DNA of 64,000 nucleotides from NCBI RefSeq assembly GCF_007994985.1, contig NZ_VOQF01000007.1:1-64000 (forward strand). Reading direction: 5' to 3'. The translations under genes were made by a program, and so were the position numbers. How positions within the stretch are numbered: the first letter of the stretch is position 1; each line of letters begins with the position of its first letter. The notes below the pieces were generated by a model. It had not been told where the DNA came from, did no database searches, and saw nothing but the letters and a program-made list of their open reading frames with translations. Positions 1 to 64,000 of the stretch are shown here, one piece after another. Source of the DNA: Metabacillus litoralis (GTDB taxonomy: Bacteria > Bacillota > Bacilli > Bacillales > Bacillaceae).

Positions 1-12
1 TGGCCATAGAAA

Positions 13-60
13 AACTGCACCTCCGATTGTTAGATGGTGTCTAACAATTGGGGTGCAGTT
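13..60. repeat. 48-bp near-perfect inverted repeat (hairpin), possibly joined IS3-type ends
   Basis: Two arms of about 21 bp, starting AACTGCACC and ending GGTGCAGTT, face each other around a 5-base loop. Inside each arm is ATTGTTAGA or its complement. On the minus strand the hairpin is followed by a short T-run, so it could act as a minus-strand terminator. The arm sequence also resembles ends of IS3/IS150-group elements (ACTGCACCCC..GTTAGAC, from memory), which would make it a collapsed insertion remnant. The hairpin is certain; the interpretation is not. Confidence 0.5.
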
Positions 61-108
61 CAACTTCCAAGGTTTTTGTTTATATTACTGTGAATATTTT
101 TAATAATT

Positions 109-200
109 TTAGATAACAGATTTTACCGCTTTAAAGGTGTTTGAGTCTTTTTCTCTAATTCTTTTTATAATCATTTCTTGAATCCTTTTTAACTCTTCAT
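109..200 (-). pseudogene. Possible frameshifted mini-gene
   Basis: Reading the minus strand, a strong ribosome binding site (AGAGGAGG) precedes ATG at 198-200, but the frame stops after three codons. Shifting by one base gives an open stretch to a TAA at 109-111 with a basic, helix-like composition (..LKRIQEMIIKRIREKD..). An intact internal ATG at 172-174 would give only 21 residues. It may be a decayed small gene or chance. The rest of 61-269 shows no gene. Confidence 0.2.
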
Positions 201-269
201 GTTAAAACCTCCTCTCAAACTTTTTGTATTGACTGCCGTTATAAAATTCTTGTGAAGCTTATTAAATAT

Positions 270-432
270 GGCTCTTTTTTTGAAGGATTGTGGCTAATAG
301 ACGTCATTATCTGTTGTAACCAGTGTTTTATCGCATAAAAGGTGCAATTTGTAAAAGAAAAAATACCACTAGACCTTATACAGAGTTGGTTCCAACATGA
401 TTATAAAAACAACAAAGTTTATGGAAACAGCC
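270..432 (-). mobile_element. Family 1 miniature element, copy 1 (163 bp)
   Basis: Non-coding element whose ends are GGCTCTTTTTT on the left and the complement of GGCTGTTTCC on the right. It is bracketed by a perfect 8-bp direct repeat, TTAAATAT, at 262-269 and 433-440. Its body matches the copies at 19780-19941 and 35636-35796 in reverse orientation, for example the shared GTTGTAACCAGTGTTTTAT and CCACTAGAC blocks. Strand is given relative to copies starting GGCTGTTTTCG. It lies just upstream of the yqfZ promoter region. Confidence 0.85.
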
Positions 433-472
433 TTAAATATTAACTCCAATTAATAAAATTCGGCTTTTCCCT

Positions 473-501
473 GACATATTTTGTTAGGACAAGCATAGAA
501 T
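473..501 (+). promoter_or_regulatory. Candidate SigE-type promoter for yqfZ
   Basis: GACATATT at 473-480, a 13-bp spacer, and CATAGAAT at 494-501 resemble the mother-cell SigE consensus (roughly kmATATT and CATACAAT). It is correctly placed before the yqfZ ribosome binding site. Inferred by eye only. Confidence 0.4.
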
Positions 502-537
502 ATAGAAGTTTATTAAAAAAAATTGGAGGAAATTATC

Positions 538-879
538 TTGAAGCGACTTTCCCTTTTATTAATTGGTCTATTTCTTTGTTATATCATCTACTATGACTTT
601 CAAATTGGTACTCTTCCTGCAGTCAGTCAAGCTGCTTCAGATAACAAAACAATTCCTGTTGTAAACCCAACATCAACATCTACAACCACTAAAATCGATT
701 ATTTTGAGCAGAAGGTCCAACAAGGTGACACAGTCTTAACAATCATTGAAAAATATCATAATATGTTGCCTGCATCTATTGAACAAATAAGTAAGGATTT
801 TGAAGAGCTTAATTCTGATACAAAAGCAAACTCAATCATAACCGGAAAAATATATCGCTTTCCAAATTATAAACAATAG
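538..879 (+). CDS. yqfZ: YqfZ-like membrane-anchored LysM-like protein
   Basis: About 113 residues. I chose the TTG at 538 because it follows GGAGGAAATTATC at good spacing; an in-frame TTG at 523 lies inside the ribosome binding site. One N-terminal hydrophobic segment (about residues 3-20) is a signal anchor. The C-terminal 50 residues contain QQGDTVLTIIEKYH and end GKIYRFPNY, a LysM-like pattern that suggests binding to cell-wall glycan. Position next to ispG matches B. subtilis yqfZ. The SigE-like promoter upstream hints at sporulation expression. Function is not established. Confidence 0.75.
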   Translation: MKRLSLLLIGLFLCYIIYYDFQIGTLPAVSQAASDNKTIPVVNPTSTSTTTKIDYFEQKVQQGDTVLTIIEKYHNMLPASIEQISKDFEELNSDTKANSIITGKIYRFPNYKQ

Positions 880-1011
880 TTGTTCCTTGTCTTTTAGTAA
901 GCCTCCCTGTAAAATGAGTTTTGGAGTACAAATTTTATAGCATGTTTAAAGTTCATTTCATTTTTGTAGTTTCAAAAAGCAATAAACTTATTTTTAAGGA
1001 GCGATTTACAC

Positions 1012-2124
1012 GTGAGTGAAATCATACATCGTACAAAAACCCGTCCAGTAAAAGTGGGAAGCTTAACAATTGGTGGAAATAATGAGGTTGTTATACAGAG
1101 TATGACAACAACAAAAACACATGATGTCGAAGCTACTGTTGCTGAAATAAACAGATTAGAAGAAGCTGGCTGCCAAATTGTTCGTGTAGCATGTCCTGAT
1201 GAACGTGCAGCAAATGCTATTGCAGATATAAAAAAACGTATTAATATTCCACTAGTGGTCGATATTCATTTTGATTATAAGCTTGCTCTAAAAGCAATCG
1301 AAGGTGGAGCAGATAAAATCAGAATTAATCCAGGTAATATTGGGAGAAAAGAAAAAGTTGAGGCAGTTGTTAAAGCTGCCAAAGAACGTAAAATTCCGAT
1401 TAGAATAGGTGTTAACGCTGGTTCACTTGAAAAAAGAATTCTAGAAAAGTATGGCTATCCAACAGCAGATGGAATGGTTGAAAGTGCACTTCATCATATA
1501 AAAATTCTAGAAGATCTAGACTTCCATGATATTATCGTTTCAATGAAAGCATCTGACGTTAATTTAGCAGTTGAAGCTTATGAAAAAGCAGCTAGAGCTT
1601 TTGATTATCCTTTACATTTAGGTATTACCGAATCAGGTACATTGTTTGCAGGTACTGTAAAAAGTGCTGCTGGAATAGGAGTTATCTTAAACAAGGGAAT
1701 TGGTAACACTTTACGTATTTCTTTAAGCGCCGATCCAGTTGAGGAAGTAAAAGTTGCTAGAGAATTATTGAAGTCCTTTGGTTTAGCAGCAAATGCGGCT
1801 ACTTTGATTTCTTGTCCTACATGTGGACGAATCGAAATTGATTTAATTAGCATTGCAAATGAGGTAGAAGAATATATTTCAAAAATTAAAGCTCCTATTA
1901 AAGTTGCTGTGTTAGGTTGTGCAGTTAATGGACCAGGAGAAGCACGTGAAGCTGACATTGGTATTGCAGGAGCACGCGGTGAAGGTCTATTATTCCGAAA
2001 AGGTCAAATCGTTCGTAAAGTACCTGAAGAAACAATGGTAGAAGAACTTAAAAAAGAAATTGATAAAATTGCTGAAGAACATTATGCAAAACAAGCAGCT
2101 GAAAAAGAAAAATTAAATTCATAA
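1012..2124 (+). CDS. ispG: 4-hydroxy-3-methylbut-2-enyl diphosphate synthase (IspG/GcpE)
   Basis: Penultimate enzyme of the MEP isoprenoid pathway. It converts methylerythritol cyclodiphosphate to HMBPP using a [4Fe-4S] cluster. The 370-residue protein starts at GTG after AAGGAGCG. It has the TIM-barrel N-terminus ([19 protein letters not shown]) and the cluster cysteines in SCPTCGR (Cys268, Cys271) and [10 protein letters not shown] (Cys303). Its product feeds IspH, encoded 8 kb to the right. It is single-gene and closed by a strong terminator. The B. subtilis homologue is yqfY. Confidence 0.97.
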
Positions 2125-2128
2125 TAAA

Positions 2129-2166
2129 AATAAGGAATCGGTTTCAACCGATTCCTTATTTTTATT
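2129..2166 (+). terminator. Intrinsic terminator of ispG
   Basis: AATAAGGAATCGG, a short TTTCAA loop, then CCGATTCCTTATT followed by TTTATTT, four bases after the ispG stop. The symmetric A/T flanks allow it to work in both directions, so it may also serve the minus-strand gene ending at 2184. Confidence 0.9.
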
Positions 2167-2183
2167 TCACTCGTTACACTACA

Positions 2184-2381
2184 CTATTCTTCTTCATGTT
2201 CCTCAGGTAGGAGAACTGCCCCAATATTACTATTCATTGATAAAGAAGTATCAATATCATCTTCTAGATGTTTCTCTCCGTAAAATTGATTTTGAATAGC
2301 CATATTTGCCTCAGTAGCTTCTTTTTCAAAAATGGTCTCATTTACTCCATTATGAGTAGCTATTGCCTTCTTGTCTTTCAT
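2184..2381 (-). CDS. Small acidic protein of unknown function
   Basis: About 65 residues. I place the start at the ATG at 2381, which follows AAGGAGGATGATTGGT at ideal distance; an ATG nine bases upstream sits on the Shine-Dalgarno itself. The protein is hydrophilic and acidic at the C-terminus (LLPEEHEEE), with no membrane segment or recognisable motif. It lies between yqfX and ispG with its own ribosome binding site behind a terminator hairpin. I do not recognise the family; the strong RBS supports it being real. Confidence 0.6.
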   Translation of the reverse strand: MKDKKAIATHNGVNETIFEKEATEANMAIQNQFYGEKHLEDDIDTSLSMNSNIGAVLLPEEHEEE

Positions 2382-2410
2382 ACCAATCATCCTCCTTTTA
2401 GGAATATACC

Positions 2411-2446
2411 AAAAATGAGGGATTGACCAGCAAATGGTCAATCCCT
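2411..2446 (-). terminator. Intrinsic terminator of yqfX
   Basis: On the minus strand AGGGATTGACCA, a TTTGC loop, and TGGTCAATCCCT are followed by CATTTTTGG. It lies 20 bases past the yqfX stop and just before the ribosome binding site of the next small gene. Confidence 0.75.
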
Positions 2447-2465
2447 TTCATTTAACCTTTACCAT

Positions 2466-2855
2466 TTAAAAGAATGGTGTGATAAAAATTCCAAGGATAA
2501 TTGATACTGCACCAATACCTATTGCCCATGCACCAGTACCAGTTGCTCCCCTTCTTCTTGCAATAAAGCCAACGATAATACCTGCTGCTCCTAAAATTAC
2601 AGGTAAAATAAATAATGAGATAATCGATAAAGCAAGAGCTAAAAAGCCCATTCCTCTACCCTCTCCTGCCACTTCATCTGCCTCTGTGTTAACATTAGCA
2701 TATTCATTTCTCATATTAATTGGAGCCGCAATTTCCGCAGCTGATTCTGTTTCATAATCAGACTCAATTTCTCGATCTAGTGGCGTAATTCCCTTGTAAT
2801 TAGGGTTATCAAAACGATCACGTTCTTGTTCATTGAACTTATTTTCGTCTGCCAT
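2466..2855 (-). CDS. yqfX: YqfX-like small membrane protein
   Basis: About 129 residues, starting at ATG 2855 after GAAAGGAAGGGATCTTA; longer in-frame starts lack a site. Residues 1-68 are soluble and acidic. Two hydrophobic segments follow (about 70-95 and 105-128), separated by the basic turn FIARRRGATGTG, an arrangement typical of DUF4190-like proteins. Position and length fit B. subtilis yqfX. No enzymatic motif is seen; the role in the membrane is unknown. Confidence 0.75.
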   Translation of the reverse strand: MADENKFNEQERDRFDNPNYKGITPLDREIESDYETESAAEIAAPINMRNEYANVNTEADEVAGEGRGMGFLALALSIISLFILPVILGAAGIIVGFIARRRGATGTGAWAIGIGAVSIILGIFITPFF

Positions 2856-3000
2856 TAAGATCCCTTCCTTTCTAATGTAAAGGAGCATTTATTATTATGA
2901 GCTATAAGTAAAGAACTATAACTGTAAAACTTTTCTGTTCGTTTAAAAAGCCATTATGGTACACTATGTACTAGGATTTAATTAAAGGAGAGACTTACTT

Positions 3001-3573
3001 ATGTTGCGACTTGGAATAGACATTGATGGGACTGTAACTGATCCACAAACTTTTGTACCTTATTTAAATAAATCATTCAATCAATCACTAACATATCATG
3101 ATTTAAAACAATATGACCTAACAAAGATCTTAAATATTACTGAAGCTGATTTTTGGAAATGGATGGATGAATTTGAACCTATAATCTACAAGGAAGCACC
3201 ACTTGCTCATCATGCTAAAATTGTATTAGATGAATGGAAAGATCAACATAAGCTTCTATTTATTAGTGCAAGGAGAAAACATTTAGAAGACATTACTTAT
3301 AATTGGTTTAAAGACAAAGATCTTTATTACCATCACATTGAATTAATCGGAACTCATAATAAGCTGGAAGCTGTTAAAAATAATAACATATCTATCTTTT
3401 TTGAAGACAAGCATGATAACGCATGTATGATTAGCGAAGAGCATAATATTCCTGTTATCTTATTTAATACACCTTACAATCAAGACCCAATTCCCAAGGA
3501 TGTTATTCGTGTTAATAACTGGTTAGAAGCGAAAAATTGGGTAAATCAATGGTATGAAGTAAAGATTTTATAA
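3001..3573 (+). CDS. yqfW: Putative 5'-nucleotidase, HAD superfamily (YqfW, NT5C type)
   Basis: The 190-residue protein opens with LGIDIDGTVTDP, the HAD motif I with nucleophile and acid/base aspartates (DxD). Later come the motif II-type serine (LLFISARR) and the motif IV-type acidic residues (FFEDKHDN). The family hydrolyses phosphate from (deoxy)nucleotides in the cytosol, though the substrate of YqfW is not established. ATG follows AAAGGAGAGACTTACTT. It stands alone, facing zur, with a shared bidirectional terminator between them. Confidence 0.85.
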   Translation: MLRLGIDIDGTVTDPQTFVPYLNKSFNQSLTYHDLKQYDLTKILNITEADFWKWMDEFEPIIYKEAPLAHHAKIVLDEWKDQHKLLFISARRKHLEDITYNWFKDKDLYYHHIELIGTHNKLEAVKNNNISIFFEDKHDNACMISEEHNIPVILFNTPYNQDPIPKDVIRVNNWLEAKNWVNQWYEVKIL

Positions 3574-3579
3574 AAGATA

Positions 3580-3610
3580 AAAGGCTCTGACATAAGTCAG
3601 AGCCCTTTTC
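3580..3610. terminator. Bidirectional terminator between yqfW and zur
   Basis: AAAAGGCTCTGAC, loop ATAA, GTCAGAGCCCTTTT: a strong stem with A-run and T-run on both sides. It serves yqfW from the left and the znuC-znuB-zur transcript from the right. Confidence 0.9.
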
Positions 3611-3633
3611 ACATTCTGTAAGACATACATATT

Positions 3634-4044
3634 TTAATGACATTGCGGACATTTACCATACACTTCGAACTTGTGTCCACTTATATCATAACCTGATAAG
3701 TTTCCTTGTAGTTGGGACATCGGACAACCAGGAATTTCTTTAGTTTTACCACATTTAAGACAAATAAAATGATGATGATGATGTTTCGAATCACAAGTAA
3801 ATCTAAAATGTTTTTCTCCGGATAATTCAGTCATTTCAAAAATGCCTAAATCAGCAAATAGAGATAAGTTTCGATAAATCGTATCAAAGCTTAATCCAGG
3901 ATAATCATCTTTTAACGATTCCAAAACATCTTTTGCTGTTAGATATTTATCAAAATCTGCAAATAACTGCAACATCTCTTCTCTTTTACTTGTATATTTA
4001 TAGCCTTTTTCTTTCAGTAAGTCGAGAGCTTCTTGAACATTCAT
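3634..4044 (-). CDS. zur: Zinc-responsive Fur-family repressor Zur
   Basis: The 136-residue Fur-family regulator has an N-terminal winged helix (residues about 15-80, with [10 protein letters not shown] recognition region). Next comes a metal/dimerisation half with the histidine run HHHHH (about 104-108). The CLKCG and CPQCH pairs form the structural zinc site. With zinc bound, Zur represses uptake genes. Its start overlaps the znuB stop by four bases (ATGA), so regulator and transporter are co-transcribed and the operon is probably autoregulated. PerR and Fur are less likely given the transporter linkage. Confidence 0.92.
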
Positions 4045-4883
4045 GAAACTTTCCCCTTTGTAAATTTAGTCCATAAAATTGTTATTACTAAGATAAATAC
4101 GGATAATATGACAATTGTTCCCCCTGGTGCTAAATCTAAATAATAGGATAGGAATAATCCAATAATAACAGATATTTCACCAAATAGTACAGAAAAGAAG
4201 ATTGTTTGCTTAAAGCCCTTTGCAATTCTAATACTAGCTGCAACCGGTAAAGTCATTAATGATGATACAAGCAAGATCCCAACAATCCTCATAGAACTAG
4301 CAATAACTAATGCTACAAGTAAGATAAAAATAAAATGAATCCACTTTGCATTTATACCTGATGCTGTAGCATGTTCTTCATCAAACGATAAAAGAAACAG
4401 CTCTTTATATAACAGGAAAATGATCGCTATAACAAAAACAGAAACAGCAATGATTACATATAAATCTGTGCGACTTACTGCACTAATGCTTCCAAATAAA
4501 TAACTAAATAAATCTGTATTAAATCCATCTGCAAGAGAAATAAAGATAACACTAATTCCTACTCCACTTGATAAAATAATTGGAATCGCTAGTTCTTGAT
4601 AATGCTTATAAACCGCTCGTAATTTTTCTACAAGTAATGAACCTACTACTGAAAAACCCATACCAAGATAAATTGGATTTAACCCTGCAAATGCTGTGAA
4701 CTTTTTTTCTAAAAGTAAACTTGCTGCAATCCCAGCTAGGGTGACATGACTTAGAGCATCAGCTATTAATGACATTCTTCTAACAACCACATAAACACCA
4801 AGAAGTGGTGCAATTAGACCTATTAATAGTCCTGACATAAATGCATTTTGTAAAAATTCATATTCAAAAAGACTGCTAAACAT
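4041..4883 (-). CDS. znuB: Zinc ABC transporter permease ZnuB
   Basis: The 280-residue ABC-3 family permease has about eight hydrophobic segments. It carries the family motif region [20 protein letters not shown] near residues 32-51, which contacts the ATPase. It forms the membrane channel for zinc (or manganese) import with the adjacent ATPase. It is second in znuC-znuB-zur, 15 bp after znuC. Substrate assignment rests on the linked zur gene. No substrate-binding lipoprotein (znuA) is present here, so it must be encoded elsewhere. Confidence 0.92.
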
Positions 4884-4898
4884 TTTTCATATCCTCCA

Positions 4899-5654
4899 TT
4901 AATGGGAGTGTGTTAACACGTGTACAGAATGGCCATAAAAATCTGACATTTCATCTTCTTTAAGTGATTCAAATTCTTCTGATTTGCCATGAAAATGAAG
5001 ATGCTTATTAATACAAGCAACATGAGTCACTTTATCTGTAATCGTTCCAACATCATGTGTAACCAAAATCAACGTTATCCCCATTTGTCTATTCAGCTTC
5101 ATTAGCATTTCATAAAAGTTTTGAACTGTTTGTGCATCCACACCTACAGTTGGTTCATCTAAAATTAATAATTTTGGCTCACTTACTATCGCTCTTGCAA
5201 TAAAGGCTCTTTGCTGCTGACCACCGGAGAGCTCTCCTATATTACGTTTTGTAAATTCCTTTAACCCAACAGCTTCAATGGCATTAAGTACTGTTTGACG
5301 ATCCTTCTTTCCCAAGAATGTAAATAAACCAAGCTTAGATGTTAATCCACTTGAAACAACCTCAAAAACTGAAGCTGGAAAACCAGTATTAAAGCTATTT
5401 GCTTTTTGTGAAACAAACCCTACTTCATGCCAGTTTTTAAATTTTTGAATTGGTTGACCAAACAGCTTGACCTCACCATTCTGTGGCTTTAATAAACCTA
5501 ATAAACATTTCAACAATGTTGTTTTTCCAGATCCATTTGGACCAACCAACCCTAAAAAGCTTCCTTGTTCTACAGTTAGATTAATATCTTCTAACACTTT
5601 TGTACGTTCATATGTGAAATTAAGATTATTTATCTCAATAACAGGTTGATTCAT
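4899..5654 (-). CDS. znuC: Zinc ABC transporter ATP-binding protein ZnuC
   Basis: The 251-residue ABC ATPase has a Walker A (GPNGSGKTT, about 39-47), signature LSGGQQQR (about 143-150), Walker B LLILDEP and the H-loop histidine in LVTHD. The C-terminus HSVHVLTHSH is histidine-rich, common in zinc importer ATPases. It energises ZnuB at the inner face of the membrane. It is the first gene of the operon. A small palindrome between gene start and promoter region may be its operator. Confidence 0.93.
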   Translation of the reverse strand: MNQPVIEINNLNFTYERTKVLEDINLTVEQGSFLGLVGPNGSGKTTLLKCLLGLLKPQNGEVKLFGQPIQKFKNWHEVGFVSQKANSFNTGFPASVFEVVSSGLTSKLGLFTFLGKKDRQTVLNAIEAVGLKEFTKRNIGELSGGQQQRAFIARAIVSEPKLLILDEPTVGVDAQTVQNFYEMLMKLNRQMGITLILVTHDVGTITDKVTHVACINKHLHFHGKSEEFESLKEDEMSDFYGHSVHVLTHSH

Positions 5655-5679
5655 TGAACTTCATCTCCTACAAATTAAG

Positions 5680-5692
5680 AATCGTTCCGATT
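5680..5692. promoter_or_regulatory. Candidate operator upstream of znuC
   Basis: AATCGTTCCGATT is a 13-bp palindrome in the znuC 5' leader, extended weakly to 17 bp. The AATCG/CGATT half-sites recall Zur boxes, but the usual Bacillus Zur box has nine bases between such half-sites and here there are three. Plausible position, imperfect match. Confidence 0.35.
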
Positions 5693-5829
5693 TAATATCT
5701 ATAAATAATATCTAACTTATAACATAAAAATTATACTCACTTCTTCAAAAAATGTAAAGAGAAAAATCGGTAAAAAAATCTGCACCTTATCAAAGAAACT
5801 TCATACATTGTGTGAGAGGAGGTTTGATA

Positions 5830-6084
5830 ATGGTGTTATTTCAAAAAATAATTAATCAGAAGCTCAACAATATATCAGTAGAGGAACTCATGCAATATGC
5901 CAAACAGTTTAATGTTTCTATAGAGAAAACTCAAGCAGCTCAAGTCGTGAAATCGATGAATGGGAAAAATATAAATATATTCAATGTTAATGAAAGAAAA
6001 CAGCTATTAACTCAAATTGCAAAGATTACATCTCCACAAACAGCTCAACAAGTTAATCAAATTTTCCAGAAGTTCACAAATTAA
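5830..6084 (+). CDS. yqfT: YqfT-like small protein (DUF2624)
   Basis: The 84-residue basic, helical protein starts at ATG 5830 after GAGGAGGTTTGATA. Glutamine- and asparagine-rich helices such as QVVKSMNGKNINIFNV and TAQQVNQIFQKF match the YqfT/DUF2624 family by length and location between nfo and the zur region. There is no membrane segment. It is transcribed divergently from znuC. The function of the family is unknown. Confidence 0.75.
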   Translation: MVLFQKIINQKLNNISVEELMQYAKQFNVSIEKTQAAQVVKSMNGKNINIFNVNERKQLLTQIAKITSPQTAQQVNQIFQKFTN

Positions 6085-6131
6085 TAAAATTAACATATTT
6101 TCCATCAACTACTTATCGTTTCATCAAAAAT

Positions 6132-6160
6132 AAAAGTCAGTTCCTGTTAAGAACTGACTT
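6132..6160 (-). terminator. Intrinsic terminator of nfo
   Basis: On the minus strand AAAGTCAGTTC, loop TTAACAG, GAACTGACTTTTATTTTT. It lies 11 bases past the nfo stop and may also serve yqfT from the other side, although the plus-strand T-run is weak. Confidence 0.85.
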
Positions 6161-6170
6161 TACCTTCTTA

Positions 6171-7064
6171 TTATTGATTAGCAATCTTCTCCAATAAACC
6201 TTTATCAAATGTTTTGTCTTTAAACATGTTAATTTCATATTTATATGGAACTTTCTTATTCTTTTTATCTTCACCAACAAATGGTGTTTCAAGTATTTTT
6301 GGAACATCCATTAATGACGGATGGTGAATAATTGAGTTTAACGCTTCAAAACCAATATGTCCAAAACCAATATTCTCATGACGATCCTTACTAGCACCCA
6401 TTGGATTTTTACTATCATTGATATGAAGTACCTTTAGACGATCGATTCCAATAATCGAATCAAACTCTTTCAATACATCATCAAAGTTATTTACAATATC
6501 ATATCCAGCATCATGTGTATGACACGTGTCAAAACATATTGATAGATGTTGATTATGTGTAACTCCATCAATTATTTTGGCTAATTCATCAAATGAACGA
6601 CCACATTCAGAGCCTTTACCAGCCATTGTTTCTAACGCTATTTGAACCTCTTGGTTTTGTTCGAGAACTTCATTTAGGCCTTCAATGATTTTCTGAATGC
6701 CAACATCAGCTCCAGCACCAACATGGGCACCAGGATGTAAAACAATTTGTTTTGCACCTAAAGCATGTGTACGCTCAATTTCTGAACGAAGGAAATCGAC
6801 ACCCAATTGGAAAGTTGCTGGATTTGTTGAGTTTCCAATATTGATAATATAAGGAGCATGTACAATAATTTCCTCTATTCCATTTTCCTTCATATGAGCT
6901 TGTCCTGCTTCAATGTTTAGATCTTCAATTTTCTTTCTTCTCGTGTTTTGAGGTGCACCAGTGTATATCATAAATGTATTTGATCCATAAGAGACAGCTT
7001 CCTCACTAGAGGCTAATAGCATTTTTTTCCCACTCATGGAAACATGTGATCCTATTTTAAGCAT
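6171..7064 (-). CDS. nfo: Endonuclease IV (AP endonuclease Nfo)
   Basis: The 297-residue zinc-dependent AP endonuclease acts in base excision repair and nicks 5' of abasic sites. Family motifs are visible: [32 protein letters not shown] and [23 protein letters not shown], together supplying the trinuclear zinc ligands. Length equals the usual 297-residue Bacillus enzyme. It lies downstream of cshB with 17 bp between, probably one transcript. Confidence 0.96.
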
Positions 7065-7081
7065 AACTCTTCCCCCTATAC

Positions 7082-8398
7082 TTACTTACCTTTTCGATCA
7101 AGTCTTCTCTTTCTTTTTTTAATTTGTTCCATTTCGCGACCCATTTTCTTTTTATAGCCCGGCTTTATTTTTTTAGGTTTTTGTACAATACTTTTCGCCA
7201 AAGCATCAGCATCATCAGTTACTCTTTTTCTATTTTGACGTCGTTTGCGATCTTCAAGATCTTTCCATTCTCCACCGACAAGATCTTTATTAACAAACTC
7301 AACACCTAATTTTTCTAATTTATTTAAAGCATCTTCATCAGAAGTTTCAAAAAGCGTTACTGCAATTCCTGAACTACCAGCACGTGCTGTTCGTCCAACA
7401 CGATGGATGTAGAAATCGAGTTCTGTTGTTGGTATTTCATAATTAATGATATGACTTACACCTTTTATATCAATCCCACGGGCTGCTAAATCTGTAGCAA
7501 CAACATATTGAAATTCCAAATCATTTATCTGTTTCATCATCTTTTTACGATCACGAGGAGATAAATCTCCATGAATACGTCCTACTTTTAAGCCTTTTTC
7601 TAATAAATAATCGGCAACTTCATCAGCTTTTTTCTTCGTGTTTGTAAAAACAATTGCTACAAACGGATTAAATGATACAAGAATATCATGAACTAACTTC
7701 ATTTTATCTCGATGTCTGGTAGGTACTAGAACATGTTCTATTTTAGCAGCTGTTGCTTGTTTAGGAGCAACATGTGTAAAACGTGGATTTGCTAAGTATT
7801 TTTTCAAGAAAGGTTTTAATTTTTCTGGAATTGTTGCAGAGAATACGAGTATCTGCAGATTCTCCGGCATTTGACCAGCAACCATATCAACTTCTTTAAT
7901 AAATCCCATATCAAGCATTAAATCTGCTTCATCGACAACAAGGGCTTTTACTTTATTGATAATAAGAGCATTTTCTTGAACTAAATCCTTGATTCTACCA
8001 GGTGTTCCAACAACAATTTGTGGCTGGTTTCTTAATTTTTCTATAGTACGCTGCTTATCAGTTCCACCAATAAAACATTTAGATGTTATCTCCTCATTTG
8101 AAAAAGGAATAACTTTATTTACTTCATTATAGATTTGAATGGCTAGTTCTCTAGTTGGGGCTGTAATAACAAGTTGAACTTCTTTTTTCTCAGTATCAAT
8201 TTTATTGAGTAGTGGAAGCAAGTAAGCATGTGTTTTACCTGTACCTGTTTGAGATTGTCCAATAACACTTTCACCATTTAAAATTGACGGGATCACTCTC
8301 TCCTGTATTTCAGTTGGTTCAGAAAACTTCAATTCCTTTTTTAATGCTTCTATTATAAACGGCTTTAATGAAAACCGTTCGAATTTTGTAGACTCCAT
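7082..8398 (-). CDS. cshB: DEAD-box ATP-dependent RNA helicase CshB
   Basis: The 438-residue cold-shock RNA helicase has Q-motif phenylalanine and PTEIQ, motif I SQTGTGKT, motif II VDEAD, motif III SAT, and motifs V/VI ([17 protein letters not shown]). A lysine/arginine-rich tail (about 395-438) binds RNA. Start at ATG 8398 follows AAGGAGATGAAACGG; a nearer ATG overlaps the Shine-Dalgarno. It unwinds RNA structure during cold growth and ribosome assembly. Length equals that of B. subtilis CshB (yqfR). Confidence 0.95.
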
Positions 8399-8549
8399 CC
8401 GTTTCATCTCCTTTAAGATAAGAATCACCTTTATTTCCCAAGTGTACCTTATCAATCCATCATTACATTATAACCGATACACTGAAAAACTCAAACTAGA
8501 TTTTACCAGTAGCTACGTATACCTGGAATTGTTCATCCTTTAAAAATAA

Positions 8550-8655
8550 AACGCAGTTAAACAATCTTCTTCATTTTCGTTAAAGATATTCACTTTCCTC
8601 TGAAGATTAGTGCCTCATACGTTAACATACAAACACACTAACCTTTAAAATAGCG
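8550..8655 (+). mobile_element. Internally deleted remnant of the 265-bp family 2 element
   Basis: The left 45 bases track the start of the element at 45784 (GTTAAAC..TT.TT.ATTTTCGTTA.AG..ATTC.CTTTCC). The right end TAACCTTTAAAATAGCG matches the terminus of the copy at 59453 (complement). The middle 160 bases are missing and no target duplication remains. It occupies most of the gap between cshB and yqfQ; I see nothing else in 8399-8732. Confidence 0.55.
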
Positions 8656-8732
8656 TAAAGGTAAAGAAGAACCATTAGCTGTTAGAATGCATAGTCTATG
8701 TTAGGTATATGTACTTTGAAAGGAGGATTTAC

Positions 8733-9416
8733 ATGTTTCAACAAAGACCTATGCCTCCTATGAATCCTAGAGGTTTTCTCCCACAACAGGGGCAATTCCC
8801 TATAAGTCAACAACCATTTCAACGCTCATTTATGGGTGGTGGCCAGCAAATTGGTCAACAAGTAGCTTCAAGAGGTGGTGGAGGAGGATTAAAAGGTATA
8901 CTCTCTCGTATAATGCCTGGAAGCTCACAAGGTGTTGCAGGCGGTGCTGTTAATCCACAAGCATTTACAGGAGCAGCCAATGCAGCAACTAGTGCTTCAA
9001 GGGCTACTGGCTCACTACAAGGACTTATGAATCCATCTAATATCTCCGGTATGCTCGGTAATGTACAAAAAATGTTAGGGATGGCACAGCAGGTTACTCC
9101 TATGGTTCAACAGTATGGTCCACTTGTAAAAAATTTGCCAGCTATGATGAAAATTTACCGTGAATTGAATAGTTCAAGTGATGCTGAGCAATCAACAACA
9201 GATGAAGATGTTAAAGCTGACCAATCGGTTGAAAACAATTCAGAAACAGAAGGTGTTAGCAAAACAACTTCGCAAAAAGGAAAAACGAAGAAAAAAGCAA
9301 ATACTGCTAAAAATGATTCAGATGTAAAAAGTAATTCTGATCAAGCAGGATCAGCAAGTAAACCCAAAAAACGTTCTACTTCCTCCAAAAACTCGATGCC
9401 TAAAATGTATATCTAA
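8733..9416 (+). CDS. yqfQ: YqfQ/VrrA-like protein
   Basis: About 227 residues, ATG 8733 after AAAGGAGGATTTAC. The N-terminus is rich in Pro/Gln/Met (FQQRPMPPMNPRGF) and resembles VrrA of the B. anthracis group. Residues about 45-150 are glycine/alanine-rich with short hydrophobic helices. The C-terminal third is a Lys/Ser/Thr-rich disordered tail ending KRSTSSKNSMPKMYI. No signal peptide or catalytic motif is seen. Composition suggests a structural or surface-associated protein, possibly spore-related; this is inference. Confidence 0.75.
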   Translation: MFQQRPMPPMNPRGFLPQQGQFPISQQPFQRSFMGGGQQIGQQVASRGGGGGLKGILSRIMPGSSQGVAGGAVNPQAFTGAANAATSASRATGSLQGLMNPSNISGMLGNVQKMLGMAQQVTPMVQQYGPLVKNLPAMMKIYRELNSSSDAEQSTTDEDVKADQSVENNSETEGVSKTTSQKGKTKKKANTAKNDSDVKSNSDQAGSASKPKKRSTSSKNSMPKMYI

Positions 9417-9426
9417 TTATTCCTCT

Positions 9427-9455
9427 TTGTAATCTACCCCAATCTTCGATATAAT
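9427..9455 (+). promoter_or_regulatory. SigA-type promoter before ispH
   Basis: TTGTAA at 9427-9432, a 17-bp spacer and a perfect TATAAT at 9450-9455. The predicted start (about 9461) lies just upstream of a terminator hairpin at 9476-9500. Confidence 0.65.
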
Positions 9456-9475
9456 ATTAAGAGATTGTGAGAGTA

Positions 9476-9500
9476 AAGAGCCGTTTTTACGGCTTTTTTT
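9476..9500 (+). terminator. Intrinsic terminator between yqfQ and ispH
   Basis: AAGAGCCGT, loop TTTT, ACGGCTTTTTTT. It is short but has a perfect T-run. It ends yqfQ, and because it lies after the ispH promoter it must also be crossed by transcripts reaching ispH. Confidence 0.85.
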
Positions 9501-9547
9501 CCATGTACTAAAAACTCTCGATGTGATCTCTTAAGGAGGCAATATAA

Positions 9548-10495
9548 ATGAACGTTATAAAAATCGCACCTCGTGGATATTGTTATGGTGTTGTTGATGC
9601 AATGGTAATCGCAAAAAACGCCGCTTTAGATAAAACTTTACCAAGACCAATCTACATTTTAGGAATGATTGTTCATAATAAACATGTTACAGATGCTTTT
9701 GAAGAAGATGGTATTATCACTCTAGATGGTAATAACCGTTTAGAGATTTTAGAAAAAGTTGATAAAGGTACAATTGTTTTTACTGCTCATGGAGTTTCTC
9801 CAGAGGTTAGGGAAATTGCGAAAGCAAAGGGTCTCATCACACTTGATGCAACATGTCCTGACGTAACAAAAACACATGATTTAATTCGTGAAAAAGAAGC
9901 CCAGGGCTATCACATAATCTACATTGGTAAGAAAAACCATCCAGAGCCTGAGGGTGCCGTAGGTGTTGCACCACATGTTGTGCATCTTGTAGAAACGATT
10001 GAGGATGTTGAACAACTTAATATAGATAGTGAAAAAATCATCGTTACGAATCAAACAACGATGAGTCAGTGGGATGTAGCCGATATAATGGAACTAGTAA
10101 AGGAAAGGTTTCCTCATGTTGAAGTTCATCGGGAAATTTGCTTAGCAACACAAGTTCGCCAAGAAGCTGTTGCAGAGCAAGCAGGCGAAGCTGATTTAAC
10201 AATCGTTGTTGGAGATCCGAAGAGTAACAATTCTAATCGATTAGCACAAGTATCAGAACAAATTGCTGGTACAACAGCCTATCGAATTTCTGACTTAAGT
10301 GAATTAAAGCTAGAATGGTTAAAAGATGTAAAAACTGTTGCTGTAACGGCAGGAGCTTCCACACCTACACCAATTACAAAAAAGGTCATACAATTTCTTG
10401 AACAATTTAACCCTGAAGATGATACAACTTGGGTTTTAAATCATGAAATTCCTTTATCAAAAATATTACCTAAAGTTAAAATTAAAAATAAATAA
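9548..10495 (+). CDS. ispH: 4-hydroxy-3-methylbut-2-enyl diphosphate reductase (IspH/LytB)
   Basis: Last step of the MEP pathway: reduces HMBPP to IPP and DMAPP with a [4Fe-4S] cluster. The 315-residue protein has APRGYCYGV (first cluster cysteine, about residue 12), [21 protein letters not shown] (second cysteine) and [11 protein letters not shown] (third cysteine). SNNSNRL and [12 protein letters not shown] bind substrate. ATG follows AAGGAGGCAATATAA. It works with IspG encoded at the left end of the window. The B. subtilis equivalent is yqfP. Confidence 0.97.
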
Positions 10496-10498
10496 ATA

Positions 10499-10580
10499 AG
10501 AGGATGTCTCAAAAAGTTACGCAAAGAGAGTAAACATATTGGTTTAGTCTGCTAAAACTTTCTTAATGAGACATCCTCTT
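10499..10580 (+). terminator. Large inverted repeat / terminator after ispH
   Basis: Perfect 14-bp arms AAGAGGATGTCTCA and TGAGACATCCTCTT enclose 54 bases with weaker nested pairing (AAAGTT/AACTTT, TAAAC/GTTTA). It begins four bases after the ispH stop. The T-run is short (CTTTGTATATT), so it may be a terminator or a small palindromic repeat. Confidence 0.55.
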
Positions 10581-10599
10581 TGTATATTTGGTTCTATCT

Positions 10600-10633
10600 C
10601 TGTAAAAACAAAAGAGTGTGCTAAGCACAACTC
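10600..10633 (-). terminator. Intrinsic terminator of the Nif3-like gene
   Basis: On the minus strand AGAGTTGTGC, loop TTA, GCACACTCT (one bulge) followed by TTTGTTTTTAC, about 20 bases after the stop of the gene at 10652. Confidence 0.75.
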
Positions 10634-10651
10634 TGTTGTGAAATATAACAA

Positions 10652-11773
10652 TCAAATAAACTTAAACGGATTTGTATCAATTTCAGATCCAAAAATATCA
10701 ACATCAAAGTTCTTATCAATACACATAGAACTAAGTTTAGCTGATACTCCCTTAATCATAACCTTCTCAACATGGTGTCCAGGATCAACCACATTCAAAT
10801 CCATCATAAGTGCATCATGTGCAACATGGAAATACAAATCTCCTGTTACATATACATCTGCTCCCTTAAATTTCGCTTGCTGTATATACTTATTACCATC
10901 TCCACCTAAAACTGCAACTTTTTTGATCTTACTACTCGGATCTCCAACCAATCGAACTCGCTCTACCTCAAGAGATTTTTTAACATGTTCCGCAAATTCT
11001 GCAAGTGTTAATTCTTCTGGTAAAACGCCTATTCTTCCTAGACCTAGAGTTAATCCTTTTTGATCGAGAGCATAAATATCATAAGCAACCTCTTCATAGG
11101 GATGTGCTTTTAGCATTGCTTGAATCACTTTCTTCTCTATTGATGTTGAAAACACTGTCTCAATTCTAGATTCAGAAACATATTCTAAATTTCCCTTTTT
11201 ACCTATATATGGATTAGTACCATCAAGCGGTAAAAACCCACCTTCTCCTTCTGTAGCAAATGTACAATGACTGTAGTTTCCTATATGTCCTGCACCAGCC
11301 TCTCCTAACGCTTCTCTAAGCTGCTTTTCATGTGTTGAAGGTACAAATACTACTAACTTCTTTAACTTGTCCTCATAAGTCGGAACAAGTACATCCAGTT
11401 GTGATAAGCCAAGAGCTTGCGCTAATAGATCATTCACTCCACCATTTGTTATATCTAAGTTAGTGTGTGCTGCATAAATGGCAATGTTATGCTTTATACA
11501 CTTCTCAATCATTTTTCCATATGTAGAATCGGTTGTAAGTTTTTTTATCGCTCTAAAAATTGGAGGATGGTGAGCAATAATCAAATCAACGCTTTTCTCA
11601 ATTGCTTCATCAATCACTGATTCAACAACATCTAGGGTAATCATAACATTATGTATCTTCTTATTTAATGTACCAATTTGTAGCCCTATTTTATCTCCCT
11701 CTACTGCATAGGCTTTTGGAGAAAATTGTTCAAATAATTGAATGACCTCAAATCCATTTGGTGATTTTTTCAA
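10652..11773 (-). CDS. yqfO: Nif3-like dinuclear metal-centre protein (YqfO)
   Basis: The 373-residue NIF3/DUF34 protein begins at TTG 11773, overlapping the trmK stop by four bases. The N-terminal and C-terminal Nif3 halves carry metal ligands in IIAHHPPIF, AAHTNLD and the late GHHVEK. The inserted PII-like domain (about 130-235, VFVPSTHEKQLREALGEAGAG) is typical of the long Bacillus form. The family forms toroidal hexamers. Its biochemical role is debated, so I give no reaction. Confidence 0.92.
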   Translation of the reverse strand: MKKSPNGFEVIQLFEQFSPKAYAVEGDKIGLQIGTLNKKIHNVMITLDVVESVIDEAIEKSVDLIIAHHPPIFRAIKKLTTDSTYGKMIEKCIKHNIAIYAAHTNLDITNGGVNDLLAQALGLSQLDVLVPTYEDKLKKLVVFVPSTHEKQLREALGEAGAGHIGNYSHCTFATEGEGGFLPLDGTNPYIGKKGNLEYVSESRIETVFSTSIEKKVIQAMLKAHPYEEVAYDIYALDQKGLTLGLGRIGVLPEELTLAEFAEHVKKSLEVERVRLVGDPSSKIKKVAVLGGDGNKYIQQAKFKGADVYVTGDLYFHVAHDALMMDLNVVDPGHHVEKVMIKGVSAKLSSMCIDKNFDVDIFGSEIDTNPFKFI

Positions 11774-12486
11774 GATTCTAAAACCTCCTCAACAAGCTTA
11801 ATTTTCTCAGTTAAATCTCTATATTTTTCATTATTATTATATGTATGTCCTGATTGCTCAAGCTGTTTAATGATTGCCTTCCAATGAGTACTCTCATGGA
11901 GCCACTTCTTCTTAAAAACATCTGTTTTTTTAGCAATTAAAATTGGTCCTAATAGAAGACCAGCATGAAAAGATACACCTTTATAAGGTTTTTTTGTATT
12001 ACCTTTTTCAGCTACAAGTATTTCATAAATTTTATCATCTTCTTCAATAATTTCTTCATCAACAAGTTCCCAATTGTTTTCTACTAGCCATTCTCTTATA
12101 TAAATAGAGTGAATATTAGGCTGTAAAATTAATCTTTTAACAGTAGTAAGCTTTGAACTTCCTTCTTCAAGTATTTTCTTTATTAAACCTCCACCCATAC
12201 CAGCAATTGTAATACAATCAACTTGATCTTCTTCTTTGATAACTGATAGACCATCTCCCTGTCTTACAGAAATAACATTTTGAAGTTCAGTTTTTATTAC
12301 TTGATTTTTTGCTGATTCATAAGGTCCAGAAGTAATTTCCCCGGCAATTGCTAATCTAGCTTTACCTTGTAAAATTGAAAAGCAAGGAAGATAGGCATGA
12401 TCTGATCCAATATCTGCCATCACTGCGTTTTCTGGTATAAATCGAGCTACTGTTTCAAGTCTTTTCGATAGGTTCATTTCATTCAT
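11770..12486 (-). CDS. trmK: tRNA (adenine(22)-N1)-methyltransferase TrmK
   Basis: The 238-residue class I SAM-dependent enzyme makes m1A22 in tRNA. Visible features are the SAM-binding ADIGSDHAYLP (about 25-35), VRQGDGL and the catalytic-loop region ITIAGMGGGLI, followed by a C-terminal coiled coil. It is coupled to yqfO by a TTGA overlap, as in B. subtilis (yqfN-yqfO). Confidence 0.92.
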   Translation of the reverse strand: MNEMNLSKRLETVARFIPENAVMADIGSDHAYLPCFSILQGKARLAIAGEITSGPYESAKNQVIKTELQNVISVRQGDGLSVIKEEDQVDCITIAGMGGGLIKKILEEGSSKLTTVKRLILQPNIHSIYIREWLVENNWELVDEEIIEEDDKIYEILVAEKGNTKKPYKGVSFHAGLLLGPILIAKKTDVFKKKWLHESTHWKAIIKQLEQSGHTYNNNEKYRDLTEKIKLVEEVLES

Positions 12487-12610
12487 TTATGTCACCAAAT
12501 TTCTATAGAATGTGATTTATCTTTAAGGTATTCAATTTAGCTAAATTATAAACACCTTTATTCTTGCTGTAGTTTTTAGCTGGATAGGGTAAGTACATGC
12601 TATAAAGTAT

Positions 12611-12646
12611 AAAAAAAGTCCTTCACAGAAGCAAAGGACTTTTCTT
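12611..12646 (-). terminator. Intrinsic terminator of cccA
   Basis: On the minus strand AAAAGTCCTT, loop TGCTTCTG, AAGGACTTTTTTTATAC, about 60 bases past the cccA stop. Confidence 0.88.
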
Positions 12647-12705
12647 TTATTTACGATAATTAACATTAATTAATAGTAATTGGATACGCGGTTCTCAAAT
12701 AAAAC

Positions 12706-13068
12706 TTACTTAATTTGTGATACCCACTCTGCCATTTCATCCAACTTCTCATCTGGAACTAGATTAGCTGGCATAATTCCTTTACCCTCTTTAAGTGTTT
12801 TCTTTATTTCATCTACACTCAAATTGTCACCAATACCAACTAGTGCTGGACCTGCGCCACCTTCATAGTTTTCACCATGGCAAGTAATACAGTTTTGCTG
12901 GTAAATTTCTTCCGGAGATGCATTTGCAACATCCTCTGTTTTTGGTTCTTCTTCCCCATTTGCTAATTCTTCATGATCGCCAAGACCTTTGAATGATAAA
13001 AGAAACATAAGGCCGATTCCTAAGAGTGCGATTAATAAAAATGGAATAAGTGGATTGCGATTCATCAT
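12706..13068 (-). CDS. cccA: Membrane-bound cytochrome c-550
   Basis: About 120 residues, starting at the ATG-ATG at 13063-13068 after AAGGGAGGTTAC; a longer frame upstream has no site. One N-terminal transmembrane anchor (about 7-24) is followed by an acidic linker and a cytochrome c domain. The heme motif is CITCH (about 69-73) and the distal methionine lies in GIMPANLVP. It carries electrons on the outer face of the membrane. Length and position beside sigA match B. subtilis cccA. Confidence 0.95.
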   Translation of the reverse strand: MMNRNPLIPFLLIALLGIGLMFLLSFKGLGDHEELANGEEEPKTEDVANASPEEIYQQNCITCHGENYEGGAGPALVGIGDNLSVDEIKKTLKEGKGIMPANLVPDEKLDEMAEWVSQIK

Positions 13069-13260
13069 GTAACCTCCCTTATGTAAATGTGAATCTTCCA
13101 TTAGTGGACTAAAATCCCAACTAATGTCGCTATTAGAAATCATATTCTGAGTTTTACTTCTCAGTCATTTGAACTAATAGAGCGTTTTCTTTGTGTAGGT
13201 AATAGGTTTACTGCATAGTACTAATAGATAAGTTTCATAAGTACACTTGTTTTTTATAAG

Positions 13261-13427
13261 AGCTCTTTTCTGTAAAGATTGCTGCTATAATAATAGCTAA
13301 AATCGTCAGTAGAAACATTGTTTTCATCACATAATAGTACCATTTATTAAAGAAGAGATGCAACAAGTATCTATAAACAGCTATTTCTACAAGTAATTAA
13401 AAAGCAACAAAGTTTGCGAAAATAGTC
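13261..13427 (-). mobile_element. Family 1 miniature element, older copy (167 bp)
   Basis: Ends AGCTCTTTTCTG on the left and the complement of GACTATTTTCGCAAACTTTG on the right match the family with a few changes. Flanks are TTTATAAG (13253-13260) and TTTATAAA (13428-13435), an 8-bp direct repeat with one mismatch. The interior is more diverged than in other copies. It fills the cccA upstream gap; I find no gene in 13069-13579. Confidence 0.7.
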
Positions 13428-13514
13428 TTTATAAACAACCTCTATTTTACTGTAATTTTATGATAAGTAAAAGACCTATCTTATAACATCTTTATGTTTT
13501 TCACACTTTAGACA

Positions 13515-13548
13515 AAAAACAGACATTTATGAGCAAACTTCATAAATC
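13515..13548 (-). terminator. Probable terminator of the membrane-protein gene
   Basis: Minus-strand AT-rich stem ATTTATGA..TCATAAAT is followed by GTCTGTTTTTTGTC, about 30 bases after the stop at 13580. The stem is weak but the T-run is good. Confidence 0.5.
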
Positions 13549-13579
13549 TTTATTGACATACTTAACCTACTAAAATTCA

Positions 13580-14122
13580 TTATAATATAATAGCAACTAC
13601 AAAAACAGCTATACCTAATATTCCACTTATAGATAGATAAAGAATTCTTAAAATAACACCAAAAGTTAACCAGACTAGACAATTACTAATAACGATCAAT
13701 CCTAGTATAAAATCATTTCCGCTTGCAAAAAAATCAGATAATGCAATGGAGGAAATTAATAATTGTATAAAAGTTAAGCTTAAAGGCCCTTGAAAAGATT
13801 TGCCTTTTCTAATAAAGTAAGCGGTAACAAGTGAAGATCCAATGAGTAAAAAACTTAGGATAACCATTTGCATTAAGTAGGTAATTTCAGTAAAATTAGT
13901 AAAAAGAGATGCTATTACTAAGATCATAATAAAAGCATATAAAAAGCCATCAATTAAGGATATTCTTTTTTTCTTTTTTTTCACTTCAACATGTTCATTA
14001 TTTTCTTGGTTGCCTTCAGTATAGAGAGCTAACAAAAAGTCACAATAGGTTTCAGGTAAAAGTTTATTGTCTTTCCATTGATGAATTTCATTGATTATAA
14101 TGTTTTTTTTATCTTTATCCAT
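13580..14122 (-). CDS. Membrane protein of unknown function
   Basis: About 180 residues. The ATG at 14122 follows AAGGATGGCTAAG; an ATG three codons upstream sits on the ribosome binding site. Residues 1-45 are soluble with HQWKDNKLLPETYCDFLLALY, then a lysine cluster KKKKKR, then five to six hydrophobic segments to the C-terminus. The N-terminal motif recurs in membrane proteins near sigA in other Bacillaceae as I recall, but I cannot name a family or function. Monocistronic. Confidence 0.75.
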   Translation of the reverse strand: MDKDKKNIIINEIHQWKDNKLLPETYCDFLLALYTEGNQENNEHVEVKKKKKRISLIDGFLYAFIMILVIASLFTNFTEITYLMQMVILSFLLIGSSLVTAYFIRKGKSFQGPLSLTFIQLLISSIALSDFFASGNDFILGLIVISNCLVWLTFGVILRILYLSISGILGIAVFVVAIIL

Positions 14123-14243
14123 CTTAGCCATCCTTAATCATTGTTACTCTTATTTTAAAGAAGACATATATGGCTTGTAAATGATAAATTTTAAGTTGTT
14201 TCACATCATCGTGTATATGTCAGAGTAAGTTATATTATTACAA

Positions 14244-14269
14244 ACTGAAAGACGGACATAAGTCCGCCT
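14244..14269 (-). terminator. Intrinsic terminator of sigA
   Basis: On the minus strand GGCGGAC, loop TTAT, GTCCGTCTTTCAGTTTG, starting right after the sigA TAG. The stem is good and the T-run interrupted. Confidence 0.75.
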
Positions 14270-14270
14270 T

Positions 14271-15383
14271 CTATTCTAAAAAGTCTTTTAGACGTTTACT
14301 ACGGCTAGGGTGACGTAACTTTCTAAGCGCCTTTGCCTCTATTTGACGAATACGCTCACGAGTTACACCGAACACCTTACCAACTTCTTCAAGAGTTCTG
14401 GTTCTGCCATCATCTAGACCAAAACGCAGGCGCAATACATTTTCTTCACGATCTGTTAACGTGTCAAGTACATCCTCCAGCTGTTCTTTCAGCAGTTCGT
14501 ATGCAGCATGTTCAGAAGGTGAAGTTGCGTCCTGATCTTCAATGAAATCACCTAAGTGTGAGTCATCTTCCTCACCAATTGGTGTTTCAAGTGAAACAGG
14601 TTCTTGAGCAATCTTAAGGATTTCTCTAACCTTGTCAGGAGTTAGTTCCATGTCTTCTCCAATTTCTTCTGGAGTTGGTTCTCTTCCAAGATCTTGAAGT
14701 AACTGACGTTGAACTCTAATTAATTTGTTGATCGTCTCAACCATATGAACTGGAATACGAATTGTACGTGCCTGATCTGCTATAGCACGTGTAATTGCTT
14801 GACGTATCCACCATGTTGCATACGTACTAAATTTATAACCTTTTCTATAATCAAACTTTTCTACAGCTTTCATTAAACCCATATTACCTTCTTGAATTAA
14901 ATCAAGGAAAAGCATTCCACGACCAACATATCGTTTAGCAATACTTACAACAAGTCTTAGATTTGCTTCTGCAAGTCTTCGCTTTGCTTCATCGTCACCT
15001 TCTTCAATACGTTTAGCAAGATTAATTTCTTCGTTTGCAGATAAAAGATCTACCCGACCGATCTCTTTTAAGTACATACGTACAGGGTCATTTATTTTAA
15101 CGCCTGGTGGTACACTCAAATCATTTAAATCAAATTCTTCTTCTTTTGCCAGCTCTTGAACATTGGGATCAGCCTCTGTTCCTGCTTCACCTAACAATTC
15201 AACACCCTGTTCACCTAAAAATTCATAATACTCATCCATTTGGTCTGATTCTATTTCGAAGTTTGCCATACGCTCTGCGATTTCTTCGTATGTTAATACT
15301 CCACGTTTTTTCCCGATTTCTGTTAATTGGTCTTTCACCTGTTCAAAGGTTACTTCCGTTTCATGGGTCTGTTTATCAGCCAT
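14271..15383 (-). CDS. sigA: Housekeeping RNA polymerase sigma factor SigA
   Basis: About 370 residues from ATG 15383 after GGAAGGAGGGGTTCCT. Visible in order are the acidic region 1, 1.2 ([16 protein letters not shown]), region 2 with the -10 binding helix ([19 protein letters not shown]), region 3 ([14 protein letters not shown]) and the region 4 helix-turn-helix ([19 protein letters not shown]). It directs most transcription in growth. It lies downstream of dnaG in the classic macromolecular synthesis operon, about 135 bp apart, ended by a terminator. Confidence 0.98.
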
Positions 15384-15519
15384 AGGAACCCCTCCTTCCA
15401 AACTTACCAAGTTATAAGATAAGCCACTGGATTTCTGTGTAGCGGTATATTTGATATATCTTGAATGTGTTATAGGTAACACACTTATTAATACTTACCT
15501 CTTCACTTCAGCTTACTTT

Positions 15520-17334
15520 TTATGACTTTAAAGCTTGTTTTAATTGAATAATTTCCATTGCTATTTGAGCTGCTTCTTTGAACTGTTTATTTCTTTCAGC
15601 TTCATTTTTAACAGCTTCTTTTTCTTTTATCATTAACATTTTTTGATGATTCAACACCTGTTTTATACAATCTGATAACTCTTGTTCGCTTACTTCAGTG
15701 TTTAATGTAATCATCGCAATGTTGGATACAATATCTTGTAATTCTGCATTTGGTAATCTTGAAAGAAACGAACTAACATTTTCCTCATTTCCTTCTTCAT
15801 AAAAACCATATAGATAAGTAACAATAGCTTTATGCTCTTCAATATTAAATTGAAGTCCAAGTCGTTCTAATACCTTTTGAGACAGATCCTTACTTCTTAG
15901 CATATAACCAATTAACATTCGTTCTGCAGTGTGAAAGGCTGGTAACAGGCTTTTCCTTGCAATTGGGTTGCGCTTCACCTGTTGTGGAACCTTTTTTACA
16001 TTTGAAGAATGATCAGATTCTTGTTTAGGCTTCTTCTGGTTAAGCTGTTCTTTTAGAACATCCATTGATAAATCAAATTCTTTAGAAAGCTGCTTCAAAT
16101 AGATTTCCTTTTCAACTGCACTTTTTAATTGGCTGACCTCACCAAGAATATTCTCAATGTATTGGAATCGTTCGCCTTCATTTTGGAGGTTTTTGCCTCT
16201 TCTGTAATAGCTCATCTTGAACGTCATTAGAGGTACACTTGCCCCTATTACATCGTTTTTAAACTTTTCAGAGCCGTACTTTTTGATGTAGTCATCAGGG
16301 TCTAAACCATCTTGAATCATCGCAACGTTTATATGACATCCAACACTCTGTAAGATCTTAGCTGCTCGATTCGTTGCTTCTATTCCTGCAGAATCTGAAT
16401 CATAACAAATCACAATCTCTGATACATTTCTTCTTAAAATTTTTGCCTGCTCTTCAGTTAGCGAAGTTCCCATTGTTGCTATAGCATTCTCTACACCAGA
16501 TCTAGAAGAAGATATAACATCAGCAAAGCCTTCGAAAAGAACAGCTTGTTGATTTTTACGAATATGTACCCTAGCTCTGTGAAAATTATAGAGTATCTTG
16601 CTCTTATTAAATATTTTTGTTTCAGGGCTGTTCAGATACTTTGGCTTCTCGTCTCCGAGCACTCTCCCTGAGAACGCAATTGTCATACCATGATGATCTG
16701 TTATAGGAAACATAATTCTATTTCGAAAGCGATCAAAATAGTCATCAGAATTATTTTTCTTGACTAATAATCCAGCTTCCTCCATTAAATCAGCACTAAA
16801 ACCCCTTTTTACCAAGAATTTTGATATAAAGTCCCAAGAATCAAGTGCATAACCAATTTCAAATGTATCAATTGTTTCTCGAGTAAAGCCTCTATTCAAT
16901 AAATAATCTAATGCTTCTTGACCCTCTTTTGTATTTACCAATAAATGATGGTAAAATTTCTTTAAGAGTTCATGAGCTTCGATCATTTTCTCAGCATCTT
17001 TAGGAATATTGCGCTCCTGATCATTTGCTGTGATTTCGGTAGGTAACTCAATGCCAACTTTATCAGCAACGTGTTGGGCAGCTTCTATAAAAGAATAATT
17101 CTCATGCTGCATTAAGAAGGAAAAAACATTCCCACCCGCACCACAACCAAAGCAGTGAAAAATCTGTTTATCAGCTGAAACTGAAAACGAAGGGGACTTT
17201 TCTCCATGAAATGGACATAAGCCAAAATAGTTACGTCCTTGTTTCTTCAGTTGAACATATTCACTTATCACATCAACAATGTCAGAAGTTCGTTGGATTT
17301 TCTCGATTAATTCTTCGGGAATTCGATTTCCCAT
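15520..17334 (-). CDS. dnaG: DNA primase DnaG
   Basis: The 604-residue primase makes RNA primers at the replication fork. It has an N-terminal zinc-binding domain (CPFHGEKSPSF..HCFGCGAGGN, about 40-65) and an RNA polymerase core with TOPRIM motifs EGFADVI and CYDSDSAG. A C-terminal helicase-interaction domain follows after the linker around 430-450. Usual length is about 603. It is followed by sigA and preceded by yqxD with 32 bp. Confidence 0.97.
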   Translation of the reverse strand: MGNRIPEELIEKIQRTSDIVDVISEYVQLKKQGRNYFGLCPFHGEKSPSFSVSADKQIFHCFGCGAGGNVFSFLMQHENYSFIEAAQHVADKVGIELPTEITANDQERNIPKDAEKMIEAHELLKKFYHHLLVNTKEGQEALDYLLNRGFTRETIDTFEIGYALDSWDFISKFLVKRGFSADLMEEAGLLVKKNNSDDYFDRFRNRIMFPITDHHGMTIAFSGRVLGDEKPKYLNSPETKIFNKSKILYNFHRARVHIRKNQQAVLFEGFADVISSSRSGVENAIATMGTSLTEEQAKILRRNVSEIVICYDSDSAGIEATNRAAKILQSVGCHINVAMIQDGLDPDDYIKKYGSEKFKNDVIGASVPLMTFKMSYYRRGKNLQNEGERFQYIENILGEVSQLKSAVEKEIYLKQLSKEFDLSMDVLKEQLNQKKPKQESDHSSNVKKVPQQVKRNPIARKSLLPAFHTAERMLIGYMLRSKDLSQKVLERLGLQFNIEEHKAIVTYLYGFYEEGNEENVSSFLSRLPNAELQDIVSNIAMITLNTEVSEQELSDCIKQVLNHQKMLMIKEKEAVKNEAERNKQFKEAAQIAMEIIQLKQALKS

Positions 17335-17366
17335 ACTAACAACTCCGTAATAGAGATATTCAATAT

Positions 17367-17840
17367 TTATTTAAAATCTCCTGCAACTTTCGACAAAATT
17401 TTTTCGATTGTTGTGATAAAATTTATTGTATCTTCAGCAGTGAACTTTTTTGGACCTTTAGTGTACTTACCACTACGACGCTCCATAGCTGATAAATATC
17501 GAAACTGCAGGGCTGATTCAATATTAGCTTCTGTATATTGTTTACCCCGAGGAGTAACGACAATAACATTTTTTCTTAGCAATAAACCTGCTAAACCAAT
17601 ATCTTGTGAAATAACAATATCATGTTTATTTACATGATTGACTATGTATAAATCTGCTTCTTCTTTACCAGTGTCTACAAACACCCATTTTCCACCATAT
17701 GTTTTATCAGAACTATGGTTATAGGATGCTACAAAAGTAACATCTATTTTATACTTCCCTGCAATATCCATTACTTCCTGCTTGACTGGACAAGCATCAG
17801 CATCAACATAAATCCCTATATTTTTTTCGGCATAGTTCAT
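17367..17840 (-). CDS. yqxD: YaiI/YqxD family protein (UPF0178)
   Basis: The 157-residue protein has the family signature IYVDADACPVKQEV at residues 10-23, IVISQDIGLAGLLL and the basic stretch RRSGKYTKGPKKFT. Clustered aspartates and a PIN-like layout hint at a metal-dependent nuclease fold, but function is unproven. It leads the yqxD-dnaG-sigA cluster, as in B. subtilis. Confidence 0.88.
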   Translation of the reverse strand: MNYAEKNIGIYVDADACPVKQEVMDIAGKYKIDVTFVASYNHSSDKTYGGKWVFVDTGKEEADLYIVNHVNKHDIVISQDIGLAGLLLRKNVIVVTPRGKQYTEANIESALQFRYLSAMERRSGKYTKGPKKFTAEDTINFITTIEKILSKVAGDFK

Positions 17841-18204
17841 TATTCTACATCACTCCGGGATAATCCTTCTTAACAATACTACTGTAAGTTAATATTCTAG
17901 AAAAAGAACGAAAATCCTTTTTTGTCGAAAATTATTTCTGTGTATTTCTTGACAGTTTACAATTAATAGTTTATTCCTAGATGTCAAGTTCTAAACCTAA
18001 AAAATAACTTTTTATCACAATTTTTTATTATAATACAAAGTTCGTCAAATTTCTATTGTTTTTTTCTCCTAAATCTAAGTATAAGCAACTAATCCCCATT
18101 TAAGTACTAATAATTTAGAAAAGAGTAAACCCCTTGGGTCAATCACACCTTCATACGGTAAGTTTTTTTCGCAAAGGAAGCTTCTTAGAAATGATTTTTT
18201 CACC
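17841..18204. other. AT-rich intergenic region without a gene
   Basis: This upstream region of yqxD-dnaG-sigA shows no open frame with a binding site. It contains an inverted pair CTTGACA (17949) / TGTCAAG (17982). On the minus strand there is a perfect TATAAT near 18025 with a poor -35, a possible promoter for the operon. I cannot assign it firmly. Confidence 0.4.
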
Positions 18205-18258
18205 ATAAAAAATATGGGTGACTTATGTTAATAGTTAATTACCAATAAGTCACCCACA
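18205..18258 (-). terminator. Intrinsic terminator of ccpN-yqfL
   Basis: On the minus strand GGGTGACTTAT and ATAAGTCACCC form an 11-bp stem around a 22-base AT-rich loop, followed by ATATTTTTTATGG. Confidence 0.8.
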
Positions 18259-18264
18259 AATTCT

Positions 18265-19086
18265 TTAAAAATTGCCATTTTGCTTATTCATGAAATTCGC
18301 AATGATATTTGCTGTTTCTTCAACAGCTTTATTTGAAACATCTACAACTTGACAACCAATTCGATTTACTACTTTATCAAAATAATCTAGTTCTTCTCGT
18401 ATTCGGTCAATATTTGCATAAAAGGCTTCATCATTCAATCCTAATGATTTCAATCTTTCTTTTCGGATATGATTTAATTTCTCAGGCATGATTCGAAGAC
18501 CAATACATTTTTGTGCTGAAACTTTATATAATTCCTCTGGTGGTTCAACTTCTGGTACAATCGGTACATTCGCAACCTTAAAGCGCTTATGAGCGAGATA
18601 TTGTGACAATGGTGTTTTTGACGTCCTTGAAACACCTATTAATACGATGTCGGCTTTTAAAATACCTCTTGGATCTCGTCCATCATCATATTTGACGGCG
18701 AATTCAATCGCCTCCACCTTCTTAAAATAATCATCATCTAGTTTTCTAACACGGCCTGGCTCATATTTTGCTGAAATACCATATGAAGTTTCCATCTTAT
18801 CTATTAAAGGACCGATAATGTCGTAATAAACAACACCTTGTTTATTCGCTTCCTCCATTAAATAATCTCTTAATTCAGGAACAACCATTGTAAAACAAAC
18901 AATAGCGTGGTCCTGTTTCGCTAATGAAATAACCTCTAATATAGTACCTTTGTCTTCGACATATGGAATTCTTTTAATTTTCGTATTGGCTGACGCTCCG
19001 TTAAATTGGCTTGCAGCTGCCTTAACAACCAGCTCTGCTGTTTCTCCTACTGAATCAGATACAACATAAATTAATCGATAACTCAT
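18265..19086 (-). CDS. yqfL: Pyruvate,phosphate dikinase/PEP synthase regulatory protein (YqfL, DUF299)
   Basis: The 273-residue bifunctional kinase/pyrophosphorylase family protein opens with [14 protein letters not shown]. It has the P-loop-like nucleotide site [16 protein letters not shown] (about 150-165). The family switches PPDK or PEP synthase by ADP-dependent phosphorylation and phosphate-dependent reversal. It is co-transcribed with ccpN (34 bp upstream), linking PEP/pyruvate interconversion to gluconeogenic control as in B. subtilis yqzB-yqfL. Confidence 0.92.
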
Positions 19087-19120
19087 TTATTATATCCCCA
19101 TTTCCGTTTGCTAGCTGCTT

Positions 19121-19750
19121 TTATTCCACTGCAAGGCTAACCAGTATTTTTGTCATATTTGTTTTTGTTACTCTTCCAATTACCTCTAATCCTTTTTCTG
19201 TATCCTTTACAACTGGTAACGCATCGATTTGCTTATCTATTAAAACATGTGCAACATCTAAAATTAAATCTTCGTGTCTACAAACTGTAATATTAGGCAT
19301 TCTTGTCATTATAATATTAACAGGTATTGTTGTTAATTCTTGTTTGCCAATACTTGTACGTAATAAATCTTTTCGTGATAGCACTCCAACTAAAATCGAT
19401 TGATCATCAACAACAAACAATGTTCCTACATCCTCTAAAAACATCGTACAAATCGCATCATATACTGAAACATTTACACTCACAACAATTGGAATAGATT
19501 GATAGTCCTTAACCTTCAATTTCTTTAGCTCATCTGTTAGAAGCTGATTATTTTTTTTACCAGTGAAATAATATCCTACACGTGGCCGGGCATCTAAGTA
19601 CCCAGTCATCGTTAATATAGCTAAATCCGGGCGCAATGTTGCTCTCGTTAAATTTAACTGATCTGCTATTTGTTCCCCTGTTATCGGTCCATTTCCTTTT
19701 ACTATCTCCACAATTTTCTCTTGACGTTTATTAAGCTCTATTTGACTCAC
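19121..19750 (-). CDS. ccpN: Gluconeogenesis repressor CcpN
   Basis: About 209 residues. An N-terminal helix-turn-helix (LTRATLRPDLAILTM, about 30-45) is followed by two CBS domains (about 80-205, ending RVTKTNMTKILVSL). CcpN represses gluconeogenic genes such as gapB and pckA on glycolytic carbon. I chose the second of two tandem GTG codons (19748-19750) to match MS-initiated homologues; the Shine-Dalgarno spacing is tight for either. A mobile element ends 30 bp upstream, so the leader differs from the ancestral one. Confidence 0.9.
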   Translation of the reverse strand: MSQIELNKRQEKIVEIVKGNGPITGEQIADQLNLTRATLRPDLAILTMTGYLDARPRVGYYFTGKKNNQLLTDELKKLKVKDYQSIPIVVSVNVSVYDAICTMFLEDVGTLFVVDDQSILVGVLSRKDLLRTSIGKQELTTIPVNIIMTRMPNITVCRHEDLILDVAHVLIDKQIDALPVVKDTEKGLEVIGRVTKTNMTKILVSLAVE

Positions 19751-19779
19751 CACCTTACTTTAAAAAACTTTTTTCCAAA

Positions 19780-19941
19780 GGCTGTTTTCGTAAACTTTGT
19801 TGCTTTTTGAATCCTGATGAAAACAACTTTGTATAAAGTCTAGTGGCATCTTTTCTTCTACAAATCGCCCCTTTTATGCAATAACACACTGGTTACAACA
19901 AATATTAACGATTATTAGCAACAATCTTTCAGAAAAGAGCC
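19780..19941 (+). mobile_element. Family 1 miniature element (162 bp) in the ccpN leader
   Basis: Starts GGCTGTTTTCGTAAACTTTG and ends in the complement of GGCTCTTTTCTGAAAGATTG. A perfect 8-bp target duplication, TTTCCAAA, is at 19772-19779 and 19942-19949. No open frame. It lies immediately upstream of ccpN, so transcripts entering ccpN must start inside or beyond it. The remainder of the gap to glyS (19950-20173) holds nothing recognisable. Confidence 0.9.
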
Positions 19942-20173
19942 TTTCCAAATTACATTCATAAATATAAACTTCATTTTTAATTATCATATCTGAATTATTT
20001 TCTATCTTATATTTTTTCGGGAAAATTGCAAAAGTAAGCTGATTATTAATTAATCAATTCGTCAATCGGTATTATCTGACTAAATGAATATAATCAGTTA
20101 GACAATAGGTTATACTATATAAAATTATTATATACTTTCTATGGGATTTGAAAAGCAATTTGTTTTAGCATAC

Positions 20174-20212
20174 GAAAAAAGAACTGACTTATTAGTAGAC
20201 AGTTCTTTTCTT
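20174..20212 (-). terminator. Intrinsic terminator of glyQS
   Basis: On the minus strand AAAAGAACTG, a 13-base loop, CAGTTCTTTTTTCG, 18 bases past the glyS stop. Confidence 0.88.
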
Positions 20213-20229
20213 CGTTTACAGTAGTTTAA

Positions 20230-22293
20230 TTATTTCACTAAAATTACATTCATTTTAGCAAATGACTCAATCAACTCTGAAATAGCTACCATTTGAGCTA
20301 AACGATTTTCTTTAATTTTTGCGTCCTCAGCCATGACCATCGTATGATCAAAATAATCATTAATAACTGGCTTTAAGCTGGCTAGCACTTTAAAAATTTC
20401 TTCCTCTTGACCTACTTCTTTATAACCAGCTATTTTTTCTGATGAAATATTGTACACCTCATATAGCTTTTTTTCATACTCTGATTCAAATAACAACTCA
20501 TTGATTTCTTGTGCACTACCTTTTTTAGCGATATTCATAACACGTGCTAGTGCTTCAATTGTTTCCTTAAATTCTTGTTGATCTGAAGCATGTTTTAGTA
20601 ATCTTGCACGTTCAGTTAATGACGTTACCTCAAGGTAAGATGACTCTAGAACAGCATCTATTAAATCATGGCGAATAGAATCCTCCGCTAGAAGGTATTT
20701 TAATCGTAGTTTGAAGAATGCTACCATTTCTTTTTTAGTATCTGGTGAGACTTTATCACCAAACAACTCAAGCGCTGAGCTGAATAATTGAGGAAGTTCT
20801 AGTTTATAGTTCTTTGAGCGTAATATTTGTACAATTCCGCTTGCTTGTCGTCTTAATGCATAAGGATCTTGAGAGCCTGTTGGTATTTTGCCTATCGCAA
20901 AAAACCCTGTAATTGTATCAAGTTTATCAGCTAAAGAAACAATAGCACCAATATCTGAAGAAGGTACAGCATCATCTGCATGTCTTGGCATATAATGTTC
21001 ATTTATTGCAGCAGCAACTGTTTCTTTTTCTCCAGAAATCCTAGCATATTTCTCACCAATTTTACCTTGTAGTTCAGGAAATTCATATACCATATGAGTA
21101 ACCAAGTCAAATTTACAAATAGATGCTGTACGTTTAATATCTTCTTTTCCTTCAGAATTAATTTGTAGCTGATTAGCAAGTGTTTCAGATAGCTTAACAA
21201 CACGCTTAACTTTTTCTCCTAAAGTTCCTAATTCTTCATGAAAGACAATTTTATCTAATTTCTGTACTGCATCTTCAATCTTAAGTTTTTGGTCTTCTTT
21301 GTAAAAGAAATTCGCATCAGATAATCTAGCTCGTAATACCTTTTCATTTCCTCGAGCTACATTTTCAAGATGATTATGGTCACCATTTCTCACAGTAACA
21401 AAGAAAGGCTGTAACTCACCTTCTTGATTTCTTACAGGAAAATATCTTTGATGTTCCTTCATACTAGTAACTAGAACTTCATCTGGTAATGTTAAATACT
21501 CAGATTCAAACTTTCCAAATAAAGCAGTAGGGTATTCAACTAAATTATTAACTTCTTCGAGTAAATCTTCATCGATTGGAATAATCCACTTTTGTTCAGC
21601 TTCAATTTCTGAAAGCTGAGACGTAATTGCTTGTTTACGTTTAACAGGATCAGCTAAAACAAATTGTTCTAACAAAGCTGCTTCATATAGAGACGGAGAA
21701 GCAACCTCCACTTTATTTCCTAGAAAGCGATGTCCATACGTATATGAACCTGTCTCAATACCTGCAATCTCAAATGGAATAACATCATTTCCAAATAGTG
21801 CTACAATCCATTTAATTGGTCTGATATATCGTAAATCATTGCTTCCCCATCGCATATTTTTAGGGAAAGTTAAGCCAATAATTAATTGCTTCATTTCGAT
21901 TAATAAAGTTTTCGTTTCTTGACCTTTTATATGTTTTTGGACATGTGCGTATTCTACACCATTTATTTCTTTAAAGTAAATATCCTCAACTGATGCACCT
22001 TGCCCCTTAGTAAAACCAATTGAAGCTTTAGACCAATTTCCTTCACCATCTAAAGCAATCTTTTTAGCTGGACCTTTTGCTTCCTCTTCAATATCAGGTT
22101 GCTTATCAGCCACATCTTTTATTTGGACTGCTAATCTTCTTGGTGTTGAAAATGTTTTTACTTCTCCATGAGATAGCTTTTTTTCTTCAAGCCATTTTGT
22201 TATTTTATCTTCTAACTGATTCATAGAAGGTGTGACATATTGAGCTGGTAATTCCTCTAATCCAATTTCTATTAATAAATCTTGCTTACTCAT
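20230..22293 (-). CDS. glyS: Glycyl-tRNA synthetase beta subunit
   Basis: About 687 residues from ATG 22293 after AGAAAGGAGGAGAACATA. It begins [15 protein letters not shown], has the conserved GPAKKIALD and [18 protein letters not shown] segments, an HD-like region with [10 protein letters not shown], and a C-terminal tRNA-binding helical domain. With GlyQ it forms the bacterial (alpha-beta)2 enzyme that charges tRNA-Gly. Its start overlaps the glyQ stop by eight bases. Confidence 0.97.
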
Positions 22294-23176
22294 TATGTTC
22301 TCCTCCTTTCTCATGTAACATTGGGAATCCTAATTTTTCTCTTTCGTCATAAAATGTCTTAGCTACTTTACGCGCTAAGTTTCGCACCCGTCCAATATAT
22401 CCTGTTCTCTCAGTAACAGATATAGCTCCTTTTGCATCTAAAAGATTAAAAGTATGTGAGCATTTCAGGACATAATCATATGCTGGATGTACAAGTCCCA
22501 CGTCCATTTGTCTAATAGCTTCCTTTTCATAAGTAGAAAACAACTGAAAAAGCATATCAGTATCAGATGTTTCAAATGTATATTTTGAATGCTCATATTC
22601 AGGCATTAAGAAGATATCTCTCACTGTGTAGCCTTTTGTCCATTCTAGATCAAAAACATTTTCCTTATCTTGTATATATGATGCGAGCCTTTCAATTCCA
22701 TATGTAATTTCAGCAGAAACTGGTTTACATTCCAAACCACCAACTTGTTGGAAATAAGTAAATTGTGTAATTTCCATTCCATCAAGCCATACTTCCCAAC
22801 CTAAACCTGCACAACCTAGAGAAGGATTTTCCCAGTTATCTTCTACAAAACGAATATCATGCTTTAAAGGATCAATACCTAATGCACGTAATGAATCCAA
22901 ATATAACTCTTGAATATTATCAGGGGATGGTTTCATAATCACTTGAAATTGGTGATGCTGATAAAGTCTATTAGGATTCTCTCCGTACCGGCCATCAGCA
23001 GGTCGTCTTGATGGCTCAACATAAGCAACCTTCCATGGTTCAGGTCCTATACTTTTTAAAAATGTGTATGGACTCATAGTTCCTGCACCTTTTTCTGTAT
23101 CATATGCCTGCATCAGTACACAACCTTGATCTGACCAATGCTTTTGCAACGTTAAAATCATTTCTTGAATATTCAT
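22286..23176 (-). CDS. glyQ: Glycyl-tRNA synthetase alpha subunit
   Basis: The 296-residue catalytic class II subunit has [27 protein letters not shown], the motif 2/3-type stretches [18 protein letters not shown] and [13 protein letters not shown]. It activates glycine and, with GlyS, aminoacylates tRNA-Gly. ATG follows GGAGGTGTTTTTGA. Expression is governed by the T-box leader just upstream. Confidence 0.97.
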
Positions 23177-23244
23177 TCAAAAACACCTCCATTAGTTAGT
23201 AATAAAATATTATTTGTAGAACAAGCAACCGGCTTTTTAAACAC

Positions 23245-23462
23245 AAAAAAACCCTCGTCCCTATGCCAAACAAATGACATAGGGACGAGAGTATACCCGC
23301 GGTTCCACCCTATTTGCTTATATAATAAGCCACTTTTAAAAAATTCCTGCTCCGGAATGCCCTTCCTTACGTGCCAATCCTTAGCTTACACCATCCTAAG
23401 GTCGCTTCCATTGGGGAACGTAAATACTTCTTTCCTTCAACGCATTATAATTCGTTTAATTA
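23245..23462 (-). promoter_or_regulatory. Glycine T-box riboswitch before glyQS
   Basis: The minus-strand leader contains the diagnostic T-box AGGGTGGAACCGCGGGT (23295-23312). A strong terminator follows (CTCGTCCCTATG..CATAGGGACGAG then a T-run at 23245-23252), with which the T-box competes as antiterminator. A GGC triplet at 23373-23375 is the candidate glycine specifier; this assignment is inference. Uncharged tRNA-Gly would stabilise the antiterminator and turn on glyQS. Confidence 0.95.
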
Positions 23463-23469
23463 TATTTGC

Positions 23470-23498
23470 ATCTTAATCGAAATGATATCAAAAGTCAA
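23470..23498 (-). promoter_or_regulatory. SigA promoter of the glyQS leader
   Basis: On the minus strand TTGACT, 17 bp, TAAGAT, placing the start near 23462 at the head of the T-box leader. It abuts the recO stop codon at 23502. Confidence 0.75.
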
Positions 23499-23501
23499 TT
23501 A

Positions 23502-24254
23502 TTATAGTTTGCCTTTTAATGAGTCAAGTTGATCTAAGAAACGCTTTGATTTTATCGTCAGACCAGAAAATTCTTGATAGTAGGCTTGTATTACATTTTT
23601 TAATTCCTTTTTTGTTTCTGGTTTAACAGATATATTTCCTAAACGGTTTAAATCAAAATAATAAAATAATCTAAGTAATTTTACAGTCATTGGTGAGATA
23701 GGTAGTCTATAAGGATCTTTCTGATAACAAAGGTGACAAATAAATCCACCTTCTCTAATTGAAAAATGAAAGTTTCCATCTTTATTACCACAAACAGTAC
23801 AACTGTCTAACTGAGGATTCAATCCCAATACAGACAACATTTTCATTTCGAAAATATTGACTAATATATCAGGATCAACTTCATCATCAAGATAGATAAG
23901 TGTTTGTTTTAATAATTCAAAAAGATAAGGATTTCTCTCTGTGTTCTCAGTACTTTTATCTAATAATTCTGATATGTAAGAGGCATATGCAGTAAGGAAA
24001 ATGTCCTCTCTAATTCCTCTTAGTGAATGGATAATTTCTCCTTGCTGGAGACTTCCTAATCCATTCGATCTTTGAAACATAAATGTTCCATACGTAAAAA
24101 GTTGGGTAATTGACGTAAGGCGACTATTTGGTTTTTTTGCACCTCTTGCCATAACCCCAACTTTTCCTAACTCTCTCGTATATATTGTAATAATTTTGTT
24201 TGTCTCACCATAATCAATAGAACGGATTACGATTCCTTCACATTTTTGAAGCAA
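23502..24254 (-). CDS. recO: DNA repair protein RecO
   Basis: About 250 residues. I favour TTG 24254 ([16 protein letters not shown]) because it follows AAGGTGAAGGAAA and matches the homologue N-terminus; an ATG at 24272 is the alternative. It has an N-terminal OB fold, then a zinc site CTVCG..CHLCY (about 150-175). RecO loads RecA on SSB-coated DNA with RecR/RecF. It lies downstream of yqzL, 33 bp apart. Confidence 0.95.
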
Positions 24255-24287
24255 ATTTCCTTCACCTTCCAAAGGTATCAGGCAAGA

Positions 24288-24431
24288 TCAGGAAATTGGA
24301 AAATCTATTTCAGCTAGTTCATCATCTTGATAATCGGGTCCGTCATCATTCTCCTTTTCCATTTCCTTAAAAAGAAGATACGTATCAATGCTACCTGTTT
24401 GTGAAAAAACCTTCCAGGTAAAATCCAACAT
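24288..24431 (-). CDS. yqzL: YqzL-like small protein
   Basis: A 47-residue frame, ATG after GAAAGGTGGGG, reading MLDFTWKVFSQTGSIDTYLL, then an acidic tail DDGPDYQDDELAEIDFP. The N-terminus is characteristic of YqzL, the tiny conserved protein between era and recO in Bacillus. Function is unknown. The conserved position and good ribosome binding site make it convincing despite its size. Confidence 0.9.
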   Translation of the reverse strand: MLDFTWKVFSQTGSIDTYLLFKEMEKENDDGPDYQDDELAEIDFPIS

Positions 24432-24610
24432 AAAAAACCCCACCTTTCAGTTGTTAAGACTAGCAAGCAATATCCAATTTCATATATTTATCTTGACCTT
24501 TTCTTCTTCATTTCATGTTAAACAATATTTGTTAATCAATTTAATGAATACTCTAAAATCATGAATCTTTGTATAAGGTGCACTAATTTTTCAAAAGTGA
24601 ATTTCAAATT

Positions 24611-25961
<1,351 letters not shown>

Positions 25962-26061
25962 CTAATATCATCATTATTTTCACGTGATTTTGGAAATTGT
26001 CATCCAATTGTAAGAATCTTCTGAATTTGTCCACAATACACTAAATAGTGCCTTTTTTGTT

Positions 26062-26436
26062 TCATATATGTCTTAATAAAAGAATTACTCCAATTATAAC
26101 CGATAAAATCGCATATACCAAAACAGCTCCTGCTGCAGCATCTTTTGCTGCTTTGGCAATCGGGTTATAATCCTCAGTAATTAAATCTACAACATGCTCA
26201 ATTGCCGTGTTCATTAACTCTAAAGCAAGCATTCCACCTATTAAAAACAAAATGACTACCCAATCAAACATGGTAAATTTCAGATAAAAACCAAGAATGA
26301 TCATCAGGCTTGAAATGTAAACATGTATCTGAAAATTCCGCTCAGATTTAAAAGTCTGGAAAATTCCGTTCCAAGCAAATTTAAAACTTTTATAGAAACG
26401 CTTCCATTCAGAGGTCTTGGGATCTTTTAAGTCCAT
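26062..26436 (-). CDS. dgkA: Undecaprenol kinase (DgkA family)
   Basis: The 124-residue integral membrane kinase has three transmembrane helices (about 40-60, 62-82, 100-122). It has the family motif [15 protein letters not shown] with catalytic glutamates and [12 protein letters not shown]. In Gram-positives it phosphorylates undecaprenol for cell-wall lipid-carrier recycling. Its start overlaps ybeY by 29 bases. Confidence 0.93.
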
Positions 26437-26890
26437 AACTATTTAAGATATCCTTTTGTTTAGTAAACATCTCTTTTTCATCTTGTTCATTCATATGATC
26501 ATAACCTAATAAGTGGAGAAAACCATGGCAAGCTAGAAAACCCAGCTCTCTTATAAACGAATGACCATACTCTTCTGCTTGCTCTTTTGCGCGTTGGATA
26601 GAAATGATGATGTCTCCTAACATTGGAGGTTGATCTAACCCGATGATTTCTAGCTCTCCCTCACCCATTTCTTCTAAGGCAAAGGAGATAACGTCAGTCG
26701 GTTGATCTTTATCCCGAAATTCACGGTTTACTTCTTGTATACGTTCATTTGTAACGAATGTGACTGATACCTCTGCATCATGTTTTACATTTTCAGTTTC
26801 TGCTGCAAACTGCAGAAGATCCTCAACTGTTTTAACCTGTTCTTCTGTTAATTCACTTGTTTCATCTATACTATCGATGATTAGTCTCAT
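26408..26890 (-). CDS. ybeY: Endoribonuclease YbeY
   Basis: The 160-residue metal-dependent RNase has the signature [14 protein letters not shown] (His-x3-His-x5-His zinc site, about 125-138) and DVISFALEE. It acts in 16S rRNA 3' processing and ribosome quality control. It sits between pgpH (2-bp gap) and dgkA (overlap), a tight operon continuing toward era whose product works on the same rRNA end. The older name is yqfG. Confidence 0.95.
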
Positions 26891-26892
26891 CT

Positions 26893-29052
26893 CTATTTCA
26901 CCTTCTGTTTTTTTGATAATTCTGGATACTCAATTCTAGAATGAAATATACCTTTAAGTGATTCACAAAATGACTTTGCAATAATATCTAATTCTTTTAA
27001 TGTTAAATCACACTCATCTAATTGATTATCTTGTAATCTATCTGCGATGATTGATTTAACAAGCTTTTCTATTTTTTCTGGTGTTGGATTTGACATTGAA
27101 CGAACAGCCGCCTCTACACTATCAGCAATTGATATAATAGCAATTTCCTTTGTTTGTGGCTTAGGTCCTGGATAACGAAATTCATCTTCATAAATTGAAT
27201 CGTTTGATTCTTTTGCTTGATGGTAGAAATATTTTAATAATGTAGTGCCATGATGTTGTTCAGCAATATCAACAAATTCCTTTGGCATTTTATGTTTTCT
27301 GAGCATCTCAACACCATCAGTAACATGCGAAATAATAATATTTTTACTTAATTGTGCTGAAAGCTTATTATGTGGATTTTCAATATTCATTTGATTTTCA
27401 ATAAAATACTGTGGGCGTTTTGTTTTCCCGATATCATGATAATAAGCAGCTACTCTTGCAAGTAACCCATTTGCTCCGATTGCTTCACATGCTGATTCTG
27501 ATAAATTTGCTACCATTACACTATGATGATATGTACCAGGTGTCTCAGTTAAAATTTTACGCAGTAATGGATGATTTGGATTCGAAAGTTCAATTAACTT
27601 CATAGTAGATAAAATTCCAAAGCCAGTTTCAAAAAACGGCATAAATCCAATTGTTAGAACTGATGACACAAGACCAGAAACACATGCCATTACAAAATAG
27701 GAACTAATTTCAACATTTGAATATGATCCGTTCCTTATCAGCATAATAGCTGTTAGAACAATAACATTTATTCCGCCTACAAACAATCCAGCTTGTAATA
27801 TTTTCGAACGAAGATTATGCTCACCTAAAAATAACACACCCGCGAGACATCCGAATAAGTAGTATACACCTATTGAAAAATTAAAACTACCTGTTATTCC
27901 CTCGTTAAAAATTACACTTCCACACACAGCAAAAATCATACTTGTTAAAATGGCTAATCGCTCATTTATTAATAACTTAATCAACATAACTCCCATGGCC
28001 ACAGGAACTATATAACCGATATGTGTGTAATCAATTTTCTGAAATAAACTTACAATTTTCATTAATAAAATTGTAATAGCAAATATCAAACAGTATAAAA
28101 GAAGTGAATTATTTCTCTTTGATATCGGACTATCTTTTTTCTCAAAATAATAAATAACACCAGCCAAAATTAACAAAATGAGTAATGCTAAGCCTAAAAA
28201 TGGTTTGTATGATTGCTGATCATCAAGTAAACCGACTAACCCAAGCTTTCGGTGAATTTCTCTATTAATTAATTCATCTTCTTCAACCAAAATTTGTCCT
28301 TGTTTAATTTGTGCTACTTTGACTGCATCAACTGATTGCTGCCTTTTTTCTTCCGTAGCTTTTAAATCAAATACATAATTAGGAGTAATTGCAAATTTAC
28401 CTAAAACAGTTGCTGATTGTAATACCTCTGAGCGGAGAGGAGTATATTGCAATTCTTCATCTACTTGCTTTTTAGCTTCAGATAATTGAACAATTGGAAT
28501 TTCTTTACTCATAATATTATTAACAGCGGTTACAACTGCGTCTTTTGCCATATTTAAATCAGCATCACTAGCTTTTATAAGTGGCAAAAATGTTTCACCA
28601 GGTATTTTATCATTTATGGAAGATGTAAGCTTTCCTTGTAATTTCTTAACTTGTTCCTCTGGTGTTAACGTTGATTCTTCTTCATCTACTGCTGGTTTAG
28701 TGTCTACCTCATTCTTCACCTCGATAATAGTATCGAAAATAGAAGATATAAGATCTACCTGCTTATCTGTGATCTCTTTTTTTAACACATATTGATCTTC
28801 AACTGCATCATATGCTTCTTGCTGCTTTCTCTCCGTTTCTATTTTATCCTCAACAGTAGTTGGCGCATAAATTGTTTGTTCTGATACTGTAAAAAGCTCA
28901 ATATCCAAGGTCTCAGGCTTAACATTGCTGTAAAGAGCAACAAACAGGATAATAGCTAAAATACCATATAAAAAAATATGAAGAAACTTATGGTCATTAA
29001 GTTTCCAAAGTTTACTCGTTTTTTGCTTTTCCTTCTTTGGATTCTTCTTCAT
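26893..29052 (-). CDS. pgpH: c-di-AMP phosphodiesterase PgpH (7TMR-HD family)
   Basis: About 719 residues. ATG 29052 is preferred over the upstream in-frame GTG, which is too close to AGGGTGG. One transmembrane helix (about 30-47) is followed by a long extracytoplasmic 7TMR-HDED domain (about 50-285), seven membrane helices (about 285-480) and a cytoplasmic HD domain with [11 protein letters not shown] and HHSVMVANL. It degrades c-di-AMP, a signal in potassium and osmotic control. Confidence 0.95.
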
Positions 29053-29118
29053 AGTAAGCACACCACCCTAAACATCTTCATATAATGATAAACAGTATCT
29101 ACATACATACTATCTTTC

Positions 29119-29147
29119 ATTATTTCCTTTTATCGAAAAATGTTCAA
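29119..29147 (-). promoter_or_regulatory. Candidate SigA promoter for pgpH
   Basis: On the minus strand TTGAAC, 17 bp, AATAAT. It lies between two terminator hairpins and the pgpH start, consistent with pgpH being transcribed separately from phoH. The match is moderate. Confidence 0.4.
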
Positions 29148-29187
29148 CCTTTAAGACAAAATATGACAAAAAAAGTAGAAAAAAATG

Positions 29188-29220
29188 AGCTTTCCACCTA
29201 TTAATAATAGGTAAAAGCTA
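29188..29220 (-). terminator. Second terminator between phoH and pgpH
   Basis: On the minus strand AGCTTTTACCTATTA, TTAATAGGTGGAAAGCT, then CATTTTTTTC. A long stem with a G-T pair and a T-run. Confidence 0.75.
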
Positions 29221-29328
29221 TTACTTTGTATCAATCCTCTTTTATTACATCATTATCATAAAAATAAGATAAGCTATGTTATTCTTCTAATTTCTCTATG
29301 TATCGTTTTTAGTCGTAAACTCTAAGAA

Positions 29329-29362
29329 AAGAAAAGTGACCCGAATTCGGGTCTCCGGGTCA
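29329..29362 (-). terminator. Terminator overlapping the phoH stop codon
   Basis: On the minus strand the phoH TGA (29360-29362) opens the 5' arm TGACCCG. A GAGACCCGAATT loop region, CGGGTCA and CTTTTCTTTTC follow. The stop codon is therefore part of the stem. Confidence 0.85.
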
Positions 29363-30328
29363 CGATCCTTCATTAGTATTTTCATAAGCCGAGATAATTT
29401 TGGCTACAAGTGGATGTCTTACAACGTCTGATTGTTCTAGCGTGATGAAGGATATTCCATTTACATCATTAAGAATGCTTTTTGCTACTGATAAACCTGA
29501 TTTAACTCCCTTTGGTAAATCAACTTGGGTAATATCACCGGTTATAACCATCTTTGAACCAAATCCTAGACGTGTAAGAAACATTTTCATTTGTGCTGGT
29601 GTTGTATTTTGAGCCTCGTCCAAAATAACAAAAGCATCGTCTAATGTTCTTCCTCTCATATAAGCCAATGGTGCAATTTCAATTGTTCCTCTTTCAATAA
29701 GCCTTTGTGTATGCTCCATACCTAACACATCGTGTAGAGCATCATATAAAGGTCTTAAATAAGGATCAACTTTTTCCTTAAGATCTCCTGGTAAAAATCC
29801 AAGACTTTCCCCAGCTTCAACAGCAGGGCGTGTTAAGATTATTCGTTTAATTGATCCAAGCTTCATTGCATTAATTGCCATCACTACAGCTAAGTACGTT
29901 TTTCCTGTTCCAGCAGGTCCAATACCAAACACTAGATCCTTGCTTTGAATAGCAGAAACATAATGGCGCTGTCCCAGTGTTTTAACTCGTATCGATTTAC
30001 CCTTAGCAGTTTTAGCTATTTCTTTGACGTATAACTGTTCGAGCTGATCTAAGCTTTGTTCTTTTGCCATACTAATTGCATAAATCACATCTCGTTCACT
30101 TATGTTAATTCCTTTTCGGATGATAACAAGTAGTGATTTTAGAAGATCGTCAACAAGTTTCACATTTTCTGAATCACCTGAAACGAATACTCCTTCACCT
30201 CTTGTTACAATTGATACGCTTAATTCTTCTTCAATTCTTTTAAGATGTACATCATTATTCCCAAACAATGCAATAGCTTCATTTGGATTATCTACTGTTT
30301 GATTCATTGTCACTAATTCTTCTGGCAT
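29360..30328 (-). CDS. phoH: PhoH-like ATPase
   Basis: The 322-residue protein has a small N-terminal KH-like region (about 15-75) and a P-loop NTPase domain. Walker A is GPAGTGKTYLAV (about 133-144), Walker B VILDEAQNTT, and sensor segments MVITGDITQVDLP and SDVVRHPL. The family is predicted to act on RNA, often beside ybeY. It is 3 bp downstream of yqfD. Confidence 0.95.
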   Translation of the reverse strand: MPEELVTMNQTVDNPNEAIALFGNNDVHLKRIEEELSVSIVTRGEGVFVSGDSENVKLVDDLLKSLLVIIRKGINISERDVIYAISMAKEQSLDQLEQLYVKEIAKTAKGKSIRVKTLGQRHYVSAIQSKDLVFGIGPAGTGKTYLAVVMAINAMKLGSIKRIILTRPAVEAGESLGFLPGDLKEKVDPYLRPLYDALHDVLGMEHTQRLIERGTIEIAPLAYMRGRTLDDAFVILDEAQNTTPAQMKMFLTRLGFGSKMVITGDITQVDLPKGVKSGLSVAKSILNDVNGISFITLEQSDVVRHPLVAKIISAYENTNEGS

Positions 30329-30331
30329 TCT

Positions 30332-31519
30332 TTAGTCTCCCTGAACAATTGGTGTAGTTTTTACAATGTTCTCCAACACTTGGTAAAGAACGGTTAATTT
30401 AACTTTACCATTCTCCTTCGTCTCGTGCAAAACTTTTTCTCCAATCACCTTTTCATCTTCCACCAAATTATCCTCAATGTCTTTACGACCTTGGTCAAGA
30501 GCTGCTTCTTTTGCTTGCTTAAGTGTATATTTTCTTTCGACCTCTTCTTTTTCAAGATAAGTTTCTTTAAGAAAACCTAATGGTAAAGAAAATCCTAGAA
30601 ACTTCAGATCGTATATATCATCTTCTAGCTCGTAGGAAGTAAATCCTGATTCACCAAATCCCCAAATCGGGAGTTGAAATGAACCGAATTTAAGGTAAAA
30701 CTTATCTTTAGTATTCCCAGTTAACACTTGAAAAGTCGTGTTTATTGGGATTGTTATTGTTGATTTATACCAGGTTTCACCGAATATCTCCGCTTTAGCG
30801 GCAACTTCCTTTTGATCATCTTCTTTCCCAATTAGACCTGAAACTAAGATTTGCCCTTTATCAACATGTTCATTTAAGGTTGTCACTGGTTGACCTTGTT
30901 CAACAAACATTTTTTTAATCACTGCTTCTTTTTTCGCAACAATATGTCGTGGACTAACAAGTTTTTCTTCTTCCGGTTGATTTTTTTCTACAACCTTCAA
31001 ATGATATGTTGTACCTGTTAGTTCTACACCAACCCAAGTGATTTGCTGAATATTATCTGTTAAGGTTTTCTGAATATCATCTGGATTTTCTACAAAAAAT
31101 TGAAACTTTCCTGATGTAACCCCAATTCTAGAAAGCTCCTTCTTAATTAAATGCTCAGTCTCAGGCGAAGCACCATCCACTTCAATTCCCCAAATCATAT
31201 TTGATAAAATAAAAATTAATACAAAGAAGGCGAGAAAACCCATAACAAATCCGTTATTGCGCCAAGAACGCTTCATTAAAAAAGGAAGTCCTAATCTTTT
31301 CTCAAATCTACACTTACACTCATTACGTCTTACTACGTCTCTTAAGGCATGTACATCTTGAAGTCGAATGAAAAAACTTAAACCATCTACTCCGCTTCTA
31401 TGTACATTCCACACAGCTATATTAGATCGTATGCAATCATTTAGAAACCTTTCAGTACCTCTTCCCTCGATACTTACTTTTAATATGCCAAATAAGTAAC
31501 TCGTCCATTGATTTTTCAT
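30332..31519 (-). CDS. yqfD: Sporulation protein YqfD
   Basis: The 395-residue protein has an N-terminal cytoplasmic domain, one transmembrane helix (about 90-112, FVMGFLAFFVLIFILSNMIW), then a large extracytoplasmic part containing VDGASPETEHLIKKEL (POTRA-like) and ending in a Lys/Glu-rich region. The YqfD family belongs to the SigE mother-cell regulon in B. subtilis. Here it is separated from yqfC by 277 bp that include a family 1 mobile element. Confidence 0.9.
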   Translation of the reverse strand: MKNQWTSYLFGILKVSIEGRGTERFLNDCIRSNIAVWNVHRSGVDGLSFFIRLQDVHALRDVVRRNECKCRFEKRLGLPFLMKRSWRNNGFVMGFLAFFVLIFILSNMIWGIEVDGASPETEHLIKKELSRIGVTSGKFQFFVENPDDIQKTLTDNIQQITWVGVELTGTTYHLKVVEKNQPEEEKLVSPRHIVAKKEAVIKKMFVEQGQPVTTLNEHVDKGQILVSGLIGKEDDQKEVAAKAEIFGETWYKSTITIPINTTFQVLTGNTKDKFYLKFGSFQLPIWGFGESGFTSYELEDDIYDLKFLGFSLPLGFLKETYLEKEEVERKYTLKQAKEAALDQGRKDIEDNLVEDEKVIGEKVLHETKENGKVKLTVLYQVLENIVKTTPIVQGD

Positions 31520-31563
31520 AATTCATCCCCCTATTAAAAAACGAATGATAGTAATGGAATGTG

Positions 31564-31589
31564 TGTCTGCTGTGAAATTTACAGCAGAC
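31564..31589. repeat. Inverted repeat in the yqfC-yqfD gap
   Basis: GTCTGCTGT, loop GAAATTT, ACAGCAGAC: a perfect 9-bp stem. There is no T-run on the minus strand, so it is not a standard terminator of yqfC. It could stabilise or process the yqfD message. Confidence 0.6.
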
Positions 31590-31612
31590 AATTTTATTCC
31601 TACCTGATGAAA

Positions 31613-31776
31613 GGCTACTTTCGCAAAAAATTGTTTATTTATAATTCATTGCTTTTTTACGTTTTAGCCTTTTGCTTTAAGCGCTTTACCTGATTATGCT
31701 TTATATAACATTTGATTCCTTTGGTAAATTCATTTCGAATTCATTCGTTAAAACAACAATTTTTGAGAAAAGAGCC
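31613..31776 (+). mobile_element. Diverged family 1 element between yqfC and yqfD (164 bp)
   Basis: Ends GGCTACTTTCGCAAAAAATT and the complement of GGCTCTTTTCTCAAAAATTG, and the length, match the family. The interior is poorly conserved and no target duplication remains (TGATGAAA versus TAGAAAAT). It ends 20 bp after the yqfC stop, so it interrupts the yqfC-yqfD transcript. Confidence 0.6.
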
Positions 31777-31796
31777 TAGAAAATTTATGGAGCACC

Positions 31797-32084
31797 TTAC
31801 GTAGCATCCAGATAGAGAACTTGATCTATCTTTCCTTCTAGTAGAATTTCTTCCGGTAGAATCGTCTTTATGACAAAGGCTTCACCTTTAATTAAAAGTT
31901 GACCTTGTTTTAACAGAAGACGTAGTTCCGTATCAGTAAACGTAAGAAGTCCTCGATGATTTTCTATGTAAATATGAATCTGTCCAACCATCGTTATTCT
32001 AGGAAGATCCATCATGACATCGGGCGGTAGTTCGATTGTGTTGGTAATCCATCTTGTTAGTTGCTGGCGCCATTTTTTTGCCAT
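31797..32084 (-). CDS. yqfC: Sporulation protein YqfC
   Basis: The 95-residue protein reads WITNTIELPPDVMMDLPRIT then repeated beta-strand segments (MVGQIHIYIENHRGLLTF), the YabP/YqfC family pattern. The paralogue YabP works in spore-coat assembly; YqfC itself is of unknown function and SigE-controlled. ATG follows AAAGGGGGTCTTTTTTT. A SigE-like promoter lies at the expected distance. Confidence 0.92.
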   Translation of the reverse strand: MAKKWRQQLTRWITNTIELPPDVMMDLPRITMVGQIHIYIENHRGLLTFTDTELRLLLKQGQLLIKGEAFVIKTILPEEILLEGKIDQVLYLDAT

Positions 32085-32108
32085 AAAAAAAGACCCCCTT
32101 TCATCTCA

Positions 32109-32138
32109 TATGTATGAGAGAAAAGTGAGTCTTATAAC
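32109..32138 (-). promoter_or_regulatory. SigE-type promoter for yqfC
   Basis: On the minus strand GTTATAAG, a 14-bp spacer and CATACATA resemble the SigE consensus. The -10 ends about 25 bases before the yqfC start. It agrees with the known mother-cell expression of yqfCD. Confidence 0.55.
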
Positions 32139-32154
32139 ATCATTATTTGAGAAG

Positions 32155-32694
32155 TTAAAAATGTCTTCTATTTCTTGTGTAATGAGGATTTTTTGCTCTT
32201 GATGGTCCGAGTACTTCACTCCAAATAACACCTTGTACTGCTTTTTGTTGATCGATTAAAAGTGTGTTCCTTTTTATATTACCTTTTATTTTAGGTGTAG
32301 TCTCTTTTACAACACTACGAACCCTTTTTGGTTCTTCCTTAATGATTTCAACATGCTCGACCTTATCAAATGATTCTACTTTCATTTTCTCATAAGCCTC
32401 TTGAACAGTTTGAAGAGAAGGCTTTTGTTCCCTTTTCCTTGTTTCAACAGTTGTCATAACAGGCTTTGGATTTGATCTTGTAGATGGTCTTGTGTTTGGC
32501 CTTGGGCTTGGATTTCGCCTTGGACTTGGGCGTGTATGATCATTTTGTCTTGGTTCAATATGTGTTGGACGTTCTGTTGGACTTTCAGGCTTCTTCTTAC
32601 TTGCATCCTCTTTTCCAGAGGTAAAGATTCTCGAAAATAACCAAGCAAGAAATGCCCATACTATTGGATTTCCAAATATATCTGATATATCCAT
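32155..32694 (-). CDS. yqfB: YqfB-like protein, third gene of the nfeD-floA operon
   Basis: The 179-residue protein has a short N-terminal hydrophobic segment (GNPIVWAFLAWLFSRIF, about 8-24) and a low-complexity Pro/Arg/Ser/Asn stretch (about 38-78) with tandem RPS/RPN units. The C-terminal motif AVQGVIWSEVLGPSRAKNP is conserved in this family. It is probably a membrane-tethered partner of FloA microdomains. This role is inferred from operon position only. Confidence 0.7.
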   Translation of the reverse strand: MDISDIFGNPIVWAFLAWLFSRIFTSGKEDASKKKPESPTERPTHIEPRQNDHTRPSPRRNPSPRPNTRPSTRSNPKPVMTTVETRKREQKPSLQTVQEAYEKMKVESFDKVEHVEIIKEEPKRVRSVVKETTPKIKGNIKRNTLLIDQQKAVQGVIWSEVLGPSRAKNPHYTRNRRHF

Positions 32695-32775
32695 TTATTT
32701 CTCCCTCCTTATAATGAGGAAAAGATGAGTTTGATGGATATCATCAAACCCACTTACTTGTTAATAGCTTAATGA

Positions 32776-33768
32776 TTAATATTCCTCGTGATCATTACTA
32801 TTTTGATTTGTTTTACCAATTGAATCTCTCATATCAGTGTCTGCTGAGATATTCTTTATGTTCATATAATCCATTACGCCAATGTTTCCAGAACGAAGCG
32901 CTTCAGCCATTGCAAGAGGTACTTTCGCTTCTGCTTCAACAACCTTCGCTTTCATTTCTTGAACACGTGCAATCATTTCTTGTTCTTGTGCTACAGCCAT
33001 TGCTCTTCTTTCTTCCGCTTTCGCTTGAGCAATTTTCTTGTCTGCTTCAGCTTGCTCTGTTTGTAGCTCAGCACCAATGTTTTTACCGATATCAACATCA
33101 GCAATATCTATCGACAGAATTTCAAATGCTGTACCAGAATCCAGCCCTTTTCCTAAAACAGTTTGAGAAATTAAATCAGGATTTTCTAATACCTTTTTAT
33201 GATTATCAGATGAACCAATAGTACTTACAATACCCTCACCAACACGCGCGATGATTGTATCTTCACCCGCACCACCAACTAGGCGTTCAATGTTTGCTCT
33301 AACTGTGATTCTAGCTTTTGCTTTTACTTCGATCCCGTCCATTGCAACACCGGCAATAAATGGTGTTTCAATTACTTTAGGATTAACACTCATTTGTACA
33401 GCTTCTAATACATCACGGCCTGCTAAATCAATAGCAGCACAGCGCTCAAACGTTAATTCAATATTTGCTCTCTCAGCAGCAATAAGTGCATTAACTACTC
33501 GGTCAACATTACCACCTGCTAGATAGTGACTTTCCAGTTGGTTAGTTGTTACATCTAACCCAGCTTTATGAGCCTTGATTAATGGGTTAACTACTCGACT
33601 CGGGATAACTCTTCGTAATCTCATCCCAATTAATGTGAAAATACTTACCTTTACTCCTGCTGCTAGTGCAGAGATCCAGAGAGCAATTGGTACAAATGTA
33701 AAGAAAACACCTAAAAAGATTAAACCTAATATAACAAGTCCTAATACTAAAATTGCTGAAGCATCCAT
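32776..33768 (-). CDS. floA: Flotillin-like protein FloA
   Basis: The 330-residue protein has an N-terminal membrane-inserted hydrophobic hairpin (about 3-40), a PHB/SPFH-like domain (about 45-220) and a coiled coil with repeated [16 protein letters not shown] heptads (about 235-290). FloA organises functional membrane microdomains and affects fluidity and signalling. It follows the NfeD-type protease gene by 73 bp. The B. subtilis homologue is yqfA. Confidence 0.95.
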
Positions 33769-33841
33769 TGTTTTCCTCCTAATAAAAATGATAAGCCTGA
33801 CATGTAAGAAGTAATAACCTCTTTAATTGTTGAACTAACCT

Positions 33842-35158
33842 CTATAATTCTCTCACAACAATACGTGAGCCTTCAACCTTCACTACCTTTACTTTTTGTC
33901 CTTTATTAATATAACTACCTTCAGTTACAACATCCAAGCGTTCATCACCTATTATTGCAGTACCTGCTGGTCTCAGTGTGGTCAATGCAACACCTTCGAC
34001 ATTTATTAATTCGTTTCTCGTTTTACTTGAAACATAGCCACTTTCAGTATTTGTTGAGTCACGCAAAATTAATCGTTTAAAAATATTCATACGTTTTCCA
34101 AACACCTTTACTAATAAGATAGAAACAAGAACGGACACAGCAAAAGCAATCAATAGTGAGATCGTCATTTGTATGAAATTACCTGAAGCGATGTAAAGAC
34201 TTCCGATCACGCTTGCAAAGCCCAATATCCCCATTATACCACCCGGTACAAATAATTCAGCTATTATTAAGATGATTCCTAAAATAAATAGGAGTAGAGA
34301 CTCTAGTCCCGCAAGTCCTGCCACTAAATGTCCATAGAAAAATAGTAATAAAGATGCTAAACCCATAAAACCTGGAATTCCAAAACCAGGTGAATAAAGC
34401 TCGACAACAAGTCCTATACTTCCAATTGAAAGTAAAATTGGAACAACAACTGGATTTGTAATAAATCTTGCTACTTTCTCAGCAAAACTTTCCTCAGCCT
34501 CTAATATTGTTGCATTGGATAAATTCAGCTGATTTAATAAATCCTTTCTGCCCTCTGCAACTCCTTCAGCATATCCAACCTGTACTGCTTGCTTCGTTTC
34601 TAAAGTTAATAAATCACCTTTGCCAGCACCAAACTCAGGAACATCAACATCTTTATCAACCATTGCTAATGCATATTTAGGATCACGACCATTTCGTTCT
34701 GCTGATTCTCTCATTTCAGATAACCATAATGATTGCGCTTTATCATCAGCGGCGTTACCATCACCAGTAATAACAGCTGCAGATCCCATTTGACTACCTG
34801 GAACCATATAGATTTGGTCTGCATTTAATGCAATATAAGCTCCTGCAGAAATTGCTCTTCTGTTTATAAAAGCTGTTATTGGGATATCACTTGATCTCAA
34901 GGTATCCGCAATCTCCATTGCACCATCTACTGCACCGCCTAGTGTATCAATCTCAAGGATTATATGGTCAACACCCTGTTCTTTAGCATCAGTAATATTT
35001 CGTTCAATATATTGCGAAAGTCCCTTTTCAACTGTGTCTTCTAAAGGAATAATATACACTTTTTGATTTGAATCAGCTTTTAATTCATTATTAAAACCAG
35101 TAAAAACACTTAAAACCAGACCCATAATAATCATGAGCAAGAAAAAATACTTTCTCAT
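33842..35158 (-). CDS. yqeZ: NfeD-family membrane-bound serine protease (YqeZ)
   Basis: The 438-residue protein has a signal peptide (about 1-28) and a ClpP-like protease domain with IDTLGGAVDGA and the catalytic serine region RAISAGAYIALNAD. Four to five membrane helices (about 235-350) and a C-terminal OB-fold NfeD domain (GVALTTLRPAGTAIIGDERLDV) follow. It works with flotillin partners encoded downstream. ATG follows AGGAAGGAGG. A SigW-type promoter is directly upstream. Confidence 0.95.
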   Translation of the reverse strand: MRKYFFLLMIIMGLVLSVFTGFNNELKADSNQKVYIIPLEDTVEKGLSQYIERNITDAKEQGVDHIILEIDTLGGAVDGAMEIADTLRSSDIPITAFINRRAISAGAYIALNADQIYMVPGSQMGSAAVITGDGNAADDKAQSLWLSEMRESAERNGRDPKYALAMVDKDVDVPEFGAGKGDLLTLETKQAVQVGYAEGVAEGRKDLLNQLNLSNATILEAEESFAEKVARFITNPVVVPILLSIGSIGLVVELYSPGFGIPGFMGLASLLLFFYGHLVAGLAGLESLLLFILGIILIIAELFVPGGIMGILGFASVIGSLYIASGNFIQMTISLLIAFAVSVLVSILLVKVFGKRMNIFKRLILRDSTNTESGYVSSKTRNELINVEGVALTTLRPAGTAIIGDERLDVVTEGSYINKGQKVKVVKVEGSRIVVREL

Positions 35159-35189
35159 CGTTTACCTCCTTCCTAATCTGCATAATCTT

Positions 35190-35218
35190 AATACGTATAT
35201 GATACCTAATTAGTTTCA
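35190..35218 (-). promoter_or_regulatory. SigW-type ECF promoter of yqeZ-floA-yqfB
   Basis: On the minus strand TGAAAC, a 17-bp spacer, CGTATT, 30-odd bases upstream of the yqeZ start. Both elements match the SigW consensus (TGAAAC, CGTA) known for this operon in B. subtilis, so envelope-stress control is likely. Confidence 0.85.
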
Positions 35219-35351
35219 TACTTTTATTATTAATTTTATTTACAAGAGCTATTCTCATAAACATTAGGGTTTAAAATTCTAAAGGATACAGCACCATATC
35301 GAATATAGCGGAAGAATCTTTTCTACAAGAAAACGTACCTTCTAAAAATAA

Positions 35352-35429
35352 GGTGCATAAACATTGTTAATGATTTTCGTTAAAGGCATTCAACTAAGTG
35401 CGATAACTCAACATTAAGCTATCATAGCC
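35352..35429 (+). mobile_element. Internally deleted remnant of the 265-bp family 2 element (78 bp)
   Basis: Left part TAAACATTGTTAATGATTTT and CGTTAAAGGCATTC follow the start of the 45784 copy. The right part AAGTGCGATAACTCAACATTAAG then ends ATAGCC like its terminus. About 190 internal bases are absent and no target duplication is left. The surrounding 35219-35635 has no gene. Confidence 0.55.
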
Positions 35430-35635
35430 TAAGCTAAGAACTCTAACAAATAACCTTCCTAGTATTTACTTTGTTTTAAAATTCAAGTCTCACTATGTAA
35501 GAAAAAATCAAGCGCCTTTGTTGGCTTAGGGAGATAATCTAACGTTTGATAGACAATAAGCATTAGATTTTCTTCAATGCTAAGACCAACACAAAAACTA
35601 AATACAAGTTTTATTCTTATTTAGTCATAATAAAA

Positions 35636-35796
35636 GGCTGTTTTTGCAAACTTATACTTATAAATACCCAAAGAAATCAGCATTGTAATAAGTCTAGTGG
35701 CATCTTTTCTTCATAAAATAGTAGGCTTATATGCGAAAACACACTGGTTCTCCTGCATATTTTGGTTACATAGCAACAATCTTTCAGAAAAGAGCC
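35636..35796 (+). mobile_element. Family 1 miniature element at the yqeY terminator (161 bp)
   Basis: Begins GGCTGTTTTTGCAAACTTAT and ends in the complement of GGCTCTTTTCTGAAAGATTG. A perfect 8-bp direct repeat, TAATAAAA, is at 35628-35635 and 35797-35804. The right duplication is part of the T-run of the yqeY terminator. Contains the shared AAGTCTAGTGGCATCTTTTC block. Confidence 0.9.
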
Positions 35797-35803
35797 TAAT
35801 AAA

Positions 35804-35834
35804 AAGACATCTTGCATTTTATACAAGATGTCTT
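35804..35834 (-). terminator. Intrinsic terminator of rpsU-yqeY
   Basis: On the minus strand AAGACATCTTG, loop TATAAAATG, CAAGATGTCTTTTTATTAG, just past the yqeY stop. Confidence 0.88.
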
Positions 35835-35840
35835 AATTAT

Positions 35841-36287
35841 TTATGATAGCTGCTGTAGCACAAGCTTATTTACAAGACTTCCGTCTGCTTTACCTTTAAC
35901 TTTGGGCATGAGTGCTCCCATAACTTTCCCCATATCCGCCTTAGAAGTTGCATTTACATCTAAAATCGTTTGTTTAACAATCTCAGAAACTTCTTCTTCG
36001 GAAAGCTGTTCAGGCATATAATCGACTAATATATCGATCTCTGCTTGTGTTTTTTCAACTAAGTCCAAACGATCAGCATTTTTAAATTCTAGGAGGGAGT
36101 CTTTACGTTGTTTAAGTTCGCGAGAAAGCACTGTCAATTCTTCTTCATTAGACAATTCAGCATGACTAGACTTTATTGCTTCATTTTGTAAAGCAGCCTT
36201 AACCATACGAATGACAGCTAGTTTGTCTTTTTCTTTGTTTTTCATCGCTTGTTTCATATCTTGATTCAATTGTTCAAGAAGACTCAT
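35841..36287 (-). CDS. yqeY: YqeY, GatB/YqeY domain protein
   Basis: The 148-residue protein opens [31 protein letters not shown] and ends with the tail-like region [20 protein letters not shown]. It is related to the GatB C-terminal tRNA-recognition domain. It is thought to bind tRNA or aid translation, but not shown. It lies 14 bp after rpsU in one transcript. Confidence 0.93.
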
Positions 36288-36301
36288 ACGTACACCCTCT
36301 T

Positions 36302-36475
36302 TTAGAATTTGCGCTTTCTAGCTGCTTCAGACTTTTTCTTACGCTTTACGCTAGGCTTTTCATAGAATTCACGCTTTCTAGCTTCTTGTATTGTACCACT
36401 TTTAGATACAGTACGTTTAAAACGACGAAGAGCATCTTCAAGCGACTCGTTTTTACGAACGACCGTTTTTGACAT
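36302..36475 (-). CDS. rpsU: 30S ribosomal protein S21
   Basis: The 57-residue strongly basic protein has [20 protein letters not shown] and the C-terminal [21 protein letters not shown] 36475 follows TCGGAGGGAGGGAAAGAGA; the longer upstream frame is leader. Located at the 30S platform, it assists initiation. An excellent SigA promoter lies 80 bp upstream. Confidence 0.97.
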
Positions 36476-36551
36476 TCTCTTTCCCTCCCTCCGAATACAA
36501 CCAATCGACATCTTTAAATAAAACATGCTATAACAAAACATGTACTTTGCC

Positions 36552-36580
36552 ATTATAATATAAGGTATTATATAGGTCAA
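36552..36580 (-). promoter_or_regulatory. Strong SigA promoter of rpsU-yqeY
   Basis: On the minus strand TTGACC, 17 bp, perfect TATAAT. Near-consensus, as expected for a ribosomal protein gene. Confidence 0.85.
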
Positions 36581-36682
36581 CTGATATAGCAAAAACTTAT
36601 TACTTTATTAAGTTGTCTAAATAATACATTTATTCTATGTTTAGTGAAGAAAAACGTTTGTGCTTATAACATAGCATTAAAC

Positions 36683-37351
36683 TTAGTAATCTGAATTTGA
36701 AACTTCACCCTTACTAATTGCAACACCTGAACTAGCACCAATACGTGTAGCTCCTGCTTTTATTAATGCTTCTGCACCCTCAGTGTCTCTTACTCCACCA
36801 GAAGCTTTAACACCTATATCAGGTCCTACAGTTTTTCTCATAAGAGCGATATCCTCAACAGTTGCTCCACCAGTCGAAAATCCTGTTGATGTTTTAACAA
36901 AATTTGCACCTGCTTGAACTGCTATTTTACAAGCTCTAATTTTTTCTTCTTCATTTAGTAAACTCGTTTCAATAATGACCTTTGACAATGCTTTATTTCC
37001 AGCTGCTTTAACAACTGCTTCAATATCACGCTTTACTAAATCATCATTTTTATCCTTTAATGCAGCGATATTGATCACCATATCAACTTCAGTTGCCCCA
37101 TTTTCAATTGCATTTGTTGTTTCAAAGGCTTTTGTTTCAGGTGTGTTTGCACCTAACGGAAACCCAATAACTGTACAAACTTTTACATCTGTTCCTTTTA
37201 AATGCTCAGCTGCTAAACTAACCCATGTAGGATTAACACAAACAGAAGCAAATTGATATTCCTTAGCTTCTTGACATAGTGTTTCGATTACATCTCTTGT
37301 TGTATCTGCTTTTAAAGCTGTATGATCTATCATGTTTGCTATCTTTGACAT
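36683..37351 (-). CDS. deoC: Deoxyribose-phosphate aldolase
   Basis: About 222 residues from ATG 37351 after AAGGAGATGTGATACAT. This TIM-barrel aldolase splits deoxyribose-5-phosphate to glyceraldehyde-3-phosphate and acetaldehyde. Motifs are [31 protein letters not shown], and the Schiff-base lysine in [13 protein letters not shown] with KASGGVRD. In B. subtilis deoC sits in another operon; here it stands alone between mtaB and rpsU, with an upstream palindrome that may be its operator. Confidence 0.95.
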
Positions 37352-37421
37352 ATGTATCACATCTCCTTAACCTATAGTTGTCCGACCTCTTACATCTTAT
37401 CATTTTACATAAATAAAAACG

Positions 37422-37442
37422 AGTACAAATTTAATTTGTACT
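37422..37442. promoter_or_regulatory. Candidate operator palindrome upstream of deoC
   Basis: A perfect 21-bp palindrome, AGTACAAATT-T-AATTTGTACT, about 70 bases before the deoC start. It overlaps the place where a -35 element would be relative to TAAAAT/GATAAGAT downstream. Likely repressor site; the regulator is not identifiable here. Confidence 0.6.
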
Positions 37443-37520
37443 TATAACTATTTTTTTAGTCATTTATAAATGGTTACCAATAAATCATTCTATTTACCTC
37501 ACTATTGAACATAGCTCCAT

Positions 37521-37556
37521 AGAAAAAAGGATTAGCAGATGCCAACCCTTTTTTCT
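37521..37556 (-). terminator. Intrinsic terminator of the dnaJ-prmA-rsmE-mtaB unit
   Basis: On the minus strand AGAAAAAAGGGTTGGCAT, loop, TAATCCTTTTTTCTATGG, about 45 bases after the mtaB stop. Confidence 0.85.
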
Positions 37557-37600
37557 ATTTATATTATTGATCACCATTTCAGGCATCAATTTTCAATTAT

Positions 37601-38962
37601 TTAAGATGTTAACCGTATATCTCCGCTAATTTCCAATTGTTCGTTCATTACTTTTACAAATTGGCCCTCGTTATATGGATAGCCTGCTCTTGTTATTTTA
37701 ACTTTTACAATTTTGCCTATCATCTCATCATTTGCAGGAAATACTACCTTTAAATAATTATCTGTATAACCAACATATAGATCATTATTAGATTCCTTAT
37801 TGAATTTCTCTTCAGGAATAACCTCTAGTACTTCATCTTCAAATTGTGATGCATATTGCTTTGCTAATTGATCGGAAAGCTCTATTAAGCGATGAACTCG
37901 GTTGTTTTTCACTTCTTCATCTACTTGATCATCCATACGCGCAGCAGGTGTTCCTGTGCGTTTTGAATACGGAAAAACATGTAGCTCAGAAAACTGATAT
38001 TTTTTTATAAAATTAAAAGTTTCCATAAACTCTTCTTCTGTTTCTCCAGGGAATCCTACAATAACATCTGAAGTGATGGCTAAACCAGGTAAAGCTTCTT
38101 TTAGACGATCTAATCTCTCTGCAAAGAATTCCATTGTATATTTTCTACGCATACGTTTCAATACAGTATCAGAACCAGATTGAATTGGAATGTGTAGATG
38201 TCTTACTACTTTATCTGATTTTTTCAGAACATCGATAACATCATCTGAAATTTGACTCGCTTCAATTGACGAAATTCGGATTCTCTTCAAACCTTCTACC
38301 TGTTCATCAAGATCACGTAATAGCATCGCTAAATTATAATCCTTTAAGTCTTCCCCATATCCACCTGTGTGAATACCTGTTAACACGATTTCCTTATAAC
38401 CAGCATTCACAAGCTGCTGTGCTTGTGCTACAACCTCTTTAGGATCACGAGATCTCATTAAACCACGTGCCCATGGAATAATACAAAATGTACAGAAATT
38501 ATTACAACCTTCTTGAATCTTTAAAGATGCTCTTGTACGATCTGTAAATGAAGGCACATCAAGTTCTTCATATACACGTGTTTTCATAATATTTCTAACA
38601 CCATTGATTGGTTGACGCTCTTCTTTAAACTGTTCGATATACTCAAGCATTTTTGTGCGGTCTTGTGTACCTACAACAATATCAACACCCGGAATCGCCA
38701 TTATCTCCGCAGGTGAGGTTTGAGCATAACAACCTGTTACACAAATAACTCCATCAGGATTTTTACGAATCGCACGACGAATAACCTGTCTGCTTTTTTT
38801 ATCACCGGTATTTGTAACAGTACATGTATTAATAACGTACACATCTGCAACACGTTCATATTCAGTACGATCATAGCCTGCATCTTTAAACAACTGCCAT
38901 ATTGCTTCTGTTTCATAATGATTTACTTTACAACCTAATGTATGAAATGCAACTGTAGGCAT
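37601..38962 (-). CDS. mtaB: tRNA t6A37 methylthiotransferase MtaB
   Basis: The 453-residue radical-SAM enzyme makes ms2t6A at tRNA position 37. The N-terminal UPF0004 domain has cluster cysteines in HTLGCKVN, NTCTVTN and TGCYAQ. The radical SAM motif CNNFCTFCIIPW is at about 155-166. A C-terminal TRAM domain (NDLYVGYTDNYLKVVF..) closes it. It is six bases after rsmE. The older name is yqeV. Confidence 0.96.
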   Translation of the reverse strand: MPTVAFHTLGCKVNHYETEAIWQLFKDAGYDRTEYERVADVYVINTCTVTNTGDKKSRQVIRRAIRKNPDGVICVTGCYAQTSPAEIMAIPGVDIVVGTQDRTKMLEYIEQFKEERQPINGVRNIMKTRVYEELDVPSFTDRTRASLKIQEGCNNFCTFCIIPWARGLMRSRDPKEVVAQAQQLVNAGYKEIVLTGIHTGGYGEDLKDYNLAMLLRDLDEQVEGLKRIRISSIEASQISDDVIDVLKKSDKVVRHLHIPIQSGSDTVLKRMRRKYTMEFFAERLDRLKEALPGLAITSDVIVGFPGETEEEFMETFNFIKKYQFSELHVFPYSKRTGTPAARMDDQVDEEVKNNRVHRLIELSDQLAKQYASQFEDEVLEVIPEEKFNKESNNDLYVGYTDNYLKVVFPANDEMIGKIVKVKITRAGYPYNEGQFVKVMNEQLEISGDIRLTS

Positions 38963-38968
38963 TATACC

Positions 38969-39724
38969 TCACCTCAATAATTCGAAATAATAAGAAACCG
39001 CTGATAATAAATATAATGGAGCAGTTTCAGTTCTTAATATTCTTGGACCAAAACTACATATATAAAAACCCTGCTCTTCAAGCTTTTTTACCTCTTGCTC
39101 GGTTAATCCGCCTTCAGGTCCAAAAACTGCCAACAAAGAAGCACCGTCATTTAATTGATCAAATGCCTGAACTAAGTTTTTCTTTTCACCTTGTTTTGCT
39201 GATTCTTCATAAGCAACTATTTTCACATCATAGCTATTTGAATTCTTTAATAATGAATCAAACGAACTAGGTTCTGAAACGGTTGGAATAAGATTTCGAT
39301 ATGATTGCTCTGAAGCTTCTTTCGCAATTTTCTCCCAACGTTCAACCTTTTTCCCAACCTTTTTCGGCTCTAGTTTTACTATTGAACGAGCAGCATTAAA
39401 AGGGATAAATGAAGAAGCACCTAACTCGGTGCCTTTTTGAATAATCCATTCAAGCTTATCCCCTTTAGGCAACCCGCTCGCAATGGTTATAGAAACAGGT
39501 AATTCACGATTCACTGTCATCCATTCTAATACAGAACAATTCACCTGGTCATTGGTAAATTCAACTATTTCACAAAGAGCCTCAAAACCATCACTTGTAC
39601 AACAGACAATTTTGCTTCCAGGCTGCATACGTAAAACACGTGTTATATGATGAACATCATCACCTGTAACCATAATATTCGATTCTACATTTGCTTTTTC
39701 TTCATTAATAAAATACCTTTGCAC
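38969..39724 (-). CDS. rsmE: 16S rRNA m3U1498 methyltransferase RsmE
   Basis: About 251 residues; GTG 39724 (reading VQRYFI) follows AAGGTGGCTGCG and matches the homologue start. An N-terminal PUA-like domain is followed by a SPOUT methyltransferase with IASGLPKGDKLEWIIQKGTELG, FGPEGGLTEQEV and the knot segment LGPRILRTETAPLY (here FGPRILRTETAPLY). Methylates U1498 of 16S rRNA. The older name is yqeU. Confidence 0.94.
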   Translation of the reverse strand: MQRYFINEEKANVESNIMVTGDDVHHITRVLRMQPGSKIVCCTSDGFEALCEIVEFTNDQVNCSVLEWMTVNRELPVSITIASGLPKGDKLEWIIQKGTELGASSFIPFNAARSIVKLEPKKVGKKVERWEKIAKEASEQSYRNLIPTVSEPSSFDSLLKNSNSYDVKIVAYEESAKQGEKKNLVQAFDQLNDGASLLAVFGPEGGLTEQEVKKLEEQGFYICSFGPRILRTETAPLYLLSAVSYYFELLR

Positions 39725-39744
39725 CGCAGCCACCTTAGTTCCTG

Positions 39745-39757
39745 GGGGTCAGACCCC
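39745..39757. repeat. Short GC-rich palindrome between prmA and rsmE
   Basis: GGGGTCAGACCCC lies in the 37-bp gap after rsmE's upstream neighbour prmA. It is much more GC-rich than its surroundings. The same kind of palindrome is scattered in many bacterial genomes as I recall; its role is unknown. Confidence 0.6.
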
Positions 39758-39761
39758 TTAT

Positions 39762-40700
39762 TTATTTCTTTTTAGCAATAAACGCTACCCAGTCTTCCAT
39801 TACCATTGTTTCTTCTATCGTAAATCCAGCATTTATAAGTGCATCTTTCACTTCTTGTTTTTTATTTTGGATAATGCCTGATGTTATAAATGTTCCATCT
39901 TTTTTTAGTGCATCATATGCTTGATCTATAAAGCGAACAATAATTTCAGCAAGAATGTTAGACACAATTAAATCTACAGGACCTTCAACACCATCTAACA
40001 AATTATTTTGTGAAACTGAAACAATTTGTTGTACTTTATTTAATTTACAATTTAAGCGGGCACTATCAACTGCAACCTGATCTAAATCATAAGCTTCGAT
40101 ATGTTTAGCACCAAGTAACCCAGCGGCAATGCTTAATACACCTGATCCTGTACCAACATCAATGACTGTATCATCTTTTTGAACAGTTCTCTCTAGCGCC
40201 TGTATACACAGCACTGTTGTAGGATGTGTTCCAGTTCCAAATGCCATTCCTGGATCAAGCTCAATAATTAATTCATCAGAACTAACTGGTTCATATATTT
40301 CCCAAGTTGGCACAATGGTGAATTTTTCAGAAATTTTCACAGGGTGATAGTATTTTTTCCATGCAGTTGCCCATTCTTCTTCATTCACTTCACTGATCGT
40401 AATATGATTTTTCCCTAAATCAATATCAAAAACTAACAGATTATTGATTGATGCTTTTATGCCATCAACTGTTTCTCCTAAAAAGCTATTCACTGGTAAA
40501 TAAGCTTTAACAAGTACACCTTCTTCAGGATAATCAGTTGGATCAAGTTGGTAGATTTCACCTAAGGCAGTGCTCCGTTCTTTTATTAAATCGGCAAGAT
40601 CTTCAATAACAACGCCACTTGCTCCAGCCTCATGCAATATATTTGAAATGGGTTCTACTGCTTCTTGTGTTGTGTGAATACTTAATTCTGACCACTTCAT
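39762..40700 (-). CDS. prmA: Ribosomal protein L11 methyltransferase PrmA
   Basis: About 312 residues; ATG 40700 is better spaced from GGAG than the upstream TTG. An N-terminal substrate-recognition domain (about 1-120) is followed by a class I SAM domain with [29 protein letters not shown] and [12 protein letters not shown]. Trimethylates L11. It lies 50 bp after dnaJ. The older name is yqeT. Confidence 0.95.
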
Positions 40701-40752
40701 ATCTACCAACTCCAATCCTTCTATCTTTCATTTGTCCATTAATAAAGAAAAA

Positions 40753-41874
40753 TTATTCTCCTTTAAAAGCACGCTTTACTTTATCAAAAAAGCTTTCTTC
40801 ATGCTCATCAGGAGTCGTTCCATTGATTTCAGCAAATTCTCTTAATAAATCTTTTTGTTTCTCTGTTAGATTTGTTGGCGTTAAGACACGTAAGATAACG
40901 TATTGATCACCTTGACCGTAACCTCTAACATTTGGCACACCTTTGTTTGTTAAACGGAACTTCTTGCCTGTTTGTGTACCTGCAGGAACTTTTAGTTTTA
41001 CTTTACCATGTAGTGTTGGTACTTCTATTTCATCACCAAGTGCAGCTTGAGCAAATGTTAATGGCATTTCACAATAAATGTCATCTCCATCTCTTTCAAA
41101 AAACTCATGCTCTCTTACATGGAATACTACGTAAAGATCTCCAGGAGGCCCCCCATTAACACCAGGTTCACCTTGTCCTGATACTCGTAATTGCTGACCA
41201 TCATCTACACCTGCTGGAATTTTAACTGAAATTGTTTTACGTTTTTTCACTTTTCCAGTTCCACGGCAAGTTCCACATTTGTGTTTGATCATCTTACCAG
41301 TACCTTCACAGTGGTGACATACTCGGCGATTGACAATACGTCCAAATGGACTATTTTGTTCAACACTTAATTGACCGCTTCCACCACAGTGTGTACATGT
41401 TTCTGGCTTCGTTCCTTTTTGAGCCCCAGATCCATCACATGTTTCACAAGTTTCTTCACGAGGAATTTCAATTGTTGTATCTTTTCCAAATACCGCTTCT
41501 TCAAAATTTAACGTCATCGTGTATTGTAAATCCGCACCTTGTCGTGGTGCATTTGGATCTCGTCTTCTCGTGCCACCGCCAAAGATTGAGCTAAAAATAT
41601 CTTCAAAGCCAAAGCCTTCGCCACCGAATCCAGCTCCACCACCAAAGCCTTGGTTAGGATCCGTATGTCCAAATTGATCATAATGAGATTTCTTTTGATC
41701 GTCACTTAATGTTTCATAAGCTTCTGTAATCTCTTTAAATTTGTCCACAGCATCTGCTTCTTTATTAATATCAGGATGATATTGTTTAGAAAGCTTTCGA
41801 TATGCTTTTTTTATCTCATCTTTACCCGCGTTCTTACTTAACCCGAGGACTTCATAGTAATCACGCTTGCTCAT
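40753..41874 (-). CDS. dnaJ: Chaperone DnaJ
   Basis: The 373-residue protein has a J-domain with the HPD tripeptide (about 31-33), a Gly/Phe region (about 70-100), and four CxxCxGxG zinc repeats (about 145-215). A C-terminal substrate-binding and dimerisation domain follows. Co-chaperone stimulating DnaK ATPase. It is preceded by its own extended -10 promoter and, before that, a terminator after dnaK. Confidence 0.97.
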
Positions 41875-41909
41875 AGATTCTCACTCCCGATTTTTCTCAC
41901 ATAAGGTAA

Positions 41910-41939
41910 ATTGTATCACTCTAAAGGAAGGAAAAGCAA
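41910..41939 (-). promoter_or_regulatory. Internal promoter for dnaJ
   Basis: On the minus strand TTGCTT, 18 bp, TACAAT with an upstream TG (extended -10). An internal vegetative promoter at this place is known for the B. subtilis dnaK operon. Confidence 0.6.
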
Positions 41940-41990
41940 CATATAGTTGTGCTCCATGTTTAACGAATAACAAGTTTTCCTTTATCAAAA

Positions 41991-42026
41991 AAAGTCAAAG
42001 TCAAGACAAGCCTGACTTTGACTTTC
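41991..42026 (-). terminator. Terminator/attenuator between dnaK and dnaJ
   Basis: On the minus strand AAAGTCAAAGTCA, loop GGCTTGTCT, TGACTTTGACTTTTTTTG. A 13-bp stem with a long T-run, likely reducing read-through from the CIRCE promoter into dnaJ. Confidence 0.85.
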
Positions 42027-42039
42027 ACCTTACTGCGAC

Positions 42040-43905
<1,866 letters not shown>

Positions 43906-44484
43906 TTATTGATTGACTTTCACCATTGCAGGTCGAATAACTCGATCCTTTAATTTGTATCCTTTTTGAAGCTCTTCAACAACAGTATTTGAGTCGAAAT
44001 TTTCATCCTCTACTTGCATGACTGCTTGATGTAGATGTGGATCAAACTCTTCTCCTACTGATTTAATTGTTTCAACACCTTCATTTTGTAAAGCTTGAAC
44101 TAATTGATTATAAACCATATTCATACCTTGTAGCAGCGATTTTGTTTGTTCATTGGCTGCTTCTATTTGTAACGCTCTATCAAAACTATCTAGAGCAGGT
44201 AAGATTTCAGATACTAAGCTTTGTGCGCGGTATTTTTTAGCAGCTTCTTGATCTAAGCGACTACGTCTTTTAAAATTGTCGAAGTCCGCTTGAGCACGAA
44301 GCATTTTATTTTCAGTTTCGTCCAGCTTTGCTTGAAGCTCTGCAATTTTAGCTGTTGATTCATCAACTTCTTCTGACGTCTCTTCAACAACAACATCATC
44401 TGCATCAAGTATTTCAACTTCTGCTTCAGTATTGACATTTTCTACTGTTTCCTCTTGTTCTGCAACGTTTTTTTCATTTGACAC
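43906..44484 (-). CDS. grpE: Nucleotide exchange factor GrpE
   Basis: About 192 residues. GTG 44484 follows AAGGGAGGTGAATATC; the earlier in-frame GTG lies inside the Shine-Dalgarno. A long acidic N-terminus and coiled coil (about 40-100, [22 protein letters not shown]) precede the beta domain ([32 protein letters not shown]). Releases ADP from DnaK. Confidence 0.96.
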
Positions 44485-44553
44485 GATATTCACCTCCCTT
44501 AAAGTAAGTAGTATTTATCATTATGGTTAATCTATCATTTAAGCATGGCAATC

Positions 44554-44578
44554 GGATGGAATATCTCTATCCCATCCA
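44554..44578 (-). other. Hairpin between hrcA and grpE, possible mRNA processing site
   Basis: On the minus strand GGATGG-G-ATA, GAGA loop, TAT-T-CCATCC, without a T-run, 18 bases after the hrcA stop. In B. subtilis the operon message is cleaved between hrcA and grpE at a stem-loop, so the same may occur here. Confidence 0.5.
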
Positions 44579-44595
44579 CTACAATATAGCCAAGC

Positions 44596-45627
44596 TTATG
44601 ATTCATGATACAAATCTGTTAACGTTTTGGACAAATCATTTGTCATTCGCGTTAATAAACTTACTACTCGTGAATACTCCATTCTTGTTGGCCCCAGAAC
44701 AGCAATTGTACCTAACTTTTGTGTTCCTAATGAATATGTCGCTGTAATTAAGCTACAATTCTCCATTGCCATATTATCATTTTCTTTACCAATTTTAATA
44801 GAAATTCCCGGATGATTAGATTTTAATAATCCATAAAGCTGATCTTCATGCTCAATCATCGTTAATAATGATCGAATTCGACCAATATCAGCAAACTCTG
44901 GTTGGCTAAGCATATTTGTTTTGCCACCAAAATAAATCTTTTCACTAGCATCCATCGTTAATGAGCCAGCCATCATTTTAAGGAGAATATCATAGTTATC
45001 AATATGATCTTTTAATACAGTTACAACCTCTTTATAGATTTTATCCTGTAAATCAACCAATGGAACTCCTGATAATCTTTCATTTAAAATGTTAACCATT
45101 TTCTCAATTTCACTTGGATCAAGCGCACCTGGGAAAGTAATTGTCCGATTTTCAACATGTCCTGTATTGGTAACAATGATAGCTACTGCTGTTTCATAAT
45201 TAATAGGTACAATTTGAATACGTTTCAAGCGATTCTCATTCACCTTAGGACCTAAAACAATTGATGTATAGTTGGTCAAATCTGACAAAATCTGCGCCGA
45301 TTTCTGTACAACCTTTTCCAATTCAAAAATTTTCTCAGCGTAAATCGACTTAATTTGAGAAACCTCTGTTTTTGTCAAACGTTGTGGTGCCAGCAGATGG
45401 TCAACATAATATCTATAGCCCTTTTCTGACGGAACACGACCTGAAGAGCTATGAGTTTTTTCAATAAATCCTAAATCCTCTAAATCAGCCATATCATTTC
45501 TAATTGTAGCAGAACTAAACGTAATTTCGTCTTTTTTTGCTAATGTTCGAGAACCGACTGGCTGTGCTGAATGGATAAAATCATCAATAATTACTTGAAG
45601 TATCAATAATTGGCGATCTGTAAGCAA
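44596..45627 (-). CDS. hrcA: Heat-shock repressor HrcA
   Basis: The 343-residue regulator has an N-terminal winged helix ([31 protein letters not shown], about 20-55) and a GAF-like domain with the family insert. It ends in the [27 protein letters not shown] region. It binds CIRCE, and its activity is maintained by GroEL. It is the first gene of its operon, directly behind a CIRCE site, so autoregulated. Confidence 0.96.
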
Positions 45628-45643
45628 CTATTCATCACCTCTG

Positions 45644-45670
45644 TTAGCACTCTATACAAGCGAGTGCTAA
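45644..45670. promoter_or_regulatory. CIRCE operator
   Basis: TTAGCACTC-N9-GAGTGCTAA, a perfect match to the CIRCE consensus, 16 bp upstream of hrcA. HrcA binding here represses the hrcA-grpE-dnaK operon. Confidence 0.97.
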
Positions 45671-45681
45671 ATATATATAAA

Positions 45682-45710
45682 AAGTTATCAAAACCGAATT
45701 AAAATGTCAA
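45682..45710 (-). promoter_or_regulatory. SigA promoter of the dnaK operon
   Basis: On the minus strand a perfect TTGACA, 17 bp, TAACTT, ending about 12 bp before CIRCE, so the operator covers the transcription start. Confidence 0.7.
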
Positions 45711-45783
45711 TTATAATCTCTTAATATTTTTTCGGATAAACACTGTTTTTAGATTCGTTTATAATCTTCTTATCTTTTATGTT

Positions 45784-46048
45784 GGTTCTGTTAAACTTTG
45801 TTGTTGATTTCCGTTACAGGCATTCGCTTTCCCGGGAAAAAATGCAGTTCGTTTTTTCCTAGGGAAGAATAATGAAAAATCCCAACTACCGGCTTTTTCA
45901 AAGGACCATTCTTCCTAGGTCCGGGAGCCTCCTCGTAAGCTGCGCGCCTGTGGGGTCTCCCTTTGACACGCTTCTCTAAGCAGGAGTCTCATGCCTTGCA
46001 CTCCAATCAACAAAGTGCTGAAAATCAACATTAAGCTTTAACATAGCC
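45784..46048 (+). mobile_element. Family 2 element, copy A (265 bp)
   Basis: Imperfect terminal inverted repeats GGTTCTGTTAAACTTTGTTG and, from the other end, GGCTATGTTAAAGCTTAATG. A perfect 8-bp target duplication, TTTATGTT, is at 45776-45783 and 46049-46056. The body is more GC-rich than its surroundings, with inner palindromes such as CCTAGGGAAGAAT/ATTCTTCCTAGG. About 95% identical by eye to the inverted copy at 59453. No coding frame. Confidence 0.92.
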
Positions 46049-46049
46049 T

Positions 46050-47189
46050 TTATGTTAGAAGAAACTCCTGAAAAACTTCATTACCCAAAAGCTTACCTTT
46101 ATGTGTTAATTTGATGCTAACACCATCATCTTTCACTAACCCAAGTTCAACTTGCTTTTTAATTTTCTCACCAAATTGACGATCTAGTTCGATGGAAAAT
46201 TTATTGTAGAATGCTTCTTTATTAACACCTGCAGTTTTTCGTAAACCTAAAAACATTTCTTCTTCCATCTTCTCATTCAAACTCACTACATGCTCACTAT
46301 TATAAGCATTACCCTTTTCCTTAATACTGTCTATATATTTTTTAACAGGCCCTATATTCGATGTTCTCACTCCATCAACATATCCATGAGCACCTGCACC
46401 AAATCCATAATAATCTACGTTATTCCAATAGGTTAGATTATGAAAGCTTTCAAAACCAGGGATCGCATAATTACTTATTTCATATTGTGCAAATCCATGA
46501 TTTTCCATCTCCTCCATCGCTATCTCATACATCTGTGCTTCCAGCTCTTGAGGAGGCAATGATAACCTTCCTTTTTGCATAAGATTATAGAAAACTGTTT
46601 TTGGTTCAATAATCAATGAATAAGCAGAAAAGTGTTTTACATTTAGGCTAAAGCCAATTTCTAAGGATGCTTTAAAATCCTCAACAGTTTGTCCTGGAAG
46701 TCCATACATTAAATCAATACTCATATTTTCGAACCCAACTTCCTCTGCTTGCTTAATGGTTCGGAATACATCATCTCTTCTGTGGACTCGACCGATTTTA
46801 TTTAAAAGCTCATCATTAAAACTCTGCACACCTATACTCAAGCGATTTACTCCAGCGTTTTTTAATACATGCAGCTTTTCGCTCGTAAGCTCTCCAGGAT
46901 TTGCTTCTACTGCAAATTCAATCAGCTCTTTTGTTGGAAGAAGCTCTTTTGTAATTCCTTCTAATAGCCGATCAAGTTGTTTAGCTGTTAAAGCAGTAGG
47001 TGTTCCTCCACCGATAAATATTGTTTTCAACATATTCTGCTTTCTTTGAGCTGTCGCATGGTGCATCTCATTTATAAGCATTTCAATATATTCGTCTACA
47101 GGCTGTTGTTTAAAAAACACTTTATTAAAGTCACAATAATGACAAATATGATGACAAAAAGGGATGTGAATGTATGCTGACTGAATCAT
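46050..47189 (-). CDS. hemW: Heme chaperone HemW (HemN-like radical SAM protein)
   Basis: The 379-residue radical SAM protein has CHHICHYCDF (CxxxCxxC, about 13-20), FIGGGTPTAL and the C-terminal HemN domain (YWNNVDYYGFGAGAHGY). It lacks features needed for coproporphyrinogen dehydrogenase and belongs to the heme-delivery HemW group. Its stop codon (46050-46052) lies inside the 8-bp duplication made by the adjacent mobile element, which the frame survived. Confidence 0.93.
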   Translation of the reverse strand: MIQSAYIHIPFCHHICHYCDFNKVFFKQQPVDEYIEMLINEMHHATAQRKQNMLKTIFIGGGTPTALTAKQLDRLLEGITKELLPTKELIEFAVEANPGELTSEKLHVLKNAGVNRLSIGVQSFNDELLNKIGRVHRRDDVFRTIKQAEEVGFENMSIDLMYGLPGQTVEDFKASLEIGFSLNVKHFSAYSLIIEPKTVFYNLMQKGRLSLPPQELEAQMYEIAMEEMENHGFAQYEISNYAIPGFESFHNLTYWNNVDYYGFGAGAHGYVDGVRTSNIGPVKKYIDSIKEKGNAYNSEHVVSLNEKMEEEMFLGLRKTAGVNKEAFYNKFSIELDRQFGEKIKKQVELGLVKDDGVSIKLTHKGKLLGNEVFQEFLLT

Positions 47190-47210
47190 ATTTTCACCTT
47201 CTAATTAATA

Positions 47211-47232
47211 AGCCGCAGACTAGGCTGCGGCT
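47211..47232 (-). terminator. Hairpin after hemW's upstream neighbour lepA
   Basis: AGCCGCAG and CTGCGGCT form a perfect 8-bp stem in the lepA-hemW gap. On the minus strand it is followed by TATTAATTAG rather than a run of T, so termination is probably partial. Confidence 0.45.
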
Positions 47233-47288
47233 ATCAGATTTCTTTGCAGATGCAAATTATATCATGTTGTGTAGTACAAATTAAGAAA

Positions 47289-49112
47289 TCAGCTTTCATC
47301 CATACGAAGTACTGCCATAAACGCTTCCTGTGGCACTTCTACAGATCCAACCATCTTCATTCGTTTTTTACCTTCTTTTTGTTTCTCAAGTAATTTACGT
47401 TTACGTGAAATATCTCCACCATAACATTTTGCAAGTACGTTCTTACGCATAGCTTTAATTGTAGATCTAGCAACTACTTTTTGTCCGATTGTCGCTTGAA
47501 TCGGTACCTCAAATTGCTGACGAGGTATTAATTCTTTTAATTTTTCAACAATGATTTTACCTCTGTCATATGCTGAATCACGATGCACAATGAATGATAA
47601 TGCATCAATTTTCTCTGCATTTAAAAGAATATCCATTTTCACTAATGTAGATGTTTTATATCCGATCAATTCATAATCAAATGATGCATATCCTTTAGTA
47701 CTGGACTTTAATTGATCAAAGAAATCATAAACAATTTCTGATAAAGGAATTTCATAATTAATATTGACACGAATGTCATCCAAATATTGCATATCAATGA
47801 AATTTCCACGCTTCTTTTGACATAACTCCATTACTGAACCAACATAATCATTCGGAACCATAATTGAAGCTTTTACATAAGGCTCTTCAATACGATCAAT
47901 TTTTTGTGGATCAGGCATATTAGAAGGATTATCAATACGCAGTGATTCGCCATCAGTTAGATGAACATCATATATTACACTTGGAGCAGTAGTGATTAAG
48001 TCAATTTTAAATTCACGTTCAATACGCTCTTGTATGATTTCCATGTGTAGCAATCCTAAGAAACCACAACGGAAACCAAATCCTAATGCTTGAGATGTCT
48101 CAGGTTCAAATTGAAGAGACGAATCATTTAACTCAAGCTTTTCCAATGCTTCACGTAAGTCATTGTATTTTGATGTATCAATTGGATATAAACCACAGAA
48201 AACCATTGGATTTAGTTTACGATAACCAGGTAGCGCTTCTGTAGCACCATTTTTAGCACTCGTAATTGTATCACCAACACGGGTATCTCCAACATTTTTA
48301 ATGGCTGCACTTAAAAATCCAACATCACCAACATTTAATTCTTTTAGTTGGACGGGTTTAGGTGTGAAGACACCTAATTCTGTTACTTCAAATTCTTTAC
48401 CCGTTGCCATCATTTTAATTTTTTGTCCAACCTTTACAGTTCCTTCAACAACTCTGATGTACGCAACTACACCTCTATATGCATCATATAAAGAGTCAAA
48501 AATAAGTGCTTTTAATGGCCCTTCTGGATCTCCTTCTGGTGCAGGAACTTTTTCTACCACTTGTTCAAGTATTTCTTCAATACCAATACCAGCTTTTGCA
48601 GATGCTAAAACAGCTTCAGAAGCATCTAAGCCAATAACATCTTCAATTTCTGTTCGCACACGCTCAGGTTCAGCACTAGGCAAATCAATTTTATTAATAA
48701 CAGGTAAAATTTCTAATTCGTTATCTAGAGCTAAATACACATTAGCAAGAGTTTGAGCTTCAATACCTTGAGCAGCATCAACAACCAACACCGCACCTTC
48801 ACAAGCAGCTAAACTACGTGAAACTTCATAGGTAAAATCAACATGTCCTGGTGTATCTATTAAGTGGAAAGTATAGTCTTCTCCATCTTTTGCTCTATAT
48901 TTTAACTGAACAGCATTTAATTTGATCGTAATTCCGCGTTCTCTCTCTAAATCCATAGAGTCCAATAATTGGTTTTTCATCTCACGTTGAGTTAAAGCAG
49001 ATGTTTTTTCTAAAATACGATCTGCTAAAGTCGATTTTCCGTGATCAATATGGGCAATAATCGAAAAATTACGGATTCTCGACTGCCTTATTAACTTTTC
49101 GTCTTTATTCAT
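47289..49112 (-). CDS. lepA: Elongation factor 4 (LepA)
   Basis: The 607-residue translational GTPase has G1 [10 protein letters not shown]2 RGITIKL, G3 DTPGHVDF and G4 NKID, followed by EF-G-like domains. The unique LepA C-terminal domain is at about 490-607 ([25 protein letters not shown]). It back-translocates or rescues stalled ribosomes. A near-consensus promoter lies 45 bp upstream. Confidence 0.97.
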
Positions 49113-49156
49113 ATTATTTCTTCACTCCTACATAGCTTACGAATACACTATTTCTC

Positions 49157-49185
49157 ATTATATCAATAGGCCTAGCAAGATTCAA
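49157..49185 (-). promoter_or_regulatory. SigA promoter of lepA
   Basis: On the minus strand TTGAAT, 17 bp, perfect TATAAT, followed by about 38 bases to the lepA start. Confidence 0.75.
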
Positions 49186-49344
49186 TGGATAAAAAATAAG
49201 TACACAATGTGAGTTAGATAAATACAGCGTACTATCTTCTGTAAACCTTTTGCTAATGTCTTCTTTATGTCTTAGAAAAAGTGTTTCGATTCTTTGAGGA
49301 AAATATCCCAATAGACTGTATACATTGTTCTTCTATAAACAAAA

Positions 49345-49386
49345 AAGCTGATAGAATAGGTTATCAATCTAACCCCCTATCAGCAT
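49345..49386 (-). terminator. Terminator of gpr-spoIIP-yqxA
   Basis: On the minus strand GCTGATAG, inner stem GGTTAGATTGATAACC, CTATCAGCTTTTTTG, just after the yqxA stop. Confidence 0.87.
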
Positions 49387-49393
49387 TATTGTA

Positions 49394-49744
49394 TCATTCT
49401 AAAAATCCATTAATCCATTGTGCAAATAAATCGACCAAAGTCGATATCCCATGACTTACGATATTAGCAAACTGCTTTCCAATATGAGAGAAAAAATTAA
49501 ATGCTTCAATTTGTTCCAGTTGCTCTTGTTTTTGTTGTAGATCTTGACTTGTCACTTCATTACCAAGGATTGAAGCATCAAACTCTCCAGTTTTTTCACT
49601 ATCAACTTGAAATGCTCCTTGAAAATCTGGGTCATTATATCCCTTCATCTTTATCATACCTTGATTAGCTTGCTGCATGCCAATTAACACTCCAAAAAGA
49701 AGCACCGAGCAAAGTATAAAACTTTTGAGCATAAATTTTATCAT
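49394..49744 (-). CDS. yqxA: YqxA-like membrane-anchored protein
   Basis: The 116-residue protein has an N-terminal hydrophobic anchor (about 5-24) and a Gln-rich helix (TSQDLQQKQEQLEQIEAF). Its C-terminus is amphipathic (FANIVSHGISTLVDLFAQWINGFL). It lies 21 bp after spoIIP and matches yqxA of B. subtilis by size and place. Function is unknown; co-transcription suggests a sporulation-time role. Confidence 0.85.
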   Translation of the reverse strand: MIKFMLKSFILCSVLLFGVLIGMQQANQGMIKMKGYNDPDFQGAFQVDSEKTGEFDASILGNEVTSQDLQQKQEQLEQIEAFNFFSHIGKQFANIVSHGISTLVDLFAQWINGFLE

Positions 49745-49765
49745 TTTGCTTCCCTCACAATGTTC

Positions 49766-50968
49766 TTACTTTTTTTCCTCAGATGTTTGTGTATTCACTT
49801 TCTCAGCTTGCCAATAAAATTCACTAAACACATCAGATATAGCTGCTACTGAATTTTTCAGTTCATCTAAATTATTATCAACTCCACCAAACTCTAACAG
49901 AAGAGCGTTACTCGATAAATCTTGATTGTAAACTCCGTTAACTCCTTTACCAGCTTGTTCAAATATCCCTCTACTTAATCCAGGATACTTTTTCTCTAGT
50001 AAAGCATGAAGCTCTTTCGCGATTTTCTCATTCTTTTCAGCTGTTGGGTTATCGCCACCAATAACAAAAGCAATTTTCGCGTAGGTTTTATCGCCGATTT
50101 TAATTGTTGTGATATCTTTTCTTTGCGAGTCACGATGAATATCAATGAGATACTTTAATTCCTGATTACTAGCCATTGCTTCTTGTACAACAGGTCTAGA
50201 AGCAGTGTACGATTTTGCGTAATTCCAGCCTTTTTGCTTCAGGTTGGCTTGTACATCTGTTTCCTCGACTTGTGAACCTATCCCTTGATCTTGTAGAGCT
50301 TTTCCTAATAGCTCACTAACTAATGTGACATTTGCCTTCGAATGTATGGCTCGATTTGGATCTTTCTCACCTTCTAATAAAGGCAGATATGACTCTGTAT
50401 TATGTGTGTTATAAATATAAACAACCTTCTTATCACCTGTTGTTAGTGCTGGTGGTGCTTTTGGTTCATCATTTGTCTCATTGACTACATCATTTTTATT
50501 GATCGAAGCTTCTCTTTCTTGTTCAAGAACCTCAGTTGGTGGTGGTGATTCATATGGCATATTCGTATAATTTGTTCCATCTCCTGCAACAACAATTTCA
50601 CTATCAAATAATGAAAAGCCAGGAAGCTCACGACCCAGAAGACTTCTTGGATCATCTGGATTAATGCTTGTCGCAACTGTAAAAATTAGAGACGAAAGTT
50701 TTATAGGCTCTGTCTGCTCAGGTAATGCTGATGCAAAATATCGGTTTTCTGCACCTAAAAGCTGCAAAAACGATTCTCCATCAATATTAGTTGTTAAATC
50801 ATTTATTGACGATGATGTTAATCTATATTCTGGTTTCAAGGATGTTAATATTCCCGATAGCAAAAACGTCATAAATAGTAAGATGAAGCTAACAATGAAC
50901 CCTTTTTTAATGCTTGTCCCATTTAGTGTTACGACCATATTATTTCGACTAGTATGAGCTCGCTTCAT
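49766..50968 (-). CDS. spoIIP: Stage II sporulation protein P (SpoIIP)
   Basis: The 400-residue protein has a transmembrane anchor (about 23-43) and a C-terminal amidase/endopeptidase domain with VYIYNTHNTESYLP, DIHRDSQRKD and LLLEFGGVDN, which hold zinc ligands. With SpoIID and SpoIIM it degrades septal peptidoglycan for engulfment. ATG follows AAGGAGGATTACTGTA, and part of that ribosome binding site can pair with an upstream arm. Confidence 0.95.
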   Translation of the reverse strand: MKRAHTSRNNMVVTLNGTSIKKGFIVSFILLFMTFLLSGILTSLKPEYRLTSSSINDLTTNIDGESFLQLLGAENRYFASALPEQTEPIKLSSLIFTVATSINPDDPRSLLGRELPGFSLFDSEIVVAGDGTNYTNMPYESPPPTEVLEQEREASINKNDVVNETNDEPKAPPALTTGDKKVVYIYNTHNTESYLPLLEGEKDPNRAIHSKANVTLVSELLGKALQDQGIGSQVEETDVQANLKQKGWNYAKSYTASRPVVQEAMASNQELKYLIDIHRDSQRKDITTIKIGDKTYAKIAFVIGGDNPTAEKNEKIAKELHALLEKKYPGLSRGIFEQAGKGVNGVYNQDLSSNALLLEFGGVDNNLDELKNSVAAISDVFSEFYWQAEKVNTQTSEEKK

Positions 50969-50977
50969 TACAGTAAT

Positions 50978-51020
50978 CCTCCTTATGCTTGTCTACTAAA
51001 TTGTATGACTAAGCATAAGG
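50978..51020 (-). promoter_or_regulatory. Hairpin overlapping the spoIIP ribosome binding site
   Basis: On the minus strand CCTTATGCTT, 20-base loop, AAGCATAAGG: a perfect 10-bp stem whose 3' arm includes the first four bases of AAGGAGG. It has no T-run, so it is not a terminator. It could limit spoIIP translation or separate it from gpr. Confidence 0.6.
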
Positions 51021-51035
51021 AAGTAGAACATTGAT

Positions 51036-52163
51036 TTAATGAGTATAAGCTCCTGAATTATCTTGATCTACCTGTTGATGAAGAGCTGCATTCAAACCAC
51101 TAGCAATGACATTAGCCATATCATCAATAAATGTATCAACTTCTTTAGGAGTAACCATTAAGTTATGTCCTAATGGTGATAAAACTTCATGAATTAATTT
51201 TCTTTTTTCTTCATCCTCAAGACCCCCAACAATACCTAAAAATTGTTGGCGATGCTCTTCGCTAGGTAAATCTTCATCAGTCAAAACTCTACGTTCACCA
51301 AAGCTCAATCCGGCTGGAGTTAATGATTTTGAAGGTCTATCTCCTTCACTCATTTCTCGACCAAAGTGTTTTAGAATAAAGTCGATCGTATCACTTGTAA
51401 TGGATACAGCATCAACAACAGTAGGTATGCCAATAGCAATTACAGGAATTCCATATGTTTCCTTACTTAATGCTTTTCGCTTATTACCGACTCCAGATCC
51501 TGGATGAATACCAGTATCTGATATTTGAATAGTTGTATTTACTCGCTCTATTGAACGAGCTGCTAGCGCATCAATTGCTATAACAAAATCTGGCTTAGAT
51601 TGTTCAATAACTCCAGAAATAATATCACTCGTTTCAATACCTGTTATTCCCATAACACCAGGAGCTAAAGCGCTGACAGGTCTAAAACCCTCTTGAACAT
51701 TTTCCGGCTGTAGTTTGAATAGATGTCTTGTTATTAGTAAATTTTCAACAGCTAAAGGACCTAGTGCATCAGGTGTAACATTCCAATTCCCAAGTCCAAC
51801 TACTAAGCAGCTTGCATCTTTAGAAATGCCCAGATTTGATAAGAAATGATTAAATTGCTTTGAAAATACCTCAATTACTTTTTCCTGCAACTCTGTATCT
51901 TTTTGTCTAATTCCTTGTACTTCGAGGGTTAAATATTTTCCTGGTTTTTTCCCAACAACATTTGCACCTTCATCATCAATATCAATTGAAGAGATACTAA
52001 TTCCCTCTTCATCCCATTCTTTTATAACAACTCCAGAAATATGACTTTGATCAACTGCTTCTGTTCCACTCGCAGTTATTTGTTGTTCAAGTGCCATTGC
52101 TCTTGCTTCAACAGCCAAATCCGTTCTTACTGAATATGAACTTAAATCTAAAGACTTTCCCAT
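51036..52163 (-). CDS. gpr: Germination protease Gpr
   Basis: About 375 residues from ATG 52163 after GGGAGGTATTTTT. This spore-specific aspartic-type endopeptidase cleaves small acid-soluble proteins at germination. A short propeptide precedes [11 protein letters not shown], near the known self-cleavage site. Conserved blocks are [21 protein letters not shown] and [26 protein letters not shown]. It is upstream of spoIIP on the same strand. Confidence 0.96.
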
Positions 52164-52346
52164 AAAAATACCTCCCAATTAGTTCCTTGTCATATGTTTG
52201 CCATATCTGCTAGGAAACATTCCCATGTTTAATGGAATTAAGACTTGAAACCGCAATCTTTTGGATCTTTAACGAGATAAGTAGAACATTAAAAATAAAA
52301 ATACGTAAAAAATACCTGTTTCAATGTAATTTCCTTTACATTAGTA

Positions 52347-52375
52347 TTGCAATATACATGTCTGTTTGATAGAAT
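52347..52375 (+). promoter_or_regulatory. SigA promoter of rpsT
   Basis: TTGCAA at 52347, 17 bp, TAGAAT at 52370-52375, about 70 bases before rpsT. The leader holds a small hairpin (ATCGAG/CTCGAT) just before AGGAGG. Confidence 0.65.
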
Positions 52376-52445
52376 ATCTTTTGTTCATGTAAAGGTAATG
52401 ATCGAGTAAAATAGATCTCGATTTACTTCTTAGGAGGTGAAATAT

Positions 52446-52712
52446 ATGCCAAATATTAAATCTGCAATCAAACGCGTAAAAACTAGCAATGAGCGTAATG
52501 CACATAACTCAACAATCAAATCTGCTATGCGTACTGCTATTAAAAAAGTAGATGCATTAGTTTTAACTAACGATGCTGATAACGCAAAAGCTGCACTTGT
52601 TGAAGCTAACAAACGAATTGATAAAGCTGCACAAAGTGGATTAGTTCATAAAAACACTGCTGCTCGTTACAAATCACGTTTAGCTAAAAGTGTTAACGGA
52701 TTAACTGCGTAA
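52446..52712 (+). CDS. rpsT: 30S ribosomal protein S20
   Basis: The 88-residue basic helical protein reads [21 protein letters not shown], and ends [22 protein letters not shown] 52446 follows TTAGGAGGTGAAATAT; an ATG nine bases upstream overlaps the site. It binds 16S rRNA early in assembly. Single gene with its own promoter and terminator, divergent from gpr and convergent with holA. Confidence 0.97.
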
Positions 52713-52749
52713 TTATAAGAAGGACAAACATTGTTTTCATTCTTATACA

Positions 52750-52785
52750 AAAAAAACGATCCCACTTAGGATCGTTTTTTATTTT
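52750..52785. terminator. Bidirectional terminator between rpsT and holA
   Basis: AAAAAAAACGATCC, loop CACTTA, GGATCGTTTTTTATTTTT: strong in the plus direction, with an A-run giving a T-run on the minus strand too. Confidence 0.9.
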
Positions 52786-52855
52786 TCTATAGATATAAAA
52801 TTAATTTTTTTATATAGCTTTTCAACAATCAATCATAAACCTTCCAGAATCCAGC

Positions 52856-53887
52856 TTATGTTAATGACTTTTCATCAAATAGCTTTAATAAAAATAGCTC
52901 TAATAAAAGCTGTTTATCTTTTTTACCAGTTTTCATTTCGTAATCTGCTTCTGCAAGCTCCATTAAAAGATGAGCTAATTCATCTGTTGAAAACAATCTT
53001 GCTTGCTGTAAAGCTAATTTCACTCTAAATGGATGCACTTTTACCGTATTAGCTATTTGCTGCTGTCCGTATCCTATGTTAGATAATTCTTTTACATGTA
53101 AAATTAATCTGAATTGAGTTACTAATAAAGAGAGAATTTTAATTGGCTCTTCATTATTTTTTAACAAATCATAGAAAATTTGTAATGCATCTTTACTTCG
53201 TTTATGAATAACATGTTCAATTAAATCAAAAATGTTCTGTTCTAACGTTCTAGCAACTAATAACCTAACTGTTTCAGATGTAATGACCCCTTCTGCCCCT
53301 ACATATGTACTTAGCTTTCCTAACTCTTGATGAATCATCATTAAATCCCCTGCTGTAAGCATAATTAACTCTTCCATTGCGTCTTTTTCAAGTGATATTT
53401 GTTCTTGTTCTACTATATCCAACATCCAGTTTTTAGTATCACTATCAGACAAAGAATTCATTTCAATTACTTCAGTTTGTTTTTTTACTAATTTGGTAAT
53501 TTTTTTTCGCTCGTCCAACTTTTCATACGGAGCCATAAATACAAGCACTGTATAAGGTGCTGGTGAATGTATGTATTGTTCTAGTTTTTCGATGTTATGT
53601 TCTACTTTTTCCTTTTTCTTTTCACTTGTCAAAAACAAAGGATTTTTAACAATAACAACTCTTTTTTCACCCATAAATGGCAATGTTTCAGCATCTTCAA
53701 TGGCTGTTTCAATTGGTGTTTCCTCCATATCATAAACAGACAAATTAAAATCCTTTTCCTCTTCAAGTACTCCAGCTTCTACTATATATTGAACAGTTTC
53801 CTGCATTAAAAAGGACTCTTTACCAATTAATAAATAAACTGGTGCTAAATTCTTTTTCTTTATATTTTTCCATATATTAAAGATCAT
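52856..53887 (-). CDS. holA: DNA polymerase III delta subunit (HolA)
   Basis: About 343 residues; ATG 53887 (MIFNIWKNIKK) follows GGGAGTAAAGTA and matches homologues, whereas the longer frame has no site. AAA+-like clamp-loader wrench subunit with APVYLLIGKESFLMQETV, LPFMGEKRVVIVKNP and the C-terminal helical collar KKDKQLLLELFLLKL. It opens the beta clamp. The older name is yqeN. Confidence 0.94.
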   Translation of the reverse strand: MIFNIWKNIKKKNLAPVYLLIGKESFLMQETVQYIVEAGVLEEEKDFNLSVYDMEETPIETAIEDAETLPFMGEKRVVIVKNPLFLTSEKKKEKVEHNIEKLEQYIHSPAPYTVLVFMAPYEKLDERKKITKLVKKQTEVIEMNSLSDSDTKNWMLDIVEQEQISLEKDAMEELIMLTAGDLMMIHQELGKLSTYVGAEGVITSETVRLLVARTLEQNIFDLIEHVIHKRSKDALQIFYDLLKNNEEPIKILSLLVTQFRLILHVKELSNIGYGQQQIANTVKVHPFRVKLALQQARLFSTDELAHLLMELAEADYEMKTGKKDKQLLLELFLLKLFDEKSLT

Positions 53888-54033
53888 TACTTTACTCCCA
53901 TCATTCTTCTCATTCATTAGCTTTAGAGAACTGTCCAAAATAATTCAGGGACATTTAACTAGAGCCCTTCATTCATGGTAAAATGAAAACAGTTGTTTGG
54001 CAAGTTTCAAAAATGATTTTGTATGTATGAAAA

Positions 54034-54065
54034 AGAGAATTGACACATGAACAGGTCAATTCTCT
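54034..54065 (-). terminator. Orphan terminator-like hairpin upstream of holA
   Basis: On the minus strand AGAGAATTGAC, a 10-base loop, GTCAATTCTCTTTTTCAT. No minus-strand gene ends nearby; comEC ends at 54473. It would stop read-through toward holA. I see nothing else in 53888-54278 besides the yqzM leader. Confidence 0.6.
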
Positions 54066-54278
54066 CTTATCTATGTGAACGTTCCGTCTTCAGGTCCTAG
54101 GTACCTAAATAGAAACGATACTACGATTTCATCTTATTGTAGCCAATCGAACCATAATTATCGGTTATCAAATATAGTAAAGTTGGGAATAATAGCCTGA
54201 TTGCTAAATAAGTGTTATCCTACTGTAGATTTTTTAAAATTAATCGCTTATACTAAGTATGATATAGGAGGGGTAACA

Positions 54279-54413
54279 GTGAACGAATTTGAAAAAAACG
54301 TCCAAAGTAAACGTAATGACGCTGTTGATTCTGGAGTAGGTTTTATTGCTTCATTTGGATTCTTCGCGACAATTTTTATCATTGCGACTGTTATTAAATT
54401 AATCGGTTCTTAA
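54279..54413 (+). CDS. yqzM: YqzM-like single-pass membrane peptide
   Basis: 44 residues from GTG 54279 after ATAGGAGGGGTAACA. It reads NEFEKNVQSKRNDAVDSGVG followed by one transmembrane helix (about 22-42) and ends IKLIGS. Sequence and place between comEC and holA match YqzM of B. subtilis. Function is unknown. It is convergent with comEC. Confidence 0.9.
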   Translation: MNEFEKNVQSKRNDAVDSGVGFIASFGFFATIFIIATVIKLIGS

Positions 54414-54433
54414 TATCTTGTGTACTCTTACAT

Positions 54434-54466
54434 AGAGGCTGCTTGCTATAAGCAGTCTCTTTTACG
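54434..54466 (+). terminator. Terminator of yqzM
   Basis: AGAGGCTGCTT, loop GCTAT, AAGCAGTCTCTTTTACGTTTTCG, abutting the comEC stop at 54473. Confidence 0.8.
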
Positions 54467-54472
54467 TTTTCG

Positions 54473-56803
54473 TTATTTTACTTCATCATATGGTGGATGT
54501 GTCAAAAATGTTCCACTATTTCCTTTATAACGATATAAAACCGCACCATCCAAATCTGTTCTCAGTATGTTTATATTTCTTTTAAATAGCTTATCAACTA
54601 CCTCTTTATGAGGATGTTGATATCGATTGTTATAACCTGCTGAGACGATTGCATAAGACGGATCAATTGCATCAAGGAATTTCTCAGAAGTTGAACCTTT
54701 ACTACCATGATGGCCAACTTTCATTACATCTGCTTTTAAAGATGGATATGATTTTATCATTAGTTCTTCACTATTGATTTCTGCATCACCAGTAAACACC
54801 CACTTAAGACCTCCAATTTTTGCCCATAAAACAAGAGAATCATTATTTTTACTTTCTGTGAGTTTATTTGGAGAAACAACATGAAATGAAAGATCTTTGT
54901 AGTTTAACTGATCACCACTTTTGACTTCTTTTATGTTTATTCCTTTTTCAAAGGCTTTGTTTATTATATTTTCCTCAAGCTCACCTCGTTCAAATCCTAT
55001 AGGGATAATGATTTGTTCAATTTTAATTTCGTCCATCAGGGTTAATACTTCCCCTATATGATCAAAATCACCATGAGTTAAAAATAAACCATTTAGTTTT
55101 GTTACTCCAATAGATTTTAAATAAGGAACAGTAACAGATTTGACGATGGAATATGATCTATTAGACTTCTCCCATTCTTCTTTTGGAAATGAAACCTTTC
55201 CACCAGTATCAATTAAAAATGTCCCTCCATTAAATGGTTGCTGTATAAATATCGAATCACCTTGTCCAACATCTACTGTAAGCACTTGACCGACTGAATT
55301 CATTTTTTGACCAAGAGCTTGGCATACAAAAAGGAGCAAAAGAAGCATTGTTGGTAAAATTAACGTTTTCCCTTTCTTTGTTTTTTCATATCGTATAAAT
55401 AGTAATAATAAAAGGACTATACAAAAAAATAAGAAGATCAGTGAAGGTTTGCCTGTTGTAATTGTTAAAGGAATAGTAGAAGCAAAAAGAACAAGTTGAT
55501 GAGATAGTTCAAGTAGTGATGTTATCAAATACACAAAAAGAGGACCTATGAAAGGAATGGATAAGGTAAAAGTTGCTACGATGGCTAAGGGTAAAATAAT
55601 AAAAGAATAAAAAGGTACAAAGATCATATTCATCGGTAAACTGATAAGAGAAAATTCATAAAAATTTGATAGCAATAATGGAATTCCACAAATCTGTGCA
55701 ATGAGAGAAACAGTTGTTAATTTTAAAATCCAACTAGTGAAATACTGTAGTATTCTAGAAGACAACAATAAACCAAAGCTGACAACAAATGATAATTGAA
55801 ATCCAATTTGAAATAGATAATAAGGATTTATAAATAATAAACATAAATATGTAAAACTGATCACATCTAACGGTGGAACTTTTTGTTTTAAAAGTTGTAA
55901 AACAAAATAAATAATGACCATCATAGAAGCTCTTAACACAGATGGTGCTCCTCCTGTCAAAACCATGTAAATTGGTAAAAAAATAATCATAATAATCTTT
56001 GATTTTTCATGAGTTATACCGAAGAAGATCAGTAAAAAATAGATACCACCTACTAAAAGGCCAACATGTAACCCTGATATGGCTAATAAATGAACAATAC
56101 CAAGTTCCTGGTAAGCTTGTTCGATATCTTCCTGAAGTAAATGTCTTTCACCAAATATAAGCGCCTGCACAATACCAACAGATGTTTTTGAAAAGTTTCT
56201 TTCAACCAAATTTAAACCTGATTTTCTTAAATTTACTAGTGTGTTCATTACACCACGATTAGTAGAGTAACAGTTTTCAATTTCTTTCACTTGATACTTC
56301 CAATGAATATGATGATCATACAAATATTGTTTATAATTAAAAGCATTCGGCATTGTGGGTGATTTAGGAATCTGTAATTCACCTTTAAATGTACAGCTGT
56401 TGCCAGATTCAAGTTTTTTATATAAATGCTTTTCATTTTGTGTTTTTAAAACATATGAGAAAACTAACTTCTCTCCTTGTGGGTTTTGAATTGTTCCTGT
56501 TAAAAAATTACCGTCTATCGTAGGAATCGTGATTATTTCTCCTATAGAAGTATATTCACCTCCTTGTAAGGAAGTTTTATTACTAATTTCAGTAACATGA
56601 AAAACTCCGAGATAAGTGATAATCGTCAATAAACAATACACAAAGAGTGGCAATCTATTTTTCACAAGGAAAAAAACGAGGTAAAAGCATGTAGAGATAA
56701 TAGCTAGGGGATGGAAGTCAAAACGACTTACTAATATAGCTAAGCTGGCAGCTATTGCATAAAATAATAAATTTCCTTTTATTAGTAAACACCTCTTATT
56801 CAA
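54473..56803 (-). CDS. comEC: DNA internalization channel protein ComEC
   Basis: The 776-residue competence protein forms the transmembrane channel for single-stranded DNA. N-terminal helices and an OB-like DUF4131 domain (about 60-170) are followed by the competence domain (ALIFGERHLLQEDIEQAYQELGIVHLLAISGLH, about 210-245) with many helices to about 500. A metallo-beta-lactamase-like domain (DVGQGDSIFI, LTHGDFDHIG, KVGHHGSKGST) comes last. The start is a TTG with no ideal site nearby, so the exact N-terminus is uncertain. Confidence 0.93.
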   Translation of the reverse strand: MNKRCLLIKGNLLFYAIAASLAILVSRFDFHPLAIISTCFYLVFFLVKNRLPLFVYCLLTIITYLGVFHVTEISNKTSLQGGEYTSIGEIITIPTIDGNFLTGTIQNPQGEKLVFSYVLKTQNEKHLYKKLESGNSCTFKGELQIPKSPTMPNAFNYKQYLYDHHIHWKYQVKEIENCYSTNRGVMNTLVNLRKSGLNLVERNFSKTSVGIVQALIFGERHLLQEDIEQAYQELGIVHLLAISGLHVGLLVGGIYFLLIFFGITHEKSKIIMIIFLPIYMVLTGGAPSVLRASMMVIIYFVLQLLKQKVPPLDVISFTYLCLLFINPYYLFQIGFQLSFVVSFGLLLSSRILQYFTSWILKLTTVSLIAQICGIPLLLSNFYEFSLISLPMNMIFVPFYSFIILPLAIVATFTLSIPFIGPLFVYLITSLLELSHQLVLFASTIPLTITTGKPSLIFLFFCIVLLLLLFIRYEKTKKGKTLILPTMLLLLLFVCQALGQKMNSVGQVLTVDVGQGDSIFIQQPFNGGTFLIDTGGKVSFPKEEWEKSNRSYSIVKSVTVPYLKSIGVTKLNGLFLTHGDFDHIGEVLTLMDEIKIEQIIIPIGFERGELEENIINKAFEKGINIKEVKSGDQLNYKDLSFHVVSPNKLTESKNNDSLVLWAKIGGLKWVFTGDAEINSEELMIKSYPSLKADVMKVGHHGSKGSTSEKFLDAIDPSYAIVSAGYNNRYQHPHKEVVDKLFKRNINILRTDLDGAVLYRYKGNSGTFLTHPPYDEVK

Positions 56804-56831
56804 AGCTTTAATCTAATTGTGAAAAAGATAT

Positions 56832-56863
56832 AAAGGCTGGCTTCTTTTTAAAAGCCAGTCCTT
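56832..56863 (-). terminator. Terminator-like hairpin between comEB and comEC
   Basis: On the minus strand AAGGACTGGCTTT, loop, AAGCCAGCCTTTATATCTTTTT. It lies 145 bp after comEB and 29 bp before comEC, so the two may not be fully co-transcribed. The rest of the 205-bp gap shows nothing. Confidence 0.65.
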
Positions 56864-57008
56864 ATTTTTAGATCAGAAGGTTCAAAAACTTTATTGGGTT
56901 TTGCTATCTAGCTCTAGCGTATTCAAACTTCAGACCATTTAGCAACAATGTGTTATAATCATTTGCTTTCCTTTGTACGAAGATGACCAAGACACTGCTC
57001 TTGTTATT

Positions 57009-57569
57009 TTAGCGGAAAAGACGGTCAGCTTCATTTTGTAATGAGTTCATTTCATCTTGATTGATATTATCTTGTGATAATTTGTTTAATAAACCAGTAA
57101 CAAATTCTCTTTTTTTCTGAGTATTTTGATCTGGATATTCTTTTTCTAATTTAACGTGTTCTACCTTTACACCAGCTTGGGAAAATAATTCAATTGCATA
57201 TGGGTGGTTTTTATAGTCAACCGCATAATATACTGTTTTAATTCCGCTTTGTATAAGAGCTTTACAGCATTGGAGACATGGAAAATGTGTGACATATATT
57301 TCTGCACCTTCGGTTGGCACACCAAATTTTGCACACTGTAGTAACGCATTCATTTCAGCATGTATTGTTCTAACACAATGGTTATCAATTACATAGCAAC
57401 CTTCATCAGAGCAATGAACACCACCTGCAATTGAGCCATTATATCCTCCCGCTATGATTCGTTTATCTCTTACAATTGTTGCACCAACAGCTAATCTTGT
57501 ACAAGTACTTCTTAAAGCTAATAAATGACTTTGTGTCATATAATATTGATCCCAAGAAATTCGACTCAC
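57009..57569 (-). CDS. comEB: ComEB, deoxycytidylate deaminase family
   Basis: The 186-residue zinc deaminase has TIHAEMNALLQ (His and catalytic Glu) and PCLQCCKALIQSG (two Cys). The family makes dUMP from dCMP. ComEB is in the comE operon but in B. subtilis is reported dispensable for transformation channel function. It lies between comEA and comEC. Confidence 0.94.
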   Translation of the reverse strand: MSRISWDQYYMTQSHLLALRSTCTRLAVGATIVRDKRIIAGGYNGSIAGGVHCSDEGCYVIDNHCVRTIHAEMNALLQCAKFGVPTEGAEIYVTHFPCLQCCKALIQSGIKTVYYAVDYKNHPYAIELFSQAGVKVEHVKLEKEYPDQNTQKKREFVTGLLNKLSQDNINQDEMNSLQNEADRLFR

Positions 57570-57685
57570 TTAAAACTCCTCCACTCGACATATTTCTGCT
57601 TTTAAGTTTATCGAGAATGCTTATACTTCGTCAATTTATTATTTTTGTATTTTTCGAGGGTGAATTTCCATTTTATGATCAATAG

Positions 57686-58333
57686 CTATTTTACTAAAAT
57701 CTCTTCCTTTAATTTTTCATATGATTTATCGCCAATTCCTGTTACTTCTAGTAGCTCCTCAGGGGACTGAAATAATCCATTTTCTTCTCTATATGTCATA
57801 ATTGCTTCAGCTTTTGCTGGACCAATTCCTGTTAATGTTTGAAGCTCTTCGATCGTTGCTGTATTAATGTTTACCTTTTGTACCTCCTGATCATTATCTA
57901 GCCCCCCTTTCTGACTTAAGAAGGGATTTACTTCGGTTTCACCTTTCTTAGGGATATATAGAACCATTCCATCTTGTAAAGGAGCAGCTAAGTTAACTGC
58001 AATTTCATCTGCATCACTATTTAACCCTCCAGCTTTTTCTATTATTTGATGAACTCTTGCATCTGCTTCAATTTCATAAACACCAGGTTTATAAATAGCT
58101 CCTTTTATATCTACTATAATTACGTTTGGTTCTTGATCAATACCTTCATTCCCCTCCATTTTTAGTTCAAAGGTTTCCTCGTCTTCTTGTGAAATACGAT
58201 CCAATTCATGATCTCCTTCAATCATTTCAATTTTCTCTGATTGATCTGCAAAAAAGTAATAACCAAAAGTCACCACTATGAATAAGCTAATCAATACCAA
58301 AATCCATTTTTTGTTATTTTTAATATATTCCAT
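57686..58333 (-). CDS. comEA: Competence DNA receptor ComEA
   Basis: The 215-residue membrane-anchored dsDNA receptor has a transmembrane helix (about 10-28), an acidic linker, an SLBB domain (IIVDIKGAIYKPGVYEIE, about 72-125) and C-terminal tandem helix-hairpin-helix motifs (VNINTATIEELQTLTGIGPAKA, LLEVTGIGDKSYEKL) that grip DNA. It is the first gene of comE. A possible ComK site lies upstream. Confidence 0.95.
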   Translation of the reverse strand: MEYIKNNKKWILVLISLFIVVTFGYYFFADQSEKIEMIEGDHELDRISQEDEETFELKMEGNEGIDQEPNVIIVDIKGAIYKPGVYEIEADARVHQIIEKAGGLNSDADEIAVNLAAPLQDGMVLYIPKKGETEVNPFLSQKGGLDNDQEVQKVNINTATIEELQTLTGIGPAKAEAIMTYREENGLFQSPEELLEVTGIGDKSYEKLKEEILVK

Positions 58334-58353
58334 TCTATTTAATCTCCTTAAAT

Positions 58354-58405
58354 AATATAGTTAAAAAGAAGTAAACTTGGTTTTTAGTTTTTGAATTTGA
58401 CTTTT
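58354..58405 (-). promoter_or_regulatory. Candidate ComK box and -10 for comEA
   Basis: On the minus strand AAAA-GTCAA-ATTC (58393-58405) and AAAA-CCAAG-TTTA (58372-58384) are spaced by 8 bp, one of the allowed ComK AT-box spacings. A TATATT -10 lies at 58354-58359. The first half matches only partly. Confidence 0.4.
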
Positions 58406-58532
58406 AAAGAAGAAGCTCCAAGCTAATACAATCCAACATTTCACATTCAAATCTCGATTATTTTTAATCATAAATAGTCAATAACCAACATATCGTGTAT
58501 GAGAGAATTGCATATTAAGGAGGGGATTTCCA

Positions 58533-59366
58533 TTGAACATTGGATTTATTGGAACAGGTAATATGGGGAGAATTTTAATCGAATCCTTTATAGAGTCGGG
58601 AGCTATTAAACCTTCTTTTATTTATATGACAAATAGAACACTTGCTAAGGCTGCTACTATTAAGGAACAATATTCAAATCTTCACTTAATGGAAACTGCA
58701 GAAGATGTAGTAAAACGTTCTGATATTGTATTTATTTGTGTAAAGCCATTGGATATTCACCCCCTTTTAAAGGATCTAGATGACCTGTTAACACCGAACA
58801 AATGTATAATCTCTATTACTAGTCCTATCAGTGTTGAACAGCTTGAATCACTTGTTAAATGTCAGGTAGCCAGAGCAATCCCAAGTATTACGAACAGAGC
58901 TTTCTCAGGTGTATCACTACTTACCTATGGAAAATCATGTCATAAAGAAACACAATGTGCGATTGAAGAGATATTTGAGCAGGTCTCAAACCCAGTTCAA
59001 ATAGAAGATAACGTAACAAGAGTAGCATCAGATATCGTTAGCTGTGGTCCTGCTTTTTTTAGCTTTTTACTTCAGCAATTTGTGGATAGTGCAGTAGCTG
59101 AAACAGAGATCACTAAAGATCAAGCTGTTTTATTAGCAAGTGAAATGATTGTTGGTATGGGAAAATTACTTGAAACAGAAATCTATACACTTCCAACATT
59201 ACAGGAAAAAGTATGTGTTAAAGGTGGAGTAACAGGAAAAGGCATTAAAGTGTTAGAAAATGAAATCGGAGATATGTTTAATAAAGTATTTCAGGTAACA
59301 CATGAGAAATATTATGAAGATATTGAGGAAGTTTCAGTACAATTCAAAACAATAACACATAAATAA
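58533..59366 (+). CDS. comER: ComER, pyrroline-5-carboxylate reductase-like protein
   Basis: The 277-residue NAD(P)-binding Rossmann protein begins at TTG 58533 after AAGGAGGGGATTTCCA. It has IGFIGTGNMGRIL (about 3-15), FICVKPLDIHPLL, the ProC-like dimer region SCGPAFFSFLLQQF and KGGVTGKGIKVLE. ComER lies opposite comEA and in Bacillus has been tied to sporulation and biofilm timing. Enzymatic activity as P5C reductase is uncertain. Confidence 0.9.
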   Translation: MNIGFIGTGNMGRILIESFIESGAIKPSFIYMTNRTLAKAATIKEQYSNLHLMETAEDVVKRSDIVFICVKPLDIHPLLKDLDDLLTPNKCIISITSPISVEQLESLVKCQVARAIPSITNRAFSGVSLLTYGKSCHKETQCAIEEIFEQVSNPVQIEDNVTRVASDIVSCGPAFFSFLLQQFVDSAVAETEITKDQAVLLASEMIVGMGKLLETEIYTLPTLQEKVCVKGGVTGKGIKVLENEIGDMFNKVFQVTHEKYYEDIEEVSVQFKTITHK

Positions 59367-59452
59367 TTCTCTACAATTAACCATAATCCTGCTTTTTCAA
59401 AATTTTTTTTAGCTTTCTTACAAAAATGAACTAACAAGATTACAAATACAAG

Positions 59453-59719
59453 GGCTATGTTAAAGGTTATTGTTGATTTTTTAACACTTTGTTGATTGGA
59501 GTGAAAGGCATGAGACTCCTGCTTAGAGAAGCGTGTCAAAGGGAGACCCCACAGGCGCGCAGCTTACGAGGAGGCTTCAGGACCTAGGAAGAATGGTCCT
59601 TTGAAAAAGCCGGTAGTTGGGATTTTTCATTATTCTTCCCTAGGAAAAAACGAACTGCATTTTTTCCCGGGAAAGCGAATGCCTGTAACGGAAATCAACA
59701 ACAAAGTTTAACAGAGCCA
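59453..59719 (-). mobile_element. Family 2 element, copy B (267 bp)
   Basis: Reverse-complement copy of the element at 45784 with about ten differences by eye. Ends are GGCTATGTTAAAGG and the complement of GGCTCTGTTAAACTTTG. Flanking direct repeats are AATACAAG (59445-59452) and AATACAAA (59720-59727), 7 of 8 matching. Inserted between the convergent ends of comER and yqeM. Confidence 0.9.
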
Positions 59720-59727
59720 ATACAAAA

Positions 59728-59766
59728 AATAAGGAGTTCTCCTTTTAATGGAGAACTCCTTATTTT
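59728..59766 (-). terminator. Terminator overlapping the yqeM stop codon
   Basis: On the minus strand AATAAGGAGTTCTCC, loop ATTAAA, GGAGAACTCCTTATTTTTTG. The yqeM TAG (59760-59762) is part of the 5' arm. The A-run makes it usable from comER as well. Confidence 0.88.
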
Positions 59767-60506
59767 TTCCTTGCAATAAAAAAGATTCGCTCAGTTGTTG
59801 GTGTAGGGTCTTCATTTAATTGAAAATCACTACATATCTTCACAATTTCAAAGGAAGCAGATTGTAATAATTGTTTGTATTGTTCGATATCAAATGTTCG
59901 CTGGTAATGCAGTTCATCATACCGCTCATAGAATTCACCTTGCTTAACAAAAAAAGAAAGATCGTGCTCAATACTGTTTTCTTCTTCTCCAAGATACGAA
60001 CTCCAGATAAAGCTTATATCATCGTCTTGATCAGCAAATGTTGCATCTGCAAAAACATTATGAATTTTATAAAGTGAATGAACATCAAAAATAAACAATC
60101 CATTATCATTCAATTGATTATAAACAGCTTCTAACGTTGATTTTACGTCCGATATCGTTCTTAAATAATTTAAAGAGTCACAACAAATCGTAATCGCATC
60201 AGATCGCTCTGTGAAGCCTGTAAGCTCACGCATATCTTGCTGTAGGAACAACATATTGACTTTGTTCTTCTCAGCCTTTGCCTGAGCTACAGTGAGCATA
60301 TCCTCACTTAGGTCGACACCAGTGACATTGAATTGTTTTTTTGCCAATCGAACAGCGATTTCACCTGTGCCACAACCAATGTCTAAAACATTCTTAGTGT
60401 TCGGTTGATACTTAGAAAAAACTTCAAGAATTAATTCTGCCCATTGATCATATGGCGCATCTTTCATGAGCTGATCATAGATATAGGCAAATCCTTGGTA
60501 AATCAT
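59760..60506 (-). CDS. yqeM: YqeM, class I SAM-dependent methyltransferase
   Basis: The 248-residue methyltransferase has motif I NVLDIGCGTGEIAVRLA (about 39-55), VTGVDLSEDML and ITICCDSLNYL. The substrate is unknown. It overlaps rsfS by four bases at the end of the yqeH...yqeM operon. Confidence 0.92.
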   Translation of the reverse strand: MIYQGFAYIYDQLMKDAPYDQWAELILEVFSKYQPNTKNVLDIGCGTGEIAVRLAKKQFNVTGVDLSEDMLTVAQAKAEKNKVNMLFLQQDMRELTGFTERSDAITICCDSLNYLRTISDVKSTLEAVYNQLNDNGLFIFDVHSLYKIHNVFADATFADQDDDISFIWSSYLGEEENSIEHDLSFFVKQGEFYERYDELHYQRTFDIEQYKQLLQSASFEIVKICSDFQLNEDPTPTTERIFFIARKK

Positions 60507-60859
60507 TGATTTAGTTCACTCACTAAATCCTCAGTTGGCGCATCACCCCATAGACGTTCAAGGTTATAATAACCTCTTTCATCTTTATGAAAGACATGTG
60601 CAACAACATCTCCTAAATCAATTAATATCCAACGAGCTTCATCAAAGCCTTCTAAACGTTTTACAAAAATACCTTCCTCAGCAGCCTGCTCTTTAATTTC
60701 TCTTGCAATGGCTTGAACTTGTTTATCAGAGTTACCGTGGCAAATTAGGAAATAATCTGCTATTAAAGAAATCCCCTTCATATTAAGTGCAATAATATCC
60801 TCTGCACGTTTGCTATCTGCTGCTTTTGCTACTGTTGTTAAAATATCTCTTTCTCTCAT
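60503..60859 (-). CDS. rsfS: Ribosomal silencing factor RsfS
   Basis: About 118 residues; ATG 60859 shares its A with the yqeK stop (TAATG). Conserved AEDIIALNMKGISLIADYFLICHGNSDKQ and RWILIDLGDVVAHVFHKDERGYYNLERLWGDAP. It binds L14 and blocks subunit joining when nutrients are low. The older name is yqeL. Confidence 0.95.
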   Translation of the reverse strand: MRERDILTTVAKAADSKRAEDIIALNMKGISLIADYFLICHGNSDKQVQAIAREIKEQAAEEGIFVKRLEGFDEARWILIDLGDVVAHVFHKDERGYYNLERLWGDAPTEDLVSELNQ

Positions 60860-61431
60860 TAAATAGTTCTTCCTCCTTCTAATACTAACCAATTGTATGT
60901 TGAAATCGTGTCTGGATAAACAGCTTGATTTTTCTTCAGTAAAAACATAATACTATTTTGTAATGATTTTATTAAAGCTTTATCTAAGCTTTCCTCAGCA
61001 AGTTCTCTTACTTCTTCTACACCTGGAAAATGTCTACCGGGTTCAATATAGTCTGCAACATATATAATCTTTTCCAGTAAAGACATATGAGATCGACCTG
61101 ATGTATGAAACTTTATAGCATTTAATATGTCTGCATCACTTATCCCCACTTCTTTTTCAACGAGAAATGCTCCAACTGGTGCATGCCATAATTCACTATT
61201 ATACTCTAAAAGTAAGGGTGAAAACTTTTGTTCAATAATTATTTGTTTCATCACATCTTTAGGTCGAAATTTAGCGTAATCATGAAAAATTGCTGAAAGT
61301 TCTGTTTTTTTGAGATTTTCACCATATTTCTCCGCTAAATGAATAGCCGTTTCCATTACACCAATTGTATGGATGTACCTATGTTCGGTTAACTGCTTTT
61401 CCACTATTTTTAATGCTTTATCTCGTTCCAT
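60859..61431 (-). CDS. yqeK: YqeK, HD-domain dinucleoside tetraphosphate hydrolase family
   Basis: About 190 residues from ATG 61431 (ERDKALKIV) after GAGGGGAATCATTTAT. HD metal site HTIGVMETA..FHDYAKFRP and AIKFHTSGRSHM, YVADYIEPGR. The family includes symmetrical Ap4A hydrolases. It overlaps the nadD end by 14 bases and is coupled to rsfS. Confidence 0.93.
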   Translation of the reverse strand: MERDKALKIVEKQLTEHRYIHTIGVMETAIHLAEKYGENLKKTELSAIFHDYAKFRPKDVMKQIIIEQKFSPLLLEYNSELWHAPVGAFLVEKEVGISDADILNAIKFHTSGRSHMSLLEKIIYVADYIEPGRHFPGVEEVRELAEESLDKALIKSLQNSIMFLLKKNQAVYPDTISTYNWLVLEGGRTI

Positions 61432-61993
61432 ATAAATGATTCCCCTCAATATATCTTTTCACATCTTCCGGTAAAAGATAAGCAGTACTTTCATTTTTAT
61501 TTAAACGCTCCCTAAGCATCGTAGAAGAAACATCAAACATCGGGATCTTAATCTCTTTTACTGGATAGTCCGTTTCCGTCTTATACCCATGTCTTTTTAC
61601 ACCAATAAATGAAACTAACTTAATGATTTCATCGATTTTATGCCAATGAGGAAGAAATTCAATCATATCAGCACCGATAATAAAATGAAAGGAATATTCC
61701 GGGTACTGCTCACGCAATATGTGAATTGTATCATATGTATATGACGGACCCTCACGCTCTAATTCTACCGTATTTATTTTAAATTGATCATGATCCTTTA
61801 AAGCAAGTTTGAGCATGTTTAGCCTATGCCTACTATCTGAGAAATGTTTTTCTGTTTTATGAGGTGGAATTTGATTAGGAATAAACCAGACTTCTGATAA
61901 CTGCATATTATTAAGAATTTCACTTGCAATTAACAGATGCCCAAAATGGGGTGGATCAAATGTTCCGCCCAAAATTCCAATTTTTTTAGTCAA
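61418..61993 (-). CDS. nadD: Nicotinate-nucleotide adenylyltransferase NadD
   Basis: The 191-residue nucleotidyl transferase has the nucleotide motif GGTFDPPHFGHLLIA (about 9-23), WFIPNQIPPHK and the late FDVSSTMLRERL. Makes deamido-NAD from nicotinate mononucleotide and ATP. The older name is yqeJ. Confidence 0.96.
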   Translation of the reverse strand: MTKKIGILGGTFDPPHFGHLLIASEILNNMQLSEVWFIPNQIPPHKTEKHFSDSRHRLNMLKLALKDHDQFKINTVELEREGPSYTYDTIHILREQYPEYSFHFIIGADMIEFLPHWHKIDEIIKLVSFIGVKRHGYKTETDYPVKEIKIPMFDVSSTMLRERLNKNESTAYLLPEDVKRYIEGNHLYGTR

Positions 61994-62014
61994 TCCCTTC
62001 CACCTACTTTCATT

Positions 62015-62308
62015 TTATTGAGGTAAATTAAGTTTCTTATTTTCCTTTGATTCTTTATATAACACAATTGTATTTCCGATAATCTGTACAAGCTCTGCTT
62101 TTGTTCCTTTTACAATTTCTTGTGCAACAGTATCTTTATCTTCTTCACAATTTTGTAGGATTGAAATTTTTAAAAGCTCACGTGCTTCTAAAGCTTCGGA
62201 AATTTGATTAACCATATTTTCGTTAACTCCACCTTTACCTACTTGAAAGATTGGGCTTAAGTGGTGTGCTTCTGATCGTAAAAAACGTTTCTGTTTTCCT
62301 TTTAACAT
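62015..62308 (-). CDS. yqeI: YhbY/YqeI family RNA-binding protein (CRM domain)
   Basis: The 97-residue CRM-fold protein reads GKQKRFLRSEAHHLSPIFQVGKGGVNENM, with the GxxG loop GKGG. Associates with pre-50S ribosomes in related bacteria. Its start overlaps the aroE stop (ATGTTAA), indicating coupled translation. Confidence 0.95.
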   Translation of the reverse strand: MLKGKQKRFLRSEAHHLSPIFQVGKGGVNENMVNQISEALEARELLKISILQNCEEDKDTVAQEIVKGTKAELVQIIGNTIVLYKESKENKKLNLPQ

Positions 62309-63147
62309 GTTTTAGTACCTCCTAGTTTGTCCATTACTATCGCGGTCATTTTCTCTACAGAAGGCTTTTGTTCTGTCCATAATTCAAATGCTAGTGCTGC
62401 CTGATGAACAAACATCCCAACACCTGTGTGGACGGTTAAACCTAAAAGTTCTGCTTCTTGAAGTAATGCTGTCTTAATCGGATTATAGATAATATCACTA
62501 ACAACTGCAGTTGATTTTGCATGTTTTAAACTAATTGGCTTTTGGTCTATATTAGGATGTAACCCAACTGCTGTTGTTTGGATGATAATATCATAGCTTC
62601 CTAATTGTTGTTCGGCTTGGGTTAAGCTTAATGATGTGCTTGTATTTGGAAAAGGACATTGCTGTACCAATTCCTCAGCCTTTGAAACAGTTCGATTACA
62701 TAAATCAATATGCTGACAGCCTTGATGCGTGAGAGTGAAATAAATACCTCTTGCTGCACCACCAGCACCAATTAGTAGAATCTTTTGTTCACCTAATGGC
62801 TTTCTCACTACATCCTTTAAAGATCTAACATAGCCATTTCCATCAGTGTTATATCCTATTAATCGACCATTCTTATGAATAACTGTGTTTACAGCTCCTG
62901 CAATTTGTGCTGTTTCATGTAGTTCATCTAAAAGTGGAATAATTGATAATTTATGTGGAATTGTTACATTGAATCCTTTAACCCCAAGAGTCTTTAAAGC
63001 CTTAACAGATTCTGTTAATTGATCTTGTTCAACATGAAATGCATGATAATATCCATCAAGTTTTCTTTCCTTAAATGCATCATTATGAATGTTTGGTGAC
63101 ATAGAATGTTCAACAGGACATCCGATAAGACCATATAAGTTCCCCAT
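62302..63147 (-). CDS. aroE: Shikimate dehydrogenase
   Basis: About 281 residues; ATG 63147 follows GAGGAGAGTATATAAC. Reduces 3-dehydroshikimate with NADPH in aromatic amino acid synthesis. Substrate site LIGCPVEHSMSPNIHN, catalytic lysine in NVTIPHKLS, cofactor loop IGAGGAARGI and NRTVSKAEEL. It lies 18 bp after yqeH. The B. subtilis name is aroD. Confidence 0.96.
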   Translation of the reverse strand: MGNLYGLIGCPVEHSMSPNIHNDAFKERKLDGYYHAFHVEQDQLTESVKALKTLGVKGFNVTIPHKLSIIPLLDELHETAQIAGAVNTVIHKNGRLIGYNTDGNGYVRSLKDVVRKPLGEQKILLIGAGGAARGIYFTLTHQGCQHIDLCNRTVSKAEELVQQCPFPNTSTSLSLTQAEQQLGSYDIIIQTTAVGLHPNIDQKPISLKHAKSTAVVSDIIYNPIKTALLQEAELLGLTVHTGVGMFVHQAALAFELWTEQKPSVEKMTAIVMDKLGGTKTC

Positions 63148-63165
63148 GTTATATACTCTCCTCAA

Positions 63166-64000
63166 TTAAATTAACGATTTCCTTAAAGTTACATTTACAC
63201 CTTTAGGAGCATATGCTACAACTTTTTTTCCCGGATTATTTACTGTAACCCATCCTAAACCAGAAAAAACAATGTCTGTTTTTGCTTCTTTAATCGTATA
63301 TTCATGAGGTATTAGTTTAGGAAATGTATCAACATCTTCTTGTCTAGGTGGAGATAATAATTCTCCAGCATGTTTTTCATATAAATCATCGGCATTTTCT
63401 AGTTTTGTGCGATGTATTTTCAAATCAGTAGGAATATAGCAAACTAATGCTTCCTTTCCTCCTGAAACATAATCAAGACGTGCTAAGCCCCCAAAGTACA
63501 ATGTTTGTTTTTCATTTAATTGGAAAATCATAGGCTTAATTTCTTTTTTAGGACTTAGTAATTTTAAATCACGCTTGTCTACATAATGTGCCATTTGATG
63601 GTGATTTATTATACCAGGAGTATCATAAAGAGCTGCTCCATTATCAAGTGGAATTTCAATTAAATCCAATGTGGTACCAGGATAATGAGAAGTGGTAATA
63701 ACATCATTAACTCCAGTTACTTCTTTAATCATTCGATTAATAAATGTCGATTTCCCTACATTTGTACAACCAACAACATAGACATCTTGTCCTTCGCGAT
63801 ATTGATCAATCAATTCTGCAACCTCTCTAATTCCATGCCCTTTTGCAGAGCTAACCAAACAAACATCAATAGGTTTTAATCCTAATTCTTTTGCTTCTCT
63901 TTTCATCCAATTAATTAACTTTTGCTTCTTAACTGACTTTGGTAATATGTCACTTTTATTTCCAACTAACAAAATTGGATTACCTTTTACAAATCGATGG
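63166..64000 (-). CDS. yqeH: Circularly permuted GTPase YqeH (5' end outside the window)
   Basis: The frame stays open to the right edge (reading ..HRFVKGNPILLVGNKSD), so about 278 residues of an expected 366 or so are visible. Permuted G-motif order is seen: G4 NKSD, G5 SSAKG, then G1 GCTNVGKST and G3 DTPG. The missing N-terminus should hold the zinc finger. YqeH is needed for 30S subunit biogenesis. It leads aroE-yqeI-nadD-yqeK-rsfS-yqeM. Confidence 0.95.
   Translation of the reverse strand, partial: HRFVKGNPILLVGNKSDILPKSVKKQKLINWMKREAKELGLKPIDVCLVSSAKGHGIREVAELIDQYREGQDVYVVGCTNVGKSTFINRMIKEVTGVNDVITTSHYPGTTLDLIEIPLDNGAALYDTPGIINHHQMAHYVDKRDLKLLSPKKEIKPMIFQLNEKQTLYFGGLARLDYVSGGKEALVCYIPTDLKIHRTKLENADDLYEKHAGELLSPPRQEDVDTFPKLIPHEYTIKEAKTDIVFSGLGWVTVNNPGKKVVAYAPKGVNVTLRKSLI

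What the first reader, a model, noticed from the sequence alone, without database searches (positions are those of the whole stretch)
270..35796. A family of about 162-bp non-coding mobile elements with 8-bp target duplications
Copies at 270-432, 13261-13427, 19780-19941, 31613-31776 and 35636-35796 share ends (GGCTGTTTTCG... and GGCTCTTTTCTG...) and length 161-167. Three have perfect 8-bp direct repeats (TTAAATAT, TTTCCAAA, TAATAAAA) and one has 7 of 8. Five copies in one 36-kb core region implies a high genomic load. No transposase or coding frame is inside, so these behave as MITEs.
Basis: partly seen in the sequence, partly recalled or inferred. Interest (0 to 1): 0.72.

Follow-up and report, generated by a model that had tools for sequence, protein, structure and literature searches.

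The report
Orphaned IS1595-type miniature transposons in Metabacillus
The five short repeats are real miniature transposons, present in roughly a hundred copies in this bacterium; they carry the end signals of a known transposase family (IS1595), of whose matching enzyme only a broken remnant was found in the host, and they share an unexplained, strongly conserved stretch in their middle.

Summary
Five 161-167 bp copies lie at the stated coordinates; three have perfect 8-bp target duplications, one has 7 of 8, the old copy 31613 has none. The genome (a Metabacillus) carries 102+109 matching ends (control 0), about 100 copies. Of 39 full-length copies tested, 30 have repeats of at least 7 of 8 (offset control 0 of 156). 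A sister species lacks three of the five window copies and has a single 8-bp target at each place; a third species lacks a fourth. So they are mobile, and three probably moved after the sister split.

New: the ends belong to one clade of IS1595-family elements found in many Bacillales genera: 1.4-2.3 kb, a transposase, usually a convergent passenger frame, 8-bp duplications. The host shows only a truncated relic of that transposase; two single-contig relatives have 151 and 165 ends and no detectable one. Homology with the full elements stops near the ends. Inside, a 32-bp core is about as conserved as the ends in four species; its role is unknown. Other genomes use the same ends around other interiors. 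Verdict: a well-supported MITE family, a new member of a known kind, with an unexplained core.

The parts
270..432 (-). MITE copy (163 bp)
   Evidence: TSD TTAAATAT 8/8; empty in sister G011 with one, slightly changed, target
262..269 (.). target duplication TTAAATAT (second copy at 433-440)
13261..13427 (-). MITE copy (167 bp), older
   Evidence: TSD 7/8; present in G011 (95.8% identical), empty in G003 with one TTTATAAA
13253..13260 (.). target duplication TTTATAAG (other side 13428-13435 TTTATAAA)
19780..19941 (+). MITE copy (162 bp)
   Evidence: TSD TTTCCAAA 8/8; empty in G011 with one, slightly changed, target
19772..19779 (.). target duplication TTTCCAAA (second copy at 19942-19949)
19831..19858 (+). 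conserved internal core, exact match to GTATAAAGTCTAGTGGCATCTTTTCTTC
31613..31776 (+). old MITE copy (164 bp), diverged, no target duplication left
   Evidence: Present in G011 (89%); in G003 a younger copy appears to sit inside the end of an element at this place
35636..35796 (+). MITE copy (161 bp)
   Evidence: TSD TAATAAAA 8/8; empty in G011 with one TAATAAAA
35628..35635 (.). target duplication TAATAAAA (second copy at 35797-35804)
35685..35712 (+). conserved internal core, 2 mismatches
35247..35340 (+). decayed partial copy
   Evidence: profile match 2-97, 23.8 bits, shared with G011
49226..49340 (-). decayed partial copy
   Evidence: profile match 16-154, 23.5 bits, shared with G011

Best explanation
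These are non-autonomous miniature transposons (MITEs). An IS1595-family transposase acting in trans recognises their two slightly different ends (GGCTGTTTTCGTAAACTTTGTTG and GGCTCTTTTCTGAAAGATTGTTG), moves the ~162-bp unit into AT-rich intergenic DNA and makes an 8-bp target duplication. Shown by sequence: insertion (empty sites, duplications) and the family of the ends. Inferred: that the IS1595 clade identified here supplied the enzyme. In the host only a truncated relic of that transposase was found, so its copies are probably immobile unless a partner arrives, for example on a plasmid.
For: Copies and duplications. Empty sites: copies 270, 19780 and 35636 are absent from sister G011 (projected junction -8 bp at each), copy 13261 absent from G003. 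Same kind of ends on full IS1595 elements: a Niallia plasmid element, 1765 bp, target repeat TTTTTAAA; two copies of a 1698-bp element in same-genus G001 (TTTAAAAA, TTTACATA); and 41 of 67 examined loci from named genomes (43 were resolved under the requirement of at least 7 of 8 repeat and 13 of 22 end matches; 41 of the 43 had 8/8; L212 and L248 of the 43 have other ends). Transposase is IS1595: NF033547 E 4e-61 and 8e-64, PF12762 1.3e-14. On a transposase tree of 42 rows, the 37 rows with TTTTC-type ends and L212 are together (support 100), the 3 rows with GGCTnTGTTAAA ends apart from them. Relic of the transposase C-terminus in the host, 59% over residues 235-334, with one matching end about 0.6 kb away. 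12 of 12 full-length copies on the contig lie outside gene models that cover 0.82 of it.
Against: No transposition was observed. No intact partner was found in this genome or in sister G011, so the enzyme that moved the recent copies is not identified; in the 75-contig draft one could be missing. Similarity to the full elements stops near the ends: inner parts score no better than shuffles, so descent by internal deletion is not shown. Which MITE end corresponds to which element end is only a tendency: of 41 elements, 24 fit left = downstream and right = upstream, 11 fit the reverse, 6 tie. The end search was seeded with GGCTnTTTT and favours that class; 24 of 67 loci stayed unresolved. The conserved core is not expected of a purely end-driven passenger.
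Confidence: 0.9

Rival explanations
1. ISL3- or IS6-family MITEs: both families also make 8-bp duplications and have GG-starting ends (recalled), so the partner could be one of them.
For: 8-bp duplication and GG ends fit, by recall only.
Against: No ISL3 transposase found in this genome; ISL3 matches in 3 of 21 same-genus genomes. For 3 of those 8 loci a brute search for end pairs gave only candidates unlike the MITE ends (L127, L128) or none (L129). IS1595 elements with the MITE type of ends were found directly. IS6 was not searched.
Confidence: 0.03
2. Host structured RNA, terminator or regulatory repeat that spread by another route, the end symmetry being an RNA stem.
For: The ends pair in a fold; z -2.52 and -1.81 on the two strands of copy 19780. 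A core of 32 bp is about as conserved as the ends.
Against: Around copy 19780 no Rfam match at E up to 1 and no terminator-like or promoter-like site; target duplications and empty sites show insertion; ends of the same kind flank transposase genes.
Confidence: 0.04
3. In addition to being a MITE, the element keeps its core (GTATAAAGTCTAGTGGCATCTTTTCTTC) by selection, because it helps transposition (enhancer, second enzyme site or host-factor site) or acts as RNA.
For: The most frequent exact 16-mer in 39 copies lies in the core (24 of 39), ahead of any in the ends (17); identity to consensus in 9 copies of G014 is 0.87 for the core, 0.87 and 0.89 for the ends, 0.44-0.64 for the spacers. Found at up to 3 mismatches 89 times here and in 5 of 60 genomes in all, all of this genus, control 0.
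Against: Not found in 98 IS1595-related loci nor in 15 loci of other genomes' elements with the same ends, so it is not generally required. In G011 the core (0.81) is less conserved than the ends (0.86, 0.92). Shared descent of a subfamily could mimic constraint in part. The G014 and G020 copies were found with a whole-copy query and 9 of 14 fetched G014 places were resolved, so they may be biased to matching parts. No promoter call.
Confidence: 0.35

Closest known systems
IS1595 family of insertion sequences (ISPna2, ISH4, IS1016, IS1595, ISSod11, ISNwi1, ISNha5 groups)
   Same: 8-bp target duplication and GG-starting ends; the full elements with these ends have the IS1595 catalytic and zinc-binding domains. 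That the family can carry passenger genes is recalled.
   Different: The window copies encode nothing and share only about the terminal 30-60 bp with the full elements.
Prokaryotic MITEs in general
   Same: Short, no gene, inverted ends, target duplications, high copy number, intergenic.
   Different: No intact partner found in the host; a conserved core. I saw no IS1595-linked MITE in the listings; the review PMC10969869 does not hold the word IS1595 in its main text (word search).
Mobile insertion cassettes (MIC231) of Bacillus cereus
   Same: Ends of an insertion sequence moving other contents without a transposase of their own (existence: passage of PMC3281130; details recalled).
   Different: MICs use IS231/IS4-type ends and carry genes (recalled); these carry none and use IS1595-type ends.
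Eukaryotic Merlin transposons
   Same: Related transposase, 8-9 bp duplications, GG ends (passages of PMC8101967).
   Different: Eukaryotic; not compared here by sequence.

Membership tests
MITE | Short non-coding unit with terminal inverted repeats | tested here: met
   161-167 bp, ends about 23 bp; no open frame of 80 aa or more inside
MITE | Target-site duplication and empty sites | tested here: met
   30 of 39 copies with at least 7 of 8, control 0 of 156; 4 of 5 window copies have an empty site in a relative
MITE | High copy number | tested here: met
   102+109 ends, control 0
MITE | Ends match an autonomous element that can act in trans | tested here: met
   IS1595 clade in relatives and other genera; intact partner in the same genome not found, relic only; action in trans itself not testable here
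MITE | Derived by internal deletion of that element | tested here: inconclusive
   Inner parts no more similar to the elements than shuffles
IS1595 family (for the full elements) | DDE_Tnp_IS1595 domain | tested here: met
   PF12762 1.3e-14; NF033547 4e-61 and 8e-64; two transposases tested
IS1595 family (for the full elements) | N-terminal zinc-binding domain | tested here: met
   NF050000 about 1e-13, over cut-off; PF12760 below its cut-off
IS1595 family (for the full elements) | 8-bp target duplication | tested here: met
   8/8 in 41 of 43 resolved elements, but at least 7/8 was required for resolving; 24 of 67 not resolved
IS1595 family (for the full elements) | Named ISfinder subgroup | not tested
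   ISfinder is not at hand
ISL3 family | DDE_Tnp_ISL3 transposase with these ends | tested here: not met
   none found in this genome; 3 of 8 same-genus loci examined, no like ends

The most novel reading that the evidence does not exclude
One kind of IS1595 end works as common currency in Bacillales: it brackets a transposase plus an exchangeable gene, or quite different non-coding interiors, in many genera, and host genomes keep large loads after losing the transposase. In Metabacillus one interior holds a 32-bp core under selection nearly as strong as that on the ends, i.e. an undescribed cis element for transposition or for the host.
Probability: 0.3. Interest if true: 0.62.

Novelty: new member of a known kind. 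Interest (0 to 1): 0.45.

Why it matters
It ties an anonymous repeat to a specific transposase clade, so movement can be tested directly. It gives clean cases of MITE loads (about 75-83 copies, taking two ends a copy, in two single-contig genomes) with no detectable transposase, useful for asking how such loads arise and whether incoming plasmids re-start them. The conserved core is a concrete, testable anomaly. The full elements of this clade appear to carry single genes between Bacillales genera.

Tried and rejected
ISL3 partner: searched first because of end and duplication resemblance (recalled); none found in the genome, and 3 of the 8 same-genus ISL3 loci examined show no like ends. Host RNA or terminator: Rfam at gathering scores over the window gives only a T-box elsewhere; around copy 19780 Rfam, promoter and terminator scans are empty; folds are only moderately stable. 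Core as the vestige of the transposase start: the reverse strand of the core reads GAAGAAAAGATGCCACTAGAC, 92 bases from the end against mostly 78-90 in the elements, but alignment with the element upstream regions is no better than shuffles, so not claimed. MITE interior as a deleted element: same test, not supported. A fixed correspondence of the two MITE ends with the two element ends: in the 40 best profile matches the left end fits downstream ends only, but the right end fits both, and over 41 elements it is 24 for, 11 against, 6 ties; so only a tendency. Defence function of passengers: 10 against PADLOC, 0 matches. (a viral-contig scan with the window's DnaK, meant to help name the organism) was ill chosen; its 76 loci were not analysed. 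Literature: searches by family (8 papers, of which I read passages of three and saw the rest as listing), by six short end or repeat strings (one unrelated paper) and by MITE in Bacillaceae (four papers as listing) showed no description of these elements; most subscription journals are not in that library.
Full report
What was checked. Three have perfect 8-bp direct repeats, 13261 has 7 of 8, 31613 has none. No open frame of 80 aa or more lies inside. The window is the first 64 kb of a 418-kb contig of a 4.88-Mb, 75-contig genome.

Copy number. A single-copy query scored 40 of 231 first-look candidates in the own genome and returned 40 places (the query itself, the rest 77-89% identical, one of them partial) plus one 25-base piece. 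The 23-bp end pattern gives 114+130 places at up to 3 mismatches against 2+0 for the reversed control and 102+109 against 0+0 at up to 2, i.e. about 100-120 copies at two ends a copy. On the 418-kb contig a profile finds 12 full-length copies, so five in 36 kb is a local cluster.

Mobility. For 39 full-length copies of this genome, flanking 8-mers match 8/8 in 22, 7/8 in 8, 6/8 in 5, 4/8 in 3 and 3/8 in 1; offset controls reach 7 or more in 0 of 156. These 39 are the best BLAST hits plus the contig's copies; partial or low-scoring matches (copy 31613 among them) did not enter. For sister G011, one contig taken whole, 8 of 17 have at least 7, control 0 of 68. G011 (rpoD 98% identical) lacks copies 270, 19780 and 35636; the flanks meet there with a projected overlap of 8 bp, the target being unchanged at 35636 and slightly changed at the other two. 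Copy 13261 is present in G011 but absent from G003 (rpoD 90%), where one TTTATAAA is left. Copy 31613 is in G011; in G003 the corresponding place reads as a younger copy inserted into the end of an older element. In the 66 kb compared, three full copies are private to this genome, two are shared and none was private to G011. So three of five window insertions probably postdate the split. All 12 full-length copies on the contig lie outside gene models (greedy open frames of at least 90 aa) that cover 0.82 of it; in G011 14 of the 16 given (of 17) do.

The enzyme family. A search with one end in plasmids (27 records) led to an annotated IS1595 transposase on a Niallia plasmid. That element runs 1765 bp with target repeat TTTTTAAA and carries a DinB/MST-type gene. 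Same-genus G001 has two copies of a 1698-bp element with repeats TTTAAAAA and TTTACATA. A scan of named genomes kept 80 transposase loci of 316 relatives; I entered 67 of the 80 into the end analysis. 43 were resolved under the requirement of at least 7 of 8 repeat and 13 of 22 end matches; 41 of these have 8/8, and 41 have TTTTC-type ends (L212 and L248 do not); 24 were not resolved. They lie in Metabacillus, Peribacillus, Neobacillus, Niallia, Priestia, Sporosarcina, Paenibacillus and others, 1358-2289 bp. In 41 of 43 an open frame of at least 60 aa lies between transposase and downstream end, in 35 of 41 convergent to it; the shorter frames may be chance. Of 22 passenger frames scanned (mostly the longer ones), 13 hit a Pfam family above its cut-off: phosphoesterase, GNAT acetyltransferases (3), HAD hydrolase, DinB/MST, nucleotidyltransferase, S51 peptidase, CAAX-type protease, SAP/DUF6434, DUF3221, DUF6882, SMI1 (the SMI1 one is in L248, of the other end class; the nucleotidyltransferase and protease are in elements with 7/8 repeats and a truncated or interrupted transposase). 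The transposases are IS1595 by NCBIfam and Pfam. A quick tree of 42 proteins (6 of 48 rows dropped for stops or length) puts the 37 rows with TTTTC-type ends and L212 together with support 100 and the three with GGCTnTGTTAAA ends, and one row without resolved ends, apart; the program warns of long branches, and the end search favoured the first class.

End correspondence and interior. Profile matches between MITE and elements cover about the terminal 30-60 bp only. Among the 40 best, the MITE left end fits downstream ends only, the right end fits both upstream and downstream ends. Over 41 elements, 24 fit left = downstream and right = upstream, 11 the reverse, 6 tie: a tendency, no rule. Beyond the ends, MITE and element sequences align no better than shuffles. 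Thus the ends are shared; the origin of the interior is not known.

Orphan load. The own genome has a different-clade IS1595 fragment (L142) and one relic of the right clade, 59% identical over residues 235-334, with one matching end about 0.6 kb away and a small convergent frame between; the N-terminal half was not found and the element's other end was not resolved. In the 60-genome comparison 48 of 60 have at least one end; twelve have over 100: G003 420, G059 301, G012 299, this genome 211, G018 178, G033 178, G013 165, G020 161, G054 153, G008 151, G011 137, G045 106; the control found 1 site in all 60. The transposase query found matches in 30 of 60. In none of those twelve is there a full-length match of 55% identity or more (my cut); five of them (G008, G011, G012, G013, G045) have no match at all, the others fragments or, in G003 and G033, full frames at 41-44% that look like other clades. 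Genomes with full-length matches at or above the cut, such as G001, G022, G029 and G040, have 3-9 ends. G008 and G013 are single contigs, so assembly loss is not a likely reason there; for the own draft genome it cannot be excluded.

The core. Consensus positions 49-80 are about as conserved as the ends. Identity to consensus, core / ends / spacers: own 39 copies 0.90 / 0.92, 0.93 / 0.75-0.80; G011 17 copies 0.81 / 0.86, 0.92 / 0.57-0.69; G014 9 copies 0.87 / 0.87, 0.89 / 0.44-0.64; G020 5 copies 0.94 / 0.94, 0.97 / 0.66-0.79 (of 20 places fetched, 9 of 14 of G014, 5 of 5 of G020 and 0 of 1 of G059 could be resolved). The most frequent exact 16-mer in own copies is in the core (24 of 39); the best in the ends has 17 of 39. 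At up to 3 mismatches the core occurs 89 times here, 172 in G003, 44 in G011, 42 in G020, 6 in G014, in 0 of the other 55 genomes, control 0. It was not found in 98 IS1595-related loci and 15 loci of other genomes' elements. Around copy 19780 no Rfam family, promoter or terminator was found. I cannot say what it does; selection for transposition or a host role is the bold reading, lineage history the dull one.

Other interiors. Elements with the same ends in G012, G013, G017, G018 and G054 are 185-321 bp with other, GC-rich interiors and 7/8 or 8/8 repeats; those of G045 and G059 (163, 164 bp) have yet other interiors and only 5/8. In the stretches, 2 of 27 sites of that GC-rich motif lie inside end pairs, with 8/8 repeats in G008 and G013; the rest stand alone.

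Target preference. Three nested insertions in G003 hit the same place in another copy's right end, TTTCTGAA or its variant TTTCTAAA (86 end pairs examined, some overlapping, and weaker end-like flanks are also listed there), and one pair stands head to tail with a shared 8-mer.

Literature. The IS1595 definition used here (8-bp repeats, zinc-binding domain except in the IS1016 group, DDE domain) was read in passages of PMC8101967. PMC3852290 (passages) gives the general definition of MITEs. The main text of the prokaryotic MITE review PMC10969869 does not contain the words IS1595 or Bacillus (word search only). Searches for IS1595 with miniature elements, for the end sequences and for MITEs in Bacillaceae showed no description of these elements; of the papers I read passages of PMC3852290, PMC12888890 and PMC3281130 and saw the others as listing only. 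Siguier et al. 2009 was seen only as a reference.

Verdict. It is a new member of a known kind; the core and the differing interiors are the parts worth a specialist's time.

Noticed in passing
L356 (G003:C5:106801-107400), L357, L358: Head-to-tail pair of copies sharing one 8-mer, and nested insertions that hit the same 8-mer (TTTCTGAA or variant) inside another copy's right end.
   Followed up: partly
L137:4001-5765; L139:988-2685; resolved loci among L175-L246: IS1595-clade elements with one, usually convergent, differing passenger frame in many Bacillales genera.
   Followed up: partly
L036, L038, L039, L040, L043; G008 and G013 stretches (L171, L173): A GC-rich repeat (CTTTCCGCGGGG...) that stands alone in many places also occurs as the interior of elements with IS1595-type ends and target duplications.
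   Followed up: partly
L321:3894-4981: Truncated IS1595 transposase relic of the matching clade in the own genome, its C-terminal part continuing an unrelated open frame.
   Followed up: partly
L186 (JAGGRA010000077.1, titled Pseudomonas sp. ISL-84): Element like those of Bacillales in a record titled Pseudomonas; that genome's rpoD is 76% identical to the window's over most of its length, so the record may be mislabelled or contaminated.
   Followed up: no
window 23278-23449 (-): T-box leader (Rfam RF00230, 104.6 bits), upstream of the frame at 22286-23176 (-), which looks like the glycyl-tRNA synthetase alpha chain (name recalled).
   Followed up: no
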